A DNA stretch of 64,000 nucleotides, from positions 1,164,849 to 1,228,848 of the forward strand of contig CAUYUJ010016059.1 in NCBI GenBank assembly GCA_963575745.1, given 5' to 3'. Below, in pieces: positions 1 through 64,000 of the stretch; within the stretch, counting starts at the first letter, position 1, and the number at the start of each line of letters is the position of its first letter. The position numbers and the translations under genes were made by a program. Under the pieces are notes generated by a model. The model did not search any database, was not told the DNA's origin, and worked only from the letters and a program-made list of their open reading frames with translations. This DNA is from Prorocentrum cordatum. Its lineage: Eukaryota > Sar > Dinophyceae > Prorocentrales > Prorocentraceae.

Positions 1-980
1 CGCGGCGAGGAACGTAGCTCTAAGGCCAAGGGCCCTATAATCGTTTTGAGAGAAAACGGCTGCGGGAGAACAGGGGGTGAGAGCGCAGAGGCAAGGGCAG
101 GGAAGAGATATTCGCCGGCCCAACGGGCCAGAGGCGTGCTAAGATCTCCGGTAACTGGTTAACAATTTTCTAGTTCGCGCGCGCGGGGCGGCCCCTGGGG
201 GTCCCCGGACGAAAAGTACCCCGACCAGGTCCCGGCCGGGTCCCCCCGAGCGCTCCATGAGCGCACCAACAGGGCTCCGAGACGTCCCCGAGAGCCCCAA
301 GAAAGGCCAAGAGGCCCCCAAGAGGCCCCCAAGATGGTACACGAGGGGTCCGACATGCCACAAGATCGCTCCAAGACGCCCAAGATAGCCCCCAGACGCC
401 CCAAGAGGCCTCCAAGAGCACTCCCAATAGGGCCCCCGGAGGCAAAAATCATTGTTTTTCCATAGGTTTTTGAAGATTTTGGAGCTTCCACCTTTTCGGC
501 TTCCCGACGCCCCAAGACGGCCCAAGAGGCCCCCAAGATCGCCCCAAGAGGGCCCAAGAGGCACCCAAGAGGGCCCCAAGATGGCCCAAGAGGGCTCGAA
601 GACGGCCCAAGAAGCCTCCAAAACGGTCCAAGAGGGCCCCAAGAACGCCCCCAAAGGGGCCCCAGAGAGGGAACACGAAACAACATTTCGAGCCCTCGGC
701 CCTAAGAAGCCCCTACGAGGCCCCTAAGAGGCCCCAAGAGGCCCCCACGGGGCCCTCAGGAGGCCCCCAAGAGTCCCCCAAGCGGCCCCAGGAGGCCCCC
801 CAAATGCCCCCCCGAGCGCCCCAGGAGTGCCCCAAGCGGCCCCAGGAACCCCCAAAGCGCCGCATTGACACCAGGCCCTCGGGCAAACGGCAGACATGAG
901 ACTGTATGGGCCGGCGGAATGAGCGAAGCGATTAAATAATAACCTTCTTCTACTCTCCTGGGGAGTGAGCTTGATTCACA
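1..980 (-). repeat. 3' LTR of copia element, split by an insertion
   Basis: Bases 1-110 match 9,651-9,760 and bases 937-980 match 9,761-9,804 nearly perfectly. They are separated by 826 bp of AAGAGGCCC-type DNA. The left 38 bp of the LTR are cut off by the window edge. Confidence 0.85.
111..936. repeat. AAGAGGCCC-family block inserted in the LTR
   Basis: The insertion point is fixed by the intact LTR copy. No target duplication longer than 1-2 bp is visible. CGCCGGCCC occurs near both ends in inverted orientation (113-121 and 908-916). The interior is a degenerate roughly 11-bp repeat with core CCCAAGA, interrupted by a less repetitive core at about 440-520 that recurs elsewhere in the window. 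Long frames on both strands encode GPSWGPLG-like peptides and are almost certainly by-products. Confidence 0.7.
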
Positions 981-988
981 CTCCTCCT
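981..988 (-). other. Candidate polypurine tract
   Basis: AGGAGGAG on the minus strand directly adjoins the TGTGAATC start of the 3' LTR, the expected site for plus-strand priming. Confidence 0.55.
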
Positions 989-1492
989 AGTCGCCGCTCG
1001 GGCGCCTGGTACCGGGGACTACTTCAAGTCACTCGCAAACGCTTCATTACAAACGGAGAAGATAATCTTGATAATCTATCGCGAGCAAACGGCTCGCACG
1101 GCATGCTAGCAGGGTGCCCACGGGGCGATTTGACGGGTGCTGCTTCACGCACCTGCTGAGATATAAATTCTCGGCGCAACGGGCACTCGGCTGGTATCTT
1201 ATTACTCTGTAAGAAGATGAAACCTTTGGTAGCAGAGCAATCTGGCTGGTGATCGTCATCACCATAAAAACAGAGCACACACAGAGGCTGATCAGGCCAG
1301 GCGCGATGAAACATACAGGCTGCGAAAGAAGGCAGCGTCCGGGTGGCGGCGAAACACACTGAATGCGGACTAACGTAAGCGGCTGGCAAGTAACGTCTGG
1401 GCTGCGGCGAAAGCAAACCAAATGCGGATAAGCGTGAGCGGCTGCTGGCAGCAGCGTCCAAATAGCAGCGAAAGCATGAACGGGCGGGAAGC
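989..1492 (-). other. Copia 3' untranslated region
   Basis: Between the third ORF and the polypurine tract. It contains two to three degenerate copies of a roughly 60-bp unit around 1,336-1,480 (shared words GCGGCGAAA and AATGCGGA). Frames here do not look coding. Confidence 0.5.
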
Positions 1493-2215
1493 TCATTCAC
1501 GTGGACTTCTTAGTCCCTTTTTTTTCGGCGTCGTCCGGCTCGGCACGTCGGATCCCGTCATCTGCGCCCATCGACGCTGGAGCTCGTGCTTCAGCGAGTG
1601 GTGCATGCGTGTGAAGTCGGGCTGATGCACTCTGTGGTTCCGGCGAAGCCACGACGAGTGGCGCCTGCATGTCCTGCAGGTCGCGTAGACGCTGTGCGGG
1701 TTATACCCTACGCGAATGCTGCGCCCTGCCATGGCACACTCGTTGATCTCCATCGGCGAGACCGTCGGCGTGGAGCTATTCCAGGACACGATGCTTGCCG
1801 ATGATGAGCTGGATGCCGTCATGGGCGTGCTCGGTGACGATGATGGGGCGAAGCTGTCCTGCGGCGATGCCGGCGCGGGAGCAGATGAAGGCCTCGGAGC
1901 CGGACCTGCATTCTCTGCCGATGAGCTGCTCTGGGCCGCGGCAGCGGCAACGATCTCCTGGGCGCCGGGCATGAAGATGTCTCCGTCGGCGTCCTCTTCC
2001 TCTGGAATCACGGGCTGCACGTTGTTCCGCCTCCCGAGGCGTCTCCCGTCCCAGCCTGGGTGACGGTCGCCCTCAGCCTTGCCCTCCTGCGGCGGTGGCT
2101 TCAGGGTGTTCTGAGCCATCGTGTACCACATAACGGCGAAGATGCTGAATCCCACCATCATTCCCACGAAAATCGAGAAGCACGTCAGGTAGCACGTGTG
2201 CCAGTAGTAGTTCAT
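1493..2215 (-). CDS. Third ORF of copia element, membrane-anchored, unknown
   Basis: A 240-residue uninterrupted frame between RNase H and the 3' LTR. Residues about 8-31 form one strong hydrophobic segment (CFSIFVGMMVGFSIFAVMWY). A Pro/Ser/Ala-rich acidic middle follows (about 45-150). The C-terminus is basic, with C-x2-C (TCRTCRR) and several His residues (RNHRVHQ, RMHH), which could bind a metal. It lies 9 bp after the RT-RNase H frame. Copia elements normally end with RNase H, although some plant lineages carry extra ORFs here, some described as envelope-like. I do not recognise this protein and claim no function. It is unusual that it stays open while gag and pol are broken. Confidence 0.55.
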   Translation of the reverse strand: MNYYWHTCYLTCFSIFVGMMVGFSIFAVMWYTMAQNTLKPPPQEGKAEGDRHPGWDGRRLGRRNNVQPVIPEEEDADGDIFMPGAQEIVAAAAAQSSSSAENAGPAPRPSSAPAPASPQDSFAPSSSPSTPMTASSSSSASIVSWNSSTPTVSPMEINECAMAGRSIRVGYNPHSVYATCRTCRRHSSWLRRNHRVHQPDFTRMHHSLKHELQRRWAQMTGSDVPSRTTPKKKGLRSPRE

Positions 2216-2224
2216 GCCGAACGA

Positions 2225-3970
2225 CTATGGAGGCGAAGGAGTCGGCTGACCCTTGACCTTGCCGATACACGTGGCAAGCACGGAGGCGATCATGGCGGCG
2301 TTGGGCTGCCTGGTGCCGAAGTTATGCTTCTTGGCGCCGCAGAAGGAGAGCAGCAAGCTGGTCTCCATCACCTTGGTGAGCGAGTCGGCAACCATGCTCC
2401 AGGTAGGAACCCAAGTCAAGCGCAGCTCGCTGTTGGGATGCACGGACTCCTTGATCATGGAGGCGACGATGCGGAACCGCTTGTCGGAAGACTGGCCCAC
2501 GTCGGACTGGATGTGGGTAGCGAGGCCCTTACTGTCGCTGTAGACCTCCCCAAGGCGCTTCAAGCTGAGAGCGTCGATCTCCTTGAGCGGCGTCTTGGGA
2601 TTGTAGGCTTCGGTGAGCAGCTGGCGGAACCATGTGTTGATTTCGGCCCCCTCGAGGGTGGCGTAACCCTCCGCGGCCAGCGTGGACTTCACGGACCTCT
2701 TGACGGTACCCGAATGCCAGGCAACTGGTAGGCATAGATCGTATCGGCCTACGACTACATCGCGAGGTCGGTGGGTAAGGCCCATGGCCATGCCCCACTG
2801 GCTCTTAACACCGTCGATGTTGGCGAACGCGGCGTCGCTGAAGCAAACAGTGGTGCAGGTGTTCAGGTTGATGAGATTGCGTTTCAGCACGATGGCAAAG
2901 TCGGAGGAGCCGTGAACGTAGTTGACCGTCTTGTTCAGCGTCTTGGCGTCGGCAACGGTAGCGACGTTCGTGCGCCTGGCAGCCATGCTGACCGGGCAGG
3001 CGATGTCGACTCGCGTCTGAACAGCGAGCCAGGGTAGTTGACCCAGGGTGTGTCGATAGCTGGATACCTCCTCCATGGACAGCTTGTCGTCGGGGGCGCG
3101 GCCCTTCGCGAAGGAGATCTCGACAGGGTCGACCTGCTTGGCAGCCGTGGCCTGCGTGACGCGAAACTCTTCGTCAGACTTTGAGATCGCACGTCCGCAA
3201 TATTTGATAATGCCTTCGACCTTCTTGAGATGCAGCTTCTTCCCAAGGCTATCAATGATGCGCTGCCACTCTGTTGAATCCTTGCGCTGAGCAATCAAGA
3301 AGTCGTCCACATGGGAATGTATGACGGCGGCCAGGCCCTGGGAGTCGTAGAAATAATAGAGACCCTTCTCGAGCTTGCTGTCAATTAAACCGTGGTCCTT
3401 GAACACCTTCTGGGCGTAGAGGTACCACTGCCGTCCTGCGTCACGGGTGCCATAAATAGCACCGGTCGCCATGGCGATTTCACCAGGCAAAGTACCCGGT
3501 GGGGGATTCTTCGCGGGCATGCGTAGCAGTAAGAGCCTCTCGATGTTGCCAGACTGGAGGTAGGCCGTCATGGCGTCATACGACGTGAGGTCCCATCCAG
3601 ATTGAGCAGCAGCGGCAAGCGTAAGGTAAAGAGCATCTCTAGATCCTGTAGGTGCATCAGTGCGGATCTGTGACTTGTCCTCCTGGCACCCTTGAACTAC
3701 GAGGCGGGCCTTCATGAGGCTAAGCCCCTTGCTGGTGAGCACCCATCGCGTGCCCACCGGGCGAATGCCAGGATTTCGCCTAAAGAGCTCCTTCAACTCC
3801 TTCGGCGGCAGCTTCTTGTAAGCCCCGAACTCTGTCCACTTGGACCACTCGACCTTCATTGCCTCATCCATGAGCTTCTTCTCCTTGGTGGACAAGCTGT
3901 CGTACTTCAGCTCCTTGGCGGCCGCCTTCCCAGTAAGGAAGACTTCGCGTAATGAGGGCGCAAACTGCAT
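2225..3970 (-). CDS. Reverse transcriptase-RNase H (copia pol 3' part)
   Basis: A 581-residue open frame. Copia RT landmarks in order: WVLTSKG and KARLVVQGC (about 76-94), catalytic Asp132 in SYDAMTAYLQS, then AIYGTRDAGRQWY (about 171-183), then HSHVDDFLIA with VDD at 221-223. RNase H follows with its D-E-D-D residues in CFSDAAF, LAAEGYATLEGAE, VYSDSKGL and MVADSLTK. Length and order match a complete RT-RNase H unit. The frame opens without a clear start codon context because in an intact element it would be part of the pol polyprotein. It copies the element RNA into DNA in the particle. Confidence 0.9.
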   Translation of the reverse strand: MQFAPSLREVFLTGKAAAKELKYDSLSTKEKKLMDEAMKVEWSKWTEFGAYKKLPPKELKELFRRNPGIRPVGTRWVLTSKGLSLMKARLVVQGCQEDKSQIRTDAPTGSRDALYLTLAAAAQSGWDLTSYDAMTAYLQSGNIERLLLLRMPAKNPPPGTLPGEIAMATGAIYGTRDAGRQWYLYAQKVFKDHGLIDSKLEKGLYYFYDSQGLAAVIHSHVDDFLIAQRKDSTEWQRIIDSLGKKLHLKKVEGIIKYCGRAISKSDEEFRVTQATAAKQVDPVEISFAKGRAPDDKLSMEEVSSYRHTLGQLPWLAVQTRVDIACPVSMAARRTNVATVADAKTLNKTVNYVHGSSDFAIVLKRNLINLNTCTTVCFSDAAFANIDGVKSQWGMAMGLTHRPRDVVVGRYDLCLPVAWHSGTVKRSVKSTLAAEGYATLEGAEINTWFRQLLTEAYNPKTPLKEIDALSLKRLGEVYSDSKGLATHIQSDVGQSSDKRFRIVASMIKESVHPNSELRLTWVPTWSMVADSLTKVMETSLLLSFCGAKKHNFGTRQPNAAMIASVLATCIGKVKGQPTPSPP

Positions 3971-4744
3971 CTCGTCTGCGTTGGCCTTGAAGTGGTTGTC
4001 CAGGTAGTAATATGTCTTGTTGGTGTCGCGGGGCTTCTTGAAGCACTTCGGTAGGTCGTCCAGCAGCTCATTTCTCTCGGCGGCTCGAACTCGAGGATCA
4101 TCGAGTTCGTGTCGGTCACGTCTAAGCGCCTGAGGGGCGTCTTCTTGTTGATCACGTCATTGTGCCTTGGCTCCTCGTTGATCTGCATGATGTAGGGGGC
4201 GACGTAGTTCGACCTCCTCCTTGACTTGGCTCTCCATATTCTTGGCTATCTCGTTGGTGAACTCGGCGACCGAGCTATCTCCATCGTCATCAACTGGCCC
4301 TTCTTGTTGAGGTTCTGGTGATTCTTGAGTCTGTCGATCGTGGTCGTCTGCTGCTGCTGGAGTTGGTTCAGGATGTTCGGGCTGTTCGGCTTGAGGTGGT
4401 GACGGCGGATGTGGCGCAGGTTGGTCGGCAGGTTGGTCGGCAGGTTGGTCGGCAGGTTTGTCGGCAGGGCCGGAGTCGAGCGCAGCTGCGGCCGCGGCGG
4501 CAGCAGGTAGTAGATGGTCTCCTCCCGAAGGTCCTGGCGCCGAACCGCTTCCACTGGCTCCTCCAGTAGGAACAAAGTCGTCATCACCTTGTTTACGACT
4601 GGGCTATTGGACAAAGGCATGTTGACGTCGATTAGCTGGCGTATCTGCGATGTTGCCGAAACTTGGCGGGGCTGGTGTAGGTGGGATTGGTGGGAAGATC
4701 GGTGCGGCAGGTGGCGCTGGTACAGCATCTGCACGCGGTCGCTT
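3971..4744 (-). pseudogene. Integrase-RT linker, frame-disrupted
   Basis: Connects the integrase C-terminus to RT. It contains a 12-bp tandem repeat (4,418-4,465) encoding PTNL four times, a typical flexible Pro-rich linker. Frames change at least once and the integrase frame stops at 4,745, so pol is no longer continuous here. Stretches such as PREMSC and NDVINKKTPLRRLD look like genuine linker or RT N-terminal sequence in shifted frame. Confidence 0.5.
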
Positions 4745-6472
4745 CTAGGGCGTGGGGCCGGTGAGGTCCGTGAACGCGTCCTCGTTGGTGTAGTCGTCCG
4801 CTGGCTTGCGCGGCGGTGGAGGCGGTGCGCCTCCTGGTCCTCCTCCACCTCCTCCGTGATCGTGAGGGGGTCGCCCGTCGGGAGCATCTCCTGGAGGGTG
4901 TCCAGCTGGTGGCGGTGGCTGGCCGTTCATGGCATTTAGGACTTGCCCCCGTGGGAGGAATTCGGAAGCTGTGGCATGGCGTAGGCGTCTACGGTTGACC
5001 TTCACCGTCGTAGAGCGGCGGCTGACCCACGCGTTGGATGCGCCCTCGAAGCCGATGATGACGCCTGGCCCGTGCCACTGGAGAGCCCATTCGCGCTTGG
5101 GCTTGCCGTTCCCACGCCAGTAGTACACCTGGTCGCCAGTCTGGTAGACGTCTTGCGCGTGCTGTGCGCCGTCCGCCCTTGACCCGGCTAACAGCGCTCT
5201 CGATAGAGACTGGTTGAAGCGCAGGTGCTGGATGGAGGTCTGGGCGGCCTTCATGATGGCGACCCTCTCGGAGAAGGGCTTGTCGGACACGATGCGCTCA
5301 TGTAGCGATAGCCGGCCAGCATTGTCCAATAGGCAGTATGGCAACCGAAGTCCACGTCCAAGAACCCATTGGGCAGGTGAGTAGCCGCTGGCGTTGACTG
5401 AGCTGTTCATGGCCCAGCACACTGCAGCGAGCAACCATTGAATATTGTGCGCTTCGGCTGGCTGGTCGAACCTGATGCTAAACTGGTCGATCAGCTTGCG
5501 AGCGTGGATCTTCCAGAGACCACCGTGGCGTTCTACGGTGGCGTTCTGCTGCGGTGTCGCAGCCGATGTTGTCATAAGCTGGCAACCCATGTCTTCGAGT
5601 TCCTTTGAAAACTCTCTCTCGAACTCTCCTCCTCCATCAAATATTACACGTTGTGGGGCTCCAAACGGTGTAACCCAGACCTGTAGGAGCCGTGCAAATA
5701 CCGCACTCGGATGTCGCGTCGAAACCGCACCGCACATTGTGAACCCGGACGCGAGATCAACAATCTTCAGGAAAATCAACTGGTTCCCAGCGTAATCGGC
5801 AAGTGTGAATAAATCCACCCCAATTGAATCGTTGAAATCTTTATCCAATCGAATCCTTCCAGGTAAATGCGGTAAAGGTCGCTGATGGGCGGCACAGACT
5901 TCACAATGTAGGTTGAGAGCCATCTCGACCGAACGCAGGGATCCGCCAGCGATGCGGATAGCCCGTGCCAGCGACTCGTTGGACGGGTGACCCGTGTTGA
6001 CGTGGAGCTGCATGATGACGGACTTCAGGGTGCGCTCCTCCGCTGCCGTCAGAGGTGGCTCGGCGGCAGCGGCAGGGGCAGGTACGGTGCGTCTTGCTGC
6101 CCTCCTCCGCGTTGGCTGCGCTGGCTGAGTAGGGTTCGCTGGCCGTGGAGCCGGCTGGTTCGGATTGCGCAGCTGCTTGGCAAGGGCGCTGACGAGCTCG
6201 TGGGTGCAGTTTTCGCTGTTCTTTGCGTGTCGACCCCGGGCTTCGACATGTCGGTGGGTCCTGTCGCAGAACTTCCTGAGCGAGTTGTCCAGGCCAAAAT
6301 GGTCGGTCACGATCCTCCATGGCTTCTTGATCGGGTCTCCCTTCTTGGCTTTCAAGTTGTAGGCGCATCCGTCGAAATCGATCACCCTAGGAAGTTGACG
6401 TCGTAGCTCGTTAGCAACTGGATTCTTCTCGGGATCCCAACCGTCGCAGTAGCGTGGCCACGGAGACTGCGA
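4745..6472 (-). CDS. Integrase (copia pol), with end of methyltransferase-like domain
   Basis: From the codon at 6,385 the frame runs 546 residues, and it extends upstream as WPRYCDGWDPEKN to about 6,472. Residues 128-164 form the H-H-C-C zinc finger (H128, H133, C161, C164). The DDE catalytic triad is Asp191 (GVDLF), Asp250 (IFDGGGEFE) and Glu285 (NATVERHGG), with 34 residues between the last two. The C-terminal part has DQVYYWRGN and WHGPGVIIGFEG, the usual retroviral-type end domain. A Gly/Pro tail follows. The first 65 residues (PIKKPWRIVTDHF, HRHVEARGRHA) continue the domain described upstream, not integrase. A single-base frameshift separates it from the preceding frame near 6,465. Confidence 0.85.
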   Translation of the reverse strand, partial: SQSPWPRYCDGWDPEKNPVANELRRQLPRVIDFDGCAYNLKAKKGDPIKKPWRIVTDHFGLDNSLRKFCDRTHRHVEARGRHAKNSENCTHELVSALAKQLRNPNQPAPRPANPTQPAQPTRRRAARRTVPAPAAAAEPPLTAAEERTLKSVIMQLHVNTGHPSNESLARAIRIAGGSLRSVEMALNLHCEVCAAHQRPLPHLPGRIRLDKDFNDSIGVDLFTLADYAGNQLIFLKIVDLASGFTMCGAVSTRHPSAVFARLLQVWVTPFGAPQRVIFDGGGEFEREFSKELEDMGCQLMTTSAATPQQNATVERHGGLWKIHARKLIDQFSIRFDQPAEAHNIQWLLAAVCWAMNSSVNASGYSPAQWVLGRGLRLPYCLLDNAGRLSLHERIVSDKPFSERVAIMKAAQTSIQHLRFNQSLSRALLAGSRADGAQHAQDVYQTGDQVYYWRGNGKPKREWALQWHGPGVIIGFEGASNAWVSRRSTTVKVNRRRLRHATASEFLPRGQVLNAMNGQPPPPAGHPPGDAPDGRPPHDHGGGGGGPGGAPPPPPRKPADDYTNEDAFTDLTGPTP

Positions 6473-7340
6473 GGTACGGGCCGAACTCCTTGCGGAGTCG
6501 TCGCGTGGACCGAAAGAACAATGAAATCATTCTCGTCGACTTCCGTCTATCCGTCTCGAGCTGTGTGATCTTCTTGGGATCGATCTTGACAATGAGCCTC
6601 TGTAGCGATGTCCATGGTGTGCAAGGAAATGCAGCATGTACTCGTACGTTGTGATGCTGCATGAGCTTCGATCTGATCTGCTTCACAAGCTTGTTGACGA
6701 CTGCTGGTCGGGAAAGATCGTGCTCGGGTAATCCACAGCGAACTGCATCACCTCCAGTTGATGTCCATTTCTTGCTGAGCTTACTGTTAGGATTGCAGCA
6801 CCTTTCGAACATAATCGCCGATGTCGAATTTGAAATTGAACTAGTCCTCGTAGCAGACTGTGCTAGATTTGTCTTGAGAGCCTGGTTCACCATATTCGGG
6901 ATGATGCCGCTCTTGTTGGTGACGATGGCCGAGCGCCGTCCTGCAGTAAGTAGCGGCTTCGTCCCCTTCTTGAGAGTGCGGACCCTGAGCTGCTCCTCCT
7001 CCACGATGTTGACCTCCTTCTTGGTGTCGTTCTCGACGCCGAACGAAGCCGACGAGCCGAACGCGCGCTCCGGGCAAAACCCCAAGTGTAGGCAGTCCTC
7101 GTACGGTGTAGACCCACAGGCGACGCAGTCGTTCGTGGGCTCGGTGATGCAGGCTGTTCGCGTAGGAGTCGAGGCAGTCGGTGGAGTGGCTGCCGTAGGG
7201 CAGCAGGCCAGTGCAGATGCCACTGCGGCCATCAGCCGTGACCCCTTAGATCTCCTTGGCTGGAGACGCCGAGGTACGTCGATCTCCTTCTTCTGGAGCA
7301 GCATCGAGATGCGTTCCTGAAGCGTAGTGTCCTTCGTGGT
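6411..7340 (-). pseudogene. Pol spacer and methyltransferase-like domain, 5' part
   Basis: The frame from roughly 7,340 to 6,411 encodes a Cys/Pro-containing spacer and then a domain with FERCCNPNSKLSKKW (near 6,800), DAVRCGLPEHDLS, and AFPCTPWTSLQ at 6,612-6,629. The continuation after the frameshift has RYCDGWDP and KPWRIVT. The Pro-Cys in a PC-x-P loop after a beta-strand-like stretch recalls motif IV of cytosine-C5 methyltransferases, and the F-x-x-x-C-N-P-x-S start recalls a SAM-binding start. Similar segments sit at this position in other dinoflagellate pol proteins as I remember them. The enzyme activity is inference only. Confidence 0.5.
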
Positions 7341-7410
7341 GTTGTTGACGGTCGACAGCTGGTCCTTGCGGGCGAGGTCCGCACTGGATTCCCCCATCCT
7401 CGGGCTGGGG

Positions 7411-7767
7411 CTAAATGGCGGGGTGCCCCGCGCTGCTGGTGACAAGCTTCTGCGAGGCGTTGCCGATGCGGGTCTGGCCCTTCCAGAGCGAGATGTCGAT
7501 CTTAGAGGGCTCGATGAAGTCGCGGCCGATGAGCAGTCCGAGGGCGGGGCTGTCCACAGCGCTGAACACGATGCGCCCCGCACGACCGCAGAGAACGAGT
7601 GGGGCCGTGATGCGCTGCTTGCTGGGCAGCGCACCTCCATTTCCGAAGCGGTAGACCTCGCCCTCTGGCTCCTCCAGGATCTGATCACCAAGGCCGATTT
7701 TGATAAGTTTGTCCTTGTAGCGCTAGTACCACTTGAGACCTGCGACGCAGAATAGGCAGGCGGTGTC
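7411..7767 (-). pseudogene. Aspartic protease (copia), interrupted by TAG
   Basis: Begins with the catalytic-type motif VMDTACLFCVAG (Asp codon 7,765-7,767), continuing the gag frame. A TAG at 7,723-7,725 follows LKWY. Reading on, the same frame gives YKDKLIKIGLG, APLVLCGRAG and ALGLLIGRDFIE, the second protease signature, before a stop at 7,411. DTA replaces the usual D-(S/T)-G. The TAG could be a one-base mutation of GAG or CAG, or a read-through codon; one sequence cannot distinguish these. Confidence 0.7.
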
Positions 7768-9133
7768 CATGACGCCGATGCCGTCGTCGTTGGGTCTGGT
7801 GCCGTCATTGGTGGTGTTAACAGTGGGCAGATCCGGGATGACGCGCTCTGAGACCAGGGTCTCTGGCGGTGGGGTCACTGGCCCTTCAGGGTGTAGGGCG
7901 ACCTCCTCGTCTCCGAACTCGACCTGCTCGGTGATGTTCGCCTGGCGGTGAGAGCGTTCACCACGCCCCCCACCCTTGGGCTTGCCCTTGGACGGCGCGA
8001 ACTTGCGGGCCCCCGGTGCAGAACACTCCTTATCGCCGGTCCAGTGGCCCTTCTCGCCGCAATCCCAGCACTGCGATGACTTCTTGCGCTGGTCGACGCG
8101 GCTCTGCAGGTGCTTGGCGGGCGGGCGTCGCTGGCGCGATGCCTCCCCGCGGCCCTTGAGGGCGTCCCGAGCTGACCTGATGGCGGCCGCGGCTCCGGGG
8201 ATGGCGGCCAGCAGATCGGCCGCAGCGGCCTCCACCTTCGCGGAGTCGTCGCCGTCGAACAGCTCGGTGATCTCCACGTTGGACGACTCCAGCTCGGCGC
8301 TGAATGCCTCGAGATCCTGGCGGACGATGTCCTGGACGTCAGCCTCGGTGTTGTCGTCGTCATCGTCGCCCTCCTGCTCGTCGTCGTCCTCGGGCTCCTC
8401 CACGATGTTTGTGCATCGGGCCCGTCCAGGTGGTGGTCGTTGCCAGCTGTGGCTGGATCTCGTAGATGAAAGTGCCCACGAGCGCGCGGGTGCGCTAGCG
8501 TGCCTCTCGGACGCGTGCAGGTCCGGGAACATGCGCACCAGCAGGGCGCGGATGCGCTGGGAGGAGTAGCGCTCGTCGGGCAGGTTGCCCACGACGCGCT
8601 CACGCCGCTCGGCCGTCAGCCCGGCCTTGCGAAGCAGGAACCACCCCGCCACGTCGTCGAGCGCGTTGAGGTTCACTTCGTTCTCGCGCAGCTGCTGTAG
8701 GCCGGCCTCGAAGCGTACGAGCCAGTCCGTCATGCGTTCTCCACGCCTGCGGTGGTGCTGCGTGGACTCGACAAAACTTCTCGAGCGTCTCGCCCTTTTG
8801 TACTGGTATCTGCTGGCCGAGGTGCGTCTCGAGGTGGTTGAGCACGTTGTTGATGCCTCCAAGGTTGCGATCGCGCTTCCGCTCGGCCGCGTCCTCGATG
8901 TCGTCGTCGGGGAGCGGGTGGAGCTGCTCCTCTGGCATGTTGAGCGCCGCCGAGCGGGCGGTACCAGAAAGGCGAAGCACCAGCTTCGACGCGAGGCAGT
9001 GCGAAACCTCCAGGTTCTCGCTGAGCTTCCAGAGCTTCACCTCCTGCTTGAAGTCGCGCCACTTAGCTGGATCGCCGTTCCAGATCGGGATGACCTGATT
9101 CATACTGTTGAAGTTGTTGTGGTGGTCAGCCAT
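7768..9133 (-). pseudogene. Gag (copia), one frameshift
   Basis: The start is chosen at the ATG at 9,131-9,133, which opens MADHHNNFNSMNQVIPIW, a typical Gag beginning; the frame is open upstream but only through repeats. It reads to KGETLEKF near 8,778, where an extra T in TTTT shifts the frame. The second frame resumes with VESTQHHRRRGERMTDWL and runs to protease. The nucleocapsid zinc knuckle CWDCGEKGHWTGDKEC lies at 8,023-8,070, with spacing C-x2-C-x4-H-x6-C, two residues longer after His than the classical knuckle. An acidic segment (EEPEDDDEQEGDDDDD) precedes it. Gag forms the particle and binds element RNA. Confidence 0.8.
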
Positions 9134-9167
9134 CGTGATCACCGCGTAACTGTAGATGTCGAAATGA

Positions 9168-9445
9168 GCGTCGCTGACGTCCTCTAAGTTGAAGCTGGCG
9201 TCGCTGACGCTGTCGTAGATGTCAAAGGGGGCGTCGCGGACGTCCTCTAAAGTGAAGCTGGCGTCGCAGACGCTGGCGTTGACCGTGTAGATGCCGAAAT
9301 CCTCGATCAGATAGTAGCTGGCGTCGCGGACGCCAGCGGCCTTGTAGAGCTCGAAATCAAACGAGAGGTAGTAGCTGGCGTCGCAGACGCTAGCGGCCTT
9401 GTAAAGGTAGGAGTCGCGCAGGGCGTTGGGCTGGGCGTCGCTGGC
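9168..9445 (-). repeat. Leader array of GCGTC-N3-GACGC palindromes
   Basis: Seven copies start at 9,168, 9,198, 9,231, 9,261, 9,321, 9,378 and 9,434. Spacings are 30, 33, 30, 60, 57 and 56 bp. Most read GCGTCGCNGACGC, which can pair its outer five bases. They lie between the primer site and the gag ATG, in a frame that happens to stay open and encodes repeated (C/R/S)DAS(Y/F)xL. Confidence 0.75.
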
Positions 9446-9593
9446 GTCCACGAAGAGCAGCAGCAGCTGCACCAGGAAGGCGCTGGCCTTCGATTGCGTG
9501 ATCACTCGCTTTGACGGCGTCGTCTTGGCAGGGTCTTCGGCGCGCGGCGCCGGCTGGATATGAACAGCGCGCGGCGGCGCTGGGGTAACCGAG

Positions 9594-9611
9594 CCTCGCT
9601 CCAAGCTGCCA
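9594..9611 (-). other. Candidate primer binding site
   Basis: Starts one base inside the 5' LTR end with TGGCAGCTTGGAGCGAGG (minus strand). The initial TGG is complementary to a tRNA CCA tail, as in LTR retrotransposon primer sites. I cannot name the tRNA. Confidence 0.5.
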
Positions 9612-9612
9612 C

Positions 9613-9804
9613 TGTGATATGGAAGATAATCGCTGGATATATTTTACTCGCGCGGGGAGGAACGTAGCTCTAAGGCCAAGGGCCCTATAATCGTTTTGAG
9701 AGAAAACGGCTGCGGGAGAACAGGGGGTGAGAGCGCAGAGGCAAGGGCAGGGAAGAGATATAATAACCTTCTTCTACTCTCCTGGGGAGCGAGCTTGATT
9801 CACA
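9613..9804 (-). repeat. 5' LTR of copia element (192 bp)
   Basis: Boundaries are set by the end of similarity to the left copy (right edge, ...GATTCACA at 9,804) and by the inverted pair TGTGA/TCACA at its ends. On the minus strand it runs TGTGAATC...ATATCACA, as expected for an LTR that starts TG and ends CA. It is short, which is usual for copia elements. Confidence 0.8.
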
Positions 9805-10486
9805 TATTCAGCGTCTTGACTGTACCTCCTCCTGTTCCCCCTCGCCAAGCACCCCCCCATCCCACAAAGAGCCCCATAGCAATCGCGCGGAGCCCTGAGA
9901 ACCATTGAACATCTCCAGAACTGTTCCTCCTACCTCATCATCCGGATCCTCCTTCTATGTCGTCTGCGCCTATCCTCATTCCTCGTCCCTGACTCCTTGC
10001 TTTTGCGCTCCTGGTCAAACCCCCACCCTCCTCCCCCTTTTCTCCTCCATCCTCCCTGCCCCTCCTCCCTTCCTCTTGCCTCTTCCCTCCTGCCCTGAGA
10101 TCCTACGCCACGAAAACAATCCCAACTCATGAAAATCCAAGACTGAAGCCCTGGACCCCCATCTTCATGCTGCATCCCTCGAGCCCGGCCGATCTGTGAC
10201 CCAACGAAAACACCCGTCGTTTGGGCGTGACTTAACGGGGGGGGTCATAAACGGGGGGGTCAGACACGGTCCCCTTTCGTCCCCCTTTCGGGCCCCTGCA
10301 GAGCCCCAGGGGGCTCGTTTAGGTACCTTTTGGTTCCTTTTCGGACCACCCTCGCCACCCCCCCATTGACGATCCCCCCTTACGCGACGCCCAAGTCGTG
10401 AAGACAATCTGAACGCCTGGGTCTCGGGGCATTTCCGCGGTCCTCCGCGGGATGCGGTCCCCTCCGCGGGCCACCCCCCCTCCCGA
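9805..10486. other. Unassigned flank of the copia element
   Basis: Sequence immediately outside the right-hand LTR. It is C-rich on the plus strand (9,820-10,110), followed by G/C blocks at 10,225-10,340. No gene or repeat unit was recognised. The 5-bp target duplication of the copia element would start TATTC at 9,805, but its partner lies left of the window. Confidence 0.4.
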
Positions 10487-10552
10487 CCGAGGCCGCGCAG
10501 CGGGCGGAGGCAGCGGACTGCGGCCGTGCCCAGGGCCGCCTCCCACCCTGCA
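10487..10552 (-). CDS. Possible further TMTC-like exon (weak)
   Basis: After CCCCTGCAG (acceptor AG at 10,551-10,550) the minus strand is open as WEAALGTAAVRCLRPLRGL. If the previous exon uses its GA donor the phases match, giving LGLAG-WEAALG. No family motif confirms it: the expected PASN sequence is absent and the right-hand limit is a guess. The region is GC-rich and sits beside a (GTC)n microsatellite, so chance openness is a real alternative. Confidence 0.25.
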
Positions 10553-10559
10553 GGGGTCC

Positions 10560-10560
10560 C

Positions 10561-10614
<54 letters not shown>

Positions 10615-10745
10615 CGTGGTCGTCGCAACCGCCGCCGTCAGCACTGCCGTCGTCGTCGTCGTCGTGCTGGGCGTCGTCGTGGTGGTCGCGGAAGTCGCTC
10701 TCGTCGCTGCCGCCGCAGTCGCCACCACCGCCTCCGTCGTCGCAA
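10560..10745. repeat. (GTC)n microsatellite
   Basis: Interrupted GTC/CGT runs. Long frames across it are repeat peptides. Confidence 0.9.
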
Positions 10746-10800
10746 AGATCAGCAGCTGAGTTGTTGTCGCGGTCGTTGGTGCTGCTGTCGCCACAGGTTC

Positions 10801-11335
10801 GACGAGGGATGAGAAGAGGAGAGACAGAGACAGAGAGATACAGCGCGAGAGAGAGAGAGAGAGAAAGACAGAGACACACATTATATATATATATATATAT
10901 GTGCATATACACATGGAAAAGATGGCTCCCTTGGTAAGTATCGGGTGGGGCCACGGGCACCGCGCTCAGGGAGAGAGGGAGAGAGAGAGAGAGAGAGCGA
11001 GATATTCATAATTACATCTGTACATAGAGATACATAGATGCCTATATTTATATATATATATATATATATATATAGCTGGAGAGAGGGAGAGAGAGAGAGA
11101 GAGAGAGAGAAACAGAGACAGAAATAACGAGAGACAGAGAGCGAGCAAGACAGAAGGAAGAGGGGCAGACAGAGAGAGAGGGTAAGAAAGAAAGAGAGAG
11201 AGAGAGAGAGCTGGGACATACATGACAACACGAGAGGGCAAGAGACAGAGGAACAAGAGGAATATGTACATGCAAGTGTATGCATAGATATGGCCAGAGA
11301 GAGATAAAGAGAGAGAGAGAGAGAGCGCGAGATAA
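10801..11335. repeat. Purine-rich (GA)n with (TA)n patches
   Basis: Plus strand is almost all purine over several hundred bases, with alternating TA at 10,881-10,900 and 11,047-11,074. Confidence 0.9.
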
Positions 11336-11408
11336 TACACACAAGCACGCACCTGCGAACAAGGGCAACACACGGGCGCAGGGGCACGACGGGCGGCGAC
11401 GGGGCGCC

Positions 11409-11430
11409 CGCCCCCCCCCCCCCCCGGCGG
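11409..11430. repeat. Poly-C/poly-G run after exon at 11,434
   Basis: A run of C on the plus strand directly after the exon donor on the minus strand. Length may be unreliable in assembly. Confidence 0.7.
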
Positions 11431-11433
11431 GGC

Positions 11434-11511
11434 TCCCGCCAGGCCGAGGTAGGAGGCGCACGGCAGCAGCAGCCGGACGTCGGCCAGGCTGTGCACGAGC
11501 GGCACGGCGTC
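11434..11511 (-). CDS. TMTC-like gene, exon DAVPLVHS
   Basis: A 78-nt segment after GGGCCAG, encoding DAVPLVHSLADVRLLLPC then ASYLGLAG. It directly continues the preceding exon: LCYDYSM-DAVPLV corresponds to the TMTC sequence Y-D-W-S-M-(D/G)-x-(V/I)-P-L-(I/V)-x-S-x-x-D-x-R-N. The donor is either GC (exon end 11,434, phase 0) or GA two bases earlier (end 11,436, phase 1). A run of 19 G residues follows in the intron. Downstream exons for the PASN loop and TPR repeats should lie to the left, beyond the copia insertion or outside the window. Confidence 0.8.
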
Positions 11512-12049
11512 CTGGCCCACCCCCGGCATGGGGCGGCGGGCCCCATGCGGCCTGCGCCTCTGCACCCACACGTGAGCGCTCTTCCCTTCTGGGCCTCGGC
11601 ACGTGGCCGAGGGGAGGGGGATGGGGGGTTCTGGGTCTGGGCCGGTGCTTCGTCGATCTGCTTCTATAGCAGTCGCGAAAGCAGACTGGGCGGGGGGAGG
11701 GTTCTGACCAGTCGCCGAAAGTAGCCAACAAGAGCAGCCAAAATCATCTGGTCTGTGGGGGCAGGAAGGGGGGGGGCGGGTGCCCAGGCCGATCGGCGAA
11801 ACAATGCGTAAAACAACAACTACGTATCCCATCGTCTCCAAGTCCTTGCTCCGAGTCGCTCTCCATAAGTGTGGGGTGGGTGGGTCGCGTGGGGGGTAGA
11901 ATGAGCGTGTCCGGCACTGGGCGTCGGGGGGGTGGGATCGCGTTGAGGAAATGGACTCACGTGGGGGGGGTGAACAATCTGGAGTATCCTTGTCTTCCTC
12001 TTCCTGCTACCCCTGCCTCCTTCCTCCTCCCTCCTCCTCCCCCTGCCGC

Positions 12050-12110
12050 CTCCCTCCTCCTCCTCCTCCTCCTCCTCCTCCTCCTCCTCCTTCTCCCCCT
12101 CGATTTCCCC
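12050..12110. repeat. (TCC)n microsatellite
   Basis: Nearly pure TCC on the plus strand. Confidence 0.9.
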
Positions 12111-12617
12111 TCCTCCTTCTCCTCTTCATGGTTGGATTCGGCTCAAGCTTCGCTCAATGGCTCCGCTGCGCGCCGCGCGCGTGCCCGCGCCCCCGACTTC
12201 GTGGCGTACTCATGGCGCCCGATAGTGCGTCCAATAGCGCTTGGCGCTGGTGGTCGTTATGGGCCGCTATTTGGGAACCCGTGAACGCTACTGAGCGCGG
12301 TGCGCCCGCTCTTTGACGCTATTGGACGCTATTCGCCGATATGCACTCTGAGCAAGACGAGCGAAGCGTTCGTGGTTTACTATCGATCTGTCCGTCGTCG
12401 GCGAAACAGCCAGCCTGACGGCGGCGGCGCTGAACGGCGCCGTGGGCCACCGACGAGATCGCGGGCGCGGTCCCTGGGCGGGCGCGGGCGCAGCCGCGGG
12501 CAGGCGCGGCGCGGCGGCTAGCGCGGCTGCCGCAGCGGCGGGCGATGTGGTGATCGGGCGCAGCCCGCCCACTGCAGGTCCAGGGCACCAAAGCAAGCAC
12601 TCTTCCTCCTCTCGGGG

Positions 12618-12679
12618 GCGTCCAAGAGGAGGGCGTCCAAGAGAGGGGGCCGCAAATCATGGCCCGAGGCACGTGCGCG
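12618..12679 (+). repeat. Dispersed 62-bp repeat, copy 1
   Basis: Starts with two GCGTCCAAGAG words and ends GGCACGTGCGCG. A second copy is at 44,246-44,309 in the same orientation with about 80 percent identity by eye. Confidence 0.65.
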
Positions 12680-13685
12680 GCCAAAGGGCACCCAAAGATC
12701 GCATGGAAATGAGAAGAGGGGAGAAGACGGGCCATGACATCCGGGAAGATATCTTGGCCCGGGCCATGATAGTTGCTGGCCGCCCCCGATCCTCATCCTT
12801 TCTATTCCCGCTCCCCGCACCGTCCTGACCGGAACTCCAATCCAGGGTCACACGTCCAAAATCTCTTCCGTTTTGTTGGCGTCGGAGGGGGGGGGCCTTC
12901 GCAGGACGCGGCTCGAAAAACTGGCCAGGATGACCCCGGGACGGTTCGGGGGGAGCGATTTTGAAAGGGTTTTGGTCGGACCTCCCTTCGGTAAATCACG
13001 TTTCGGTGAAATCGGGGCAACAGGAAACCACTTTTCGGTCAAATCTTGTTCCAAGAAGAATGCCGAGATCTCGATAGGTTAGACGTCTGGGGGGCATTAC
13101 GCGGCCTGCATCGGCAAGTCTCCGAGCAACGAGTGAGACCGCGCGCTCCATGAATAGATGGATTTTCTCCACGGCACGAACCACCAACATGATGCCTCGA
13201 ATCTCGAGCACTGCATATCACCGCAGGCGGTCGGAGGATGGACCTGCACGATTATCATAGTTCTTCTCGGCGTTACCCCCCCCCTTGCACAATTAGTTCA
13301 AGCTCTCCCTCGAGTCTCTGCGCCCGCGGGGCGCGAGCGTAAAGCGTCGCACTCAGTGACTGCTGCGTCGCGTGTGCGCCTTCTGCAAGGCCAGCTGCAA
13401 TCCTCTCCTCCGTGGCCTGCTCCACCGCCCTCTCATCCACGCCTTCATCGTTCCCGCGATGCTCCAGTTGCCCATCCTACCTCTCGCTGTCGTCTCGGCT
13501 CGGCGCGTTTTATCATGTGGTGGGCTACTCCCCCTACCTCTGCTCCTCCCCCTCCTCTTCCTAACCGCCCCCTTCCTCCTCGTCCTCCCCATCGCGTGAA
13601 AACAAGAGACGTAATTCAAGAGATGCACTTTGAGGGATGTGCCGCGGCTGCTAGAGAAAGAGAAGGACAGGGTGTAGGAAACGGA

Positions 13686-13770
13686 AGAGGAGGAGGAGGA
13701 GGAGGAGGAGGAGGAGGAGGAGGAGGAGGAGGAGGAGGAGGATCAGGAGGATCAGGAGGAGGAGGAGGTT
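13686..13770. repeat. (GGA)n microsatellite
   Basis: Pure GGA for most of its length, with ATCAGGA variants at the end. Confidence 0.9.
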
Positions 13771-14639
13771 CTGGCTAGCCGTCCTAAGGATCAAACCCCA
13801 AGATTATGTCTGGGGTCCGTGCTCCTGGATGCCTCCCGTCCTAGTAGACGGGGTCGGAAGGTCGCGCCTGCATCGGAAATGCATCGGCGGCGTCGACAGG
13901 GACACATCGCGCGGCATCGACGATGCATCGGCGATGCGGCGCGATCCTCCGACCCCGTCTACTTCCACCCCATCTTGGCGGCCTGGAGCTTTGTTGGCAC
14001 GTTGGACCCGAGGAAGGAGAACGAGGATGACTGTGAGGGGGATGGGGCTGGACAGGAGCCGGAGAAGAAGGAGGACGATGGCGAGGACTATAGCAAGGAG
14101 GCGGGGGGGAACTGGACCAAGACGGGGCACCACACACACACAGGCACACCATACGGAGGCAACGCGATGGAGGCCCAGCGTGCCCAAACGCACACGCGAA
14201 GCGCTGGGAAGAGTTGCGAACACACGCTCTGCGTCCAGCTCTCGCCCAGGGCGGCCATCTCAAGCGCGTTCCAGCTTGCACAGACCTCCGACGTCGCCAG
14301 CCGCTCACAACGAGGACCCCGGAACTCTCGGCCCTGTCTCGCCATCGTTCGGGCGTCCATTCCCTGTGCATGTGTCGGTTTCGCGCGTGCTTTTGTTTTG
14401 GCCAGATGATCCAGGATGCTCCTCGATGGTCCCCCCAAAAAAACATCCGAGGGATGCCGAGACCCCTGGTCGCCGAAACCAGAGGCAACAGCAGTGTCGT
14501 GTTTTGTTTTTGTTTGGTCGCGACGCCTCGAGATCTAGCGCCTCTCAATGAAGCCAGAATCGGTCCACTGGCCTCCCTCGGCCACCGTCCCGACCCCTTC
14601 TGCGTGCCGCGCTCGGCCGTGGTGGTAAGCAGTTGTGCA

Positions 14640-14790
14640 TGTTATTACTTTTGAAATTATTATTCTGATGATGATGATGATTATTAGTAGTATTAGTATG
14701 AGTATTCGTATTAGTGTTAGTATTCGTATTATTGCCATTGTTAGCAGTGTTATTAAAACTATTATTATCATTTGAGTTCGTCTTCTTTTT
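14640..14790. repeat. AT-rich TTATTA/TTAGTA low-complexity DNA
   Basis: One of the few AT-rich patches in the window, a degenerate trinucleotide or hexanucleotide repeat. Confidence 0.7.
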
Positions 14791-14919
14791 CTGCTTCATC
14801 GTCCTTTTTCCTGCACCCCAGAATCAGAGCAGTGGGAGCAAATGTTATGCCAGCAAACTGAGCACGGGCGAAACCGGGGAGGCCGCAAGCAGGCCAAGCA
14901 GCGCCAAAGCAGAAGGAGA

Positions 14920-14968
14920 AGGAGGAGGAGGAGGAGAAGGAGGAGGAGGGGGAGGAGAGAAATGGGAG

Positions 14969-15003
<35 letters not shown>

Positions 15004-15020
15004 GGAGGAGGAGGAGGAAA
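14920..15020. repeat. (GGA)n microsatellite
   Basis: Lies 73 bp downstream (minus sense) of the DUF1736 exon. Confidence 0.9.
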
Positions 15021-15092
15021 GCCTGGAGCACCCTCCGTAGACCTTCTCCAGAACGTGTCAGGACGGCATCGCAGTGCTGTCGCCCCTCCCGC

Positions 15093-15188
15093 CATCGAGT
15101 AGTCGTAGCAGAGGAAGGTCGGCCAGAGAAGCAGGCGCACGTACATGCCGTGCACCAGCGAGTACGACAGGCGTCGAATCCAGGGATC
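15093..15188 (-). CDS. TMTC-like gene, DUF1736 exon
   Basis: A 96-nt, phase-0 exon after GAGAG and before a GC donor (ATG|GC). It encodes DPWIRRLSYSLVHGMY, VRLLLWP and FLCYDYSM. This is the core of DUF1736 in TMTC O-mannosyltransferases: R-x-L-(S/T)-Y-x-x-x-H-x-x-Y-x-x-L-L-x-P...L-x-Y-D-(Y/W)-S-M. It is the most diagnostic exon in the window. The reading frame continues into the intron only as non-conserved codons before a (TCC)n tract. The protein is expected to be a multi-pass ER membrane enzyme acting on lumenal substrates, but the catalytic N-terminal region is not in view. Confidence 0.85.
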
Positions 15189-15937
15189 CTCTCGCGCCAA
15201 GCGCGGCGGGCAGGGCAAGCCAGTCGGGGAAGGAACTTCTCGGAGGTCGTCGCGAGAAAGTTGAGGGGCTGCTGAGCCGGAATCAAGGGCTATTGAGCTG
15301 GACTACCCGCAGACCCGATGCTGCGACAGAATTGAAGCATCGCGAAAAATCACGACCAGAGCCCTAGACTCAATCTTTCTGCTGCATGTTTCGCGTCGGG
15401 TCGATTCGTGAGGTTCCCAGGGCCCTAAGCAAGGAAACAAAAACATCCGCTGTGAATAAAAATGAGCGCGGGATCTGAGGGTACGCGAGCTTAGGCTCAG
15501 GATTAAGCTAGGCTGAGCGAGAGTAGACAGGAAGATGACGGGAAGCAGGCCCTGCGAGACGACGCTGCGCCAACCCACAGCCTGTCGCGTATGGCACGGT
15601 CAAAGCTGACAGTAAGGATGCGCAGTAAGGACGCACCCGCCTTGAAAACCACTGTCGAAGCTCTTCGAGCGGGGCTGGTCATCGAAATAGATTAAGGATA
15701 GACCGAGGGGGCAAGCATGCAAGTGCCCTTCGGGAGGTTACCCATCCTTACAATCGATTCCGACTGGCAGCGAGGAAGAGCGCATTATTAATTCGCGGCC
15801 ACAACGAGCGTGATGGGGGCGGGGGGGGGGACGGGAGGGGGCATAACGTAGCGCCCCCCCCCACCCACACCCCCAAGACTGTGGTGCCCGACGCACTGCG
15901 GCAGTGCTGGGGACGCGCTGCTGGGGGGGAGCGTTAC

Positions 15938-15976
15938 GTTGTGGGTGGGGGGGGGGAGGGGGAGGGGAGGGTAGGG
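15938..15976 (+). other. G-run cluster, potential G-quadruplex
   Basis: At least five G-runs of three or more within 40 bases on the plus strand. On the coding strand of the host gene it is the C-rich complement. Confidence 0.5.
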
Positions 15977-16574
15977 GGCATACCACGCGTTATGGCCCAG
16001 GGGGTACAAAAACACTACCGAAAGTGGGGGGAACAGGAGGGGGAGGACGAGCTGGCCCGCACGACGGGGCGACTCGAGCGCCCCGGGGAGGCCCTTGACG
16101 AGGCGCAGTTGCGAACAAACAGCCGCCTCGTTGGCCGCCACCTCAAAGAGCCTCCAAAGCGCCTTCGGAGACCTCCGAGGCCACCCAGAAGCCTCCGGAA
16201 AGAGGCCGACGCGACGAACTACGACAGGGAGGGCGAGCTGGCACGCCCGAAGTGTGCAGGGGCGAAAATGGGCACGATGCCCACTTGTCCGTGCCCCTCT
16301 TTTGTCCGTCCCCTTTTCGGCCGTGCCGACGGAAGGGGGGGGGAGGATGGAGCAACGTTTGGCCGGACTATCTGGGTATTACCAGTACCCCGCTCAAGTG
16401 GCAGGGAACTCGAGTCGACAACGTAACGCACGGGCCGCAGAAGTACGATGGCGCGATGGCGCTCTGTATGCGCTGGGCCAACGCTGACCCGCGGCGCCAG
16501 CGAACGTGAGTCGTGAGCGTAGTCGTGAGCGCAAGCGGCGGCGGCAAGGTACAAATGAGGATAACAAGCGGGAA

Positions 16575-16690
16575 ACAATCAAGATGAAACACCATCGAAT
16601 CGGGAAATCGGATATCGGATCGCATCGAACTGCAAGCCGGATCGGGCAACATCGGCACGGCGTCGGAATCGAACCAGATCGGCTGCCCAA
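16575..16690. repeat. AATCGGATCG-like degenerate repeat, locus 1
   Basis: Frequent ATCGGATCG, ATCGGGAAATCGG and CATCGGCACGG words. Similar DNA recurs at 56,805-56,955. Confidence 0.5.
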
Positions 16691-17349
16691 ATATCCACCG
16701 TAGTGCCTCGTGCCGCGTCGGGGCGCATCACATCGTCGGGATCATATAATCCTGACCGAAACTTTCGGATCATACCTAGGATCTCCAGCGGAAGCAATAA
16801 TTTCCAAGTAGACTGGCCCATTCATTCTCCAGTGAACTGATACTTTCCGAAGTTGTGGGTTTAGAAGCTTTAGAAGCTGCAGAAACTTCTACGAGTTTCC
16901 GAGGAGCTCCTTGGCAGCTTCCGATAAGCCAAGGAGCTCCGAGGCAGCGTCTAAGGAGCTTCTTGGCATCTTGGCACCTTCTGAAGAGCTCCCTGGCAGC
17001 CCCCTGGGAACCCTCAGAAGTCCAGAGAAAATCCCAAGAATCCATCGGCATGGGCCCAGGGGCGGTCTGGGCCCTCGGCACAACTCCACCGCATCGGCAT
17101 GGGCACAGGAGCCCCCGCCTGCCGAGGCATCCGTGCGCGCCGCCTGCCAGGGCCGAACACACCCGTGCCCACCGCCTGCCGAGGACCCCGACCTTCGCTG
17201 CCCCCGGGCGGTGGCTGTGGACCGACCCCCGCCCCCGACAGAGCCCTCCGCCGCAGCAGCAGGGGCCCCCTGAGGGGCCACCTCGGCACGGGGGCCGCGG
17301 CGGCGCGCGGGCCGAGGCCACCAAAACGGCCGCGTCCTGCCGCGAACCC

Positions 17350-17490
17350 GGCCCTCCTCCTTCCCCTCCTCCTCCTCCTCCTCCTCCTCCTCCTCCTCCT
17401 CCTCCTCGTCCTCCTCCTCCTCCTCCTCCTCCTCCTCCTCTAGCCTCCTCCTGCTCTAGCCTCCTCCTCCTCCTCCTCTCTCCCTCGGGC
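17350..17490. repeat. (TCC)n microsatellite
   Basis: Interrupted TCC tract in the intron 3' of the SNPVAASE exon. Confidence 0.9.
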
Positions 17491-17525
17491 GCCGCCCCGC
17501 CGCCCCGCCGCGGCCGGCCCGGCTC

Positions 17526-17589
17526 CTCGGAGGCCGCCACGGGGTTGCTGTACGGGTCCATGCGGGCGATCTGCGTGCCCGACGTGTAC
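17526..17589 (-). CDS. TMTC-like gene, exon YTSGTQ..SNPVAASE
   Basis: A 64-nt exon (1 + 21 codons) after CCAGAG and before a GA donor (GAG|GA). It encodes YTSGTQIARMDPYSNPVAAS then E, corresponding to the TMTC lumenal segment G-x-x-x-x-x-x-x-D-x-x-x-N-P-x-x before DUF1736. Joined to the next exon it reads ASE-DPWIRRLSY. Upstream in the same strand lies a (GGA/GGGA)n tract and downstream a long (TCC)n tract, so ordinary ORF calling buries this exon inside repeat-encoded peptides. Confidence 0.8.
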
Positions 17590-17599
17590 CTCTGGAGGA

Positions 17600-17670
17600 G
17601 AGAAGGGGGAGGGAGGGAGGCAGGGAGGGAGGGAGGGAGGGAGGGAGGAGGAGGAGGAGGAGGAGAATGA
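17600..17670. repeat. (GGGA)n/(GGA)n microsatellite
   Basis: GGGA units followed by GGA units, 11 bp from the acceptor of the SNPVAASE exon. Confidence 0.85.
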
Positions 17671-18206
17671 GGCTCTGGAGGAGGAGCATGACAAGGAGGA
17701 TGAGCCCCCCCCGATGAAAAAGGAGGACGGGGTGAAAATGGAATGCAGACGACCGACGTCGAGATTCGAGGGGACGAGTGCAACCGACACGAGAGGCGAC
17801 CTGAACAGGGACAAAGCACAAAGCTCGTTGTGTTATGTGTGGTTGTGTCTCGAAGCGTGCCGCAGAGGAAGTGTAGATTGGGGAGAAGCAGAAGGTGGGC
17901 TCGGACAGAGTGAATATACACAAGCTTTGTGCGCGGGAACCCAATGGCACGTTCGGCCATTTATCCCCAGGCCCCCCTGCGGGGCCACCGGGCTCCGCGG
18001 CTTAGGCTTGCTGATCCCTGCTCCAGTTCCACTTCCGGTGTCCAGTCCCCGATGCTACAATTCTGTGTTCTGCTTCCTACTGTGAATTTTGAAGTCCGCG
18101 CGAAGTGGGAGCGGGGGGGGGCGAAAAGGGCCGTGAGTAGCTTGACCTGGGTAGGTTCTCCGAATTTCTGGGGTGTCCTAGGAAACATACAAATACATTG
18201 CATTCG

Positions 18207-18417
18207 CGCCCCCAACCCATAATCCCTCGTAGAATGAGCCATGCTCGCGCCCAAGAGGCCATACTCCGTTGTGAATTACGCGATGTTCGCGCCCCCGAGG
18301 CCATACCCCCCTGCAAATTACGTTGTGCTCGCGTTCCCGAGACCATAATTCCGAGTAGATTACTCAAGATTCGCGTCTCCGCGGCAAAACTCCCTCGTAA
18401 ATTACACAATGTGTACG
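18207..18417 (+). repeat. 42-bp minisatellite, five copies
   Basis: Units begin GCGCCC or GCGTCTCC and contain CCATA..CC..GTA.ATTAC. Period is 42 bp. The encoded 14-residue peptide repeat is a by-product. Confidence 0.75.
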
Positions 18418-19246
18418 TGGATATCTCGAGTGGCCCCCGTTCGGAGTTCCGACGCTGCTTCACGACCGCGCCCAAGCCTCACAACATAGCTCTCGCATGC
18501 CCCATTATCCGAGAGAGGGGGCCGGCAGCAGGGGGAGAAGCCGTTACGAATAGAAACCACACAACGGCAGACACATACAACGGCAGCCAGGAGGCGACGT
18601 GGGCGGCCAAGGGGGCGAGGAGGAGGCGGGAGGCAGGCAAAGGGCGAGGTGGAACGAGAGGGGGGATAGACAACCAGACGAGTCCACAGGAACAGTAGGC
18701 CACACATCAACAGGACAACGAGGGAGTGAAAGAGCGTGAAGGAATACAGCGCTCAACCTTAATGCCCGAAATGTTTAGTCGCGGGTCGTTGTTTGATGGC
18801 CCCCGGCGCCCGCAAATGGCACCCCTGTGGCAGGGATCGTAAAAACATGCAAACCGTTAGGAAATGAGGAAGGACCAACAAGAGCAAGAAAATACGCCGT
18901 GGATGCTCGGGGGGGGCATGAGGGAGAGGGGGGCAAGGAGGAGAAGGAAACACTTGAGAAACGTGCCCTGGAAGGCGTCGCGCCGCGGGGTGTCCCTTGT
19001 GGGCCGTGGGCTCCGAAACGGCCCAGCGGATTCCGAATTCGCATCGCCCGCCGACCCGACGATTTCTGGACGCAGCAACTCTGGCCCCAGCCATAAGTGG
19101 GGCCAGTACAAAAAATCAGGGCGATTGTAGTCGAACAAACATATAAAACCAAATGGCTTCGTAACGTTGTTTTTCCAGAAAAGTTTGCGCTGGCGCTTTT
19201 GCGAAGTCTGCAGACAACCATCGTTGTTTTCAACATGGCCACAAAA

Positions 19247-20058
19247 TGCTACCAAGCGGGCTTCGCGAACGCATGTCGAAATCGTTCGAACGACCTTGCG
19301 CGCGTGCTGTTCCAAGAAGTTGTTGCACTTAGTCGGACGAAGTGCACAGGCACGCGTCGTCGCACGCGCATGCCGGAATCCTTCAACAACCTTGGGTTTC
19401 GTAGGGATGTCAAAAAAGATTGTCCCGAAACCATTTAAAACATATGGTTTCGCAACAAGATTCTCAAAACTAACCCGCGCCCGCGCTCTGGCGAACCCCT
19501 AAGACCACCATCGGCTCTTCATCATTCTCATGGGATTCTGCCAAACGGGCCTCTCGCGCCGATTGCCGCAATCATTCGAATGCCCTCGTGCGCGTGCTGG
19601 GGGGCATGACCTTGTCAAATAATACCATGCGGGCTTCTCTTGCGCGTCGGCCGCGCGCGCATGTCGAACTTTGCCAAAACCTTCATCGCCGATGCGCACA
19701 CGTCGTCATCGTCCCCGGCGTGATCAGGATCGGCGCCGTCACTGGCCGCGCCGCGGTCGTTGTCAACATCGTCACCCGGCATCGGTATTGTCATCGTCGT
19801 GTCCTCAGTTGTCGGCGTTGCCAGATACCGCGCCCGCCTCATTCGCCGATTCGCACTGAAATCAACGCTGGGATGTGCCCAGCGGTCAGAGCCGCGGCCG
19901 CGTCGGTCACGCAAACTAGCTGGCCGCTGCTCGCGCGCATGCGCTGGCAAGCTCGGCCGCAGAGATGCACCAACCAACACCAATCACTCATCGCACTCGC
20001 CCCCGCATGGGTTTGCAAAACGACTTGAGGGTGGGTGGGGTGAGTGCGCGAGCAGTGG
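19247..20058 (+). repeat. Segmental duplication, copy 1
   Basis: Aligns with 20,514-21,393 over its length with insertions and deletions; anchors include TGCTACCAA, CGTCGGCCGCGCGCGCATG and GGCGCCGTCACTGGCCG. Confidence 0.75.
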
Positions 20059-20513
20059 AATTGATTGAACATTGGTGAATTTTCTCTTCCAGGAGAAAAT
20101 AGGATCGACGACCCTCCCGAGGCAGGATTTAACGGTGCCCCTTTCCGTTTTGCAGTTTACATGCGACCTTGCCCCTTCGTCCATCCGAAATATGAACCCG
20201 CACCATCTCACGGGGCCGGTATCGACCCCCCCCTGCGAAAAAATATGCGCGCATCCTCGTGTACCAATCGCCATCAATGCCTACAAACCCCTGGCCTAAA
20301 AACTTGATGAAGTGCGCACGCGCGCGTCGTCGAGCGCGCATGCCAAAACCCTTCAAAAACATTAGGTTCCGTAAGGAATTCACAATCGAGTGTCATAGAA
20401 AACGTGCATTGAAACGCGTGGCTTCGCAAACGTGAATTTCACAAAAAAAAAAGAGCTCGTATCCTTGCGAGTTCGGAGAAAAAGCCATTGGCTTTCTCAA
20501 AATTCTCATACAA

Positions 20514-21393
20514 TGCTACCAAACGGACTTCGCGCGCGCATGTCAAAATCGGTCGAACGCCCTTGCGAGCGTGCTGTCGCAAGAAGCCGTTGCAACAAAA
20601 AAACGAAACGAAGTGCACACGAGCGAGTCGTCGCGCGCGCATGCCGCAATCAGTCAAAAACCGTAGGTTTCGTAAGGATTCCAAGACCAAGTATTCCGCC
20701 AAAAACATAACAACACATGGTTTCGCAACATCAGTTTTCAAAAAAGCCTGCGCTCGCGCGGTGGTTTCGGAACTTCAATTTTCAAAAAAAGCCTGCGTTC
20801 GCGCGGTCGCTGAGAAAATAATTCTGGGTTTTCTAATGTGTCATTGAATTTTGCAAGACGGGCCTCTCGCGACGCATGCAAAAATCAGTCGGACGTCCCT
20901 GCGCTCGTGCTGGGGAGGCACGATCCGTGTCAAATCATACCATGCAACCAACTTCGCGCGTCGGCCGCGCGCGCATGTCGAACTGCTTCCAAAACCTCAT
21001 CACATCACCGACGCGAGGACACCGCCATCGTCGTCTGCATTATCAGCATCGGCGCCGTCACTGGCCGTGCCGTCGTCACTGTCACCATCGCCACCGGCAT
21101 CGCTACTATCATCATCGCGTCTACATCTGTCAGCGTTGCCATGATACCGCGCCCGCCTCTGAGGTCGACTCGCACTGAAGTGCCCGCTGAGATGGACCCA
21201 ACGGTCAGCGCCACCGCGGCCGCGTCGGTCGCGACAAACTAGCTGGCCGCTGCGCGAGCGTGCATGCGCGGGCTAGCGCGGCCGCAGAGGTGCACCAGCC
21301 AGCACCAAGCACTCATCGCAATCGCCGCCGCATTGGTTCTGCAAAACCAGATTGCGGGTGGGTGGGTGGCATGTTTGCGCGAGCAATGGAGTG
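20514..21393 (+). repeat. Segmental duplication, copy 2
   Basis: Partner of 19,247-20,058. A third partial copy (AAGTGCGCACGCGCGCGTCG onward) lies at 20,310-20,385 between them. Confidence 0.75.
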
Positions 21394-21429
21394 GACGAGT
21401 TGCTGCGAAAAAACTTGTTCACACCGCAT

Positions 21430-21715
21430 ATATGTTGTACCACGTAGAGTGCACCACAAATATTGCACCACATATGTTGCACCACAGCGAGTGCACCACC
21501 GATGCTGCACCATATAGACCGCAAAACATATATGACAAAGCATCGGCTGAACCACATCCATGGCACAACATGGATCGCACAGTCTAGCTTGCACAACATG
21601 TGTTGCACCGAACAGATCGCACCAACTAAATTGCATTAAATCTATGTTGCATCAGATCGAAGCCCGCATACATTGAACCACGCGTAATGCTCCACAGAGG
21701 TTGCACAACATATTT
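21430..21715 (+). repeat. Degenerate TTGCACCACA array
   Basis: Repeated GTTGCACCACA and TGCACCA words roughly every 16-20 bp, AT-richer than its surroundings. Related DNA is at 24,640-24,740. Confidence 0.6.
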
Positions 21716-22477
21716 TGCTAGAGACATACTGCTTGGGGTCCACGCTGGCTTACATCTGGTATTCAAGCATTCAGCATTCACTGTGCACTGGGTTTTCTTG
21801 AGGACCCACGGTGAAAATCATCATCCGTGGAGTCCCTACAGTGCACTGCATTTCTCCGCTCCGCCTCTGGCCCCATCGTCGACCATGCTAGCGCGGTGCT
21901 GTACACTAAGCGATTTGACCCGAAAGGCCCCTCGGGGGCGACAAAAACGCGTAGCCTCTTCGTCTGTTCGCCTCAGACTCGCTCCAAAACAAAAGCCAAA
22001 GTCCCTGACCGTATTTCAGCGTCTGGGCGGTATGGTGTCGGCGACTACGGAGGGTGTGGTTTGCAAAGGGTGCAGTTTGCAACCGGCACCCTGGGAGGCA
22101 CTCTGGGGGGCGGGCGGGGACCTCGATAGAGCTCTCTCCGCCGCGCCCCGAGGAAGACGGCGTCGTGCCCCCCAAGTATTGGAGCCGATCGCAAACCACA
22201 CCCCGGCATAACCATGCCTTCGGGCGGGGGGTACTGGAGAGTGACTCATATGGGGGGGTGAAGGAAAAGACCCTAAAGAGGCCCTTTAGGGCTCCTCTTG
22301 GGCACCCACTGGCTCCGAAAGGGGCCCCGAAGGGCCCCTTCAGGGCCCTTTTCTTTACCCCCCCCCCCCACTTGGCTTTCCTTGAGTTGCCACCCGCCCG
22401 ATACCCTCTGTGATCGCCGTTGATGCCGCTCCTCTTCCGCCAACTGTACCGGGAGGGAGGGGGGCGGGGCGGGGCGC

Positions 22478-22616
22478 CACACGCGCGCGCAGCACGCCGC
22501 GGCCCCCACGGCGAGCAGCACCACCAGGCGGACCAGGGCGGCCTCCCGGCGCGCCGCGGGCGGCGCTGGGCTGGCCCGCGACGGCGTCGCGTTGGCAGCG
22601 CGGAGGCGCCAGGCAA
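22478..22616 (-). CDS. TMTC-like gene, exon AWRLR..ARVW
   Basis: A 139-nt exon, the longest found (2 + 45 codons + 2), after TTGTCCAG. It encodes AWRLRAANATPSRA, an Ala/Pro-rich loop, the helix ALVRLVVLLAVGAAACC, then ARV and the first two bases of Trp. The chosen donor is GC at 22,477-22,476. A GT donor five bases earlier (after CGC, exon end 22,483) is possible with a different acceptor in the next exon. I prefer the GC option because it preserves the R-x-W that TMTC proteins carry just before the x-x-G...D-N-P element. The exon is embedded in GC-rich low-complexity DNA and adjoins a (GAC)n tract. Confidence 0.75.
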
Positions 22617-22620
22617 CTGG

Positions 22621-22623
22621 ACA

Positions 22624-22661
<38 letters not shown>

Positions 22662-22690
22662 AACGGCGGCGGCGGCGGCGGCCACGGCGA
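22621..22690. repeat. (GAC)n/(GGC)n microsatellite
   Basis: Begins five bases beyond the acceptor end of the 22,478-22,616 exon. Confidence 0.9.
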
Positions 22691-22792
22691 CCTGGGTGGG
22701 TCGTTGGACGGGAGTTCACAAGTTCGTCTGCCATAGTCTGTGCCGACATGGGGGGGTTGTCCTGACAGCGTCCCTGCCGACGTCCCGGGGAA

Positions 22793-23725
22793 CTCTGCCA
22801 ACGCATGGGGGGAGGTTCTGCCAGCGTAGGGGGGTGGCTCTGCCAGTGTAGGGGGCGGGGCTCTGCCAACGTAGGGGGGGGCCTCTGTCAACATTCTAGG
22901 GTGGACGCTTTAGACGACATGCGCGATCCGAAACTCACCCAGGAGAGTTGCGAGAAACGCATGTTTTGTCCATCAGGTTCCGCGTTGCAAGAAGAAACAG
23001 TCGGCATGCGAAACTCTGTAAATCTAACCCTCCGGCAACTGCCCGGACGTGGATTCTCGCACCCCGTCATGGGCCAGCTGCCCCCCATGGTTCACCGCGG
23101 GGAGAGCTCCCCTCCTCCTCCTCCATCCCTGTCAACGCCTCTGCCTTCCTCCTGGTTCTCCTCGGCCTCCTGCTCCTCCTCCTTCTCCTCCTCCTCCTCC
23201 TCCTCCTCCTCCTCCTCCTCCCCTCCCCTCCTCCCCCTGGTCCTCCTCCTTCTCCACTACCTCCTCCTCCTCCTCGCGTACTCATCTTGGCTCATCCATG
23301 CACATTCCGGTCAAAACCTGTCGCCGCGCACCGCCGCGCACTCTGGGCATCGCTTGAGTCAAGGCTTGATGGAACAGCTGGCCCGAAGCAGGAGGATGAG
23401 GAGGGAGGAGGAGGAGGAGGAGGAGGAGGAGGAGGAGGAGGAGGAGGATGTCGAGGAGGATGGCAGAGACGTTGACAGGACGGGGGCAGGGAGAGATTTA
23501 CAGAATTTTGCACGCCGACTTTGTTTTACAGAATTTCGCACGCCGGCACTGGTGAGGAAAAAAAGGAAAAAATGTTCAGACCTTTACCGGGTGAGACTCG
23601 GATCGCGCATGTCGCGCAAAGCGTCCGCCCCAGAGACCCCCCCCTTATTGGCAGAGCCCCGCCCCCTATGCCGGCAGAGCAACCCCCCTACGTTGGCAGA
23701 ACCTCCCCCCTACGTTGGCAGAGCC
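22793..23725. mobile_element. Fold-back element with 233-bp arms
   Basis: Left arm 22,793-23,025 matches the reverse complement of right arm 23,494-23,725. Shared features in order are CTCTGCCAACGTAGGGGGG repeated three or four times, GGACGCTTT, GACATGCGCGATCCGA, CTCACCC, and TCGGC(A/G)TGC(G/A)AAA(A/C/T)TCTGTAAATCT. The 468-bp loop contains (TCC)n on the left and (GGA)n on the right, so even the loop can pair. No transposase frame and no clear target duplication were seen. Confidence 0.75.
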
Positions 23726-23823
23726 AAGCCCTCGTACGGTGGCTGATGACTGCCCCACCACCCCAATGAAGAGGACTGGGGCGGAATTGTGACAGGACAT
23801 CAAACTACCGCTCTGCGACCCAC

Positions 23824-23826
23824 CCA

Positions 23827-23901
<75 letters not shown>

Positions 23902-23918
23902 GGCGGCGGCGGCGGCGA
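23824..23918. repeat. (GAC)n and GCGACA repeats
   Basis: Tandem GAC followed by AGCGAC units and a short GGC run. Confidence 0.9.
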
Positions 23919-24589
23919 CAACAGATCGAAGATCGAGGTTTGGGGGCGCCTGCTGCACATGTTTTGGCCTCCCGAAGCCTCCGAGGACCTCCAGGGACTT
24001 CAACCCTAGGGTTCCATTCTGAGCCCGTTGGGCGTCTGAGAGTCTGAGCCCGTTCGGCCGCCGAATGGACTCAAGACCGAGCCCGTTCGGCGGCCGAACG
24101 GGCCCAGTTCTACCATGTCGGAAAATAATACATTCGGCTGCCCATTCGGCGGCCGAAGGCGCTCAGGCGCCGCCCGAGCTCCGAAGGAAACCTTGGGGTC
24201 GGGGGTCCGCTGAGATCCGGGCGTTGCATCACTCTGGACGCTTTCGCTCGATTTCGGGCCCCTGGGAACCTGGCGGATCGATCCCGCTCGAGGAATGCCG
24301 CAGAGAGTGTGATTCCTCACGATGTTTCGTTTCTTCTCGCGACGTCGCGTATCGTCGGACCTCAAGGTCGGGTTCTTTGGATGCTTTTTGGGGCGAGCTT
24401 TCCTGGTTCTCGCGTCTCTTCAAAGGGACTGGGCCCGTGCGCGGCCCCGAGGGCCCCGAGGGCCCCGTTCCCGTCCGTTCACACTTCGAAGCCCGTTTGC
24501 GGGCCCGGCGGCCCCGATCCCGTCCATCGCCACCGCCTCGGTTGCTGAATTGCGACCGCATGGCGTTGCATTCGCATTGCATATCATTG

Positions 24590-24740
24590 CGTTGCATGTG
24601 CATGGCTTTGCAATTGCATTGCACTGTAAGCGCGTCTTGCCGCACACTGGCTTGCACCATACAGATTGCACCACATGGATTCCACAGCGTAGGTTGCGCC
24701 GCGTTGACAGCACCAGCTGGATCGCACCTATGGATTGCAG
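24590..24740 (+). repeat. Degenerate TTGCA array, second locus
   Basis: Starts as CATTGCRTTGCA words, then TTGCACCATA, TTGCACCACA and GGATCGCACC, as in 21,430-21,715. Confidence 0.5.
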
Positions 24741-25039
24741 GAATTGCTGTTTGGGGCCCGCGCCAACCAACATCGTCTTGAATATGTCGGCCCTGTCAGC
24801 CTTTCCGGGACTGGCTGGGCGCCCTCGCGGCCACAGCTGGAACCCCCTCGAGACTGCGGGCGGCACGCACCTCGCGGGGGTCCTGGGGCGCTCTGGAGAC
24901 CCAGGGCCCTAGCACCGTTCGGCACGAGAGACCCGAGCCGACACGCTCTTCATCCGGCTGGGCCTCCCCGTTGCTGGCCGTAGGCCTGTCGAATCTAACG
25001 ACCTGAGACTCAAAAAAGAAACCATCGTCGTCGTGGTCG

Positions 25040-25072
25040 TTCGTCGTCGTCGTCGTCGTCGCCACTTGCCGT

Positions 25073-25114
<42 letters not shown>

Positions 25115-25115
25115 T
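25040..25115. repeat. (GTC)n microsatellite
   Basis: Interrupted GTC tract. Confidence 0.9.
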
Positions 25116-25362
25116 TGTCCGTTTTTTCCTCGCCTTGCGCTGGGCGCTGGAGAGAAGCCCTGGGATGAGGTCGAGAGGTCCAGGGGCGCACGCCACAAAA
25201 ACAAGTAGCTGGGACAGGAGGACACGCGCCAGACCCAGAGGAGCGACGCTCCACCACGGTGGGGGGGGATGGGCATGCCAGCAGCGGCGGCGAGGAGAGA
25301 CGATGCCCCAAGGTCTCACACTGCAGCCGCCCAGGCTAAATAGAAAAATAATGAACGACCAA

Positions 25363-25460
25363 GGAGGAGGAGGAGGAGGAGGAGGAGGAGGAGGAGGAGG
25401 AGGAGGAGGAGGAGGAGGAGGAGGAGGAGGAGAAGGGGGAAGAGGAGGAGGAGGAAAGAA
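25363..25460. repeat. (GGA)n microsatellite
   Basis: Long pure GGA tract. Confidence 0.9.
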
Positions 25461-25554
25461 GCGGAGGCGGAGGAGCCTCCATCCTCTCCTCGGAAGCGGA
25501 AGTGGAAGGGGAGGGCCACAACAACGGAGTCTGCGACGACAGCGACCGTCGACG

Positions 25555-25750
25555 AGTACGGCGACGACCACCACCACCACCAAGACCACATCGACGACCA
25601 CCCCGTCGACGACGACGACGGCGACGACGTCGACGACGACGACGGCGTCGACGACGACGACAACGTCGACGACGACGACAACCACGACGTCGACGACGAC
25701 GTCGACGACGACGGCGACCAGCAGCGGCGGGCAGCGGCGGGCAGCGGCGG
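25555..25750. repeat. (GAC)n-rich tract
   Basis: GAC/ACG units with CCAC and GTC interruptions, ending in GCAGCGGCGG repeats. Confidence 0.85.
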
Positions 25751-26376
25751 CGCGCCGCCGCGCTGCCCGCCGGCCACGCCGCTGCGCCGGCGCCACCCCG
25801 CCCGGCGCCGGCCGGCCTCCAGATTGGGAGGGCTGGGGCGGCCGCCCGCCAAGGCCGCCGCGGCCGTCGGCGCCGCCGCCGTGGCGTCACCGTCGCCGTC
25901 GACGTCGTCCTTGTGGTTGCCGCCGCCGTCGTGGTCGCTGCCGCCGTCGTAGTCGCTGAGGCTATCGTCGACACCGTCATCGTGGTCGTCCCCCGTCCCG
26001 TCCCCCCGATCTCTCAACCTGCTCTCTCCCATCCGTGCTGTCTCTCCCCCTCTGTTTGCCCTCCCTCCTCGTCCTCCTCCCTCCCCTCTTCCTACCATTC
26101 ACCCGTCTGCCCTCTGCATCTCCTCGCTTTCTCCTCCTCGTCACCATCCCCTTCTCATCCCTGGGCTCCTCCTCCTTCCTCCTACCCCGCCGCCATTATG
26201 TTTGCTCCCTCCTCCTCATCATCGCCGTCCCTCCTCTTCCTCCTCATCCTCCTCGCTCGTCCCTCCTCCTCCGCCCCCTCTCCTCCTGCTCTCTCCCGCT
26301 CCTCCTCCTGCTGCTCGTCATCCTGCCCCCCTTCCTCCTCCACCCTCCCCTTTCGTTCTGGTCGCGCCCCTGCGGC

Positions 26377-26443
26377 GGGCGTTCCTGGTGAGCCTGAGGA
26401 CCTCCCAAACGATGGGCAGCCCGAAGAAGGTGAAGCCCGTTTC
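26377..26443 (-). CDS. TMTC-like gene, exon ETGFTFFG
   Basis: A 67-nt exon (22 codons + 1) following CCCGAG and ending in C before a GC donor (26,376-26,375). It encodes ETGFTFFGLPIVWEVLRLTR then NA. This is the TMTC motif (S/C)-K-E-x-G-x-T-x-x-G, where the K lies in the previous exon. The single leftover base C plus TT of the next exon make Leu, producing NALAWRLRAA across the junction, which supports this donor over nearby GT and GA alternatives. Confidence 0.8.
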
Positions 26444-26612
26444 CTCGGGAGAATGACGAAACAAAAAGTCGGGCAGGGAGTATAATTGCGCGTGTAGAGA
26501 CATCCGCCTCCGTGCCCTTGAGGCACAGGTTGAAATATCCTCAGGTCCTTGGCCGAAGTCCTTAAGCCTCAGCCCTCGACCCTGAGGGTTCCTTCCAGGG
26601 GCCCAGACGGTG

Positions 26613-27010
26613 GGTGAACGCTTGCTTGGTTCCAGATATTCGCACATCCAAAGCAAAGAAGCATTGGAAGCATCAGTCGTTACGCTGGATGTGCGAGTAC
26701 TGGGGGCCAAGCGGGCGCTCACTTACAATCCCGAAGATCGGGAACCAAGCGGATGAACGTATGAACCGGATCCACATGTTCACCCGCTTGGTTCCCAATG
26801 CTCGGGAGGCCCAGTGCTTGGTCCTGACCCTCCCGAATATTTGGAACCAAGCGGGTGCAGATCGAAGGGGGTCAAAACGTCCACCAGCTTGGTTCCCAAT
26901 ACTCGGCAGGCTCAGGTCCAAAATGTTAACCCACCTGGTTCCAAAGGCCCCCCGAAAATCAGGAATCTAGCGGGTGAACAGTTGAGGTGGTCCGAATGTT
27001 CACCCGCCGT
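26613..27010. repeat. Palindromic array CCGCTTGG..CGGGAG, locus 1
   Basis: Alternating direct and inverted copies of a 27-bp word (CCCGCTTGGTTCCCAAT followed by RYTCGGGAGG), spaced about 50-110 bp. Adjacent copies form hairpins, for example 26,785-26,860. A solitary partial copy is near 28,628. Confidence 0.7.
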
Positions 27011-27500
27011 CATACAACTTCTCTTGGGGGAGGGCGGATGGGGGGGGGGCTGGCGAAAGAAAGAAAACGCGCGTGGCCGCAAAGACAAACAACGCCGCAC
27101 AAAAACGCAACCGCTGCAAGGCGAAGGCCACGTACACTCGCGCCCAGGATACTGTGAGTTGGCAGTCGCGCCTCGTGCCAGATCCTAAAGAGCAAGAACG
27201 CGTCGGCTTTGGCGCTGGGCTCGTGGCTGCTACCCCGAATGGTTTGAGCGACAATGCAGTTTAGTAAAAATGGCAGCCGACGACATGGGCAGGTAGAGGA
27301 AACGAGGGGGATGACAAAAAAACAGAAAACAGCAGAAACAATGATCCAGTCGAGCCTTTTCCTGCATGGCCCTGTGGGCATGGAATTCGAGGCGGGCCCC
27401 AAGTGTTGGAACAACGCCCGGGCGCGCAATGGTCCGAACCGGGCTACCCCTCCCCGCGACCGCCAGCCCCTGCCTGGCTGCGCGAGGGCGCCGCGGGGGC

Positions 27501-27668
27501 ACCTATTACCAGCCTCGAACGTATCCCTATCCTTAAGATTGACACGCCAAAAGGCGATGACAATCTTAGGGATTCGCCCTCAAAAAATAAGGGAATCCCC
27601 AAGATTGGCATCGTGATGAGGAGGTGCCCAGCGTAGGGATAGGGATATGTTCCAGGCTGGTAAACCTA
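27501..27668. mobile_element. MITE, 158 bp, with ACCTA target duplication
   Basis: Element 27,506-27,663 starts TTACCAGCCT and ends AGGCTGGTAA. It is flanked by ACCTA at 27,501-27,505 and again at 27,664-27,668. The arms stay complementary almost to the centre (GTATCCCTATCC, CAATCTTAGGGATTC against the other side) apart from a mismatched patch. No coding capacity. The 5-bp duplication is compatible with several DNA transposon superfamilies and I do not assign one. Confidence 0.8.
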
Positions 27669-29334
27669 CCCCTGCAGGGCAAAGGCGGGGGAAAGCGACC
27701 CGAAGGCCCGACTCGGCCTCCCGGGCCGATTTTTTTCCAACAAAGCATCTTCTCGCAACCACACAAAGTTAATATACCCTCTGGTCTGCAAGCGCCGGAC
27801 TATAGACGCAAATGTAAAGAGGGGCTAAGCTACAGCACGTGCAGGACTTGTATCCATGTGCCGTCCTGGGGCGAGGCGAGGAGAGGAGAGGCGAGGCCTC
27901 CCGGGGCGAGGCGAGGAGAGGCGAGCAGAAGGCGATCTAACGGCTGCCTGCCCCCAGAAAAAAAACACGATGGGAAAACCCGGGGGGGACTCTCCCACCA
28001 GGTGTAAGCGGCTTTCCCATGACTCTTTTGAGGATTACCCACGTGGAGCGCCCAATTGCACCCCACTCGGAGGCCCACTGAGGGCAACCTCTGGCTGATT
28101 TCTCTTCTGCTTCCCCCTCCTTTTCCCGACGGGCGGCCACCTCGCATCGCGCAGGCCCCGCGAGATGCGAGACGGCCGAGCGCGGCGGGGGGCGCGTTTG
28201 ACCGCCAGTCTGACTTAGGACACGTGTCCCCTGCAGCCCGCGCAAGCGAGGTCGTCTCGCCGCTCAGGCCGACGTTGCAAGGAAGCCTCGACCAGGAACC
28301 CAAGTTAAAGCTAGAGTTCATGTGCCATCGAGTACTTCCTTCATCTTAGACCCGTGGAGATTCACCATTGCAGGAATAATTCTTCCCTCTAGATTAAGCC
28401 CCAACTGCAGCCGGAATGCGTTGGGGAGGACGGCCTTTGCATTCATGATGGCATATGCTGTTGATGCTGGTGGCAATGCTGGCGATACCTGTCGAAGCAG
28501 AATTCTGATAATGATAAGGGCGCTTAGAATACAAAACCCCTGCCAGGGGGCGACGCCGGGACTCCCCTTGCATCACCTCCACCAGGGCTCCCCCCTAGCC
28601 GCTTCCCCCACGAGAAGTTCTAGGACGCTTGGTTCCCAGTTCTCGCCAGGCTCAGGGGAGAGCATGGTGGAAGCTATGATGCTTCTTTGAGTTCTGGGCC
28701 GGCTCATGATGCCAGTCCCTGCCCACCCCGCCCCGTCTCCAGGGACTTCGCATCCCCCTGTGATGGTGGGCTGTGATGGTGGGGATGGGACCCCCCACAT
28801 GTCCACTCGCTTTGTCCCCAATTTTTTCTGGCAAGGCGACAGAGATGCACCACTGGAATTCCTAAAACACTTCGGTCAGGAATCCAACTCCTATCGAGCA
28901 CAACCCTGAACTGCCGGATGTTATATATATCTGACTCTGAGCACCGTGCACTAACACGAAAACTTAAAGTCCGACATTCTGCTGGGGCGGGCCGCAAGCC
29001 ACAAGAGCAGGCTTCAAAACGCGGATGCCGCCACACACCTAAAGCCGAATTCAAAGAAAAGTAACGATTTTCCCCCCAGCACCAGGAGAAGGAAGCAGGA
29101 GGAGGGCGAACGGGAGGACGAGGAGGAGAGGAGGGGAACACTGGCCCGCGCGCATAAAACGACACTGAGAATGCCCAGCGTGGACTCGTCGTCCGAACGG
29201 CTGGCACGTCCGGCACCGACATAGTGACACCACGATGCCCAGGGGGGGGAGGAGGGAGGGAGGAGGGAGGAGGAAGAAAGGGGCGAAACAGAGGACACTA
29301 AAATAATACCATAGTCGAGAGTCCCCAATAGTCG

Positions 29335-29650
29335 AGAGGCCCAGGGCCGAGCTCTGGGCCTCCGAGTATCGGAGGCCAGGCGGGTGATCATTCAAAGGGG
29401 TCCAGATGTGCCCCCGCTTAGTCCCCAGTGCCGGGTAGGCCCCGGGCTTGGTCCCGACCCTCCCGAATATTGGGAGCCAAGCGGATGCACAGTTCAGGGG
29501 GTCCAAACGTTCACCCGTTTGGCTCCCAATGCTCGGGAGGCTCAGGGCCAAGCCCTGGGCCTCCGGAGTGTTGTCAACCAAGCGGGTCAACATTTAAGGG
29601 CGTCTGCATGTTCACCAGCTTGGCTCCCAATATTCGGGAGGCTCAGGTGG
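29335..29650. repeat. Palindromic array CCGCTTGG..CGGGAG, locus 2
   Basis: Same word and same alternation as at 26.6-27.0 kb. Confidence 0.7.
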
Positions 29651-29790
29651 GGACCACAAGACCCCAGAGGCTGCAAAACTGCCTCCAGGAGGCCCCCGAA
29701 AAGCCTCGACGAGACCCCAACAAACAGACACGAGGCCTCAGACCCACAACCAAGGCACGGTGGTGGGATGGGTCGAAGGCCGTTAGACCT

Positions 29791-31707
29791 GGCCCGGCAC
29801 AGAAACGGAAAGAGCGCTGCAGCAACAGAAACCGAAATGACTCACACCACCGTTCGTACCGGGAGCCTTGGCGTTGAGAGCTGGTTACGTCACCCCTCGC
29901 TCTTGGGAGCCTTGGGGTTCAGAGATTGTTGCGTTGCCGCCCGTTCCTGAGCCTTGGCTGGGCCTTGGTGTCAGGAACTTGTTACGTCACCGCTCTCTGC
30001 TGGGAGCCTTGGTCTTATCAGCTTGTTTACGTCACCGTTCGCTCTTGGAAGCCTTGGTGTGAAGAGCTTTTTGCATTACCGATTGCTCTTGGCGTCTCTG
30101 GGCCTTCGTGGGAGTCCTATTGGGGCCCTTTTCGGGCTCTCCTGGTGGCCTCTTGGGGGCCTCTTGGGGGCCTCTTGGGGCTTCTTGGGGGTCTGTGGGG
30201 GCCTCCTGGGAGCGCCTTGGGGCGAAAGGCTAGACGTTCGGGTTCGTGGTCCCCCTCTTGGGGCCGTCTTGGGGCTTTCGTGGGCCGTCTTGAGCGTCTC
30301 TTGGGCTGTCTTGGGGCCCTCTTGGGCCGTTTGGAGGGCCTCTGGGGAGCCTCCTGGGCCGTCTTGAGGCGGTCTTGGGGGCCTCTTGGGCCGTCTTCAA
30401 CGCAGTGAAAGCCGAAAACCCGTGTATGCTAAAAATGCGCCTTTTCCCATAAGAAATCAATGATTTTCGCCTCCCGGCGGCCTCTTGGGACGCCTCTTGG
30501 GGGCCTCTTGGGGCTTCTTGGGGCGCTCTGAGGGCCTCCTGGGAGCGTCTTGGGGCGAAAGGCTAGACTTTTCGGTTCGTGGTCCCCCTCTTGGGGCCGT
30601 CTTGGCGCCCTCTTGGGCCGTCTTGAGCGCCTCTTGGGCAGTCTTGGGGCCCTCTTGAGCCGTTTTGGGGGCCTCTTGGGAGCCTCTTGGGCCGTCTCGG
30701 GGCGGTCTTGGGGGCCTCTTGGGCCGTCTCGTCAACGCCGTGAAAGCCGACAAAGCGCATATGCTAAAAATATACGTTTCCCGTGGAAAATCTATGATTT
30801 CGGCCTCTTGGGGGCCCTCTTGGGACGACCCTTGGACGCCTCTTGGGGGCCTCTTGGGCCGTCTTGGGCGGTCTTGGGCTCTCTTGGAGCGCTCTTGGGC
30901 CGTCTTGGGAGGAAACCCGAAAAACATGCAAAAACCCGAGGGGAAACCCGAAAACGGCCATTAACGCCCAAATGGGCACGCTACCCCCCTCCCCTGGAAC
31001 CCCTCCCTTTAGGGCTTCGCCCACACCAGAACGTCATCACTCGTACCTCGCTCTTTCCGTTACCTGGCCCGGCACAGAAACGGAAAGAGCGCTTCAGAAA
31101 GAGAAACCGAAATTACTCACACCACCGTTCGCACTGGGAGCCTTGGCGTTGAGAGCTTGTTACGTCACCCCTCGCTCTTGGGAGCCTTGGTGTGCAGAGA
31201 TTGTTGCGTTGCCGCCTGTTCCTGAGCCTTGGCTGGGCGTTGTTGTCAGGAACTTGTTACGTCACCGCTCTCTGCTGGGAGCCTTGGTCTTATCAGCTTG
31301 TTTACGTCACCGGTCGCTCTTGGGAGCCTTGGCGTGAAGAGCTTTTTGTGGTACCGATCACTCTTTATTTGGCGTCTCTGGGCCTTCTTGGGAGTCCTAT
31401 TGGGGCCTTTTCAGCCTCTTCGGCTTGGGGGGCTCGGGGGGCCTCCTGGGAGCTTCGTGGGGCGAAAGGCTAGACTTTTCGGTTCGTGGTCCCCCTCTTG
31501 GGGCCGTCTTGGCGCCGTCTTGGGCCGTCTTGGGCGCCTCTTGGGCCGTCTTGGGGCCCTCTTGGGCCGTTTTGGGGGCCTCTTGGGAGCCTCTTGGGCC
31601 GTCTCTGGGCGGTCTTTAGGGCCTCTTGGACCGTCTTCAACGCCGTGAAAGTCGAAAAACCTCGTATGCTAAAAATGTACATTTCCCAATAGGAACTCAA
31701 TGATTTT
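29791..31707 (-). repeat. AAGAGGCCC-family block with 1,275-bp duplication
   Basis: GGCCCGGCACAGAAACGG occurs at 29,791 and again at 31,066. After each comes a roughly 46-bp minisatellite (GGGAGCCTTGG...TTACGTCACC, five units; 29,858-30,090 and 31,130-31,370), then the 11-bp-type repeat in minus orientation, then a conserved end with ATGCTAAAAAT. The ending recurs at about 30,424, 30,758 and 31,663. A third, partial module occupies 30,467-31,065. Confidence 0.75.
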
Positions 31708-31712
31708 GGCCC

Positions 31713-31808
31713 TCTCTTCCTCCTTCTCCTCCTCCTCCTCCTCCTCCTCCTCCTCCTCCTCCTCCTCCTCCTCCTCCTCCGCCTCCTCCTCCTCCTCCTC
31801 CTCCTCCC
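31713..31808. repeat. (TCC)n microsatellite
   Basis: Separates two oppositely oriented AAGAGGCCC-family blocks. Confidence 0.9.
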
Positions 31809-31819
31809 CCGTCCTCCAG

Positions 31820-32240
31820 GAAGGCCCGAAAGGGCCAAATTCATTGAATTGCCTAAGGTGTTTCAAGGATTGTGGCTTTTGCTTCTTTTCAGCTCTCCGA
31901 CGGCCCAAAACGGCCCAAGAGGCCCCGAAAATTGCCCCCAGAGCGCCCGAGAGGCCTCCAAGATGCCCCCATGACAGCCCAGGAGACCCCATGACAGCCC
32001 AAGACGGCCCAAAAGAGGCCCCAAGACGGCCCAAGAGGCCCCCAAGACGCCCAAGATGGCCTCCAGAACGGCCAAGATGGCCTCCAAGATGCTTCCAAGA
32101 CGGCGAAGGAGGCCTTCAAGACGGCGAAGGTGGCCCCAAAATGTACCCAAGACGGCCCCAGATGGCCTGAAGATGGCCTGAGACTGTCCAAAGGCCCGCC
32201 ATAGGCCTCCAACGCGGCCCAAGACCCTTCCAAGACGTTC
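31820..32240 (+). repeat. AAGAGGCCC-family block, plus orientation
   Basis: Core TTCAAGGATTGTGGCTTTTG at about 31,862 corresponds to the core at 440-520 and 55,868-55,920, followed by GGCCCAAGA-type repeats every 10-12 bp. Confidence 0.7.
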
Positions 32241-32479
32241 CCCAGGAGGCCCGGAAATGTGTAAACCACCTGGTCCGATAGCTCGCCCGACTCCGTGTTC
32301 CCCGAAGGTTTTCGAAACCCACTCGGGGAACGCGTGGCCCGATAGCTTGGCCAAGCTCAAACCCGACGTTCGGCCACGCATGCGATTCCAAAAAGGCAGG
32401 GGGCGGCGGTGATTCGCCGTAGGCGTCTTCGATAACGGCACAAACGTAAACTTTTTTAGAACAGGCAGAGAAATGGAAC

Positions 32480-32782
32480 GGCAATTATGTTGTGTGTGAG
32501 ACGCAGAGGTGCACAGGGAGACAGAGACGCAGAAACAGAGCGAGAGAGAAAGCAGGATAGCGAGAGAAAGGGAGAGAGAAAGAGAGAGAGAGAAAGAGAG
32601 AAAGAGAAACAGTGGAAGGGAGAGCGAGATAGATAGAGAGAAACATTGGAGGGAGACAGAGACGCAGAGACAGAGAGAGAGAGAGAAAAAAAAACGATAG
32701 CGAGAGAGAGGGAGAGAGGGAGAGCGAAAGAGAGAAAGAGAGAGAGACATTGGAGGTAGACATAGACGCAGAGACACATAAC

Positions 32783-32844
<62 letters not shown>

Positions 32845-32852
32845 AACAACCA
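32480..32852. repeat. (GA)n polypurine tract
   Basis: About 370 bases of plus-strand purines with few interruptions. Confidence 0.9.
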
Positions 32853-32987
32853 AGACTCCGACGGTTGGACCCCACCTGATAATCTGTTTAGCTTACCCGT
32901 TGCCCTTTCCTCCTCCCCCTGGCGGAAACCCTCTCCTCTCGCCCTCTGCACTGCCCTCTCTTCCTCATTCTATTCCTCTTCCTACTT

Positions 32988-33042
32988 CTCCTCCTCCTCC
33001 TCCTCCTCCTCCTCCTCCTCCTCCTCCTCCTCCTCCTCCTCT
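32988..33042. repeat. (TCC)n microsatellite
   Basis: Pure TCC tract. Confidence 0.9.
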
Positions 33043-33334
33043 CGCGCCACCTCCTCCTCGTCGTCGCCCTCCCCCATGCCCCCCTTCCCTCCTCATCCTC
33101 CTGCTTCTTTTCCATGTGCACCTCCCGTTCCCCCTGGTCGTGGCAAGGAACTCGATTTTCCTCGGCGCCGTCGCCGCGTCGGCCAGCGCGCGCGCGCGTT
33201 TGCCGACGGCTAGATCGCGAAGCCGTCGGGGCAACCCTTCGGGCCAGGCCGTTGGGGCAACCTCGCAGGCCGCAGGGGCGGGGGGGCCAGCCGTTGGAAC
33301 CGCCCCGCGGGCCTCTACGCGCGCGCCGCGGCGC

Positions 33335-34081
33335 TCAGGCGGGCGGCAGCACGAAGCCCAGCTCTGCCGCGAGCTGCTCCGCCTCAGCCCTGGAATCCAC
33401 CGCTCTCTTGTCGAACTCCTGGAGCGCCTTCCGCAGTGACGCCAGCGGCCCGCGCTCCCGGAACTCTCGCGCGGGCGGCCGCAGCATCAGCATGTTCCGC
33501 ATGCACGTGGCGCGGGGGAACATGACGTAGAGGTGCAGCCACCACATCTCGTCCGACATGCCCGTGCGGCCAGCGTCCTCATCCCTGGCGCAGTCGACGG
33601 TGACGCCCTTGCGCAGCGTCTGGCCCTGCGACAGCGTGGAGTTCAGGTAGGACGCATGCGTCAGGGTGAACCCCGAGCAGCGCACAGTGTGCGCCCCCGA
33701 GCTTTGCCACGTGAACTCCTGCTCGCTGGGCCTGAACATGAGCAAGTTCCTCGCCCGCTCTTCGGCCTCGCCGTCGTCGGCAGCGCCATCGGCGCCCTGC
33801 AGCAGCACCTCGGCGACCTCCTTGCAGACCGGGGACTCCTGGAAGCCGTGCACCTGCAGCCAGATTCCCTGCGGTAGGAAGCGGGGGCGGAAGAGCTGGC
33901 CCGGCGCGCACTCCTCGTAGTCCCGCTCGTCGTCTGCGTGAAACTCGAAGGGCACAATGGTGGCCCGTTGCTCCTGCACGAGCCCCAACTTCTTCTTCAG
34001 CTCCTCCTGCACGGCCGTGAACCGGACCTCCATGCCGACGTGTGCCGGTAAGACGCCGTGGATGTCTCCCGTCTTGTGCAT
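33335..34081 (-). pseudogene. Pif1-like SF1 helicase, C-terminal fragment
   Basis: A 248-residue open frame starting MHKTGDIHGVLPAHVGM and ending at a TGA. Near residues 145-160 it has LTHASYLNSTLSQGQTL, which corresponds to helicase motif V (T-x-H-x-x-Q-G-x-T), then GVTVDCAR, and then WWLHLYVMFPRATCMRNMLM, corresponding to motif VI with F-P-R in place of L-S-R. The N-terminal ATPase core (Walker A and B) is absent. The frame begins only a few bases from the 160-bp satellite, so the satellite marks the truncation, or alternatively an intron boundary. Pif1-like helicases unwind DNA; many dinoflagellate copies appear mobile, and Helitrons carry related helicases, but no other Helitron hallmark is visible. 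Confidence 0.6.
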
Positions 34082-35094
34082 GTTCGGGTCTCCCGCCTGA
34101 GACTTCCTCGCAATTCACTCACAGACGAGGCTCCCGCTCGAGACTTCCTTCATACTCAAGCCTCAAAAGCCCAAAAGCGACGACAGTTACAAGGTTCCGA
34201 TGGCCCGCTCGGATTAATAACATGATCGGCGGGCCCCATAAGGAGGGCGCTCCAGCCTGAGACGTCCTCGCAATTCACTCAGAGACGACGCTCCCGCCGG
34301 ATACTTCCTCCATATTCAAGCCTCAAGAGCCCAAAAGTGACGACGGTTACAAGGTTCTGATGACCCGCTCGGATTAATAACATGATCTGCGGGCCCCATA
34401 GAGAGGGGGCTCCCGCCTGAGACTTCCTCGCAATGCACTCACAGACGAGGCTCCCGCCTGATACTTCCTTCATATTGAAGCCTCAGAGGCCCAAAGTGAC
34501 GACGGTTACAAGGTTCCGATGACCCGCTCGGATTAATAACATGATCGGCGGGCCCCATAGGGAGGGAGCTCCCGCCTGAGACGTCCTCGCAATTCACTCA
34601 CAGACGAAGCTCCCGCTCGAGACTTTCTTCATATTCAAGCCTCAAGAGCCCAAAAGTGACGACAGTTACAGGGTTCCGATGACCCGCTCGGATTAATAAC
34701 ATGATCGGCGGGCCCCATAAAAAGGGCGCTCCAGCCTGAGACGTCCTCGCAATTCACTCAGAGACGAGGCTCCCGCCGGATACTTCCTCCATATTCAAGC
34801 CTCAAGAGCCCAAAAGTGACGACAGGTACACGGTTCCGATGACCCGCTCGGATTAATAACATGATCTGCGGGCCCCATAGGGAGGGGGCTCCCGCCTGAG
34901 ACTTCCTCGCAATTCACTCACAGACGAGGCTCCCGCCTGATACTTCCTTCATATTGAAGCCTCAGAGGCCCAAAAGTGACGACAGTTACAGGGTTCCGAT
35001 GACCCGCTCGGATTAGTAACATGACCTGCGGGCCCCATAGGGAGGGGGCTCCCGCCTGAGACTTCCTCGCAATTCACTCAGAGGCTCCCGCCTG
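34082..35094. repeat. 160-bp satellite with 480-bp higher-order repeat
   Basis: CCTGAGAC(T/G)TCCTCGCAATTC begins at 34,096, 34,256, 34,416, 34,575, 34,735, 34,895 and 35,055, giving spacings of 160, 160, 159, 160, 160 and 160. Units differ in three diagnostic places. Units 1 and 4 share CTCGAGACTT and GCTCCAG; 2 and 5 share CCGGATACTTCCTCC and ATCTGCGGG; 3 and 6 share CCTGATACTTCCTTCATATTG. So the array is two repeats of a three-unit block plus a partial seventh unit. Confidence 0.9.
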
Positions 35095-35099
35095 ATGAC

Positions 35100-35247
35100 G
35101 AAATGATGCGTGAGCGAATGATGATGATGAGTGTGTGATGAATGAGTGATGATGATGACGATGATGATGATGATGAGGATGAGGATGATGATGATGATCA
35201 GGATGATGATGATGATCATGATGATGATGATGATGATGATGATGATA

Positions 35248-35295
<48 letters not shown>

Positions 35296-35600
35296 GCCAC
35301 TCAGTGGGTGATCGAGAGATTACGTTGGAGATGGTGACGATGATGTTGAGAGTGGCGGCGGTCCTACCGTCGGAGGACCACTGCCTCCGAAGCCTACTGA
35401 GGATGAATGGGTAATTGAGTGAGTGAGTGGGTGATCGAGTGGTGATGATGGTGACGATGATGATGATGATGGCGATGATGATGACTAATGATGACGGTGA
35501 TGGTGGTTGATGGTGATGATGATGGTAATGATGATGAGTGTGTGCGTGTGATGACGATGATGGTGGTTGATGGTGATGATGATGGCGATGATGGTGAGTG
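35100..35600. repeat. (GAT)n and ATGG-rich microsatellite
   Basis: GAT/ATG runs, nearly pure at 35,220-35,295, degenerate afterwards. Follows the satellite directly. Confidence 0.85.
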
Positions 35601-35835
35601 AGAGAGAAAGAGAGAGAGAGAGAGAGAGGAAAGGGGGTGTGTGAGATCCTGCGCGGCGTGTGCCGAGAAAACAAGAACCCCACTTTGGATGTGGGGAAAA
35701 AAGATAGCGATAGAGAGGGAGAGAGGGAGGGAGGGAGAGTGAGGGAGAGAGAGAGAGAGAGAGAGAGACATTGTGAATTGAACGACGCGCGAGGACTCAC
35801 ACGAGCCCTCCCCAAGACAGGTCGGGCCAGGGGGC

Positions 35836-35892
35836 CTTGCACAGGCCGGCGACCACGAACAGGGCGCACGCCACGACCAGCCGCACAAGACC
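35836..35892 (-). CDS. TMTC-like gene, exon GLVRLV..LCK
   Basis: A 57-nt, phase-0 exon between GCGCAG (35,894-35,893) and a GC donor (AAG|GC at 35,835-35,834). It encodes GLVRLVVACALFVVAGLCK, a transmembrane helix ending in L-C-K. In TMTC proteins this is immediately followed by E-x-G-(I/F)-T, which is exactly how the next exon (26,377-26,443) begins. A read-through of the donor stays open briefly (APWPDLSW) but then meets a stop. A cluster of GTTCTNAGAAC palindromes lies about 220-330 bases upstream in the intron. Confidence 0.7.
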
Positions 35893-36110
35893 CTGCGCAC
35901 CCGCAGGCCGGGAGAGAGAGCGAGGGAGACAGAGCCGCCGCGAGCCTGCCAAAGCACGCTGCCCGCCCTGGCTGTGGCACCTGTCGGCGGCTTTTTGCCC
36001 TCGACGCTTCCTGGACACGCGCAACAATGATATTGGGCAAAAGTTAAGCAGGGAACGACCGTCCCGGTATTCCGATCAGCCTAGCACGAATGTTCCTACA
36101 ACGGAAGATT

Positions 36111-36226
36111 GTTCTTAGAACCGAAACAATGTTCTTGGAACATCCAGCCGATGAGGTAAAGCCGGACAGTCTCAAGCAGAAATGTTCTGAGAACGTCTCG
36201 CGCAGACCACAAACGGTTCTCAGAAC
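36111..36226. repeat. Four GTTCTNAGAAC-type palindromes
   Basis: Sites at 36,111-36,121 (GTTCTTAGAAC), 36,131-36,141 (GTTCTTGGAAC, one mismatch), 36,184-36,194 (GTTCTGAGAAC) and 36,216-36,226 (GTTCTCAGAAC). Confidence 0.6.
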
Positions 36227-36229
36227 CAG

Positions 36230-37500
36230 GACGCTTCGCCACTGCTTGAAGGAGATGCCCTTCTGTGCGCGGCTTGCCGACGGCCAACCGCGGTGCGACC
36301 GTGGCGGCCTGCGCGCCTGGTCTTGCCACCCGCGCGCCCACCGAGGGCCGCGCACCGGAGGCCACCCCGGGCGACGATCCGCTCCTGCGCGCACCGGGCC
36401 TCGAGCACCGAGGGGCGAGTCTCCAGCGCCGAGTGCGCTCCGATCGGCTACACTCGGGAGCCCACAAAGGACGTACGCGCCCAGCTATGTACATGAACAC
36501 GGCCCCTCGATCTGCGAGACCGGCCGCGTGATACGAACTGTTGGGCAATGCGTACGTGTACGTCCTTCTTTCGCTCTTGATACACAGGAGTGGCCCTAGG
36601 TAAGAGTGACCTGGGGTGTGCGGCTTCTTTTAGGGGGCGCGGGGTGACCAAACACAAGCACGCAAGACGCTACCATCGCACCGCGCTCAGCGATTGGGGG
36701 GACCCCGTGAAGCCGCACCAAAGGCCGCACCAAAGGCCACCCTGGCGAAGGGTCACCCTTACGCGCAGTCGAAACCAGGCCTGGCTGGGGCGCCCTGAAG
36801 CCCGGGATCGGCGCCGTGGTGCCCGAGAGTACCGTTGGGGGTTCCATCGGGGGCGCCTCGGGCGCGCCCAGGGTACCTGAAGGCCCGGATGGATGCTCGA
36901 GCCCCGCTCATCCACACGGCTCAGTTCAGGGGAGACAGACCCGGAGTGAAGCGGACCCTGGGACCCCAGGGTCTTCCCGCGGGGACCAGCTGACGCCCTG
37001 AACTACTTTGTTGACGCCCCTGGAGCCTGTGAAGGGCCCAAGAAGCCCGAATCTGGCAAGCAGAATCTGAGGACCCGTCCCCCTCAGTTGCGATAGCGAA
37101 AATACGAGGAGACGACCAGAGGACGGCGATGGCGAACGACGAGAAGATGGGAATGACAGCGACGGCGGCCGCCTCTGCCTGGCGCATCTGCTTGGCAGAG
37201 ACGCAGGGCGCGTACACCTCGGCGGACAGCAGCAGCACCTACCCGGCGCTGCCTCCCCCCCCCCTCGTGCACAGAGGCGCCTGCGCTCTCCCCGGAAGGC
37301 GCCAGATCTTCCGTCCCCCTCGTCCTGCCTACTGGACACCATGCGTGAGGGCAGAACAATGAGGGAGAGAGGGGGAGAGGACAAGTTAGGTGCGCTCGCG
37401 TCAACATCTGACATCCTACCCCTCCCTCCCATCCCTTACCATGGCGCTGATTTTCTCTATCCGCGGACGCGTGTCGTAGCGGACCTGTGGCTCCGCGCGC
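36230..37500. other. Unassigned GC-rich intronic DNA
   Basis: No recognised gene. The minus strand at about 37,100-37,206 is open as VYAPCVSAKQMRQ followed by a hydrophobic run, with AG and GC boundaries available, and may be an exon of something; I could not place it in the TMTC-like protein. Confidence 0.3.
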
Positions 37501-37509
37501 GTGTGCGTA

Positions 37510-37771
37510 GTGGGTGGTGGTGCGCGTGCGTGCGTGCGTGTGTGCGTGGTTGTGGTTGTTGTGGTGGTGGTGGTGGTGGTGGTGTGTGTGTATGTGTGTG
37601 TGTGTGCGTGTGTGCGCGTGTGATGTGGTGTGACGTGGTGTGGCGTCTTGGTGGTTTGGTGGTGGGCCAGGTGCGTACGTGCGTGATGGCGGTGGTGGTG
37701 GTGGCGGTGGTGGTGTGTGTGTGTGTGTGTCTGTGTGTGTGCACGTGTGTGTGTGTGTGTGCGTGTGTATG

Positions 37772-37819
<48 letters not shown>

Positions 37820-38000
37820 TGTGTGTCTGTGTGTGCGCGCGTGTGATGTGGTGTGACGCGGTGTAGCGTGGTGGTGGTGGGTGGGGTAGTGCGGTGGTGG
37901 TGGCGGTGCGCGGTGGTGGTGCGCGTGCGTGCGTGCCGTGCGTGCGTTGGTGGGTGGAAGTGGCGCTGGGTGTGCGTGCGGCGGGGCGGGGCGTGGTGCG
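37510..38000. repeat. (TG)n/(GTGC)n/(GGT)n microsatellite
   Basis: Alternating purine-pyrimidine DNA for about 490 bp, a candidate Z-DNA former. Frames through it are His-Thr peptides. Confidence 0.9.
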
Positions 38001-38344
38001 GCGCGGTGGTGGCGGGCGGATGGGCGCGCGAGAAAGAGGCCCGCGCTGGGGCGAGAACGCCATCCTGAATTAGGAGGCAAAACACCGATCCGAAAATGAG
38101 GCCCACGCTGCAGCGGGAGCACGATTCGGAACGATTCGGGAGCAGAAATGACGCCGGCGCCTCAGCGAGAGCAGCATTTTGAAAAATAACGCAGGTGAAA
38201 ACCCAACTCCTGGGAATCCTGCGTGTAAAAAAACCGTACGCGGGGGGGGGTCGAATATTCCCAGGCCGTCATTAGGGGAAGAGGGAGAGTAGTATTCATA
38301 TTGAGTAATTGTAGACTGAAAGAGAGATAATCAAACACATTGTG

Positions 38345-38657
38345 CATTTATGTGTATATATATACATACATACATAGAAGAGAGAGAGAGAGAGAGGGAG
38401 AGACAAACAAATGAGACTGAGAGAGGCATAAACAACTAAATGGACATATACCTATATGTATTTATGAAGTGATCTGTATATATATATATATGTATAGACG
38501 TATAAAGACAGAAAGCGAGGGACAGAGAGAGGGAGAGAGAAACAAACATAAAACAAGAGCTGAGAGAAAGTAATAGAGAGAGTGCTCGTATATCTGCTGA
38601 GTGTGAAAGAGGAGAGAAAGAAGATAGACAAGGGGGGAGAGAAAGAGACATATAGAA

Positions 38658-38688
<31 letters not shown>

Positions 38689-39260
38689 AAGAAACACAAC
38701 AAAAACACAGAGGCAGAGACACGGACAGGGGAAAAAGAGAAAGAGCGAGGGGGAGAGCAAATAGGGAGAGGAAAGTATATACATATTGGGGGAGAGGAAG
38801 GGAGGGAGAGGGAGAGGACGAGAGAGAGAGAGCAAAATAACGATGGCGATCTAGAGATGTAATAGAGAAACGGAGTCAGAGAAAGAGGACAGAGGGAGAG
38901 ATATGTATATATGTATACATAGATGTGTATATATATACATAGAGAGAGATGGAGAGGGAGGGGGAGAGGGAGGTGGAGGGGGAGGGGGAGAGGGCAAGAG
39001 GGAAGGGCAGAGAAAAAGAGAGCAAGAGAGAGAGAGCCACGCGAATGTCTATAGCGAGAAGCACAAGAAGGCGATTATACATATCAGACGGAGGGCGGGG
39101 CGGAAACGAGAGATAAGCAAGGGCGTGGGAGAAAAAAACATCACACATAGAGATAGTGAGAGAGACATAGCGCCTATGTGCATATGTATACATCTATAGA
39201 CGTATGCATCACTAGCAAAAGGGACTTCCAACGAGAGAGAGAGAGAGGAAGATGACAACG
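38345..39260. repeat. Degenerate (GA)n with (TA)n patches
   Basis: Plus-strand purine-rich DNA with GAGAGA words and short ATATAT patches. No gene seen. Confidence 0.85.
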
Positions 39261-39531
39261 GATAACGAAACGAATCAAACTCAACAGATAATCAGAAAAT
39301 GCGCTTGCACACGAATTTACATAACTACGGATATATGACGCAAGCGACTGGTGTACCTACCAACACCAACTAAACACTGGCTGGGAAAAGGGGGTCGGTA
39401 GACATATAGAGATAGAGGCAGAGAACCAGAGGGTAAACGGGGAAAAAAAGAGAAAGTAACCCATGTGCGTATTGTATTTATACATAGAGAGAGATAGAGA
39501 GAGAGAGAGAGGGAGAGAGAGAGGAGAGAGG

Positions 39532-39573
<42 letters not shown>

Positions 39574-40290
39574 GGAAATATATATATAGAGAGAGAGAGA
39601 GCAAACCAAATGAGCGAGATACAGCGAGACTCATATGGCGAATTAGAAGAGAGGAACCCATGTGCGCATTGCGTTTTGAGATAGATAGGGAAGAGCGTAT
39701 ATATATAGAGAGAGACCAAATAAAGGAGCGAGATACAGCGAGACATGGAATGAGAGAAACATGTGCCAACCTCTCTAGGGTAACACGCGTGAGACATTTG
39801 CGCATGCATGGACAGAAAGGGAAAGGGAGAGAGCGAGATAATCAACAAACCGACATATGGCGAGTTAGAAGAGAGGCGGCAGAGGGCCAGATCAGACAAC
39901 AAACAAAGAGATAGGGCGAGGGAGAGGGCCAGAGGAATCGCGACCGTTCGACGAACCAAAGTTCGCCAGAACCCGCGGTTACGAGCGCCGCGCGGGCCAG
40001 CTTTCAGGGCTGGAAATGCCGCGAGTATGTAGCAGGGGCGGGCGCGCGACCTCACCCCTGGCACGGGCCCAGGGACTCCGTCCGGCATGAATTGCGGGCG
40101 GCAATGAACGGGCCGCCACGGGGCCCATCTGCGCACCCGCGGCGTAGGCGCTGCCTGCGCACGCGCTGTGGCTTGTGCGCTGCAGCACCGCAGGACAATG
40201 AAAGGCGCCGCCCTGGGGCGCCCCCCGCGGCGGCCAGAGAAGGGCGAAAGACGGTGCAGGCGCCAACTGCGCTCATAGCCCGCGGAAGGA
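39261..40290. repeat. GA-rich repeat continuation and unassigned DNA
   Basis: (GA)n and (TA)n at 39,480-39,610, with two copies of a GAGATACAGCGAGAC-containing segment at about 39,613 and 39,729. 39,900-40,290 is GC-rich without recognised content. Confidence 0.6.
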
Positions 40291-41297
40291 GATGGGGCGC
40301 GCAGCGGCGCGCCGCCCGTTGACCGTCGAAGGCTTGGAGGTTGCCCGGGAGGGTGTAGTTGATGGAGGGAGAACGCTAGCTAGTTGGCGCGGTGATGGGG
40401 CGCCTGCGTTTGGCGGTGAATCTTCTCGCGGTCCCTTTGTTGCTGGCTGTCGCCGCCGTGAAGTGTTGCGCGAGGGGCCCCCTGCGGTGTGTGCGTCGGG
40501 CGTTCGCGCTGGCCCGGTGGCCGTGCTCCTTGGAGCAAGTGCCGGAGCGGCTTTCTGGCCCATTGCGCGGAAACTCGGGCGAAACCGCACGGTCAGCACA
40601 TCTCTTCGCATCGCCAATGCTGGAGAAAGACACTGCCCAATGACATCCTTCTTCGCCTTCGCTGGAGGGGAGCAGCTGGCGGGTCGAGGCTGGTTCTCCG
40701 ATCCACGGGTCTCCTTGGAGCGCGGCGGCGATCATGGTCTGGGCGCGCCCGAGCAGCCCGAGCAGTCGTATTCGGTCCGAGGCGCAGAAAGACGCCCAAG
40801 ACGCCAGTGCGCAGCGGGCTGGGCTGGCGTCGCTTATCCAAATGCCGCGGAAGCGAGCACTGCGAGCGCGGGCAAGCTAAAGACGTTGTCAACCTCTGAA
40901 CGACGGAAACAAAAACGCATATAGTGAGGCCCTGACCATGGCCATCACCAAACCCCTGCCCCAGCAGCAGTCGACACGGAATCACAGTCCTTCGACGCGC
41001 GCAACCTCAATGGGGCGAGGGGGGGCCTCAAGCCCCTTCAGTGCAGTCCCGGCGGCGGCGCTGGCATAGGGCGCTAGATAGCTGTTTGCTCGAGCGCCCG
41101 CCTCAGCGCCTCCTGCGCCTTGGCCCCCAAAGGGACCAGCAGGGCCGACCTCGCTGTCGGGTCCGCTTGGGGGCGGGGGGGCGACGCTGGTTCACGTGTC
41201 GCCTGGGGGGCCTGGGTCGCTTGGGCTCAGGCGAGCGAGACGAGAGGCGCCATTTTGTCCATGAAGGCCATCTAGTCTGTGTTCATGGATGGCTTGC
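40291..41297. other. Unassigned GC-rich DNA
   Basis: Plus strand 40,395-40,640 opens with MGRLRLAVNLLAVPLLLAVA, which resembles a signal peptide, but nothing after it is recognisable. It may be chance. Confidence 0.2.
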
Positions 41298-43445
41298 TCA
41301 GATTGGGCCGCGTAGACCCCTTGCTTCGAATTGGCAGCATCGCAGAGCAAGGGTAGCCTGGCTGGTGGCCACGCCGGCGATGGCTGTTTCGAGCCTCTGA
41401 ACGGTTTCGGCATGCTGCTGCTGGTCAGCCTCAATTTCTCTGAACTTCGGGCCTGCTTGGCCGGTGATCCCTTGGACTCCAGGTTGTGGTATCCGCTCCC
41501 CATCCAAAAACTCGTCGTAGCCGTGGCCCCGTCGCTTGCTGCTCCTTGGCGGATCAACGCGGGGCGCCAATGCCTTCGGCGCGTTCGGCGCCATCCACCG
41601 CGTCGCAGTCGTCAGCGTCCCTCATGGCAAAGTGACCGCTGTACAGGTATGTGGTGGTTTCCTATTTGATGCTGCTGCCTCGGTTGCCAGTCCTGTCTGC
41701 TGCTGCTGCGCTGTTTTTTCCCCGTCGGTGGGGTGTTCGGCGGCGGCAATGGCGTTTTTTGGGCCCGGCGTGGGTTTGGCGGCGCCTGGAGGCGCGGTCT
41801 GGTGACCGCCCTCCACAAGAGGTTTCTCTACAGGGATGGTCTCTGGTGAAGCAATCGTAGCCCCCAGTGCCTTAGGGGGCTCAGCTTTGCCAGGGGCGTA
41901 CAATTCAACTTGACGGCGGTCGAAGGGATGGCGGGGAATTGCAACGTTGGGCGTGGCGTTCGGCGGGAATGTCGCCGCCTGTCGCCGCTGGTAGTTTTGT
42001 CCCGTCTTGCGCGTTGGATTTCGCAGTGCGGCTTGCTTGGCGCCAGAACATTGGCGATCTGCGTCTAAGTTGCGCTCTGCGGCCCGATGCCCGTGATGCG
42101 GTACCTGGCGTGGGCGACTGCGGCGTCAGTTCCCCGCGCGTCCAGGGCGAATTGTTTCGCCCCCATCAGTGTTGGAATTGGTGCGACTGCTCATGTCTTT
42201 TGTCCGAGCGCACGGCCCCGTATGCCTTGTGTTTGGTTGAAAAGTCGCGAGCTTCCTGCAACGTGGCCTGGTGACCACCTGGATACCGCGATGTGATGTA
42301 GTCACTGGGCGGGGGCCCTGTGGTGCCATGGTAGGTCAAGTGGCACGGGGCAGATCCTTGTCCTGAGGCGGCGAAGACCGTGGGCACGTCAACTTGTTTG
42401 GCCCCAAATGGTGGCCGTGAGCTTACGCTTGCCTACTGCTGTGCCATGGCGGCCTAGGAGTTCCATGGCTTCTTCGACTTGGACGGTGCGGAAGTGGGAC
42501 GTGAACACAGCTATGAACGCGTCAGCAAAGTCGTCGTCGAACTGGTTGCGCGAGACGCTCCGTGCGGCAGAAAGTTGCATGGCCATGCCATGCCAGATCC
42601 GCCTGGGCAGCGGTTGCTGTCGGTGCGCACTTCTGGAACTGGGCCGTGAACGATTCCTCAAATGCGGGTGCGACGGCAATGGCGTCTGCCTCGCAGATAG
42701 CTGCGTGGATCCAAACAACGTTGCCCGCTGGGTCGGGGGTGACTCGAACAACATGTTCGATGCACTTCGGTTTGTCCTCTCATAGCTGGCAGATGGCCCC
42801 TTCGACCTGCGTGGGCGTCGGCTTGGTGGCCTCGGACGTGCGGCGGGGGGCTGGTGTTAGATGTTTGTTCGTGGGTAGTCGGTGCTGGTGGCTCCCAGGG
42901 TGGCAAGTGCTAGAGGTTTCCCTTATGTGCGAATGTGTAGTAGGCGGTCGCCTTCCTCTAGCGTGTGAAATGAGATGCTGCTGGTGCACGACGCCCCGTC
43001 GCCCTCTCTGACGGGCGCTGTGGCAGCGGGGACGTCCCAGATTTGTACATCGAGGGGGCCATGCCTTTGCCCTGATAGGCATCGGTGTCGACCGTGACTC
43101 CTGGTGGGTCACGTGAAAAGGCCTTGTCGACCGTGAGGTAGTATCGCAGAAACAGGTGCAGCTGATGTTGTTTGTGTCGCACACTGTCATCGGCTCGCTC
43201 CTGAACCTGCGTTGGTCGGGGCGGTGTTGCTGGCCCGTGGTATTGAAAGCGGCGTAATGCTTGTCATCGGTTTCTTTGTATGCAGAGACTGTTCGGTCGA
43301 CGCCACCACTGTTCTGGAACGCAGCGACGCAAGCCTCCTTTCGGGACAAGTTGCTGTCGGGTGAGGTTGCCTTTTCGGCGGCCTTCGCCCAGTGGTTTGG
43401 GCTGCCGTTGCGCGGGGGCACGCGGGGAAGACCTTTCGGCGCCAT
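41298..43445 (-). pseudogene. Degraded protein-coding relic, family unknown
   Basis: Several minus-strand frames look genuinely coding but are broken. From 43,445 one frame runs through a TGA at 42,780 and continues KCIEHVVRVTPDPAGNVVWI and AFEESFTAQFQKCAP. It then shifts to NQFDDDFADAFIAVFTSHF and VEEAMELLGRHGTAVGK (ORF 42,389-42,754). Further left are ARDFSTKHKAYGAVRS (about 42,230) and a coiled-coil-like EIEADQQQHAETVQRLE (41,298-41,594). I do not recognise the family. The position beside LINE fragments suggests an old retroelement ORF. Confidence 0.35.
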
Positions 43446-43589
43446 GACGCGCGCGGATGCTGAAAAAGGTTCCGACGCGACTCAATCATACGCTGTGATG
43501 GCGCGTGTCCAATCTCGCAGTGTGATCAACGGAGGTGCTGAGCGTTTCGTGTCCTGGCTGCGCGCTTGGCGCCTCGGGAAAAATTGGGA

Positions 43590-43720
43590 AACAGAGAGAG
43601 AGAGAGAGAGGGAGACAGAGAGAGAGGGAAACACAGAGAGAGAGAGAGAGAGAAACAAACAAAAGACAACAACAACAACACCAACACCAACACCAACACC
43701 AACAACAACAACAAAAAGCC
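43590..43720. repeat. (GA)n and (CAA)n/(CACCAA)n microsatellite
   Basis: GA-rich tract followed by CAACAACAC units. Confidence 0.85.
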
Positions 43721-44466
43721 AGCGACTGTCGCTGAGCGACAGACGAAGGAGTGTCGCGCGGGATGGAAAAAACTTAAGGCGGAGAAGAATCCACTGTCGG
43801 AGTCGCCGGCTTGGACTGGCCCTCGGGCACTGGCCGGGCCGGGCTGGAACGCGCTACGGATCCTGGAGGCCAGGCCCCCAACGAACAAAGGAGTGAACAA
43901 GGCAACAGTGTCTCTCTGGTCGCAGACGCACCCTTTCGGCCAGGTGGGGTTCGCGGGGGTGCACGATAGCCTGGCGCCGCTGGCGGTCACGCCGTCGACG
44001 CATTACAGATGCCTCGCGCCGTCGCGTAGTCGTCGCCTCTGTCAGCGTCGTCGTCGTCGAGGGCGAACGCTCTTGCCGCTCGCACCCAGCGCCGCCGTGC
44101 GGTATCGGTAATGCTGCTTGCGCTGATTCCTGCATGGCGGCTCTCTGCGCCTGCGCCGGACCGGATGCTGGCTGGACCTATGTCGGGCGATGCGGGGGCG
44201 CACTGCCGCAACCTGCGCCTCGTTCCAGGAATCCTGAACTCGGCTGCGTCCAAGAGATGGGCGTCCAAGAGGGGGGGTGTCGCAAGTCATGGCCCCAGGC
44301 ACGTGCGCGAACGAGGAGGGGGGGGCAGCCAAGATGTCCCGTACCCCGCATTGGCGGCACGCACCAGGGGGTTGGGAGAGGGGGCAAGGCATATTAGAAG
44401 CAGGCTGCTTCTTGGAATCGGTGTGGGCAGATGCGCGTTGGGAACCGGGCGGCTGCAAGACTGCAG
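43721..44466. other. Unassigned DNA before LINE C
   Basis: Contains the dispersed 62-bp repeat copy 2. No coding content recognised. Confidence 0.4.
44246..44309 (+). repeat. Dispersed 62-bp repeat, copy 2
   Basis: Partner of 12,618-12,679. It lies about 150 bp before the LINE C fragment. Confidence 0.65.
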
Positions 44467-44780
44467 ATGATGAGTACGCCGACGACACCGCCTTGATTTA
44501 TGCATCATCTACTTGTGCACAGGCAGCTTTGAACAGCCTGCTGGTTCGAGCAGCTCCGCACGGTCTGCTTCACAATTGGGACAGCGCCGTCGTCCTGCGC
44601 ATCGGCAGCCCGTCGCCGACCCTGGATCCGAGCGGCCGACCTATTCCTGGTGCGCGGCAGCACGTGTACCTTGGCGGCCTGGTGACGACCAGTGGATCCG
44701 CCGGACGTGCGGTCTCTCGAAGATTGGGTGAAGCGCAGGGTACGTTCACGATCTCGGAGGCGGTGCGGGGTCTTCTCTGA
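44467..44780 (+). pseudogene. RT fragment of LINE C (YADD box to YLGG)
   Basis: About 104 residues in one frame ending at a TGA. Contains YADDTALI and HVYLGGLV. It represents palm motif C to the E-like region of a LINE reverse transcriptase. Too short to be functional. Confidence 0.7.
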
Positions 44781-45345
44781 GCAGGAGTAGGAAGCAGAGG
44801 ATTGATGAGTCGTGGGTCATCTCCAAATTATTTTAGTCTAAAGACAGAAAGGCCAAACAAAGCTGAAGATTTTCGGGTTAACTCTTTCCAGGACTCTTGC
44901 TTAAGAACAGTCAGGGGGGATACCACAACTCATGATTTTGTGAGTGTCCAACTGACGAGTTTGGGACATTGCGGCGGCGCGCCCTCTGGCAGACCAGCTG
45001 ATTGCCAGGCAGCTGTGCCTTTTGGACGAGAAACACTTCTTCCAGACACCAGCATTGTTTGCAAATCCTTTTCTCCAACCTTCGTCAACGCAGCTGCCCC
45101 GGCCAGGCGGCGTGCGCAAGCGAGGGCGTCCCAGAGCTTCCTGGGGGCACATGGCCAAAATGCATGCTCTCAGGGCCGTGGGAGGCGACGAAGATCGTCT
45201 GCCGCTCTGGACAGAGACAACAACTGTGTCAACACGTGGGTCGGATAGCGGCTGTTCGACAATATGCCGTTTCACTCTGACCTCTGACTGTTCGCACTGC
45301 TGCAGGCGTGCCGTCATGGCACGGCATCAGACCTGACCTGCTTCT
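44467..45345 (+). mobile_element. LINE C: 5'-truncated non-LTR retrotransposon
   Basis: Only element in the plus orientation. It begins inside RT with ADDEYADDTALIYASSTC (YADD catalytic box) and continues to HVYLGGLVTTSGSAG, a conserved post-catalytic RT motif. After a stop at about 44,780 the sequence is frame-disrupted but still shows PLADQLIARQLCLLDE and then RKRGRPRASWGHMAKM near 45,110-45,160, the basic R-G-R-P-R motif found near the C-terminus of many dinoflagellate LINE RT proteins. Everything upstream of the YADD box is missing. Confidence 0.7.
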
Positions 45346-45457
45346 TGGAAGGCACTGGCCCTGCATCTGTAGACATGGCCCGCGCCCTAAAATAATCAGG
45401 GCTGCTTCTAAGACCCCCCCCTTCTGAAGGGTTCCCCCCGGGGGCGAAGGCGACCCC

Positions 45458-45603
45458 AGGAGGAGGAGGAGGAGGAAAAGGAGGAGGAGAAGGAGGAGGA
45501 GAAGGAGGAGGGGTTGGAGGAGATGGATGGGGATGGAGGAGGAGGAGGAGGAGGAGGAGGAGGAGGAGGAGGAGGAGGAGGAGGAGGAGGAGGAGGGGGA
45601 GGA
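45458..45603. repeat. (GGA)n tract, 3' tail of LINE B
   Basis: On the minus strand LINE B ends ...GTGCGCTCC followed by (TCC)n. Contains minor variants (GGAAAA, GGATGG) at its far end. Confidence 0.8.
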
Positions 45604-45634
45604 GCGCACTAGCCCAAGAGAGGGGACGAAGCGG

Positions 45635-46765
45635 TCAAGAGCAAGACAGAGGACGAGACGAAGACTCGATGGTCCCACCCTCCAAGCGCGCCTGGGCCAG
45701 CAGCGGGCTCTGCTGGGGAGCGCTGCCGACAATCTGCTGGAGGTCAGTCTGCTTCCGACAGACCTGCTGCAGACGAGCCTGGGCTACGCCTATCAGATTA
45801 GACGACCTGCGTCGAATTGTGTGGTGCACATGAAAGCACACATCAAAATATAGGACAATCGAGATAAGCGAATTCGACGAGATGGGAAAATAACGATGCA
45901 ATTGGAACCGCTCGATACCTGTAGCCAGCAAGAGCGCACTAGGGAGCCCGGGAAGGAAACTACCAAGCAAGTCAATCCTCGGACATTCTAGTATATGGCA
46001 GAGATGATCACTTTCAGCTAAACCGCAGGCAGCGCAGGGGGCCGTGGAATTCCGAAAACGCCCCGGGGTACACCAGGCACTAAACAAATTTTTTTTTTTT
46101 TTTTTTTTTTTTTCAAAAAAAACGAAGCCAAGACAGACGGGGGAACATTCGGCGAGGCCCTCCAGAAGGCCATCAGTATACAATCTTCTTGGGCCACTAG
46201 ACAGATGCGGGCTGAACTTACGCAGGCGGCGGCTCACAGTGCCGTGGATATCGAGGGGGTCGACCATGTGCATGTACTTCTCTACTTTCTTCTGGAGTGG
46301 CATTTCATACGTGGGGATACTCGGGATATCTGAGAGAACTCTGAAGTTGTCAATCATATTCTTCAGTATCGAACTTTTCCACCAGGGCCGAAACTCCCAG
46401 GCAACGCAGCACTCTGGATCGTCGGCGAATCCGAATAACGCTTCTCGAGCATCTTGAAAGGCAGGAGAGTACATGGCAGCGCGGAACATAGCAGCTCGAC
46501 TGGTCCGTTCCAGACATCTGGCATTGAGGGGGAAACCTAACTGAGTGAGCGCGCGCATGACATTGTGGGTGGAAGCACTGTTCGGGCCAACCGTCTGCCT
46601 TTGCAAACACTCGTGCTCAATCTTGAGGGCCTGCTTCGGGGGGGCCAACATCCCAGCAACGAAGGTCAGGACCAAAAAGGCGAGCAAGTTATACTGTGCG
46701 ACCGACTTAGTAAGCCCAAGATCCAAACCCTTGACGAATGCATCTCTCCTGGAATACTGAATCAA
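45635..46765 (-). pseudogene. LINE B RT C-terminal part with zinc finger
   Basis: Open frame that continues the thumb region and ends with PCAACGLAESDHLCHILECP, a C-x2-C...H...C finger typical of LINE C-termini. It contains a lysine run encoded by 25 consecutive A (plus-strand T at 46,089-46,113), which looks like a homopolymer expansion that happens to keep the frame. Confidence 0.65.
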
Positions 46766-46886
46766 GGCCGGCCCCCAAGATGCCCAAGCACTATCAGGCC
46801 CAAGATTGATACCTAGATACTTGCCGTACTTCGCAAACTGGAGGCCACCGACTTCGATGCCATCGTCGATCAGGGCCTTCCGAAAC

Positions 46887-47711
46887 TCAGACTCTGTGAA
46901 TCCGCCGATGAAGACAACTTTGGTTTTTTTTTTCCGCGCGTTGACGTAGAGCCCGAAAGCGGGGCCAGCATCGGCCCATAACCAAAAAACTCACAGGGAA
47001 AGCCTCGTACACCTGCCCCGAAGAGATGCCCGCATCATCGGCGAATGCACCAACACTGTGCACAAGTTGCGGGAGCAGAAGACAGATGTTGCGCAAGACC
47101 GGGTCGATCGTCAGCGCGAACAGCGACCCGCTGACTGGGCATCCCTGCTTAACTCCTCGACCGATCCAATATCCTATATCCTCATGAAAACCACCATAAG
47201 AAATCGAAACCCGAACCTTACCGTAGAGACACTGAATAGCACGGATGATATACTGCGGGATGCCCACAGCAGAAAGCGTGGCGAACGTGGCAGAATGCAG
47301 CAGGCTGGGCAACGCGGCGCATACGTCGTACAGGATGATCCCGCACCGCTGCGCACGCCGCTGTACGTGCCAATGCAGAGCTCGAAACTCTAGCTCCAGG
47401 ATATGTTCAATCATATTTCGCCCAGGGATAAAGCCACGCTGGTCACGTATACAGGTAAGCCGACATACTGAACTAAGAGGACGCTTCGCCGCTAGAGAGA
47501 CGAGCTTGTTGGCCGCACGCGACATCGCGAGGGGTCGCGTGACCTCTGGGCTCCAAGCAAACAACTTCAAATCCTCATCCTCCGAGCCTTTTTGCCAGGA
47601 AAATAGTGAGCCCGTAGTTGGAAGTCCCATGGCACGTGCCATGCTCCAAGATGTGCTCATATAGCTTGCGCAGCGGACGAAGCCCAGCATCCCCTGCCCT
47701 AGACCACCCAC
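46887..47711 (-). pseudogene. LINE B reverse transcriptase core
   Basis: Contains DQRGFIPGRNMIEH (block 2), LYDVCAALPSLL (motif A Asp), GRGVKQGCPVSGSLF (motif B) and GAFADDAGI (motif C). After QVYEAF the frame is lost, and the continuation KVVFIGGFTESEF and KYGKYLGINLGPDSA lies in other frames around 46,800-46,930. Frame breaks coincide with A-runs, so some may be sequence errors. Confidence 0.75.
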
Positions 47712-48609
47712 TGTATGGAATCCCAGCAGGCCCTGGAGCAGTAGCCCGAGTCTTCGAATCCATGGCCAGAAGTTCCTCCTCGTCTAACTTCCAAAGCTGT
47801 GACCCGGGGGCCCTCTGGACATGCTCTAGAAATCCAGCAATCAAGCGACGGTCTGCAGGTGCATCAGCATGCACACGGCCCCAATGGGCGGCAAGTGCAC
47901 GAGCACCCTCACGAGGACAAAGAATCGGCACTCCAAGCGGGTCAGTAACGGCTTGTAACGGAATCCTCGCTGCTGCTGAATTCCATGCGGACCGAAAAGT
48001 AGAGAGATGGTTTATCTTGTTGCGCTGTTTCTGTTTGCTAAGTTTCCCATCATTCTGAACTTCGGCAAACTGCTGATCAATCTGCTGACGATTTAGGGCG
48101 CTGAAGTGGGTGAAGAAGCCGTTATAGTCCCGATAGGTACCGGTGTGCTGGTCGAAATAGGCACCCAACTTTGGGTAAGCCGGAAGCGCACGACGAAGCA
48201 AATATACGTCACCAGCATGCTCCGCACGCATAGCGGCGAGCGACCGCGCGATAAACTTGGGCGTCGAGGCAGCGCCCTTCTCTTCAAGACGATGCTGAAC
48301 TTGTTTCGAGGCGTGATGGATCGCGGCTCGATTCTCTTCAACCCGGGCGACTGGACAGGATGAGGGCTCTCCGGCAGCTCCAAAGAGCTCTTGGAGGACC
48401 TTAGGGTACAAGTTGTGCTTGGTGACCCAAGAGGGAACTTTAGGGATGCCACGGGGAGCCCTGGGAGCGAGTACGGCATAAACAGGTACATGATCTGTCA
48501 ACGTAGAAGTATTAGCCACACACCCCAGAGTGCCGGAACTCGGACATAGATCCAAGAGTACAGCTGCTGGAAGAGTAAAACAAATCCTGTCCAGCCTTGC
48601 CAGGGACAC
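47575..48609 (-). pseudogene. LINE B endonuclease C-terminus and RT N-terminal part
   Basis: The open frame begins SLARLDRICFTLP, the D-R motif of the APE endonuclease, followed by TDHVPVYAVL, the D-H motif. Residues from IPKVPSWVTKH onward are the linker to RT. Further on, ATAPGPAGIPYSGW is the first RT block. The frame ends at 47,575 after FLAKRLGG. The endonuclease N-terminal half (Asn and Glu catalytic motifs) is missing. Confidence 0.75.
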
Positions 48610-48610
48610 C

Positions 48611-48673
48611 AGAGGAGGAGGAGGAGGGGGAGGAGGAGGAGGAGGAGGAGGAGGAGGAGGAGGAGGAGGAGGA
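48611..48673. repeat. (GGA)n tract between LINE A and LINE B
   Basis: On the minus strand LINE A ends ...GCTGGGCTCC followed by (TCC)n, and LINE B begins at its far side. Confidence 0.85.
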
Positions 48674-48704
48674 GCCCAGCGTACCGAGGGGTTCGTCAGC
48701 CACG

Positions 48705-51700
48705 CTAGCCGCGGGGCGACCGCGCCTTGTCGACGCCGAGGCCGACGAGAGGCGAGGCGGGTCGCGCGGGCGCGGGCCTGGATGAGGCAGCTGCGCTGGT
48801 CGGGGAAGTTGCCGACGGGGCGGCCATCGGCCGAGAAGTAGTTTCAATCAGAGGCTGGTGAGAAGTCGAGAGGACAGATTCAGAGACGGAGAGCGGCGGC
48901 GGCGGATGCCGCGGATGGCAGAGGGGGGGGGGGGGGACAGGCGAGACGGCAGAGGGCAGCAGCAAGGCAGCCTCGAGAGGGGGAGGGGGCGGGGAAGAGA
49001 TGGGGGCGGTCGAAAAGATAAAGCGGCGAGTGCGCCCAGCAGCTGGGATACGCAAAACTCGGGAGGGAGGGTCAATCCTGAGACCGTGGAGAATATTCGG
49101 AAAGGCGTGGCCACTCGATGGGTCGAGCGACGGGGTAATGGCGGGAAACAGTGAAGGCACAAACGCGGAGGGAGGGGGAGCAGGCGAGGGGCAAGCAGAG
49201 GCAGGGGCAGAGTTCAACGGAGCGAGGGGCGAGGCGAGGGAGGAGATGAAAGATCGCTCTAAGATGGGCGCAGGATGCACGTGCAGGAGAGGCGAGATGA
49301 CGGGATGAATAGAACAAATGTTCTCGACTGGGGGCTCATGACGGGAAAGCGATCCCGCCGCGGAACTGGGAGAGGCAGGAGATATCCTCTGGGAGCACGG
49401 AGACGCCGAGGACGCACAGCAGGAGGCAATCCGCGAGGAGGAGGCCGCCACCCACGGAGCGGTCGGAGCAATCGACGACGTCAGAGTAGCCGAAATCGAG
49501 GAGCAGGGCGGGTGCGGGGAAGACAAGGCCATAGGCGTCGTCGATAGAAGGCGTCCGTGCATCGAGCGCCCCACTGCAATCGACACCACAGAGCTGGATG
49601 GCGGCGCCTCGCAATTTACTCGAGCCTGGGGCAGCGGGTTCGAGGAGCACCCGCGGCCAGGACTTTGCGATCTGACACCAACAGAAGGGAAAGGCCACGC
49701 CTCGCAATTTACTCGAGGAGCCTGGGAAGGCGGGCTCGAGGAGCACCCGCCACCAGGACTTTGCGATCTGACGCCTTCAGCACCAAAGGCGGGAAGAGAC
49801 CAAGCCACCTCGTCGCAATTTACTCCAGATGCCTGCTCAGACGGGATCGAGGAGCACCCCCTGGCAGGACTTGGCGTTCTGACATCATGCACCGCCGCAA
49901 CAGGGCGGAGGTCGAGCATGACGAGGTCGTCCGAGTCGTCCGCATCCTCCGAGGAGCTGGGAGATGATGATCCAGACGTCGTCGAAAGCGGGGGCATGGT
50001 CGCGCTGCGCGAAGAGGAGGAGGAAGAACTCGACGACGAAGATGAACTTGAGGAGGAGCTGGCAGGACGGGGCACACGAGGAGGCCAGTGGGGAACAAGT
50101 GAAGCTCGTTCCTCGTCCGAAGCACGAGAGGGGTGCGCGAGACGCATCGCCCTCACCCCCGCCAGAGCGCATGCGTGGGTCTGCTGTGCAGAGAGCGGCC
50201 ACTCACGGATGGTGCGGGCCTCGTTGTACATGTTGTACGCGGCCGTGAGCAGCGAGAACGAGGAGAACGAAGGAGACGCCAGACCCCGGCGAGAAAACCA
50301 ATCGAGCGGAAAAGGGCGTGCCAAAGCCCGTCTGAGAGCACGATGCATAGGTGGGGATCTCGTATAGTGACGGAGGGGCTCGATTCGCTGCATGCATCCG
50401 AACGCGCAAGGTCTCTGGCCCAGCGGGGAGATGATCCTTGCCGAAGTCATCGAGCCGTCACACCAGGTGCGCAGCGCGGCCCATGCCCACGAGCACGGAC
50501 AGCGAGCAAGCATCGCGGCACAGCTGTCCCAGTCGATAGAGTCGAGACGGTCCCTCGCACGCCCAGCAATCTGCATCAGCCGCCGGCGGAAGAGAACCTG
50601 AATCGGCCGAGCCGAACACGCAAGTTGGCGTAGAGCAAGGTGTGCAGCACGCTGAGGCCGAGATCGCTGTCCAGGGGCAGGGGAGAGAGCGGCGCGAGCA
50701 GCAGGGAGCGCGGCATCCAGGAGGGCAGAGAGACCAGAACCCTCAGGAGCACGGCCGAGAGCAGCAGCCTCCAGGTTCTCCGCCAGCGCCGTGGACTTCC
50801 AGAAGCCAGGATACAGGCGCCCGTGCGGCAGCATGTCGAGCGTCACGTCGGTGTCCCTCGCGGCGATGTGCTCGCGCATGCGGGACAGGATGGGCTCCCA
50901 GCACGGGTAAGTGAGCAGCGCAGCGCGCGTGATGGATGCCGCAGCCACGTGCGCCCATCGGATGATCCTGGGCGCCCCCCACCTCTCCAGCTGCACCCAC
51001 ACGTCGAGACCGAAGGTGCCGAGAGGAAGACGATAAACTTGTGCCAGCACTGCAAGCTCGGGTTGAAGGACCGAGCGCGGGATCCAGGAGAACTGTGCCA
51101 CGTACGAGAGAGTAGTAACAGCGCGGGAATTGTATAACTGGGCGGACTGGCTGGCAGGAGTGGTGCCACGGCCAATAGCTTGAGCCCGCAAACGCAGCTT
51201 AGTGAGCGGGTCGGTCCACGAACGATCGGGGGCGGCCCCAGGACCCAGCGAGATGCCCAGGTAGAGCAGGCAGTCGACCACTTCAAAGGAGGACCACTCG
51301 GGGACCCAGTAGGAGATCTCCTGGAGGACGCGGGTGGCGAGCTCGGGGGAGAAGGGCCCGCAGAGAGGGACCACCTTGCACTTGCTGACCTTCAACGCGA
51401 GGTTGGCCATGCCAGAGGCCTTGGACACCGCCCCGAAGACTCGAACGAGGTCGGCGATCGCGGAGAGCGCGCCCCCAATGTCGTCCGCACAGGCCCGCAC
51501 GAGGCCAGATAAGGGAAGCTCAACCACTTGGACCAGCTCAGAGAGGAAAGCAGCCGTACTGAACGCAAATAACGATCCCGAGAGAGCGCAGCCCTGAATG
51601 ATGCCACTGTCAATCCAATATACATGTTCAAGAGTCCCCTGCACCATAGCAACCCCGCCGATCGCAGCGTACAGGAAAGCGACGAAGTCGAGGAAGCGAT

Positions 51701-52307
51701 CAGGGAGCCCGAGAGTCCGAAGAGCGAGGGTCATGAAGCCTTGGTTCAGGGACGGGAAGGCCTGGCCGAAGTCCAGGGGGTACAAGAGCGGGATATCCAG
51801 GGAACCATGGGGAATGACCGAGAGCATCCTGGCCGAAGCGTCGAGCTCGATGATATTCTCACCGAAGTTGCGGCGAGGGATGAACCCGCGCTGGCAAGAG
51901 GGGATGAGGTCCAGGGCAGGGCGAACAGCACGATTCATCGTCGCAGAGATGAGCTTGATGTCACAATTCCTAAGACCGAGGACACGAACTTTGTCTGGGG
52001 CCCGCACGAACCCCCCTGATTGCAACTCGTTGTCAGTGACATTTTTTCGGCAGGAAGATCTGAATAGTGTCCGATGCAGAGGCGAACAGGAACTGGCCAT
52101 CTCCGATCCACTCGAGAGGACCCCATAGAACCTCCACAGCAAAGGGGTGGGCCTGCCACGCAGCATATGGAAGAGCGTCGGGGCCAGGAGCGGAGTGTTG
52201 AGCGCCACGAATAGCAGCACGGAGCATAGCACGGGAAGGCGGGGGGAGATGAAGATCATCAGCACGGGGCAGGAGACGATGGAGGTAGGGGCGAGCAGCG
52301 TCTTCAT
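48705..52307 (-). pseudogene. LINE A reverse transcriptase with long Ser/Pro tail
   Basis: The frame is genuine from about residue 90. Before that, another frame holds the first RT block (APGPDALPYAAW at 52,160-52,195), so a shift lies near 52,050. Landmarks: CQRGFIPRRNF (about 138-148), LDFGQAFPSLN with Asp179, SGIIQGCALSGSLF (about 234-247), RACADDIGG with ADD at 274-276, then VSKCKVVPL. The finger CAFGCMQRIEPLRHY follows. After about residue 740 comes a 460-residue Ser/Pro-rich extension including a poly-Ser run and a threefold repeat. The length far exceeds ordinary LINE RT proteins. Confidence 0.8.
49590..49905 (-). repeat. Threefold repeat in LINE A tail (about 100 bp)
   Basis: Three units encode VR(S/T)(Q/P)SP..GCSS.P..(Q)A..VNC(D/E). 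CGCAATTTACT and GACTTTGCGATCTGAC are the best-conserved DNA words. Confidence 0.7.
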
Positions 52308-52404
52308 CCCAAGGCTTCTTCCTGAAAGTGGGACCCCAGTAGTCGGTGAGGGCCGTCAGCCGCTGGGACGGGTCGGAGACAATCTCGCCACTCGCAAGAC
52401 GAAC

Positions 52405-54530
52405 TCACGAGAGGGAGACCCGACGATTCAGAGGTGACCACAATCTCGCTCTGCGCTCCAAAGCTCTGATCTGAAGTCTGATTTGAGCACGGCCCCCCAG
52501 ACGACGACGGCGAGCTTCCAACTCCTCCTTGGCGGCGGCCGCTGCAGCAGACTGGATCTCATCGACCCAGGCCTGGAACGAAGGAGGATGTATCAGCTCA
52601 ACCTTGCCAGCCCGCACATTGGTCATGCCCACAGCCACGGGATGCGATTCCTGAAGGCGGCGCGCAAGCGGAACGTCTTGACGCCAGACAACTCGTGCCA
52701 GTGCTCGTGCAAGCTGGAGAAGGGCGTGGGGAGGATGAGGGCGAGCACGGAAGAGACGATCCCGAACTTCGGCAGAGGCGATTTTCAGCAACTTTTTGTA
52801 GTGCTCGAGCTTGACGGGCGGGAACATCTGGGACCAGTCGGAGGCCTTGATGAGACCCTCGCGGCGCTGCTTGAACGCTGGCTCGTGGAATATGTGCTTG
52901 GGAATGGCTCGCTCGTCCTGAACCCTGGGGGCCCTGGAGGCGAAAGAGATCAGCACGGCGGCGTGGTCCGAGACGCATCTATCCGACGCTAACGCAGCCG
53001 AGTCGACAGTCGACGCCTGAACCACAAGTTGACACATCTGCCATCCCGAGAGCGAGCAAAAGAATCGATCGATGGACGATTCAGCATTCCCAGCACGCTC
53101 ATAGTGCGATGGGGCATCACTTTCAATCTCAAGCAGCGGGGCAAGAGCGCCCCGCCACTGCGGAGCGCGGGCCTGGTGCTGCCGCGCACTCCGCCGCACA
53201 GCCGCAGCGGGCATATGCAGCAGGACGGACTCGTGCGAGGAAAAGTTGAAGTCGCCATTGACCACGACCATATGCGAGTCTGGTGCTCGCCCAGACGCAG
53301 CCCGAGCAGCACGGATATCACGTGCAACGCGAGCAACTTCTGCCAAATAAAGACCATGATTGTGTACGTTGTACACCTGAAGGCATACATCTCCCAAAGA
53401 TATATCAACCCGAAGAACGCGCCCAGGGACGATAGGGGCAGGAGGATGGACGACAGCACCAGGACGAAGAGGAGGAAGTACGACTGCGACGCCCCCACGG
53501 ATGCTGCCGCCAGCATCAGCGTCACAAAAGCTAGAGCGCACAGTAAGAGCACGTGCCACTGTGCCCAAGAAAGAGACAAGTTGATGATGATCCTGGTGGA
53601 CCTCCTGGAGAGAAAGGACCGTCTCAGACAGACGGAGCTTGATGAGGTACTGGCGCTTCAGATCTGCTTTCTCTCCTCCAGCTTGCAAGAGCGCCCTGGC
53701 GTTCCAGGAGGCAAAGCGAAGCGGTCTCGCCGAAGAGGAAGAAGACGGCGAGGAGGAGCGAAAGAGGGAGCACGCGCTAAAGAGACCACTGGCTGGTCTC
53801 GACTGGGTGGGCGATCTCCTTGGTCGCCTCGCGGAGGCGGGCAACATCCATGCGGTTGTGCTCGAGCTTCGGGATGTCCCAGTAGATGACGGGGGGGGGG
53901 GGGGGGGGGGGCGCCCCCCCGAGGCGACCTCGATCTGCATGATCTTGTCCCAACCAACCAGCAGGGCGCCACGCTCGCGGTCGGTGTAGATCCGCTTCCC
54001 AGGGTAAGCCTCCTCCACCAATCTGCGCACTCTACGGAGGACGATCTCCTGCTTGATCTGCTTGGGGCTCCTGTCGGGGCCGAGGTGGATGCGGCAGCGC
54101 ACATCGCCAGGCGGGGTAATCCAAAATGCTTTCCATTCTGTGCCTTCGCGTAGGTTGGCAAGGACACGGTCGACCTTGCGGGAAGCGACCCCGACGGGGC
54201 CGTTGAACTTGATCTCGAAACGCTTGCATGGGACCGTGCCTTTGGCAGCGATCTGGCAGTCGTTGCTGGCACTCTCAAAACCGATAGAAGACAGCCAGGG
54301 AGCCAGCACCTCACGAACACTTTCCAATGAAGAGGGGCGCTGGGGGATGGCCACAACCATGGTCGTGTCAATGTCGCGATTGAAGCCAGCAGGAACTTGT
54401 GACTGGGGACGAGGACGGGCCTCAGCGAGAGCGAGTTCTTTCCTGAGCTCGGCCATCTCCCGACGGATGTCCACGAGGTCCTGGTCGTGCTTGGCGGTTG
54501 CTGGAAGAGTGGGCGTCGATGGCGCCCTTC
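52405..54530 (-). pseudogene. LINE A RNA-binding-like domain and APE endonuclease
   Basis: Begins in frame near DLVDIRREMAELRKELALAE, continues with a compact domain having VRCRIHLGPDRSPKQIKQEI and RIYTDRERGALLVGWDK, then a Pro-rich loop at the G20 run. The endonuclease has RFASWNARALL (Asn), VLSLQEVHQD (Glu), VVNGDFNFS (G-D-F-N), SIDRFFCS (Asp-Arg) and VSDHAAVLIS (S-D-H), the full set of APE/EEP catalytic motifs in order. Between the G20 run and RFASWN the better frame is DIPKLEHNRMDVARLREATK, so a shift occurs there. Endonuclease nicks target DNA to prime reverse transcription. Confidence 0.8.
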
Positions 54531-55184
54531 TGCTGGTCGATCTGGGCCTGCAGCCTGCGCGACAGAGAGTCAGGCTGGGGTGTGGCGGCCTTGCGCACAT
54601 CGGCCTCGAGGGTCTCGGTGTGGGTTTGGACCAGGGCTCTGAGATTCTCCACGGCGGCGAGCAGGGGCTTGTTGCTCTCGGCGGCGGTCTTGGCAATGGA
54701 GTCACCAAAGTCCTCCTTGATGGAGTCAAACTCGGCACGGCATAACTGGCGAATGAAGTCTTCGTAGCCTTCGGGCATCTCGTCGTCCAGAGCAGGGGGG
54801 CAACTCAGCGTCAGCGTCATCATGAACAGCCTCCCCAGGGAGGGCGCGACGCTTCTGCGGGTTGGGGTCGGTGAAGCGGGACGGAGCAGCTCCTTTGCCT
54901 TGAACTTTACCTTTGCCAGACTTGACCTCCTGGGACGGGAAGGTCGGTGCATCCTCCAGCTGCTCGAGCTGCGAGGTCGTGAGCTCATCACCGCGAGGGC
55001 TCGCCACCATCACCGCAAGTTGACTGGTCGAGGGAAGAGACGGTGCGGGGGCCCAACTCCCGCGGTAAAGGCACAAGATAACGATCAGAAGACTGATGAG
55101 CGGGCTGGAGAGTGGCCTCAAAGCGGAACCTCCCTCGCGCTCAGGTGTCGCCCCGAAAGACTCGCGGTCGTCGGGACGGTTCAT
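54422..55184 (-). pseudogene. LINE A first coding region (ORF1-like)
   Basis: The ATG at 55,182-55,184 opens MNRPDDRESFGATPEREGG, three bases after the spliced leader. A short hydrophobic stretch (LISLLIVILCLY) follows. The frame shifts after ALPGEAVHD near 54,820, and the second frame carries DDEMPEGYEDFIRQLC and a coiled-coil-like run (ENLRALVQTHTETLEADV). A second shift near 54,530 leads into the frame of the next feature. The basic and coiled-coil character fits an RNA-binding chaperone-like N-terminal region. Confidence 0.6.
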
Positions 55185-55187
55185 GGC

Positions 55188-55209
55188 CTTGAGCCAAAAT
55201 GGCTACGGA
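55188..55209 (-). other. Genomic copy of dinoflagellate spliced leader
   Basis: All 22 bases match the conserved leader with T at the variable first position (contains GTAGCCATTTTGGCTCAAG). In cells this sequence is added to mRNA 5' ends by trans-splicing. Here it is followed by GCC and then the ATG of the LINE ORF at 55,184, and preceded by (TCC)n. This is how a reverse-transcribed, trans-spliced mRNA would look after integration. Confidence 0.95.
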
Positions 55210-55236
55210 GGAGGAGGAGGAGGAGGAGGAGGAGGA
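55210..55236. repeat. (GGA)n tract 5' of LINE A
   Basis: Directly adjoins the spliced leader, so LINE A is flanked on both sides by (TCC)n in its own sense. Confidence 0.85.
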
Positions 55237-55639
55237 CGACGGGTCGCCTTAGCCCTTCGGAGAAACCTCCACTCCCCCCCCTCCCCCTACCCCACTGTGT
55301 GCGCGGCGGACCCTAGCCCTCACACCCCTCTAGGACACCCCAGACACCCGACGTCGTGGTCTCTTGGTCGCAGCTTGGGCCCCCCTGGAGGTCTGGGCCC
55401 TTCCGCTGGGCCCAGCTCTTCGGTCAGGAAAACGCCCCTGGAAGCCAAATCCACCGAAAAAGGCTTGTCTGTTCGAGTCGTCGTCTCCGTCAATCGTCGT
55501 CTCCGTCGTCCCCTTTCCCTGCACCCTCCTCCTCAAGCCTGTCCGCGAGAGTAGAATCTAGCAATGTCGCAATGGAGGCGGAGGGAACCCCGTTCCATTT
55601 ACGGCGGTCCGCGGGGGGAGGGGCCCCGGGGAAGGTCCC

Positions 55640-56260
55640 AGGGGGGGCGGTCAGATACGCATCCCCCCATGAGGGCCCCAGGGTCTCCGAAATGGCCCCC
55701 AAGAGTGCCCCATGAGGCCCCCGAGACCGTCTGAGAGGGCCCCGGAACGCGAAACTATCGGTCCCAAACGCATTCACGCCCTCAAGACTGCTCATGAGGC
55801 CGCCCAGACGTCCCAAGACGCCTCCAAGAGTGCAAGAGTTGTTCCGAGAAGGGCCACGCGGCAATTCAATGATTTCCCATTGGCTTTTTCAAGATTTGGG
55901 TGTGTTCGCCTTTTCCGCTCCCCGCCGCTCCAAGACGGCCCAAGAGGGCCACCACAAAATCCAAGAGGACCCCAAGACACCCCACAACGCCTCCAAGACG
56001 GCCCAAGAGGCCCCCAAGACGGCTCAAAGAACGTGCCCAGACGGGGGACCCGAACGGACATTTCGAGCTCTCGGCCCCGAGGAGGTTCCCAGGAGGTTCC
56101 CAGGACGTCCCCAAGAGGCTCCAAGAGGTTCCCAGGAAGCCCGAAGCGGCCCCAAGTGGCTCCCCAGAGGCCCCACAGAGGCTCCCAAGAGGCCACAGAA
56201 TTCCTCCCCAGAGGCCCCCGAGAGCCTTCCGAAGAGACTCAAAGAAGCACCCCCCCTGGC
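55640..56260 (+). repeat. AAGAGGCCC-family block
   Basis: Contains the family core (CAATGATTTCCCATTGGCTT at 55,866) and the second core (GAACGGACATTTCGAGCTC at about 56,050), with 10-12-bp CCCAAGA repeats between and after. Same orientation as 111-936. Confidence 0.75.
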
Positions 56261-56804
56261 TCACGTCAGCGTCGTCGTCGCCGCCGCCGTTGTCGTCGTC
56301 ATCCACCTTCAGGGTCGGCGGCACCGGCCGTAAGGCCTTGGCAATACACTTGGACGGTCGATCGAGACAATCACCTTTCTAACAAATCTGGGCCAGCTTC
56401 CTGGAAATTTCTGTTGTTAACACTGGAGAGACAAACGTGCTCAAGAAACTGGGACAACTGTCTGACAAGTTGGATAATAAACGCTGGCAGAGCTTTTCGA
56501 GAAGAAACTTCTGAATCAGATGCTCGGCATGGGAAGGGAATGTTCCGTCGTGATTTCTCACGGCGCGGGAAACTCTCAGACTCCCGGGAAGGCGCCTGCA
56601 AACACAGGATGTCCGCGCGGCCGACGACGTAGCAGATGCTCTCGGAGTGCACCTCGACAAAAAGAAGCTGGCGGGGCGCACTAGCACCTCCTGCCTATCG
56701 CCACACGATCTGCGTGAAACCGTGAAGCCATGCAGGATCTGTTAGCATCGAGTGGGAAAATCAGCCTCGAATATGCGCGTCGGCTCGGACTGCACTAGCG
56801 CGGA
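56261..56804. other. Unassigned DNA with short open frames
   Basis: Plus strand 56,470-56,745 shows LAELFEKKLLNQMLGMGREC and then ADDVADALGVHLDKKKLAG in different frames, suggestive of an old coding relic, not identified. Confidence 0.25.
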
Positions 56805-56955
56805 TACCACCTCAAATCGGATCGGCTGCGCCAGGGTGTACAACAACGCAATGTAAACATCAGGCCGCATCGGACCGTCGGACAATGGGAATCGAATCAG
56901 ATCGGGCCGATCGACATCGATATTATCGGAACGATCGGCTCGAAATGGGTACTGG
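56805..56955. repeat. AATCGGATCG-like degenerate repeat, locus 2
   Basis: Same word family as 16,575-16,690 (AAATCGGATCGG, CAGATCGGGCCGATCG). Confidence 0.5.
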
Positions 56956-57141
56956 GTTGGGTAATCATGTTTGCTTGTCCCTGAGTTGTCCTGAACGAAT
57001 GCGTTCCCGACTGCTGCGTCGATCGCTACTCCCTCGCATCGCTCCTGACCTGAATGCCAGCATAAAGCCTTGGAGGTGGAGGAGGCCACTCACATCACAC
57101 CGCACTCGTAGTAACTTGAAAGGGCTTTTCCCTGCGCCTTC

Positions 57142-57195
57142 GCCTCCGGCGGCCCGCACAAGGGCCACCAGCATACAGAAAACTTCCGCCGACGA
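57142..57195 (-). CDS. TMTC-like gene, probable exon (AEVFCM)
   Basis: A 54-nt, phase-0 segment after CTCAG and before a GA donor (57,141-57,140). It encodes SSAEVFCMLVALVRAAGG. TMTC proteins have G-R-A-E-L-L followed by a hydrophobic helix at this position, and the A-E-V-F plus helix fits. It joins in phase with the exon at 35,836-35,892, giving helix, short loop, helix, then L-C-K-E as in the family. The preceding VVGR codons are missing and no independent conservation evidence was available, so this exon is less certain than its neighbours. The implied intron to the next exon is about 21 kb and holds three LINEs. Confidence 0.5.
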
Positions 57196-59117
57196 CTGAG
57201 ACTCCCCGGCGCCATGCAAATACCGAAGCAGTCCCAGTGGGCCGAGGTCGACTACTAGCGTCTCGCATCCCCCGCCTTCTGCTGACAAATATGTTTGGAT
57301 CTCCACGTCAGATTGATGAAAATCAGTCCGACGACTCTCCATTAAACACTAAGGCGGGGACAAGACGACTCTCGCCCTCCGCCCGACGGAGGGCCCCAGA
57401 AATCAACCTCAGCTGAGCGCTGCTGGCACTAGCAGCACTGCGGGAAAGGCCTGGGCCAGGGACCGAATCGCAGCGAGGTCTGAGACGGTAGGGCCCACTT
57501 TTGGGGGGAGAGCGACTGCCGAGCGCCGAGGAGGGCCGAACGGAGGCCTGATGCTTGAAGCAAAGCGCGAAGGAGTGCGGCAGGGGTCCGAGGATCTAGG
57601 ATCGAGGTCTCGAAGCGTTTCGAAGATAGCCGAAAACACTGCGAAGAGTTTAGGCGGCCTGGGCGCTTACAACATCGACTGCTGCAGACTGCAGTACAAG
57701 CGCTGCAAACACAGTGGACACGAAGCTGAGACACCCCATGAGTGGCAGGTCCACCTTCACAACAGGGCTGTTGAGCCATATCGTGGGGCAAAACTGGCAA
57801 GTGCATCGCACAGTTCAGGAGTGCGGGAAATCCTGGGATGTCATATCCTACTCACTAGAGAACGCACATGACTGACACGCACGTGAGGTGCGCAAGGGCG
57901 TTTACCAAGGTCGCGCGTCTGTAAGAGGCCGCATACAAGTCTGCTATCATTGATCGAAGTGCGCATTCAAGTCGACTTGCGCATTCAAAGCAGACAGTGC
58001 GGTTCGTCCCACTACCCAACGTGCATGTAGATGTGCCCACACATTTGCATATTGAAAAAGGAAATTAACAACTACCCTGTTGAAGTACCTCCTACTGTCA
58101 GCTATTCTGGATGGGTCTGACATGTGACTGAGCAGAGCTAGCCCGCCCCATAACCTTACGCTTGCTGATGGCACTTCGGCGACTAAGAACCCCATCCCGC
58201 CTTCTAAAAGATTGCCCCGTTCAGGCCACTAGGTCTCTGGTAGTCTCTGGATCCCTTCGCGGGGACCTCTCGGCGGTGCGAAAGGAGGATGGGCTCTGGG
58301 GACCTCAGGCAGCGCGAGATGAGATGCTAGATGCGAGTCGTCACGGGCCGGTTCCTCTCGGCCGCTCCCTCTCTCTCTCTCTCTCTTGATATGTTCCCTC
58401 TTCTTCATGATTCGTCCCACCACTGCCATGGCTGGTCGAGCCTCGAGCGCGGACCCCACCGGCATGTGCCCGCAGGGCACCGCCAGGACCAGATGGCACG
58501 ATCCCTGTCGCATTCAGTTCTACTATCCAATCAGTTTGAGTCGGATGCGGGACGCACTCAATCTTTACATCCATTCAACGCGCAGAAGGACAAGCCAAAG
58601 TCGCCTCAGAGGCGTTGTTCTGACTCCTACAACCTACGGTCCCGAGACATACGGCTATACGAAGACAGCGGAGCATATGCTCGAAGCGAGGCCCTGCCTG
58701 ATGGCGAAGCGCGCCACGACATCGACACGCCACAGGTTATGTACCTCGGCAACCCTACCAGTACAGTCACTGCAGACAAGACCTCGGAATTATCAACCAT
58801 ACTTCTCCTGACTAGAACCGCAGCGAATTACTACTCCACCTTATGAGGACCCCCGAGACCGCCAGTAGGCGCCCAATCAACTTCGAAGAGGTCCGAAGAG
58901 GCCCCGAGCGCAAGAGGCCCAAAAGAGGCCTCTAAGGCCATAGAAGAAACCCCCCAAGGCCACACCCGTTGACTTCATCCCTCTTCTAGGGGTCGGCGGA
59001 ATGGCGTAAGCCTCTTGAATTACATCTATGGTGGGGAACATCTCCAGGGGGGGGGGACAAACGTTTGCTCCCGTTGGCTTCCACCAGCCTGCCGCCGTCA
59101 GTCAGCGAAGAGCCGCT

Positions 59118-59415
59118 CCTGGTTTGCGATCGCCGGCCTCCCGTCATAGATAAAAAGCCAACCCTTCGACCACCCGAAGCAAGGGAAGTCCATTTCTGGA
59201 GTGCCCCAATCAGAGGTCTCCAGCACGAGGCCACGCCAGACGGGGTCCGAGGATCGCGGCGCTGCCCCTGGTTTGCATTCGCCGGTCTCCCGCCGAAGAA
59301 AAGCCGACCCCTCGACCACCCGAAGCAAGGCAAGTCCCTTTCTGGAATGCCCCATCGGAGGCCTCCTGTAACTTACGGGGCCACGCCAGACGGGGTCCGA
59401 GGATCGTACCGCATC
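59118..59415 (+). repeat. 149-bp tandem repeat, two copies
   Basis: CCTGGTTTGC at 59,118 and 59,267, both units ending CCACGCCAGACGGGGTCCGA. Confidence 0.75.
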
Positions 59416-59958
59416 GCGGATGAGTTTGCGGATGGGGACGTGCATCACTGGTGCATCGGGATGGAGGACATCGGATTCCGAACCGCGCTGCTTCGCGACC
59501 CTTTCGAGCCAGACTGCTCCGGCCCTATCTGGAACGCCTGGACCCTATCTGGAACGCCTGGGCCCACATGGAAGTCTTGAGTCGACAAGAGATGTCATCT
59601 ATTCGGGGCGCCTGCCCCATTTCCGCATTTCCGCAGGCTTCCGCAGGCGAAGGCGCTGCCGTTCTACCTCTGCCGGCCTCCCGCCAGAGCCCCAGTCTCG
59701 GCTGGTTGCGCGACAATCGACCCATAACGCAGCAAAAACGTGACTGCCCATGCTGGGGACAAAAAATGGCCAATCGATGTATCGCTATAAAATGTGTTAT
59801 TCCCACGTCTACATCACAGAGCGGGGGGGGCGCTGGGAAGGGGCATGCCGCTCCTTGAAAAAGACCTTGCCTCGATTCGTGGCCGCCGCGATCGATGCTC
59901 GACCTCCCAAACCGACCCAGAATGTGGCTCGGGGGGTCGGATATCACGCAACGGTCCG

Positions 59959-60133
59959 CCAGAAGCGAAGCACGCCGAAGGCAAGATGCCCCTCCTGGAA
60001 CGCCCGAGGAGGCACTCGGACTCCGACCCCGGAGCCGGAGGCTTGGTTCGGACTCGGACATCCTGCAAAGGTTCGCCGAAGGCGAGACGCGCCGAAGGCG
60101 AGAAGCCCTCCCTGGAACGCTCGAGGAGGTACC
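59959..60133 (+). repeat. 115-bp tandem repeat, about 1.5 copies
   Basis: CGCC(A/G)(G)AA.CGA..CGCCGAAGGC and CTGGAACGC.CGAGGAGG recur 115 bp apart, just left of the ALFAAHPV exon. Confidence 0.6.
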
Positions 60134-60194
60134 TGCCTGGACTGGTCGAATCTCTGGCGCTGCCGCGGCGGAAGGCAAGCAGGGCCGCGGCGGC

Positions 60195-60265
60195 GGACCG
60201 GGTGTGCCGCGAACAGCGCCGCCAGCAGCGCGCTCCAGGCCCCGGACAGGCCGAGGCAGCGCCGC
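60195..60265 (-). CDS. TMTC-like gene, exon 3
   Basis: A 71-nt exon (1 + 23 codons + 1) after CCAG and before a GC donor (60,194-60,193). It encodes a membrane-like segment ending WSALLAALFAAHPV, the conserved TMTC element A-L-L-F-A-x-H-P-V-H that precedes the E-A-V..V-V-G-R motif. The last base C should begin the His codon completed by the next exon. That short exon (roughly 38-41 nt expected) was not located with confidence. A stretch at 58,409-58,434 reads AMAVVGR but its junctions do not fit in phase. Confidence 0.7.
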
Positions 60266-61515
60266 CTGGCCACCCTCGCACATCGGGGATCGGCTCTGCT
60301 GCGCCGATGCCACACAGCCAGAACTATTAGTCAGGATGCGCGGGAGGGGTGCGATCCTGTCAATTACTGTAGTGGGCTCTTAAAAACGGCCAGGCCGTTC
60401 TGTTATCGGCCCCGTTCTGCAATTCTGCTTGCCGGCTCTGGCGCCCCGATCCCACAAACTTCAGGGGCAAGGAGGGTGGGGAAAGACGGGGGCTAGGGAG
60501 GGGGTAGCGGAAAGGAGGTTTGGGCGAGGGAGGTGTGAGCGTATCGGGCGGGGAGGGGCGGAGAGAGAAGAAGGGTGGTGACTAGAGGGGTGATGATGGG
60601 GAAAAGCACGCTGGCTGATTGCTGCATTGTCTGCAGCGCGAGGAGGATGAAAGGGAGAAGTCGGATGGGAAAGGGCGACAGGCCGAAAGAGAAACCAAAC
60701 GCGCCACACACCTGCACAAAAACAAGCTGCGGTCTGGTCGGCGACTCAGGAGGCGGTGATTTGCAGAGGGCGTGGTTGGCAACCCGCGCCTAGGTAGGCG
60801 GGCGAGTACATCGACAGAGATCACCGCCGCGCACCGACGAGGGCTCGTCAAACCTTTGGCGCAACGTGGAGGCCCCCTCAGCCCTTAAGCCCCAAAGGCG
60901 CCGGTCGCACACCACACCCGTTGTAGTCGCCGACCTGGGCAGAGCGCGAAGGTCAGCGAGATGGCCTGCGAACAATGCAACCCGCAGATGGGATGCTGCC
61001 GCTGCAGCAGCTGCCGCGCGGTGTGCGCTCGCGCTCCTGGGCGGCACGTCGAGAGCACGGCAGACAGGCTCCCACGACTCCTCCCTGTGCTCGCCCCCTG
61101 CCGACCATGCACGACGAGGAGTCGCCGCCCCGACCCTGCGTCCACCCGAGACGCGCTGCGCCACGGAAGGCCTTCCGCGGCGTAGCGCGCATGTACCACA
61201 ACATGGCGCAGGCTGGTCCTGGGACCTGCTGCGCCGGCTTTACGGGCACCTGCGGCCCTCCACGGGCCCCGGGGCCGTCAACAAATGGCCCCTCGAAATG
61301 AGGAGCCTGAGCTGGTCCCGGCAGGGTGGGGGGGGGAAGGGTCAAGGACCCCTTCCCTTCTTCTTCAAGGCTTGGCGCCGTGGCGCGCCTGTCGAATCAC
61401 ACAGACACAGACACAAACACAGACACAGACACACAGACACAGACACACACACACACACACACACAGACACAGACACAGACACAGACACAGACACAGACAC
61501 AGACACACACACACA

Positions 61516-61546
<31 letters not shown>

Positions 61547-61644
61547 GCGCACGAACGCGCGCACACGCACACACACACACACACACGCACACACGCACAC
61601 ACGCACACACGCACACACGCACACACGCACACACGCACACACAC

Positions 61645-61705
<61 letters not shown>

Positions 61706-61806
61706 TACACCTACACCTACACATACACATACACCTACACCTACATCTACACCTACACCTACACCTACACCTACACCTACACCTACACCTACACATACAC
61801 CTACAC

Positions 61807-61837
<31 letters not shown>

Positions 61838-61979
61838 TCACATACACATACACATACACACACGCACGCACATACCTGGCTGGAACGCGATTGAAGAACG
61901 AAATACTGCACGCCCACCCGTTTCCTCAGGACCCCTTTCCCTCCGCGGCGGCCAAATACCCTCCCCCCGCGCGCCCCTC
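60266..61979 (-). other. Intron between visible exons 2 and 3
   Basis: A 1.7-kb intron. Its right half is a CA-type microsatellite (61,397-61,866). The left part holds GC-rich unique-looking DNA, including a minus-strand poly-Ala frame ending HLRVALFA near 60,940-61,050. That frame was considered as an alternative exon and rejected because the exon at 60,195-60,265 fits better. Confidence 0.5.
61397..61866. repeat. (CA)n, (CACATA)n and (CACCTA)n microsatellite
   Basis: Starts as ACAGAC hexamers, then CACG tetramers, then ACACAT and ACACCT hexamers. It shows stepwise change of unit along its length. Confidence 0.95.
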
Positions 61980-62040
61980 CCGAACAGGCCGAGCTGAAAG
62001 CTGGCGATTGCGTGGAACACCGCGTTGGTCACGTAGAACC
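61980..62040 (-). CDS. TMTC-like gene, exon 2
   Basis: A 61-nt exon (2 + 19 codons + 2) bounded by an AG acceptor at 62,042-62,041 and a GA donor at 61,979-61,978. It encodes FYVTNAVFHAIASFQLGLF, a hydrophobic stretch matching the TMTC pattern F-H-x-x-N-x-x-x-H-A. It follows the LLHG loop of exon 1 in the right order, and both junctions are phase-compatible with exons 1 and 3. The GA donor is non-canonical but known in dinoflagellates. Nothing else in the surrounding 1.5 kb is open in a conserved way. Confidence 0.7.
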
Positions 62041-63357
62041 CTCGCCGCCCCCCTCCTCTGCGGCTGCGCCGCCTCGGCGCCCCCAGCTCCCTGAGCCACC
62101 CGCCCGCCCGCCACCGCCTCCCCGCCTCCCCCATTCCGGGCCCTGCCCCTGCGATTCCGGCGCTGCCTGATGGGGGGCCACACGGTCGGACAGTTCTGCT
62201 CGGCGTGTCGCAGGGGCGGCCCTGGCCCCAGCGACGCGCCTTGCCTCGAGGCGGATGGCGTGTCGCCTCGCTCCGCGGGGCAGCAGGCTGGGAAAGGCCC
62301 GGGACGTTGACGTTCGGGGACCGGGACGTGGATAGCGTGCCGGGCCGAAGCGTTGTGTGCCAGAACCAGCGGCGTGGCACTCTGAGCCAAAGCTTTTGAC
62401 CGTAATCGGAGGGGGGGGCGAAGACAGGTGCACCTTTGGCGCACCTTCGGGGCCCCAGAGGGGGCCCTTTTGCTGCCCTTTCCTGTGAGGCCTCCTTCCA
62501 CCCTCTTCGGACAATCAGCTCCCCCCGCTTCCCTGTCCACCCAAGGCATCCGATGTCGTGAGTCGCCTCCCCATTTCACCCCGAATTGTTCTCTGACGGC
62601 TCAGTGGCATCTGGGATGCCGAAATTGAGCAAAAACCCTCACACAATGCAACGGGGAATCCAGGGCCAACCAACTAGATTGCCTCGTGCCCGCCTTACGC
62701 AGTCGAAGTAGAAAACGTGCGCCGTTAACCGACAGGCCAGGAGCGATCGGAACAAACTTGTGACACACCATGAGGACCCATAACAACGAGACCTGCCCGT
62801 GAGCGTGGAGGTGTGAACGGATGTGCTCCTTCTCTGTTTGTTTTTCTCTCTCTCTCTCTGTATACGCTCAAATGTACACGCATGTTAGTGTGCACAGGCC
62901 ATTCTCTATGCGTTACACCTTTGGACAGCTCAAGGGCACAATTGCCACCATGCATGACAAGTGCTGATGCACGCTTGCCTCCCGACTTCCAGGTCCAAAA
63001 TAGTCATGGGGATGCGAGTCCTATGTGACTGTTGTGACATCCTGCAGGTTCTCATTGATGGCTTCAGTAGGCATCTGCGCTTACGCTTCGAACTCGCCGA
63101 TGGTCGCAGCAGGTTTGCACGCTGAAATTCTGTAGACATGAGAAGAACGACCTTGACAAGATACAGCCCGACAAACGAAACGCTTTGGCAAAGGCATCCA
63201 GGGAAGCAATCGAAAGGGAAAGGACTGCTTAGCAGAAGCCAAGACCTGACTAGTCAACGCCAGTACAAGGGGGTCGGGTGATTTGCTTCTCCCTTGACTA
63301 TTCTGCTTAGTTCGAAGCTTATGGCAAATTCTCTCCTGCCCGACCGTCCCCGATGAC
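62041..63357 (-). other. Intron between visible exons 1 and 2
   Basis: About 1.3 kb without recognisable protein or element. It contains a short (TC)n run near 62,848 and GC-rich low-complexity DNA at 62,050-62,480, including CCTTTAGGG/GGGGCCCC-like blocks also seen at 10.2 and 22.3 kb. Nothing else was seen. Confidence 0.5.
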
Positions 63358-63441
63358 CATTGGAGTCGAAGCCGTGCAGGAGGTAGTTCCACCGCAAGAG
63401 GGTAGTGAGGCGGTCAGATGATCGATTCAGGGGAGGAGGCA
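63358..63441 (-). CDS. TMTC-like gene, exon 1 of those visible
   Basis: Minus-strand open segment that reads ...DRLTTLLRWNYLLHGFDSN and ends in the first base of a Gly codon before a GT donor at 63,357-63,356. TMTC proteins carry an R-P-L-T-T-L-x-x-R-x-N-Y-x-L-H-G segment in the first lumenal loop, shortly before a membrane helix, and this matches it well. The following exon starts with two bases that complete the Gly codon. The 5' limit is uncertain: I took the nearest AG (63,443-63,442), but homology is clear only from about 63,415. Upstream exons, including the N-terminal acidic motif expected in this family, are not visible in the last 560 bases of the window. Confidence 0.65.
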
Positions 63442-64000
63442 CTCGGTTACGTCGCGATGGGCCAGCACTGTTCAACAGGGCGCACCAAGTGGACCAAGTA
63501 GATACAGAGTGGGAAAGAGCAAGTACCGCAGAGAGGATGAGAAGCCAAAGGGCAGAGGGAGAGTGAGAAATGTGGAAGGGCACGACTGCAGTCAGGAAGA
63601 GATGCGTGCCACAGTGGCGACACCGTCGGCGCACGACAATCAATGATCCAGTGAACTGACCCTGCCTTGATGCTCAACATCCCCGCATAGTCTGAGGCGA
63701 GGACAGGATCAGGACATCGGACACGTGCGAGCACCCTGGGGAATGTAAGCGTCGGCGGGCCCGCAGGATGCACCAGGCACCGCGGCCGTTCCGGGAGGGC
63801 CCAAGGACGCTCCGAGACGGCGCTGGAACGCTCTGGGACGAATCCCACCGGCCTTGCAGGAATGGGTGACTGAATGAAGGCCCGCAGATACATGAGCAAA
63901 GGCACGAGCGTGCGCTAGACAGTACTTGCGCATCGCTGCTTCCCAGGCTTCCGCTGGAAACGTGCCCACATCTGAAGAGCCCCAGCCAGAATCACGACGT
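63442..64000. other. Right end of window, unassigned
   Basis: Both strands carry open frames here (for example minus 63,447-63,905), but none resembles a known family and codon patterns look unremarkable. It presumably continues the intron upstream of the first visible exon. Confidence 0.3.

Follow-up and report, generated by a model that had tools for sequence, protein, structure and literature searches.

The window analysed here, 64,000 nucleotides of genomic DNA from Prorocentrum cordatum, contains eleven minus-strand exons that run from 63,441 down to 11,440 (about 52,000 bases), and the gene to which they belong continues past both window ends. The exons are as follows, with tblastn matches of related proteins (P numbers) where these single out a segment:

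63358..63441, minus strand: exon E1; core 63394-63358 (RWNYLLHGFDSN), 63441-63395 doubtful; GT donor, phase 1
61980..62040, minus strand: exon E2 (GFYVTNAVFHAIASFQLGLF); GA donor, phase 2; P0001, E 9e-8
60199..60265, minus strand: exon E3 (RRCLGLSGAWSALLAALFAAHP); GT donor, phase 0; P0001, E 3e-8
56596..56652, minus strand: exon E4 (VHSESICYVVGRADILCLQ); carries motif M3, RxD; GC donor; P0001, E 5e-8
37173..37238, minus strand: exon E5 (VLLLSAEVYAPCVSAKQMRQAE); preceded by a 19,357-bp intron; GC donor; P0001, E 2e-7
35836..35892, minus strand: exon E6 (GLVRLVVACALFVVAGLCK); supplies the K of motif M4; GC donor; P0001, E 9e-6
26366..26443, minus strand: exon E7 (ETGFTFFGLPIVWEVLRLTRNARRRG); supplies ETGFT of M4; GC donor; P0001, E 2e-9
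22478..22542, minus strand: exon E8 (AALVRLVVLLAVGAAACCARVW); GC donor, phase 2; P0009, E 5e-6 (match overruns the exon), and P0005, E 3e-4
17526..17589, minus strand: exon E9 (YTSGTQIARMDPYSNPVAASE); GA donor; P0006, E 3e-9
15093..15188, minus strand: exon E10 (DPWIRRLSYSLVHGMYVRLLLWPTFLCYDYSM); first part of DUF1736, with D-Y at motif M5; GC donor
11440..11511, minus strand: exon E11 (DAVPLVHSLADVRLLLPCASYLGL); last part of DUF1736; donor likely GC; P0004, E 5e-6

Joined, these segments give 767 nt that read as a single open frame of 255 residues through ten phase-compatible junctions. The exons, their order, their compatible phases and their splice dinucleotides are present in the DNA as listed, and so is the family match described below. 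Exons E2 to E11 measure 57-96 nt, and introns 1 to 10 span 1317, 1714, 3546, 19357, 1280, 9392, 3823, 4888, 2337 and 3581 bp, with a mean of 5.1 kb. The ten junctions use GT twice, GA twice and GC six times as donor, and all ten acceptors are AG/G (the slash marks the splice site). A first-pass annotation had proposed ten segments, which it did not list, with AG acceptors, GT, GC or GA donors and matching phases; these features are seen at all ten internal junctions and the segments are real, but the count was one short. The span that it gave was right in substance, although the 5′ boundary at 63441 is doubtful and E11 may end at either 11440 or 11434, with no junction bearing on the choice.

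The exon map combines three criteria: splice dinucleotides, phases, and how long the related proteins are. Candidate exons were drawn up with an AG/G acceptor required, and the ends at E5/E6, E7/E8 and E9 were chosen among several sites to suit the lengths of P0001, P0006 and P0004. Because these ends were fitted to relatives and AG/G was preferred, the gapless fit at those places and the ten of ten AG/G acceptors arise partly by construction. An exon first proposed at 40.7 kb (GRAQTMIAAAL) was discarded, as P0001 aligns with the one at 37.2 kb instead, and a first guess at the E9/E10 junction proved three residues too short and was revised once relatives were seen.

The family assignment comes from Pfam. 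A scan of the minus strand first showed a DUF1736-like segment at 15188-15093, and the full eleven-exon chain matches PF08409 (TMTC_DUF1736) at 66.3 bits (E 2.5e-18; curated cut-off 27). E10 scores 33.2 bits with flanking residues and 27.0 bits for the 30 residues that correspond to model positions 21-50, while E11 alone aligns to positions 51-73 at 16.5 bits, under the cut-off; the two exons are therefore adjoining parts of one domain, 3.6 kb apart. Joined E9-E11 reached 59.5 bits, still with the first, three-residue-short junction. The proposal of a TMTC-type gene over at least 52 kb of the minus strand is thus borne out by the eleven-exon chain: the joined protein does match DUF1736, where lack of any TMTC or DUF1736 match had been named in advance as grounds for rejection, and the two hallmark strings, LSYSLVHGMY and LCYDYSM, both lie within the single exon 15188-15093. 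The chain also matched Rhomboid, but at 14.4 bits this is below the cut-off of 22.6 and was treated as noise. Four of six short pieces sent to Pfam gave no match, nor did five pieces sent to NCBIfam; Rfam returned zero matches at gathering scores, and a PDB search gave a single weak, irrelevant match (E 0.35).

Could the segments be chance open stretches, chosen to resemble TMTC where there is no gene? The window is GC-rich and has 261 ORFs of at least 120 aa, stop to stop, which gives such a selection ample material. We therefore consider the outcome of a tblastn test with eight relatives, selected by hand from 45 listed, at a threshold of at least 28 bits. These gave 71 matches, every one on the minus strand, of which 70 overlap exons; each of the eleven exons is matched by at least one relative, and the sole off-exon match is that of P0116 at 36.5 kb (28.1 bits). 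Query order is strictly kept in six of the eight, one overlong match each breaking it for P0038 and P0116. The reversed window yielded 4 matches and 15 local decamer shuffles 0-3 each (best 34.3 bits), far below the counts for the true sequence. With these controls, the PF08409 match and the alignment to the continuous relative P0001 all concurring, chance assembly was rejected and is, in our judgement, vanishingly improbable.

P0001 is a protein of 122 aa encoded on a 579-nt contig (source ‘ena’), and it was recovered in a first protein search whose query joined nine of the eleven exons, with E5 and E8 missing and E7 and E9 shortened; nine proteins were found at E 0.001 or better. It aligns to the window protein at 86% identity over 120 residues without a gap, from E2/E3 to E6/E7 and thus across five junctions, and its tblastn matches fall on E2, E3, E4, E5, E6 and E7 in order (E 9e-6 to 2e-9). 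Junctions E2/E3, E3/E4 and E6/E7 had already been joined in the query before P0001 was known, and E5 was one candidate in a list until P0001 singled it out. Unlike the window, P0001 is a continuous fragment, and its record does not state whether it is cDNA or DNA.

Further searches with P0004 (25 proteins listed) and P0010 (144 found and 120 listed, with scoring limited to the 7997 candidates sharing most words) widened the set of relatives. The ten best of the 45 relatives listed (536-850 aa) share 59-66% identity with the window protein over 243-260 aligned positions. P0038 (815 aa), P0116 from Effrenium voratum and P0042 resemble it at 60-66% identity over about 255 positions, and P0038 also has KETGFT, GRAD and D-Y. 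The named sources among the matches listed are Symbiodinium, Durusdinium, Effrenium, Polarella and Perkinsus, and some sources call the proteins ‘Tmtc4’, ‘TMTC4’, ‘tmtc3’ or ‘dolichyl-phosphate-mannose--protein mannosyltransferase’. Several relatives bear transcript-assembly names (TRINITY, MMETSP), which we counted in favour of a gene. P0008 is continuous through HP-VH, where the window has a 3.5-kb intron (at 56652, minus strand); an intron gain or loss at this site is possible.

A tree was built from 98 rows, namely the window and 97 relatives that covered at least about 200 residues or were among P0001-P0003. The window pairs with P0001 (support 100/100) within a clade of 23 rows (97/90), whose members include P0024 and P0116, both from Effrenium voratum. 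That several TMTC-type proteins are listed under single dinoflagellate names, such as Effrenium voratum and Durusdinium trenchii, fits the view that this TMTC copy, one among several paralogues, is incomplete or in decay, and so does the failure of E1 to match the HKSFRP region of relatives. Such a pseudogene would, however, hardly be expected to keep phase and splice dinucleotides at ten junctions, 255 codons without a stop and a GC3 of 0.94 across E2-E11. The high identity to P0001 and the short end branch of the window in the tree (0.064) also speak against decay, and we regard a pseudogene as improbable.

The start of E1 is less clear than the remainder of the chain. Only 63394-63358 looks coding; the 15 codons upstream have a GC3 of 0.53. 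P0038, P0116 and P0042 carry MDD...HKSFRP ahead of RWNY, whereas the window codons at that place read NRSSDRLTTLL. The HKSFRP motif (M2, SHKSYRP, in EL1) is absent from E1 as drawn and present in 63 of the 138 proteins collected, many of which are fragments. The minus-strand coding signal appears to begin at 63394, at TTG/CGG, a place without an AG acceptor. One explanation is that E1 begins there by a non-AG 3′ splice site or that the assembly has a miscalled base, and that the exon with HKSFRP (MDD...THKSFRPLTVLTF) lies beyond the window. The jump in GC3, the onset of clear homology and a pyrimidine-rich stretch directly upstream all point to position 63394. On the other hand, the other ten acceptors are all placed at AG/G, and tblastn of P0038, P0040 and P0042 aligns the upstream codons weakly (28.5-30.4 bits). 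On balance we give this explanation an even chance.

The protein was compared with the human TMTC motifs M1-M7 through the motif list in the accessible part of PMC7801869. It shares PF08409, RxD and KE(T/Q)xxT with human TMTC1-4. The RxD of M3 (EL2) is GRAD in E4, and M4 is KETGFT, which spans the 9,392-bp intron between E6 and E7. The acidic D of M5, which coordinates a metal in the models published there, is present in CYDYSM in E10. Human TMTC1-4, according to the same source, have D-W at M5, while the window protein lacks the W (not required by the Pfam cut-off) and has Y instead. Among 111 pattern-matched relatives, out of 138 collected, M5 is DY in 108, EY in 2 and DW in 1. The catalytic DD of M1 (EL1) was not seen within the window, while relatives have it; M6, M7 and the C-terminal TPR repeats were likewise not found within the window and are present in P0004 and P0010. 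Below 11440, a tblastn search with P0004 for C-terminal exons gave no convincing match.

Two regions of retroelement sequence were identified by Pfam:

46890..54804, minus strand: LINE-type retroelement within the 19.4-kb intron 4, with an endonuclease ORF and two RVT_1 matches
2228..6526, minus strand: Copia-type retrotransposon downstream of E11, with RVT_2 above its cut-off at 76.9 bits and an integrase at 28.6 bits, under its cut-off of 32.6

Both kinds lie on the same strand as the gene. Half of the ten ORFs sent to Pfam matched (5/10) and half did not (5/10), and Pfam gave nothing for the open stretches that continue beyond the Copia-type region as far as 9643. The idea of a gene stuffed with transposons therefore stands for these two regions, but much of the remaining intron DNA is simple or tandem repeat and the rest is without assignment. 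The two RVT_1 matches are separate (46890-47783 and 48708-52355, minus strand) inside one intron, which suggests either two LINE copies or one rearranged copy. A tandem array at 34086-35080 (160-nt unit, 6.2 copies, 90% matches) adjoins an open stretch at 33338-34114 on the minus strand; the latter, with 259 codons and a GC3 of 0.90, looks coding and has no Pfam match at E 0.001. A dispersed minisatellite of the CCAAGAGGCCC type occurs at 294-861, 30100-31637, 31902-32168 and 55664-56218 in units of 10-11, 21 and 32 nt and in both orientations. As for the intron ends, an exact inverted repeat of at least 8 nt within 30 nt of the ends was found in 1 of 10 introns against 2 of 300 random pairs, and hence there is no clear introner signature.

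The architecture is striking in appearance, yet it is normal for the genome of such an alga. The accessible part of PMC10666404 gives for P. cordatum a GC content of 59.7%, a mean intron of 4709 bp, donor shares of 24.7% GT, 51.4% GC and 23.8% GA, and AGG at 79.7% of acceptors. Because the intron length, the donor mix and the GC content of the window (about 60%) agree with these values, the gene is ordinary for this species. Its exons are shorter than the average of 239.9 bp given in that same part of the paper. A dinoflagellate intron of 26,372 bp appears in the accessible part of PMC11453091.

Taken together, the locus is best explained as the central part of one minus-strand, protein-coding TMTC (PF08409) gene with long introns, spliced through AG/G acceptors and GT, GC or GA donors, and we hold this with near certainty. 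The gene is probably transcribed and spliced in P. cordatum: splicing of a long pre-mRNA at AG/G acceptors and relaxed donors would take out introns, between 1.3 and 19.4 kb in length, which retroelements and simple repeats have filled. Its product would be a TMTC-type protein that crosses the ER membrane several times, and by family it is predicted to be enzymatically active, transferring mannose from dolichyl-phosphate-mannose to Ser/Thr of secretory proteins.

Among the papers that a literature search listed, none was by its title or abstract on dinoflagellate TMTCs or O-mannosylation; in the accessible part of a microalgal review (PMC7773692) ‘TMTC’ is absent and ‘dinoflagellate’ occurs in a reference only. 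Tentatively, and as a reading that we think possible but rather less than probable, the window may belong to an expanded dinoflagellate TMTC branch in which the metal site changed from D-W to D-Y, here with M4 assembled by splicing across 9.4 kb of intron and a non-AG acceptor perhaps in use at one exon. If the D-Y branch is real, it would point to an unstudied algal pathway of ER O-mannosylation whose targets differ from animal cadherins. Where ORF calling fails, a gene that spans 52 kb or more in exons of 57-96 nt is recoverable from raw, GC-rich, repeat-filled sequence, provided GC and GA donors are allowed. The present locus also supplies a gene structure for a TMTC branch with seemingly many members among public sequences.
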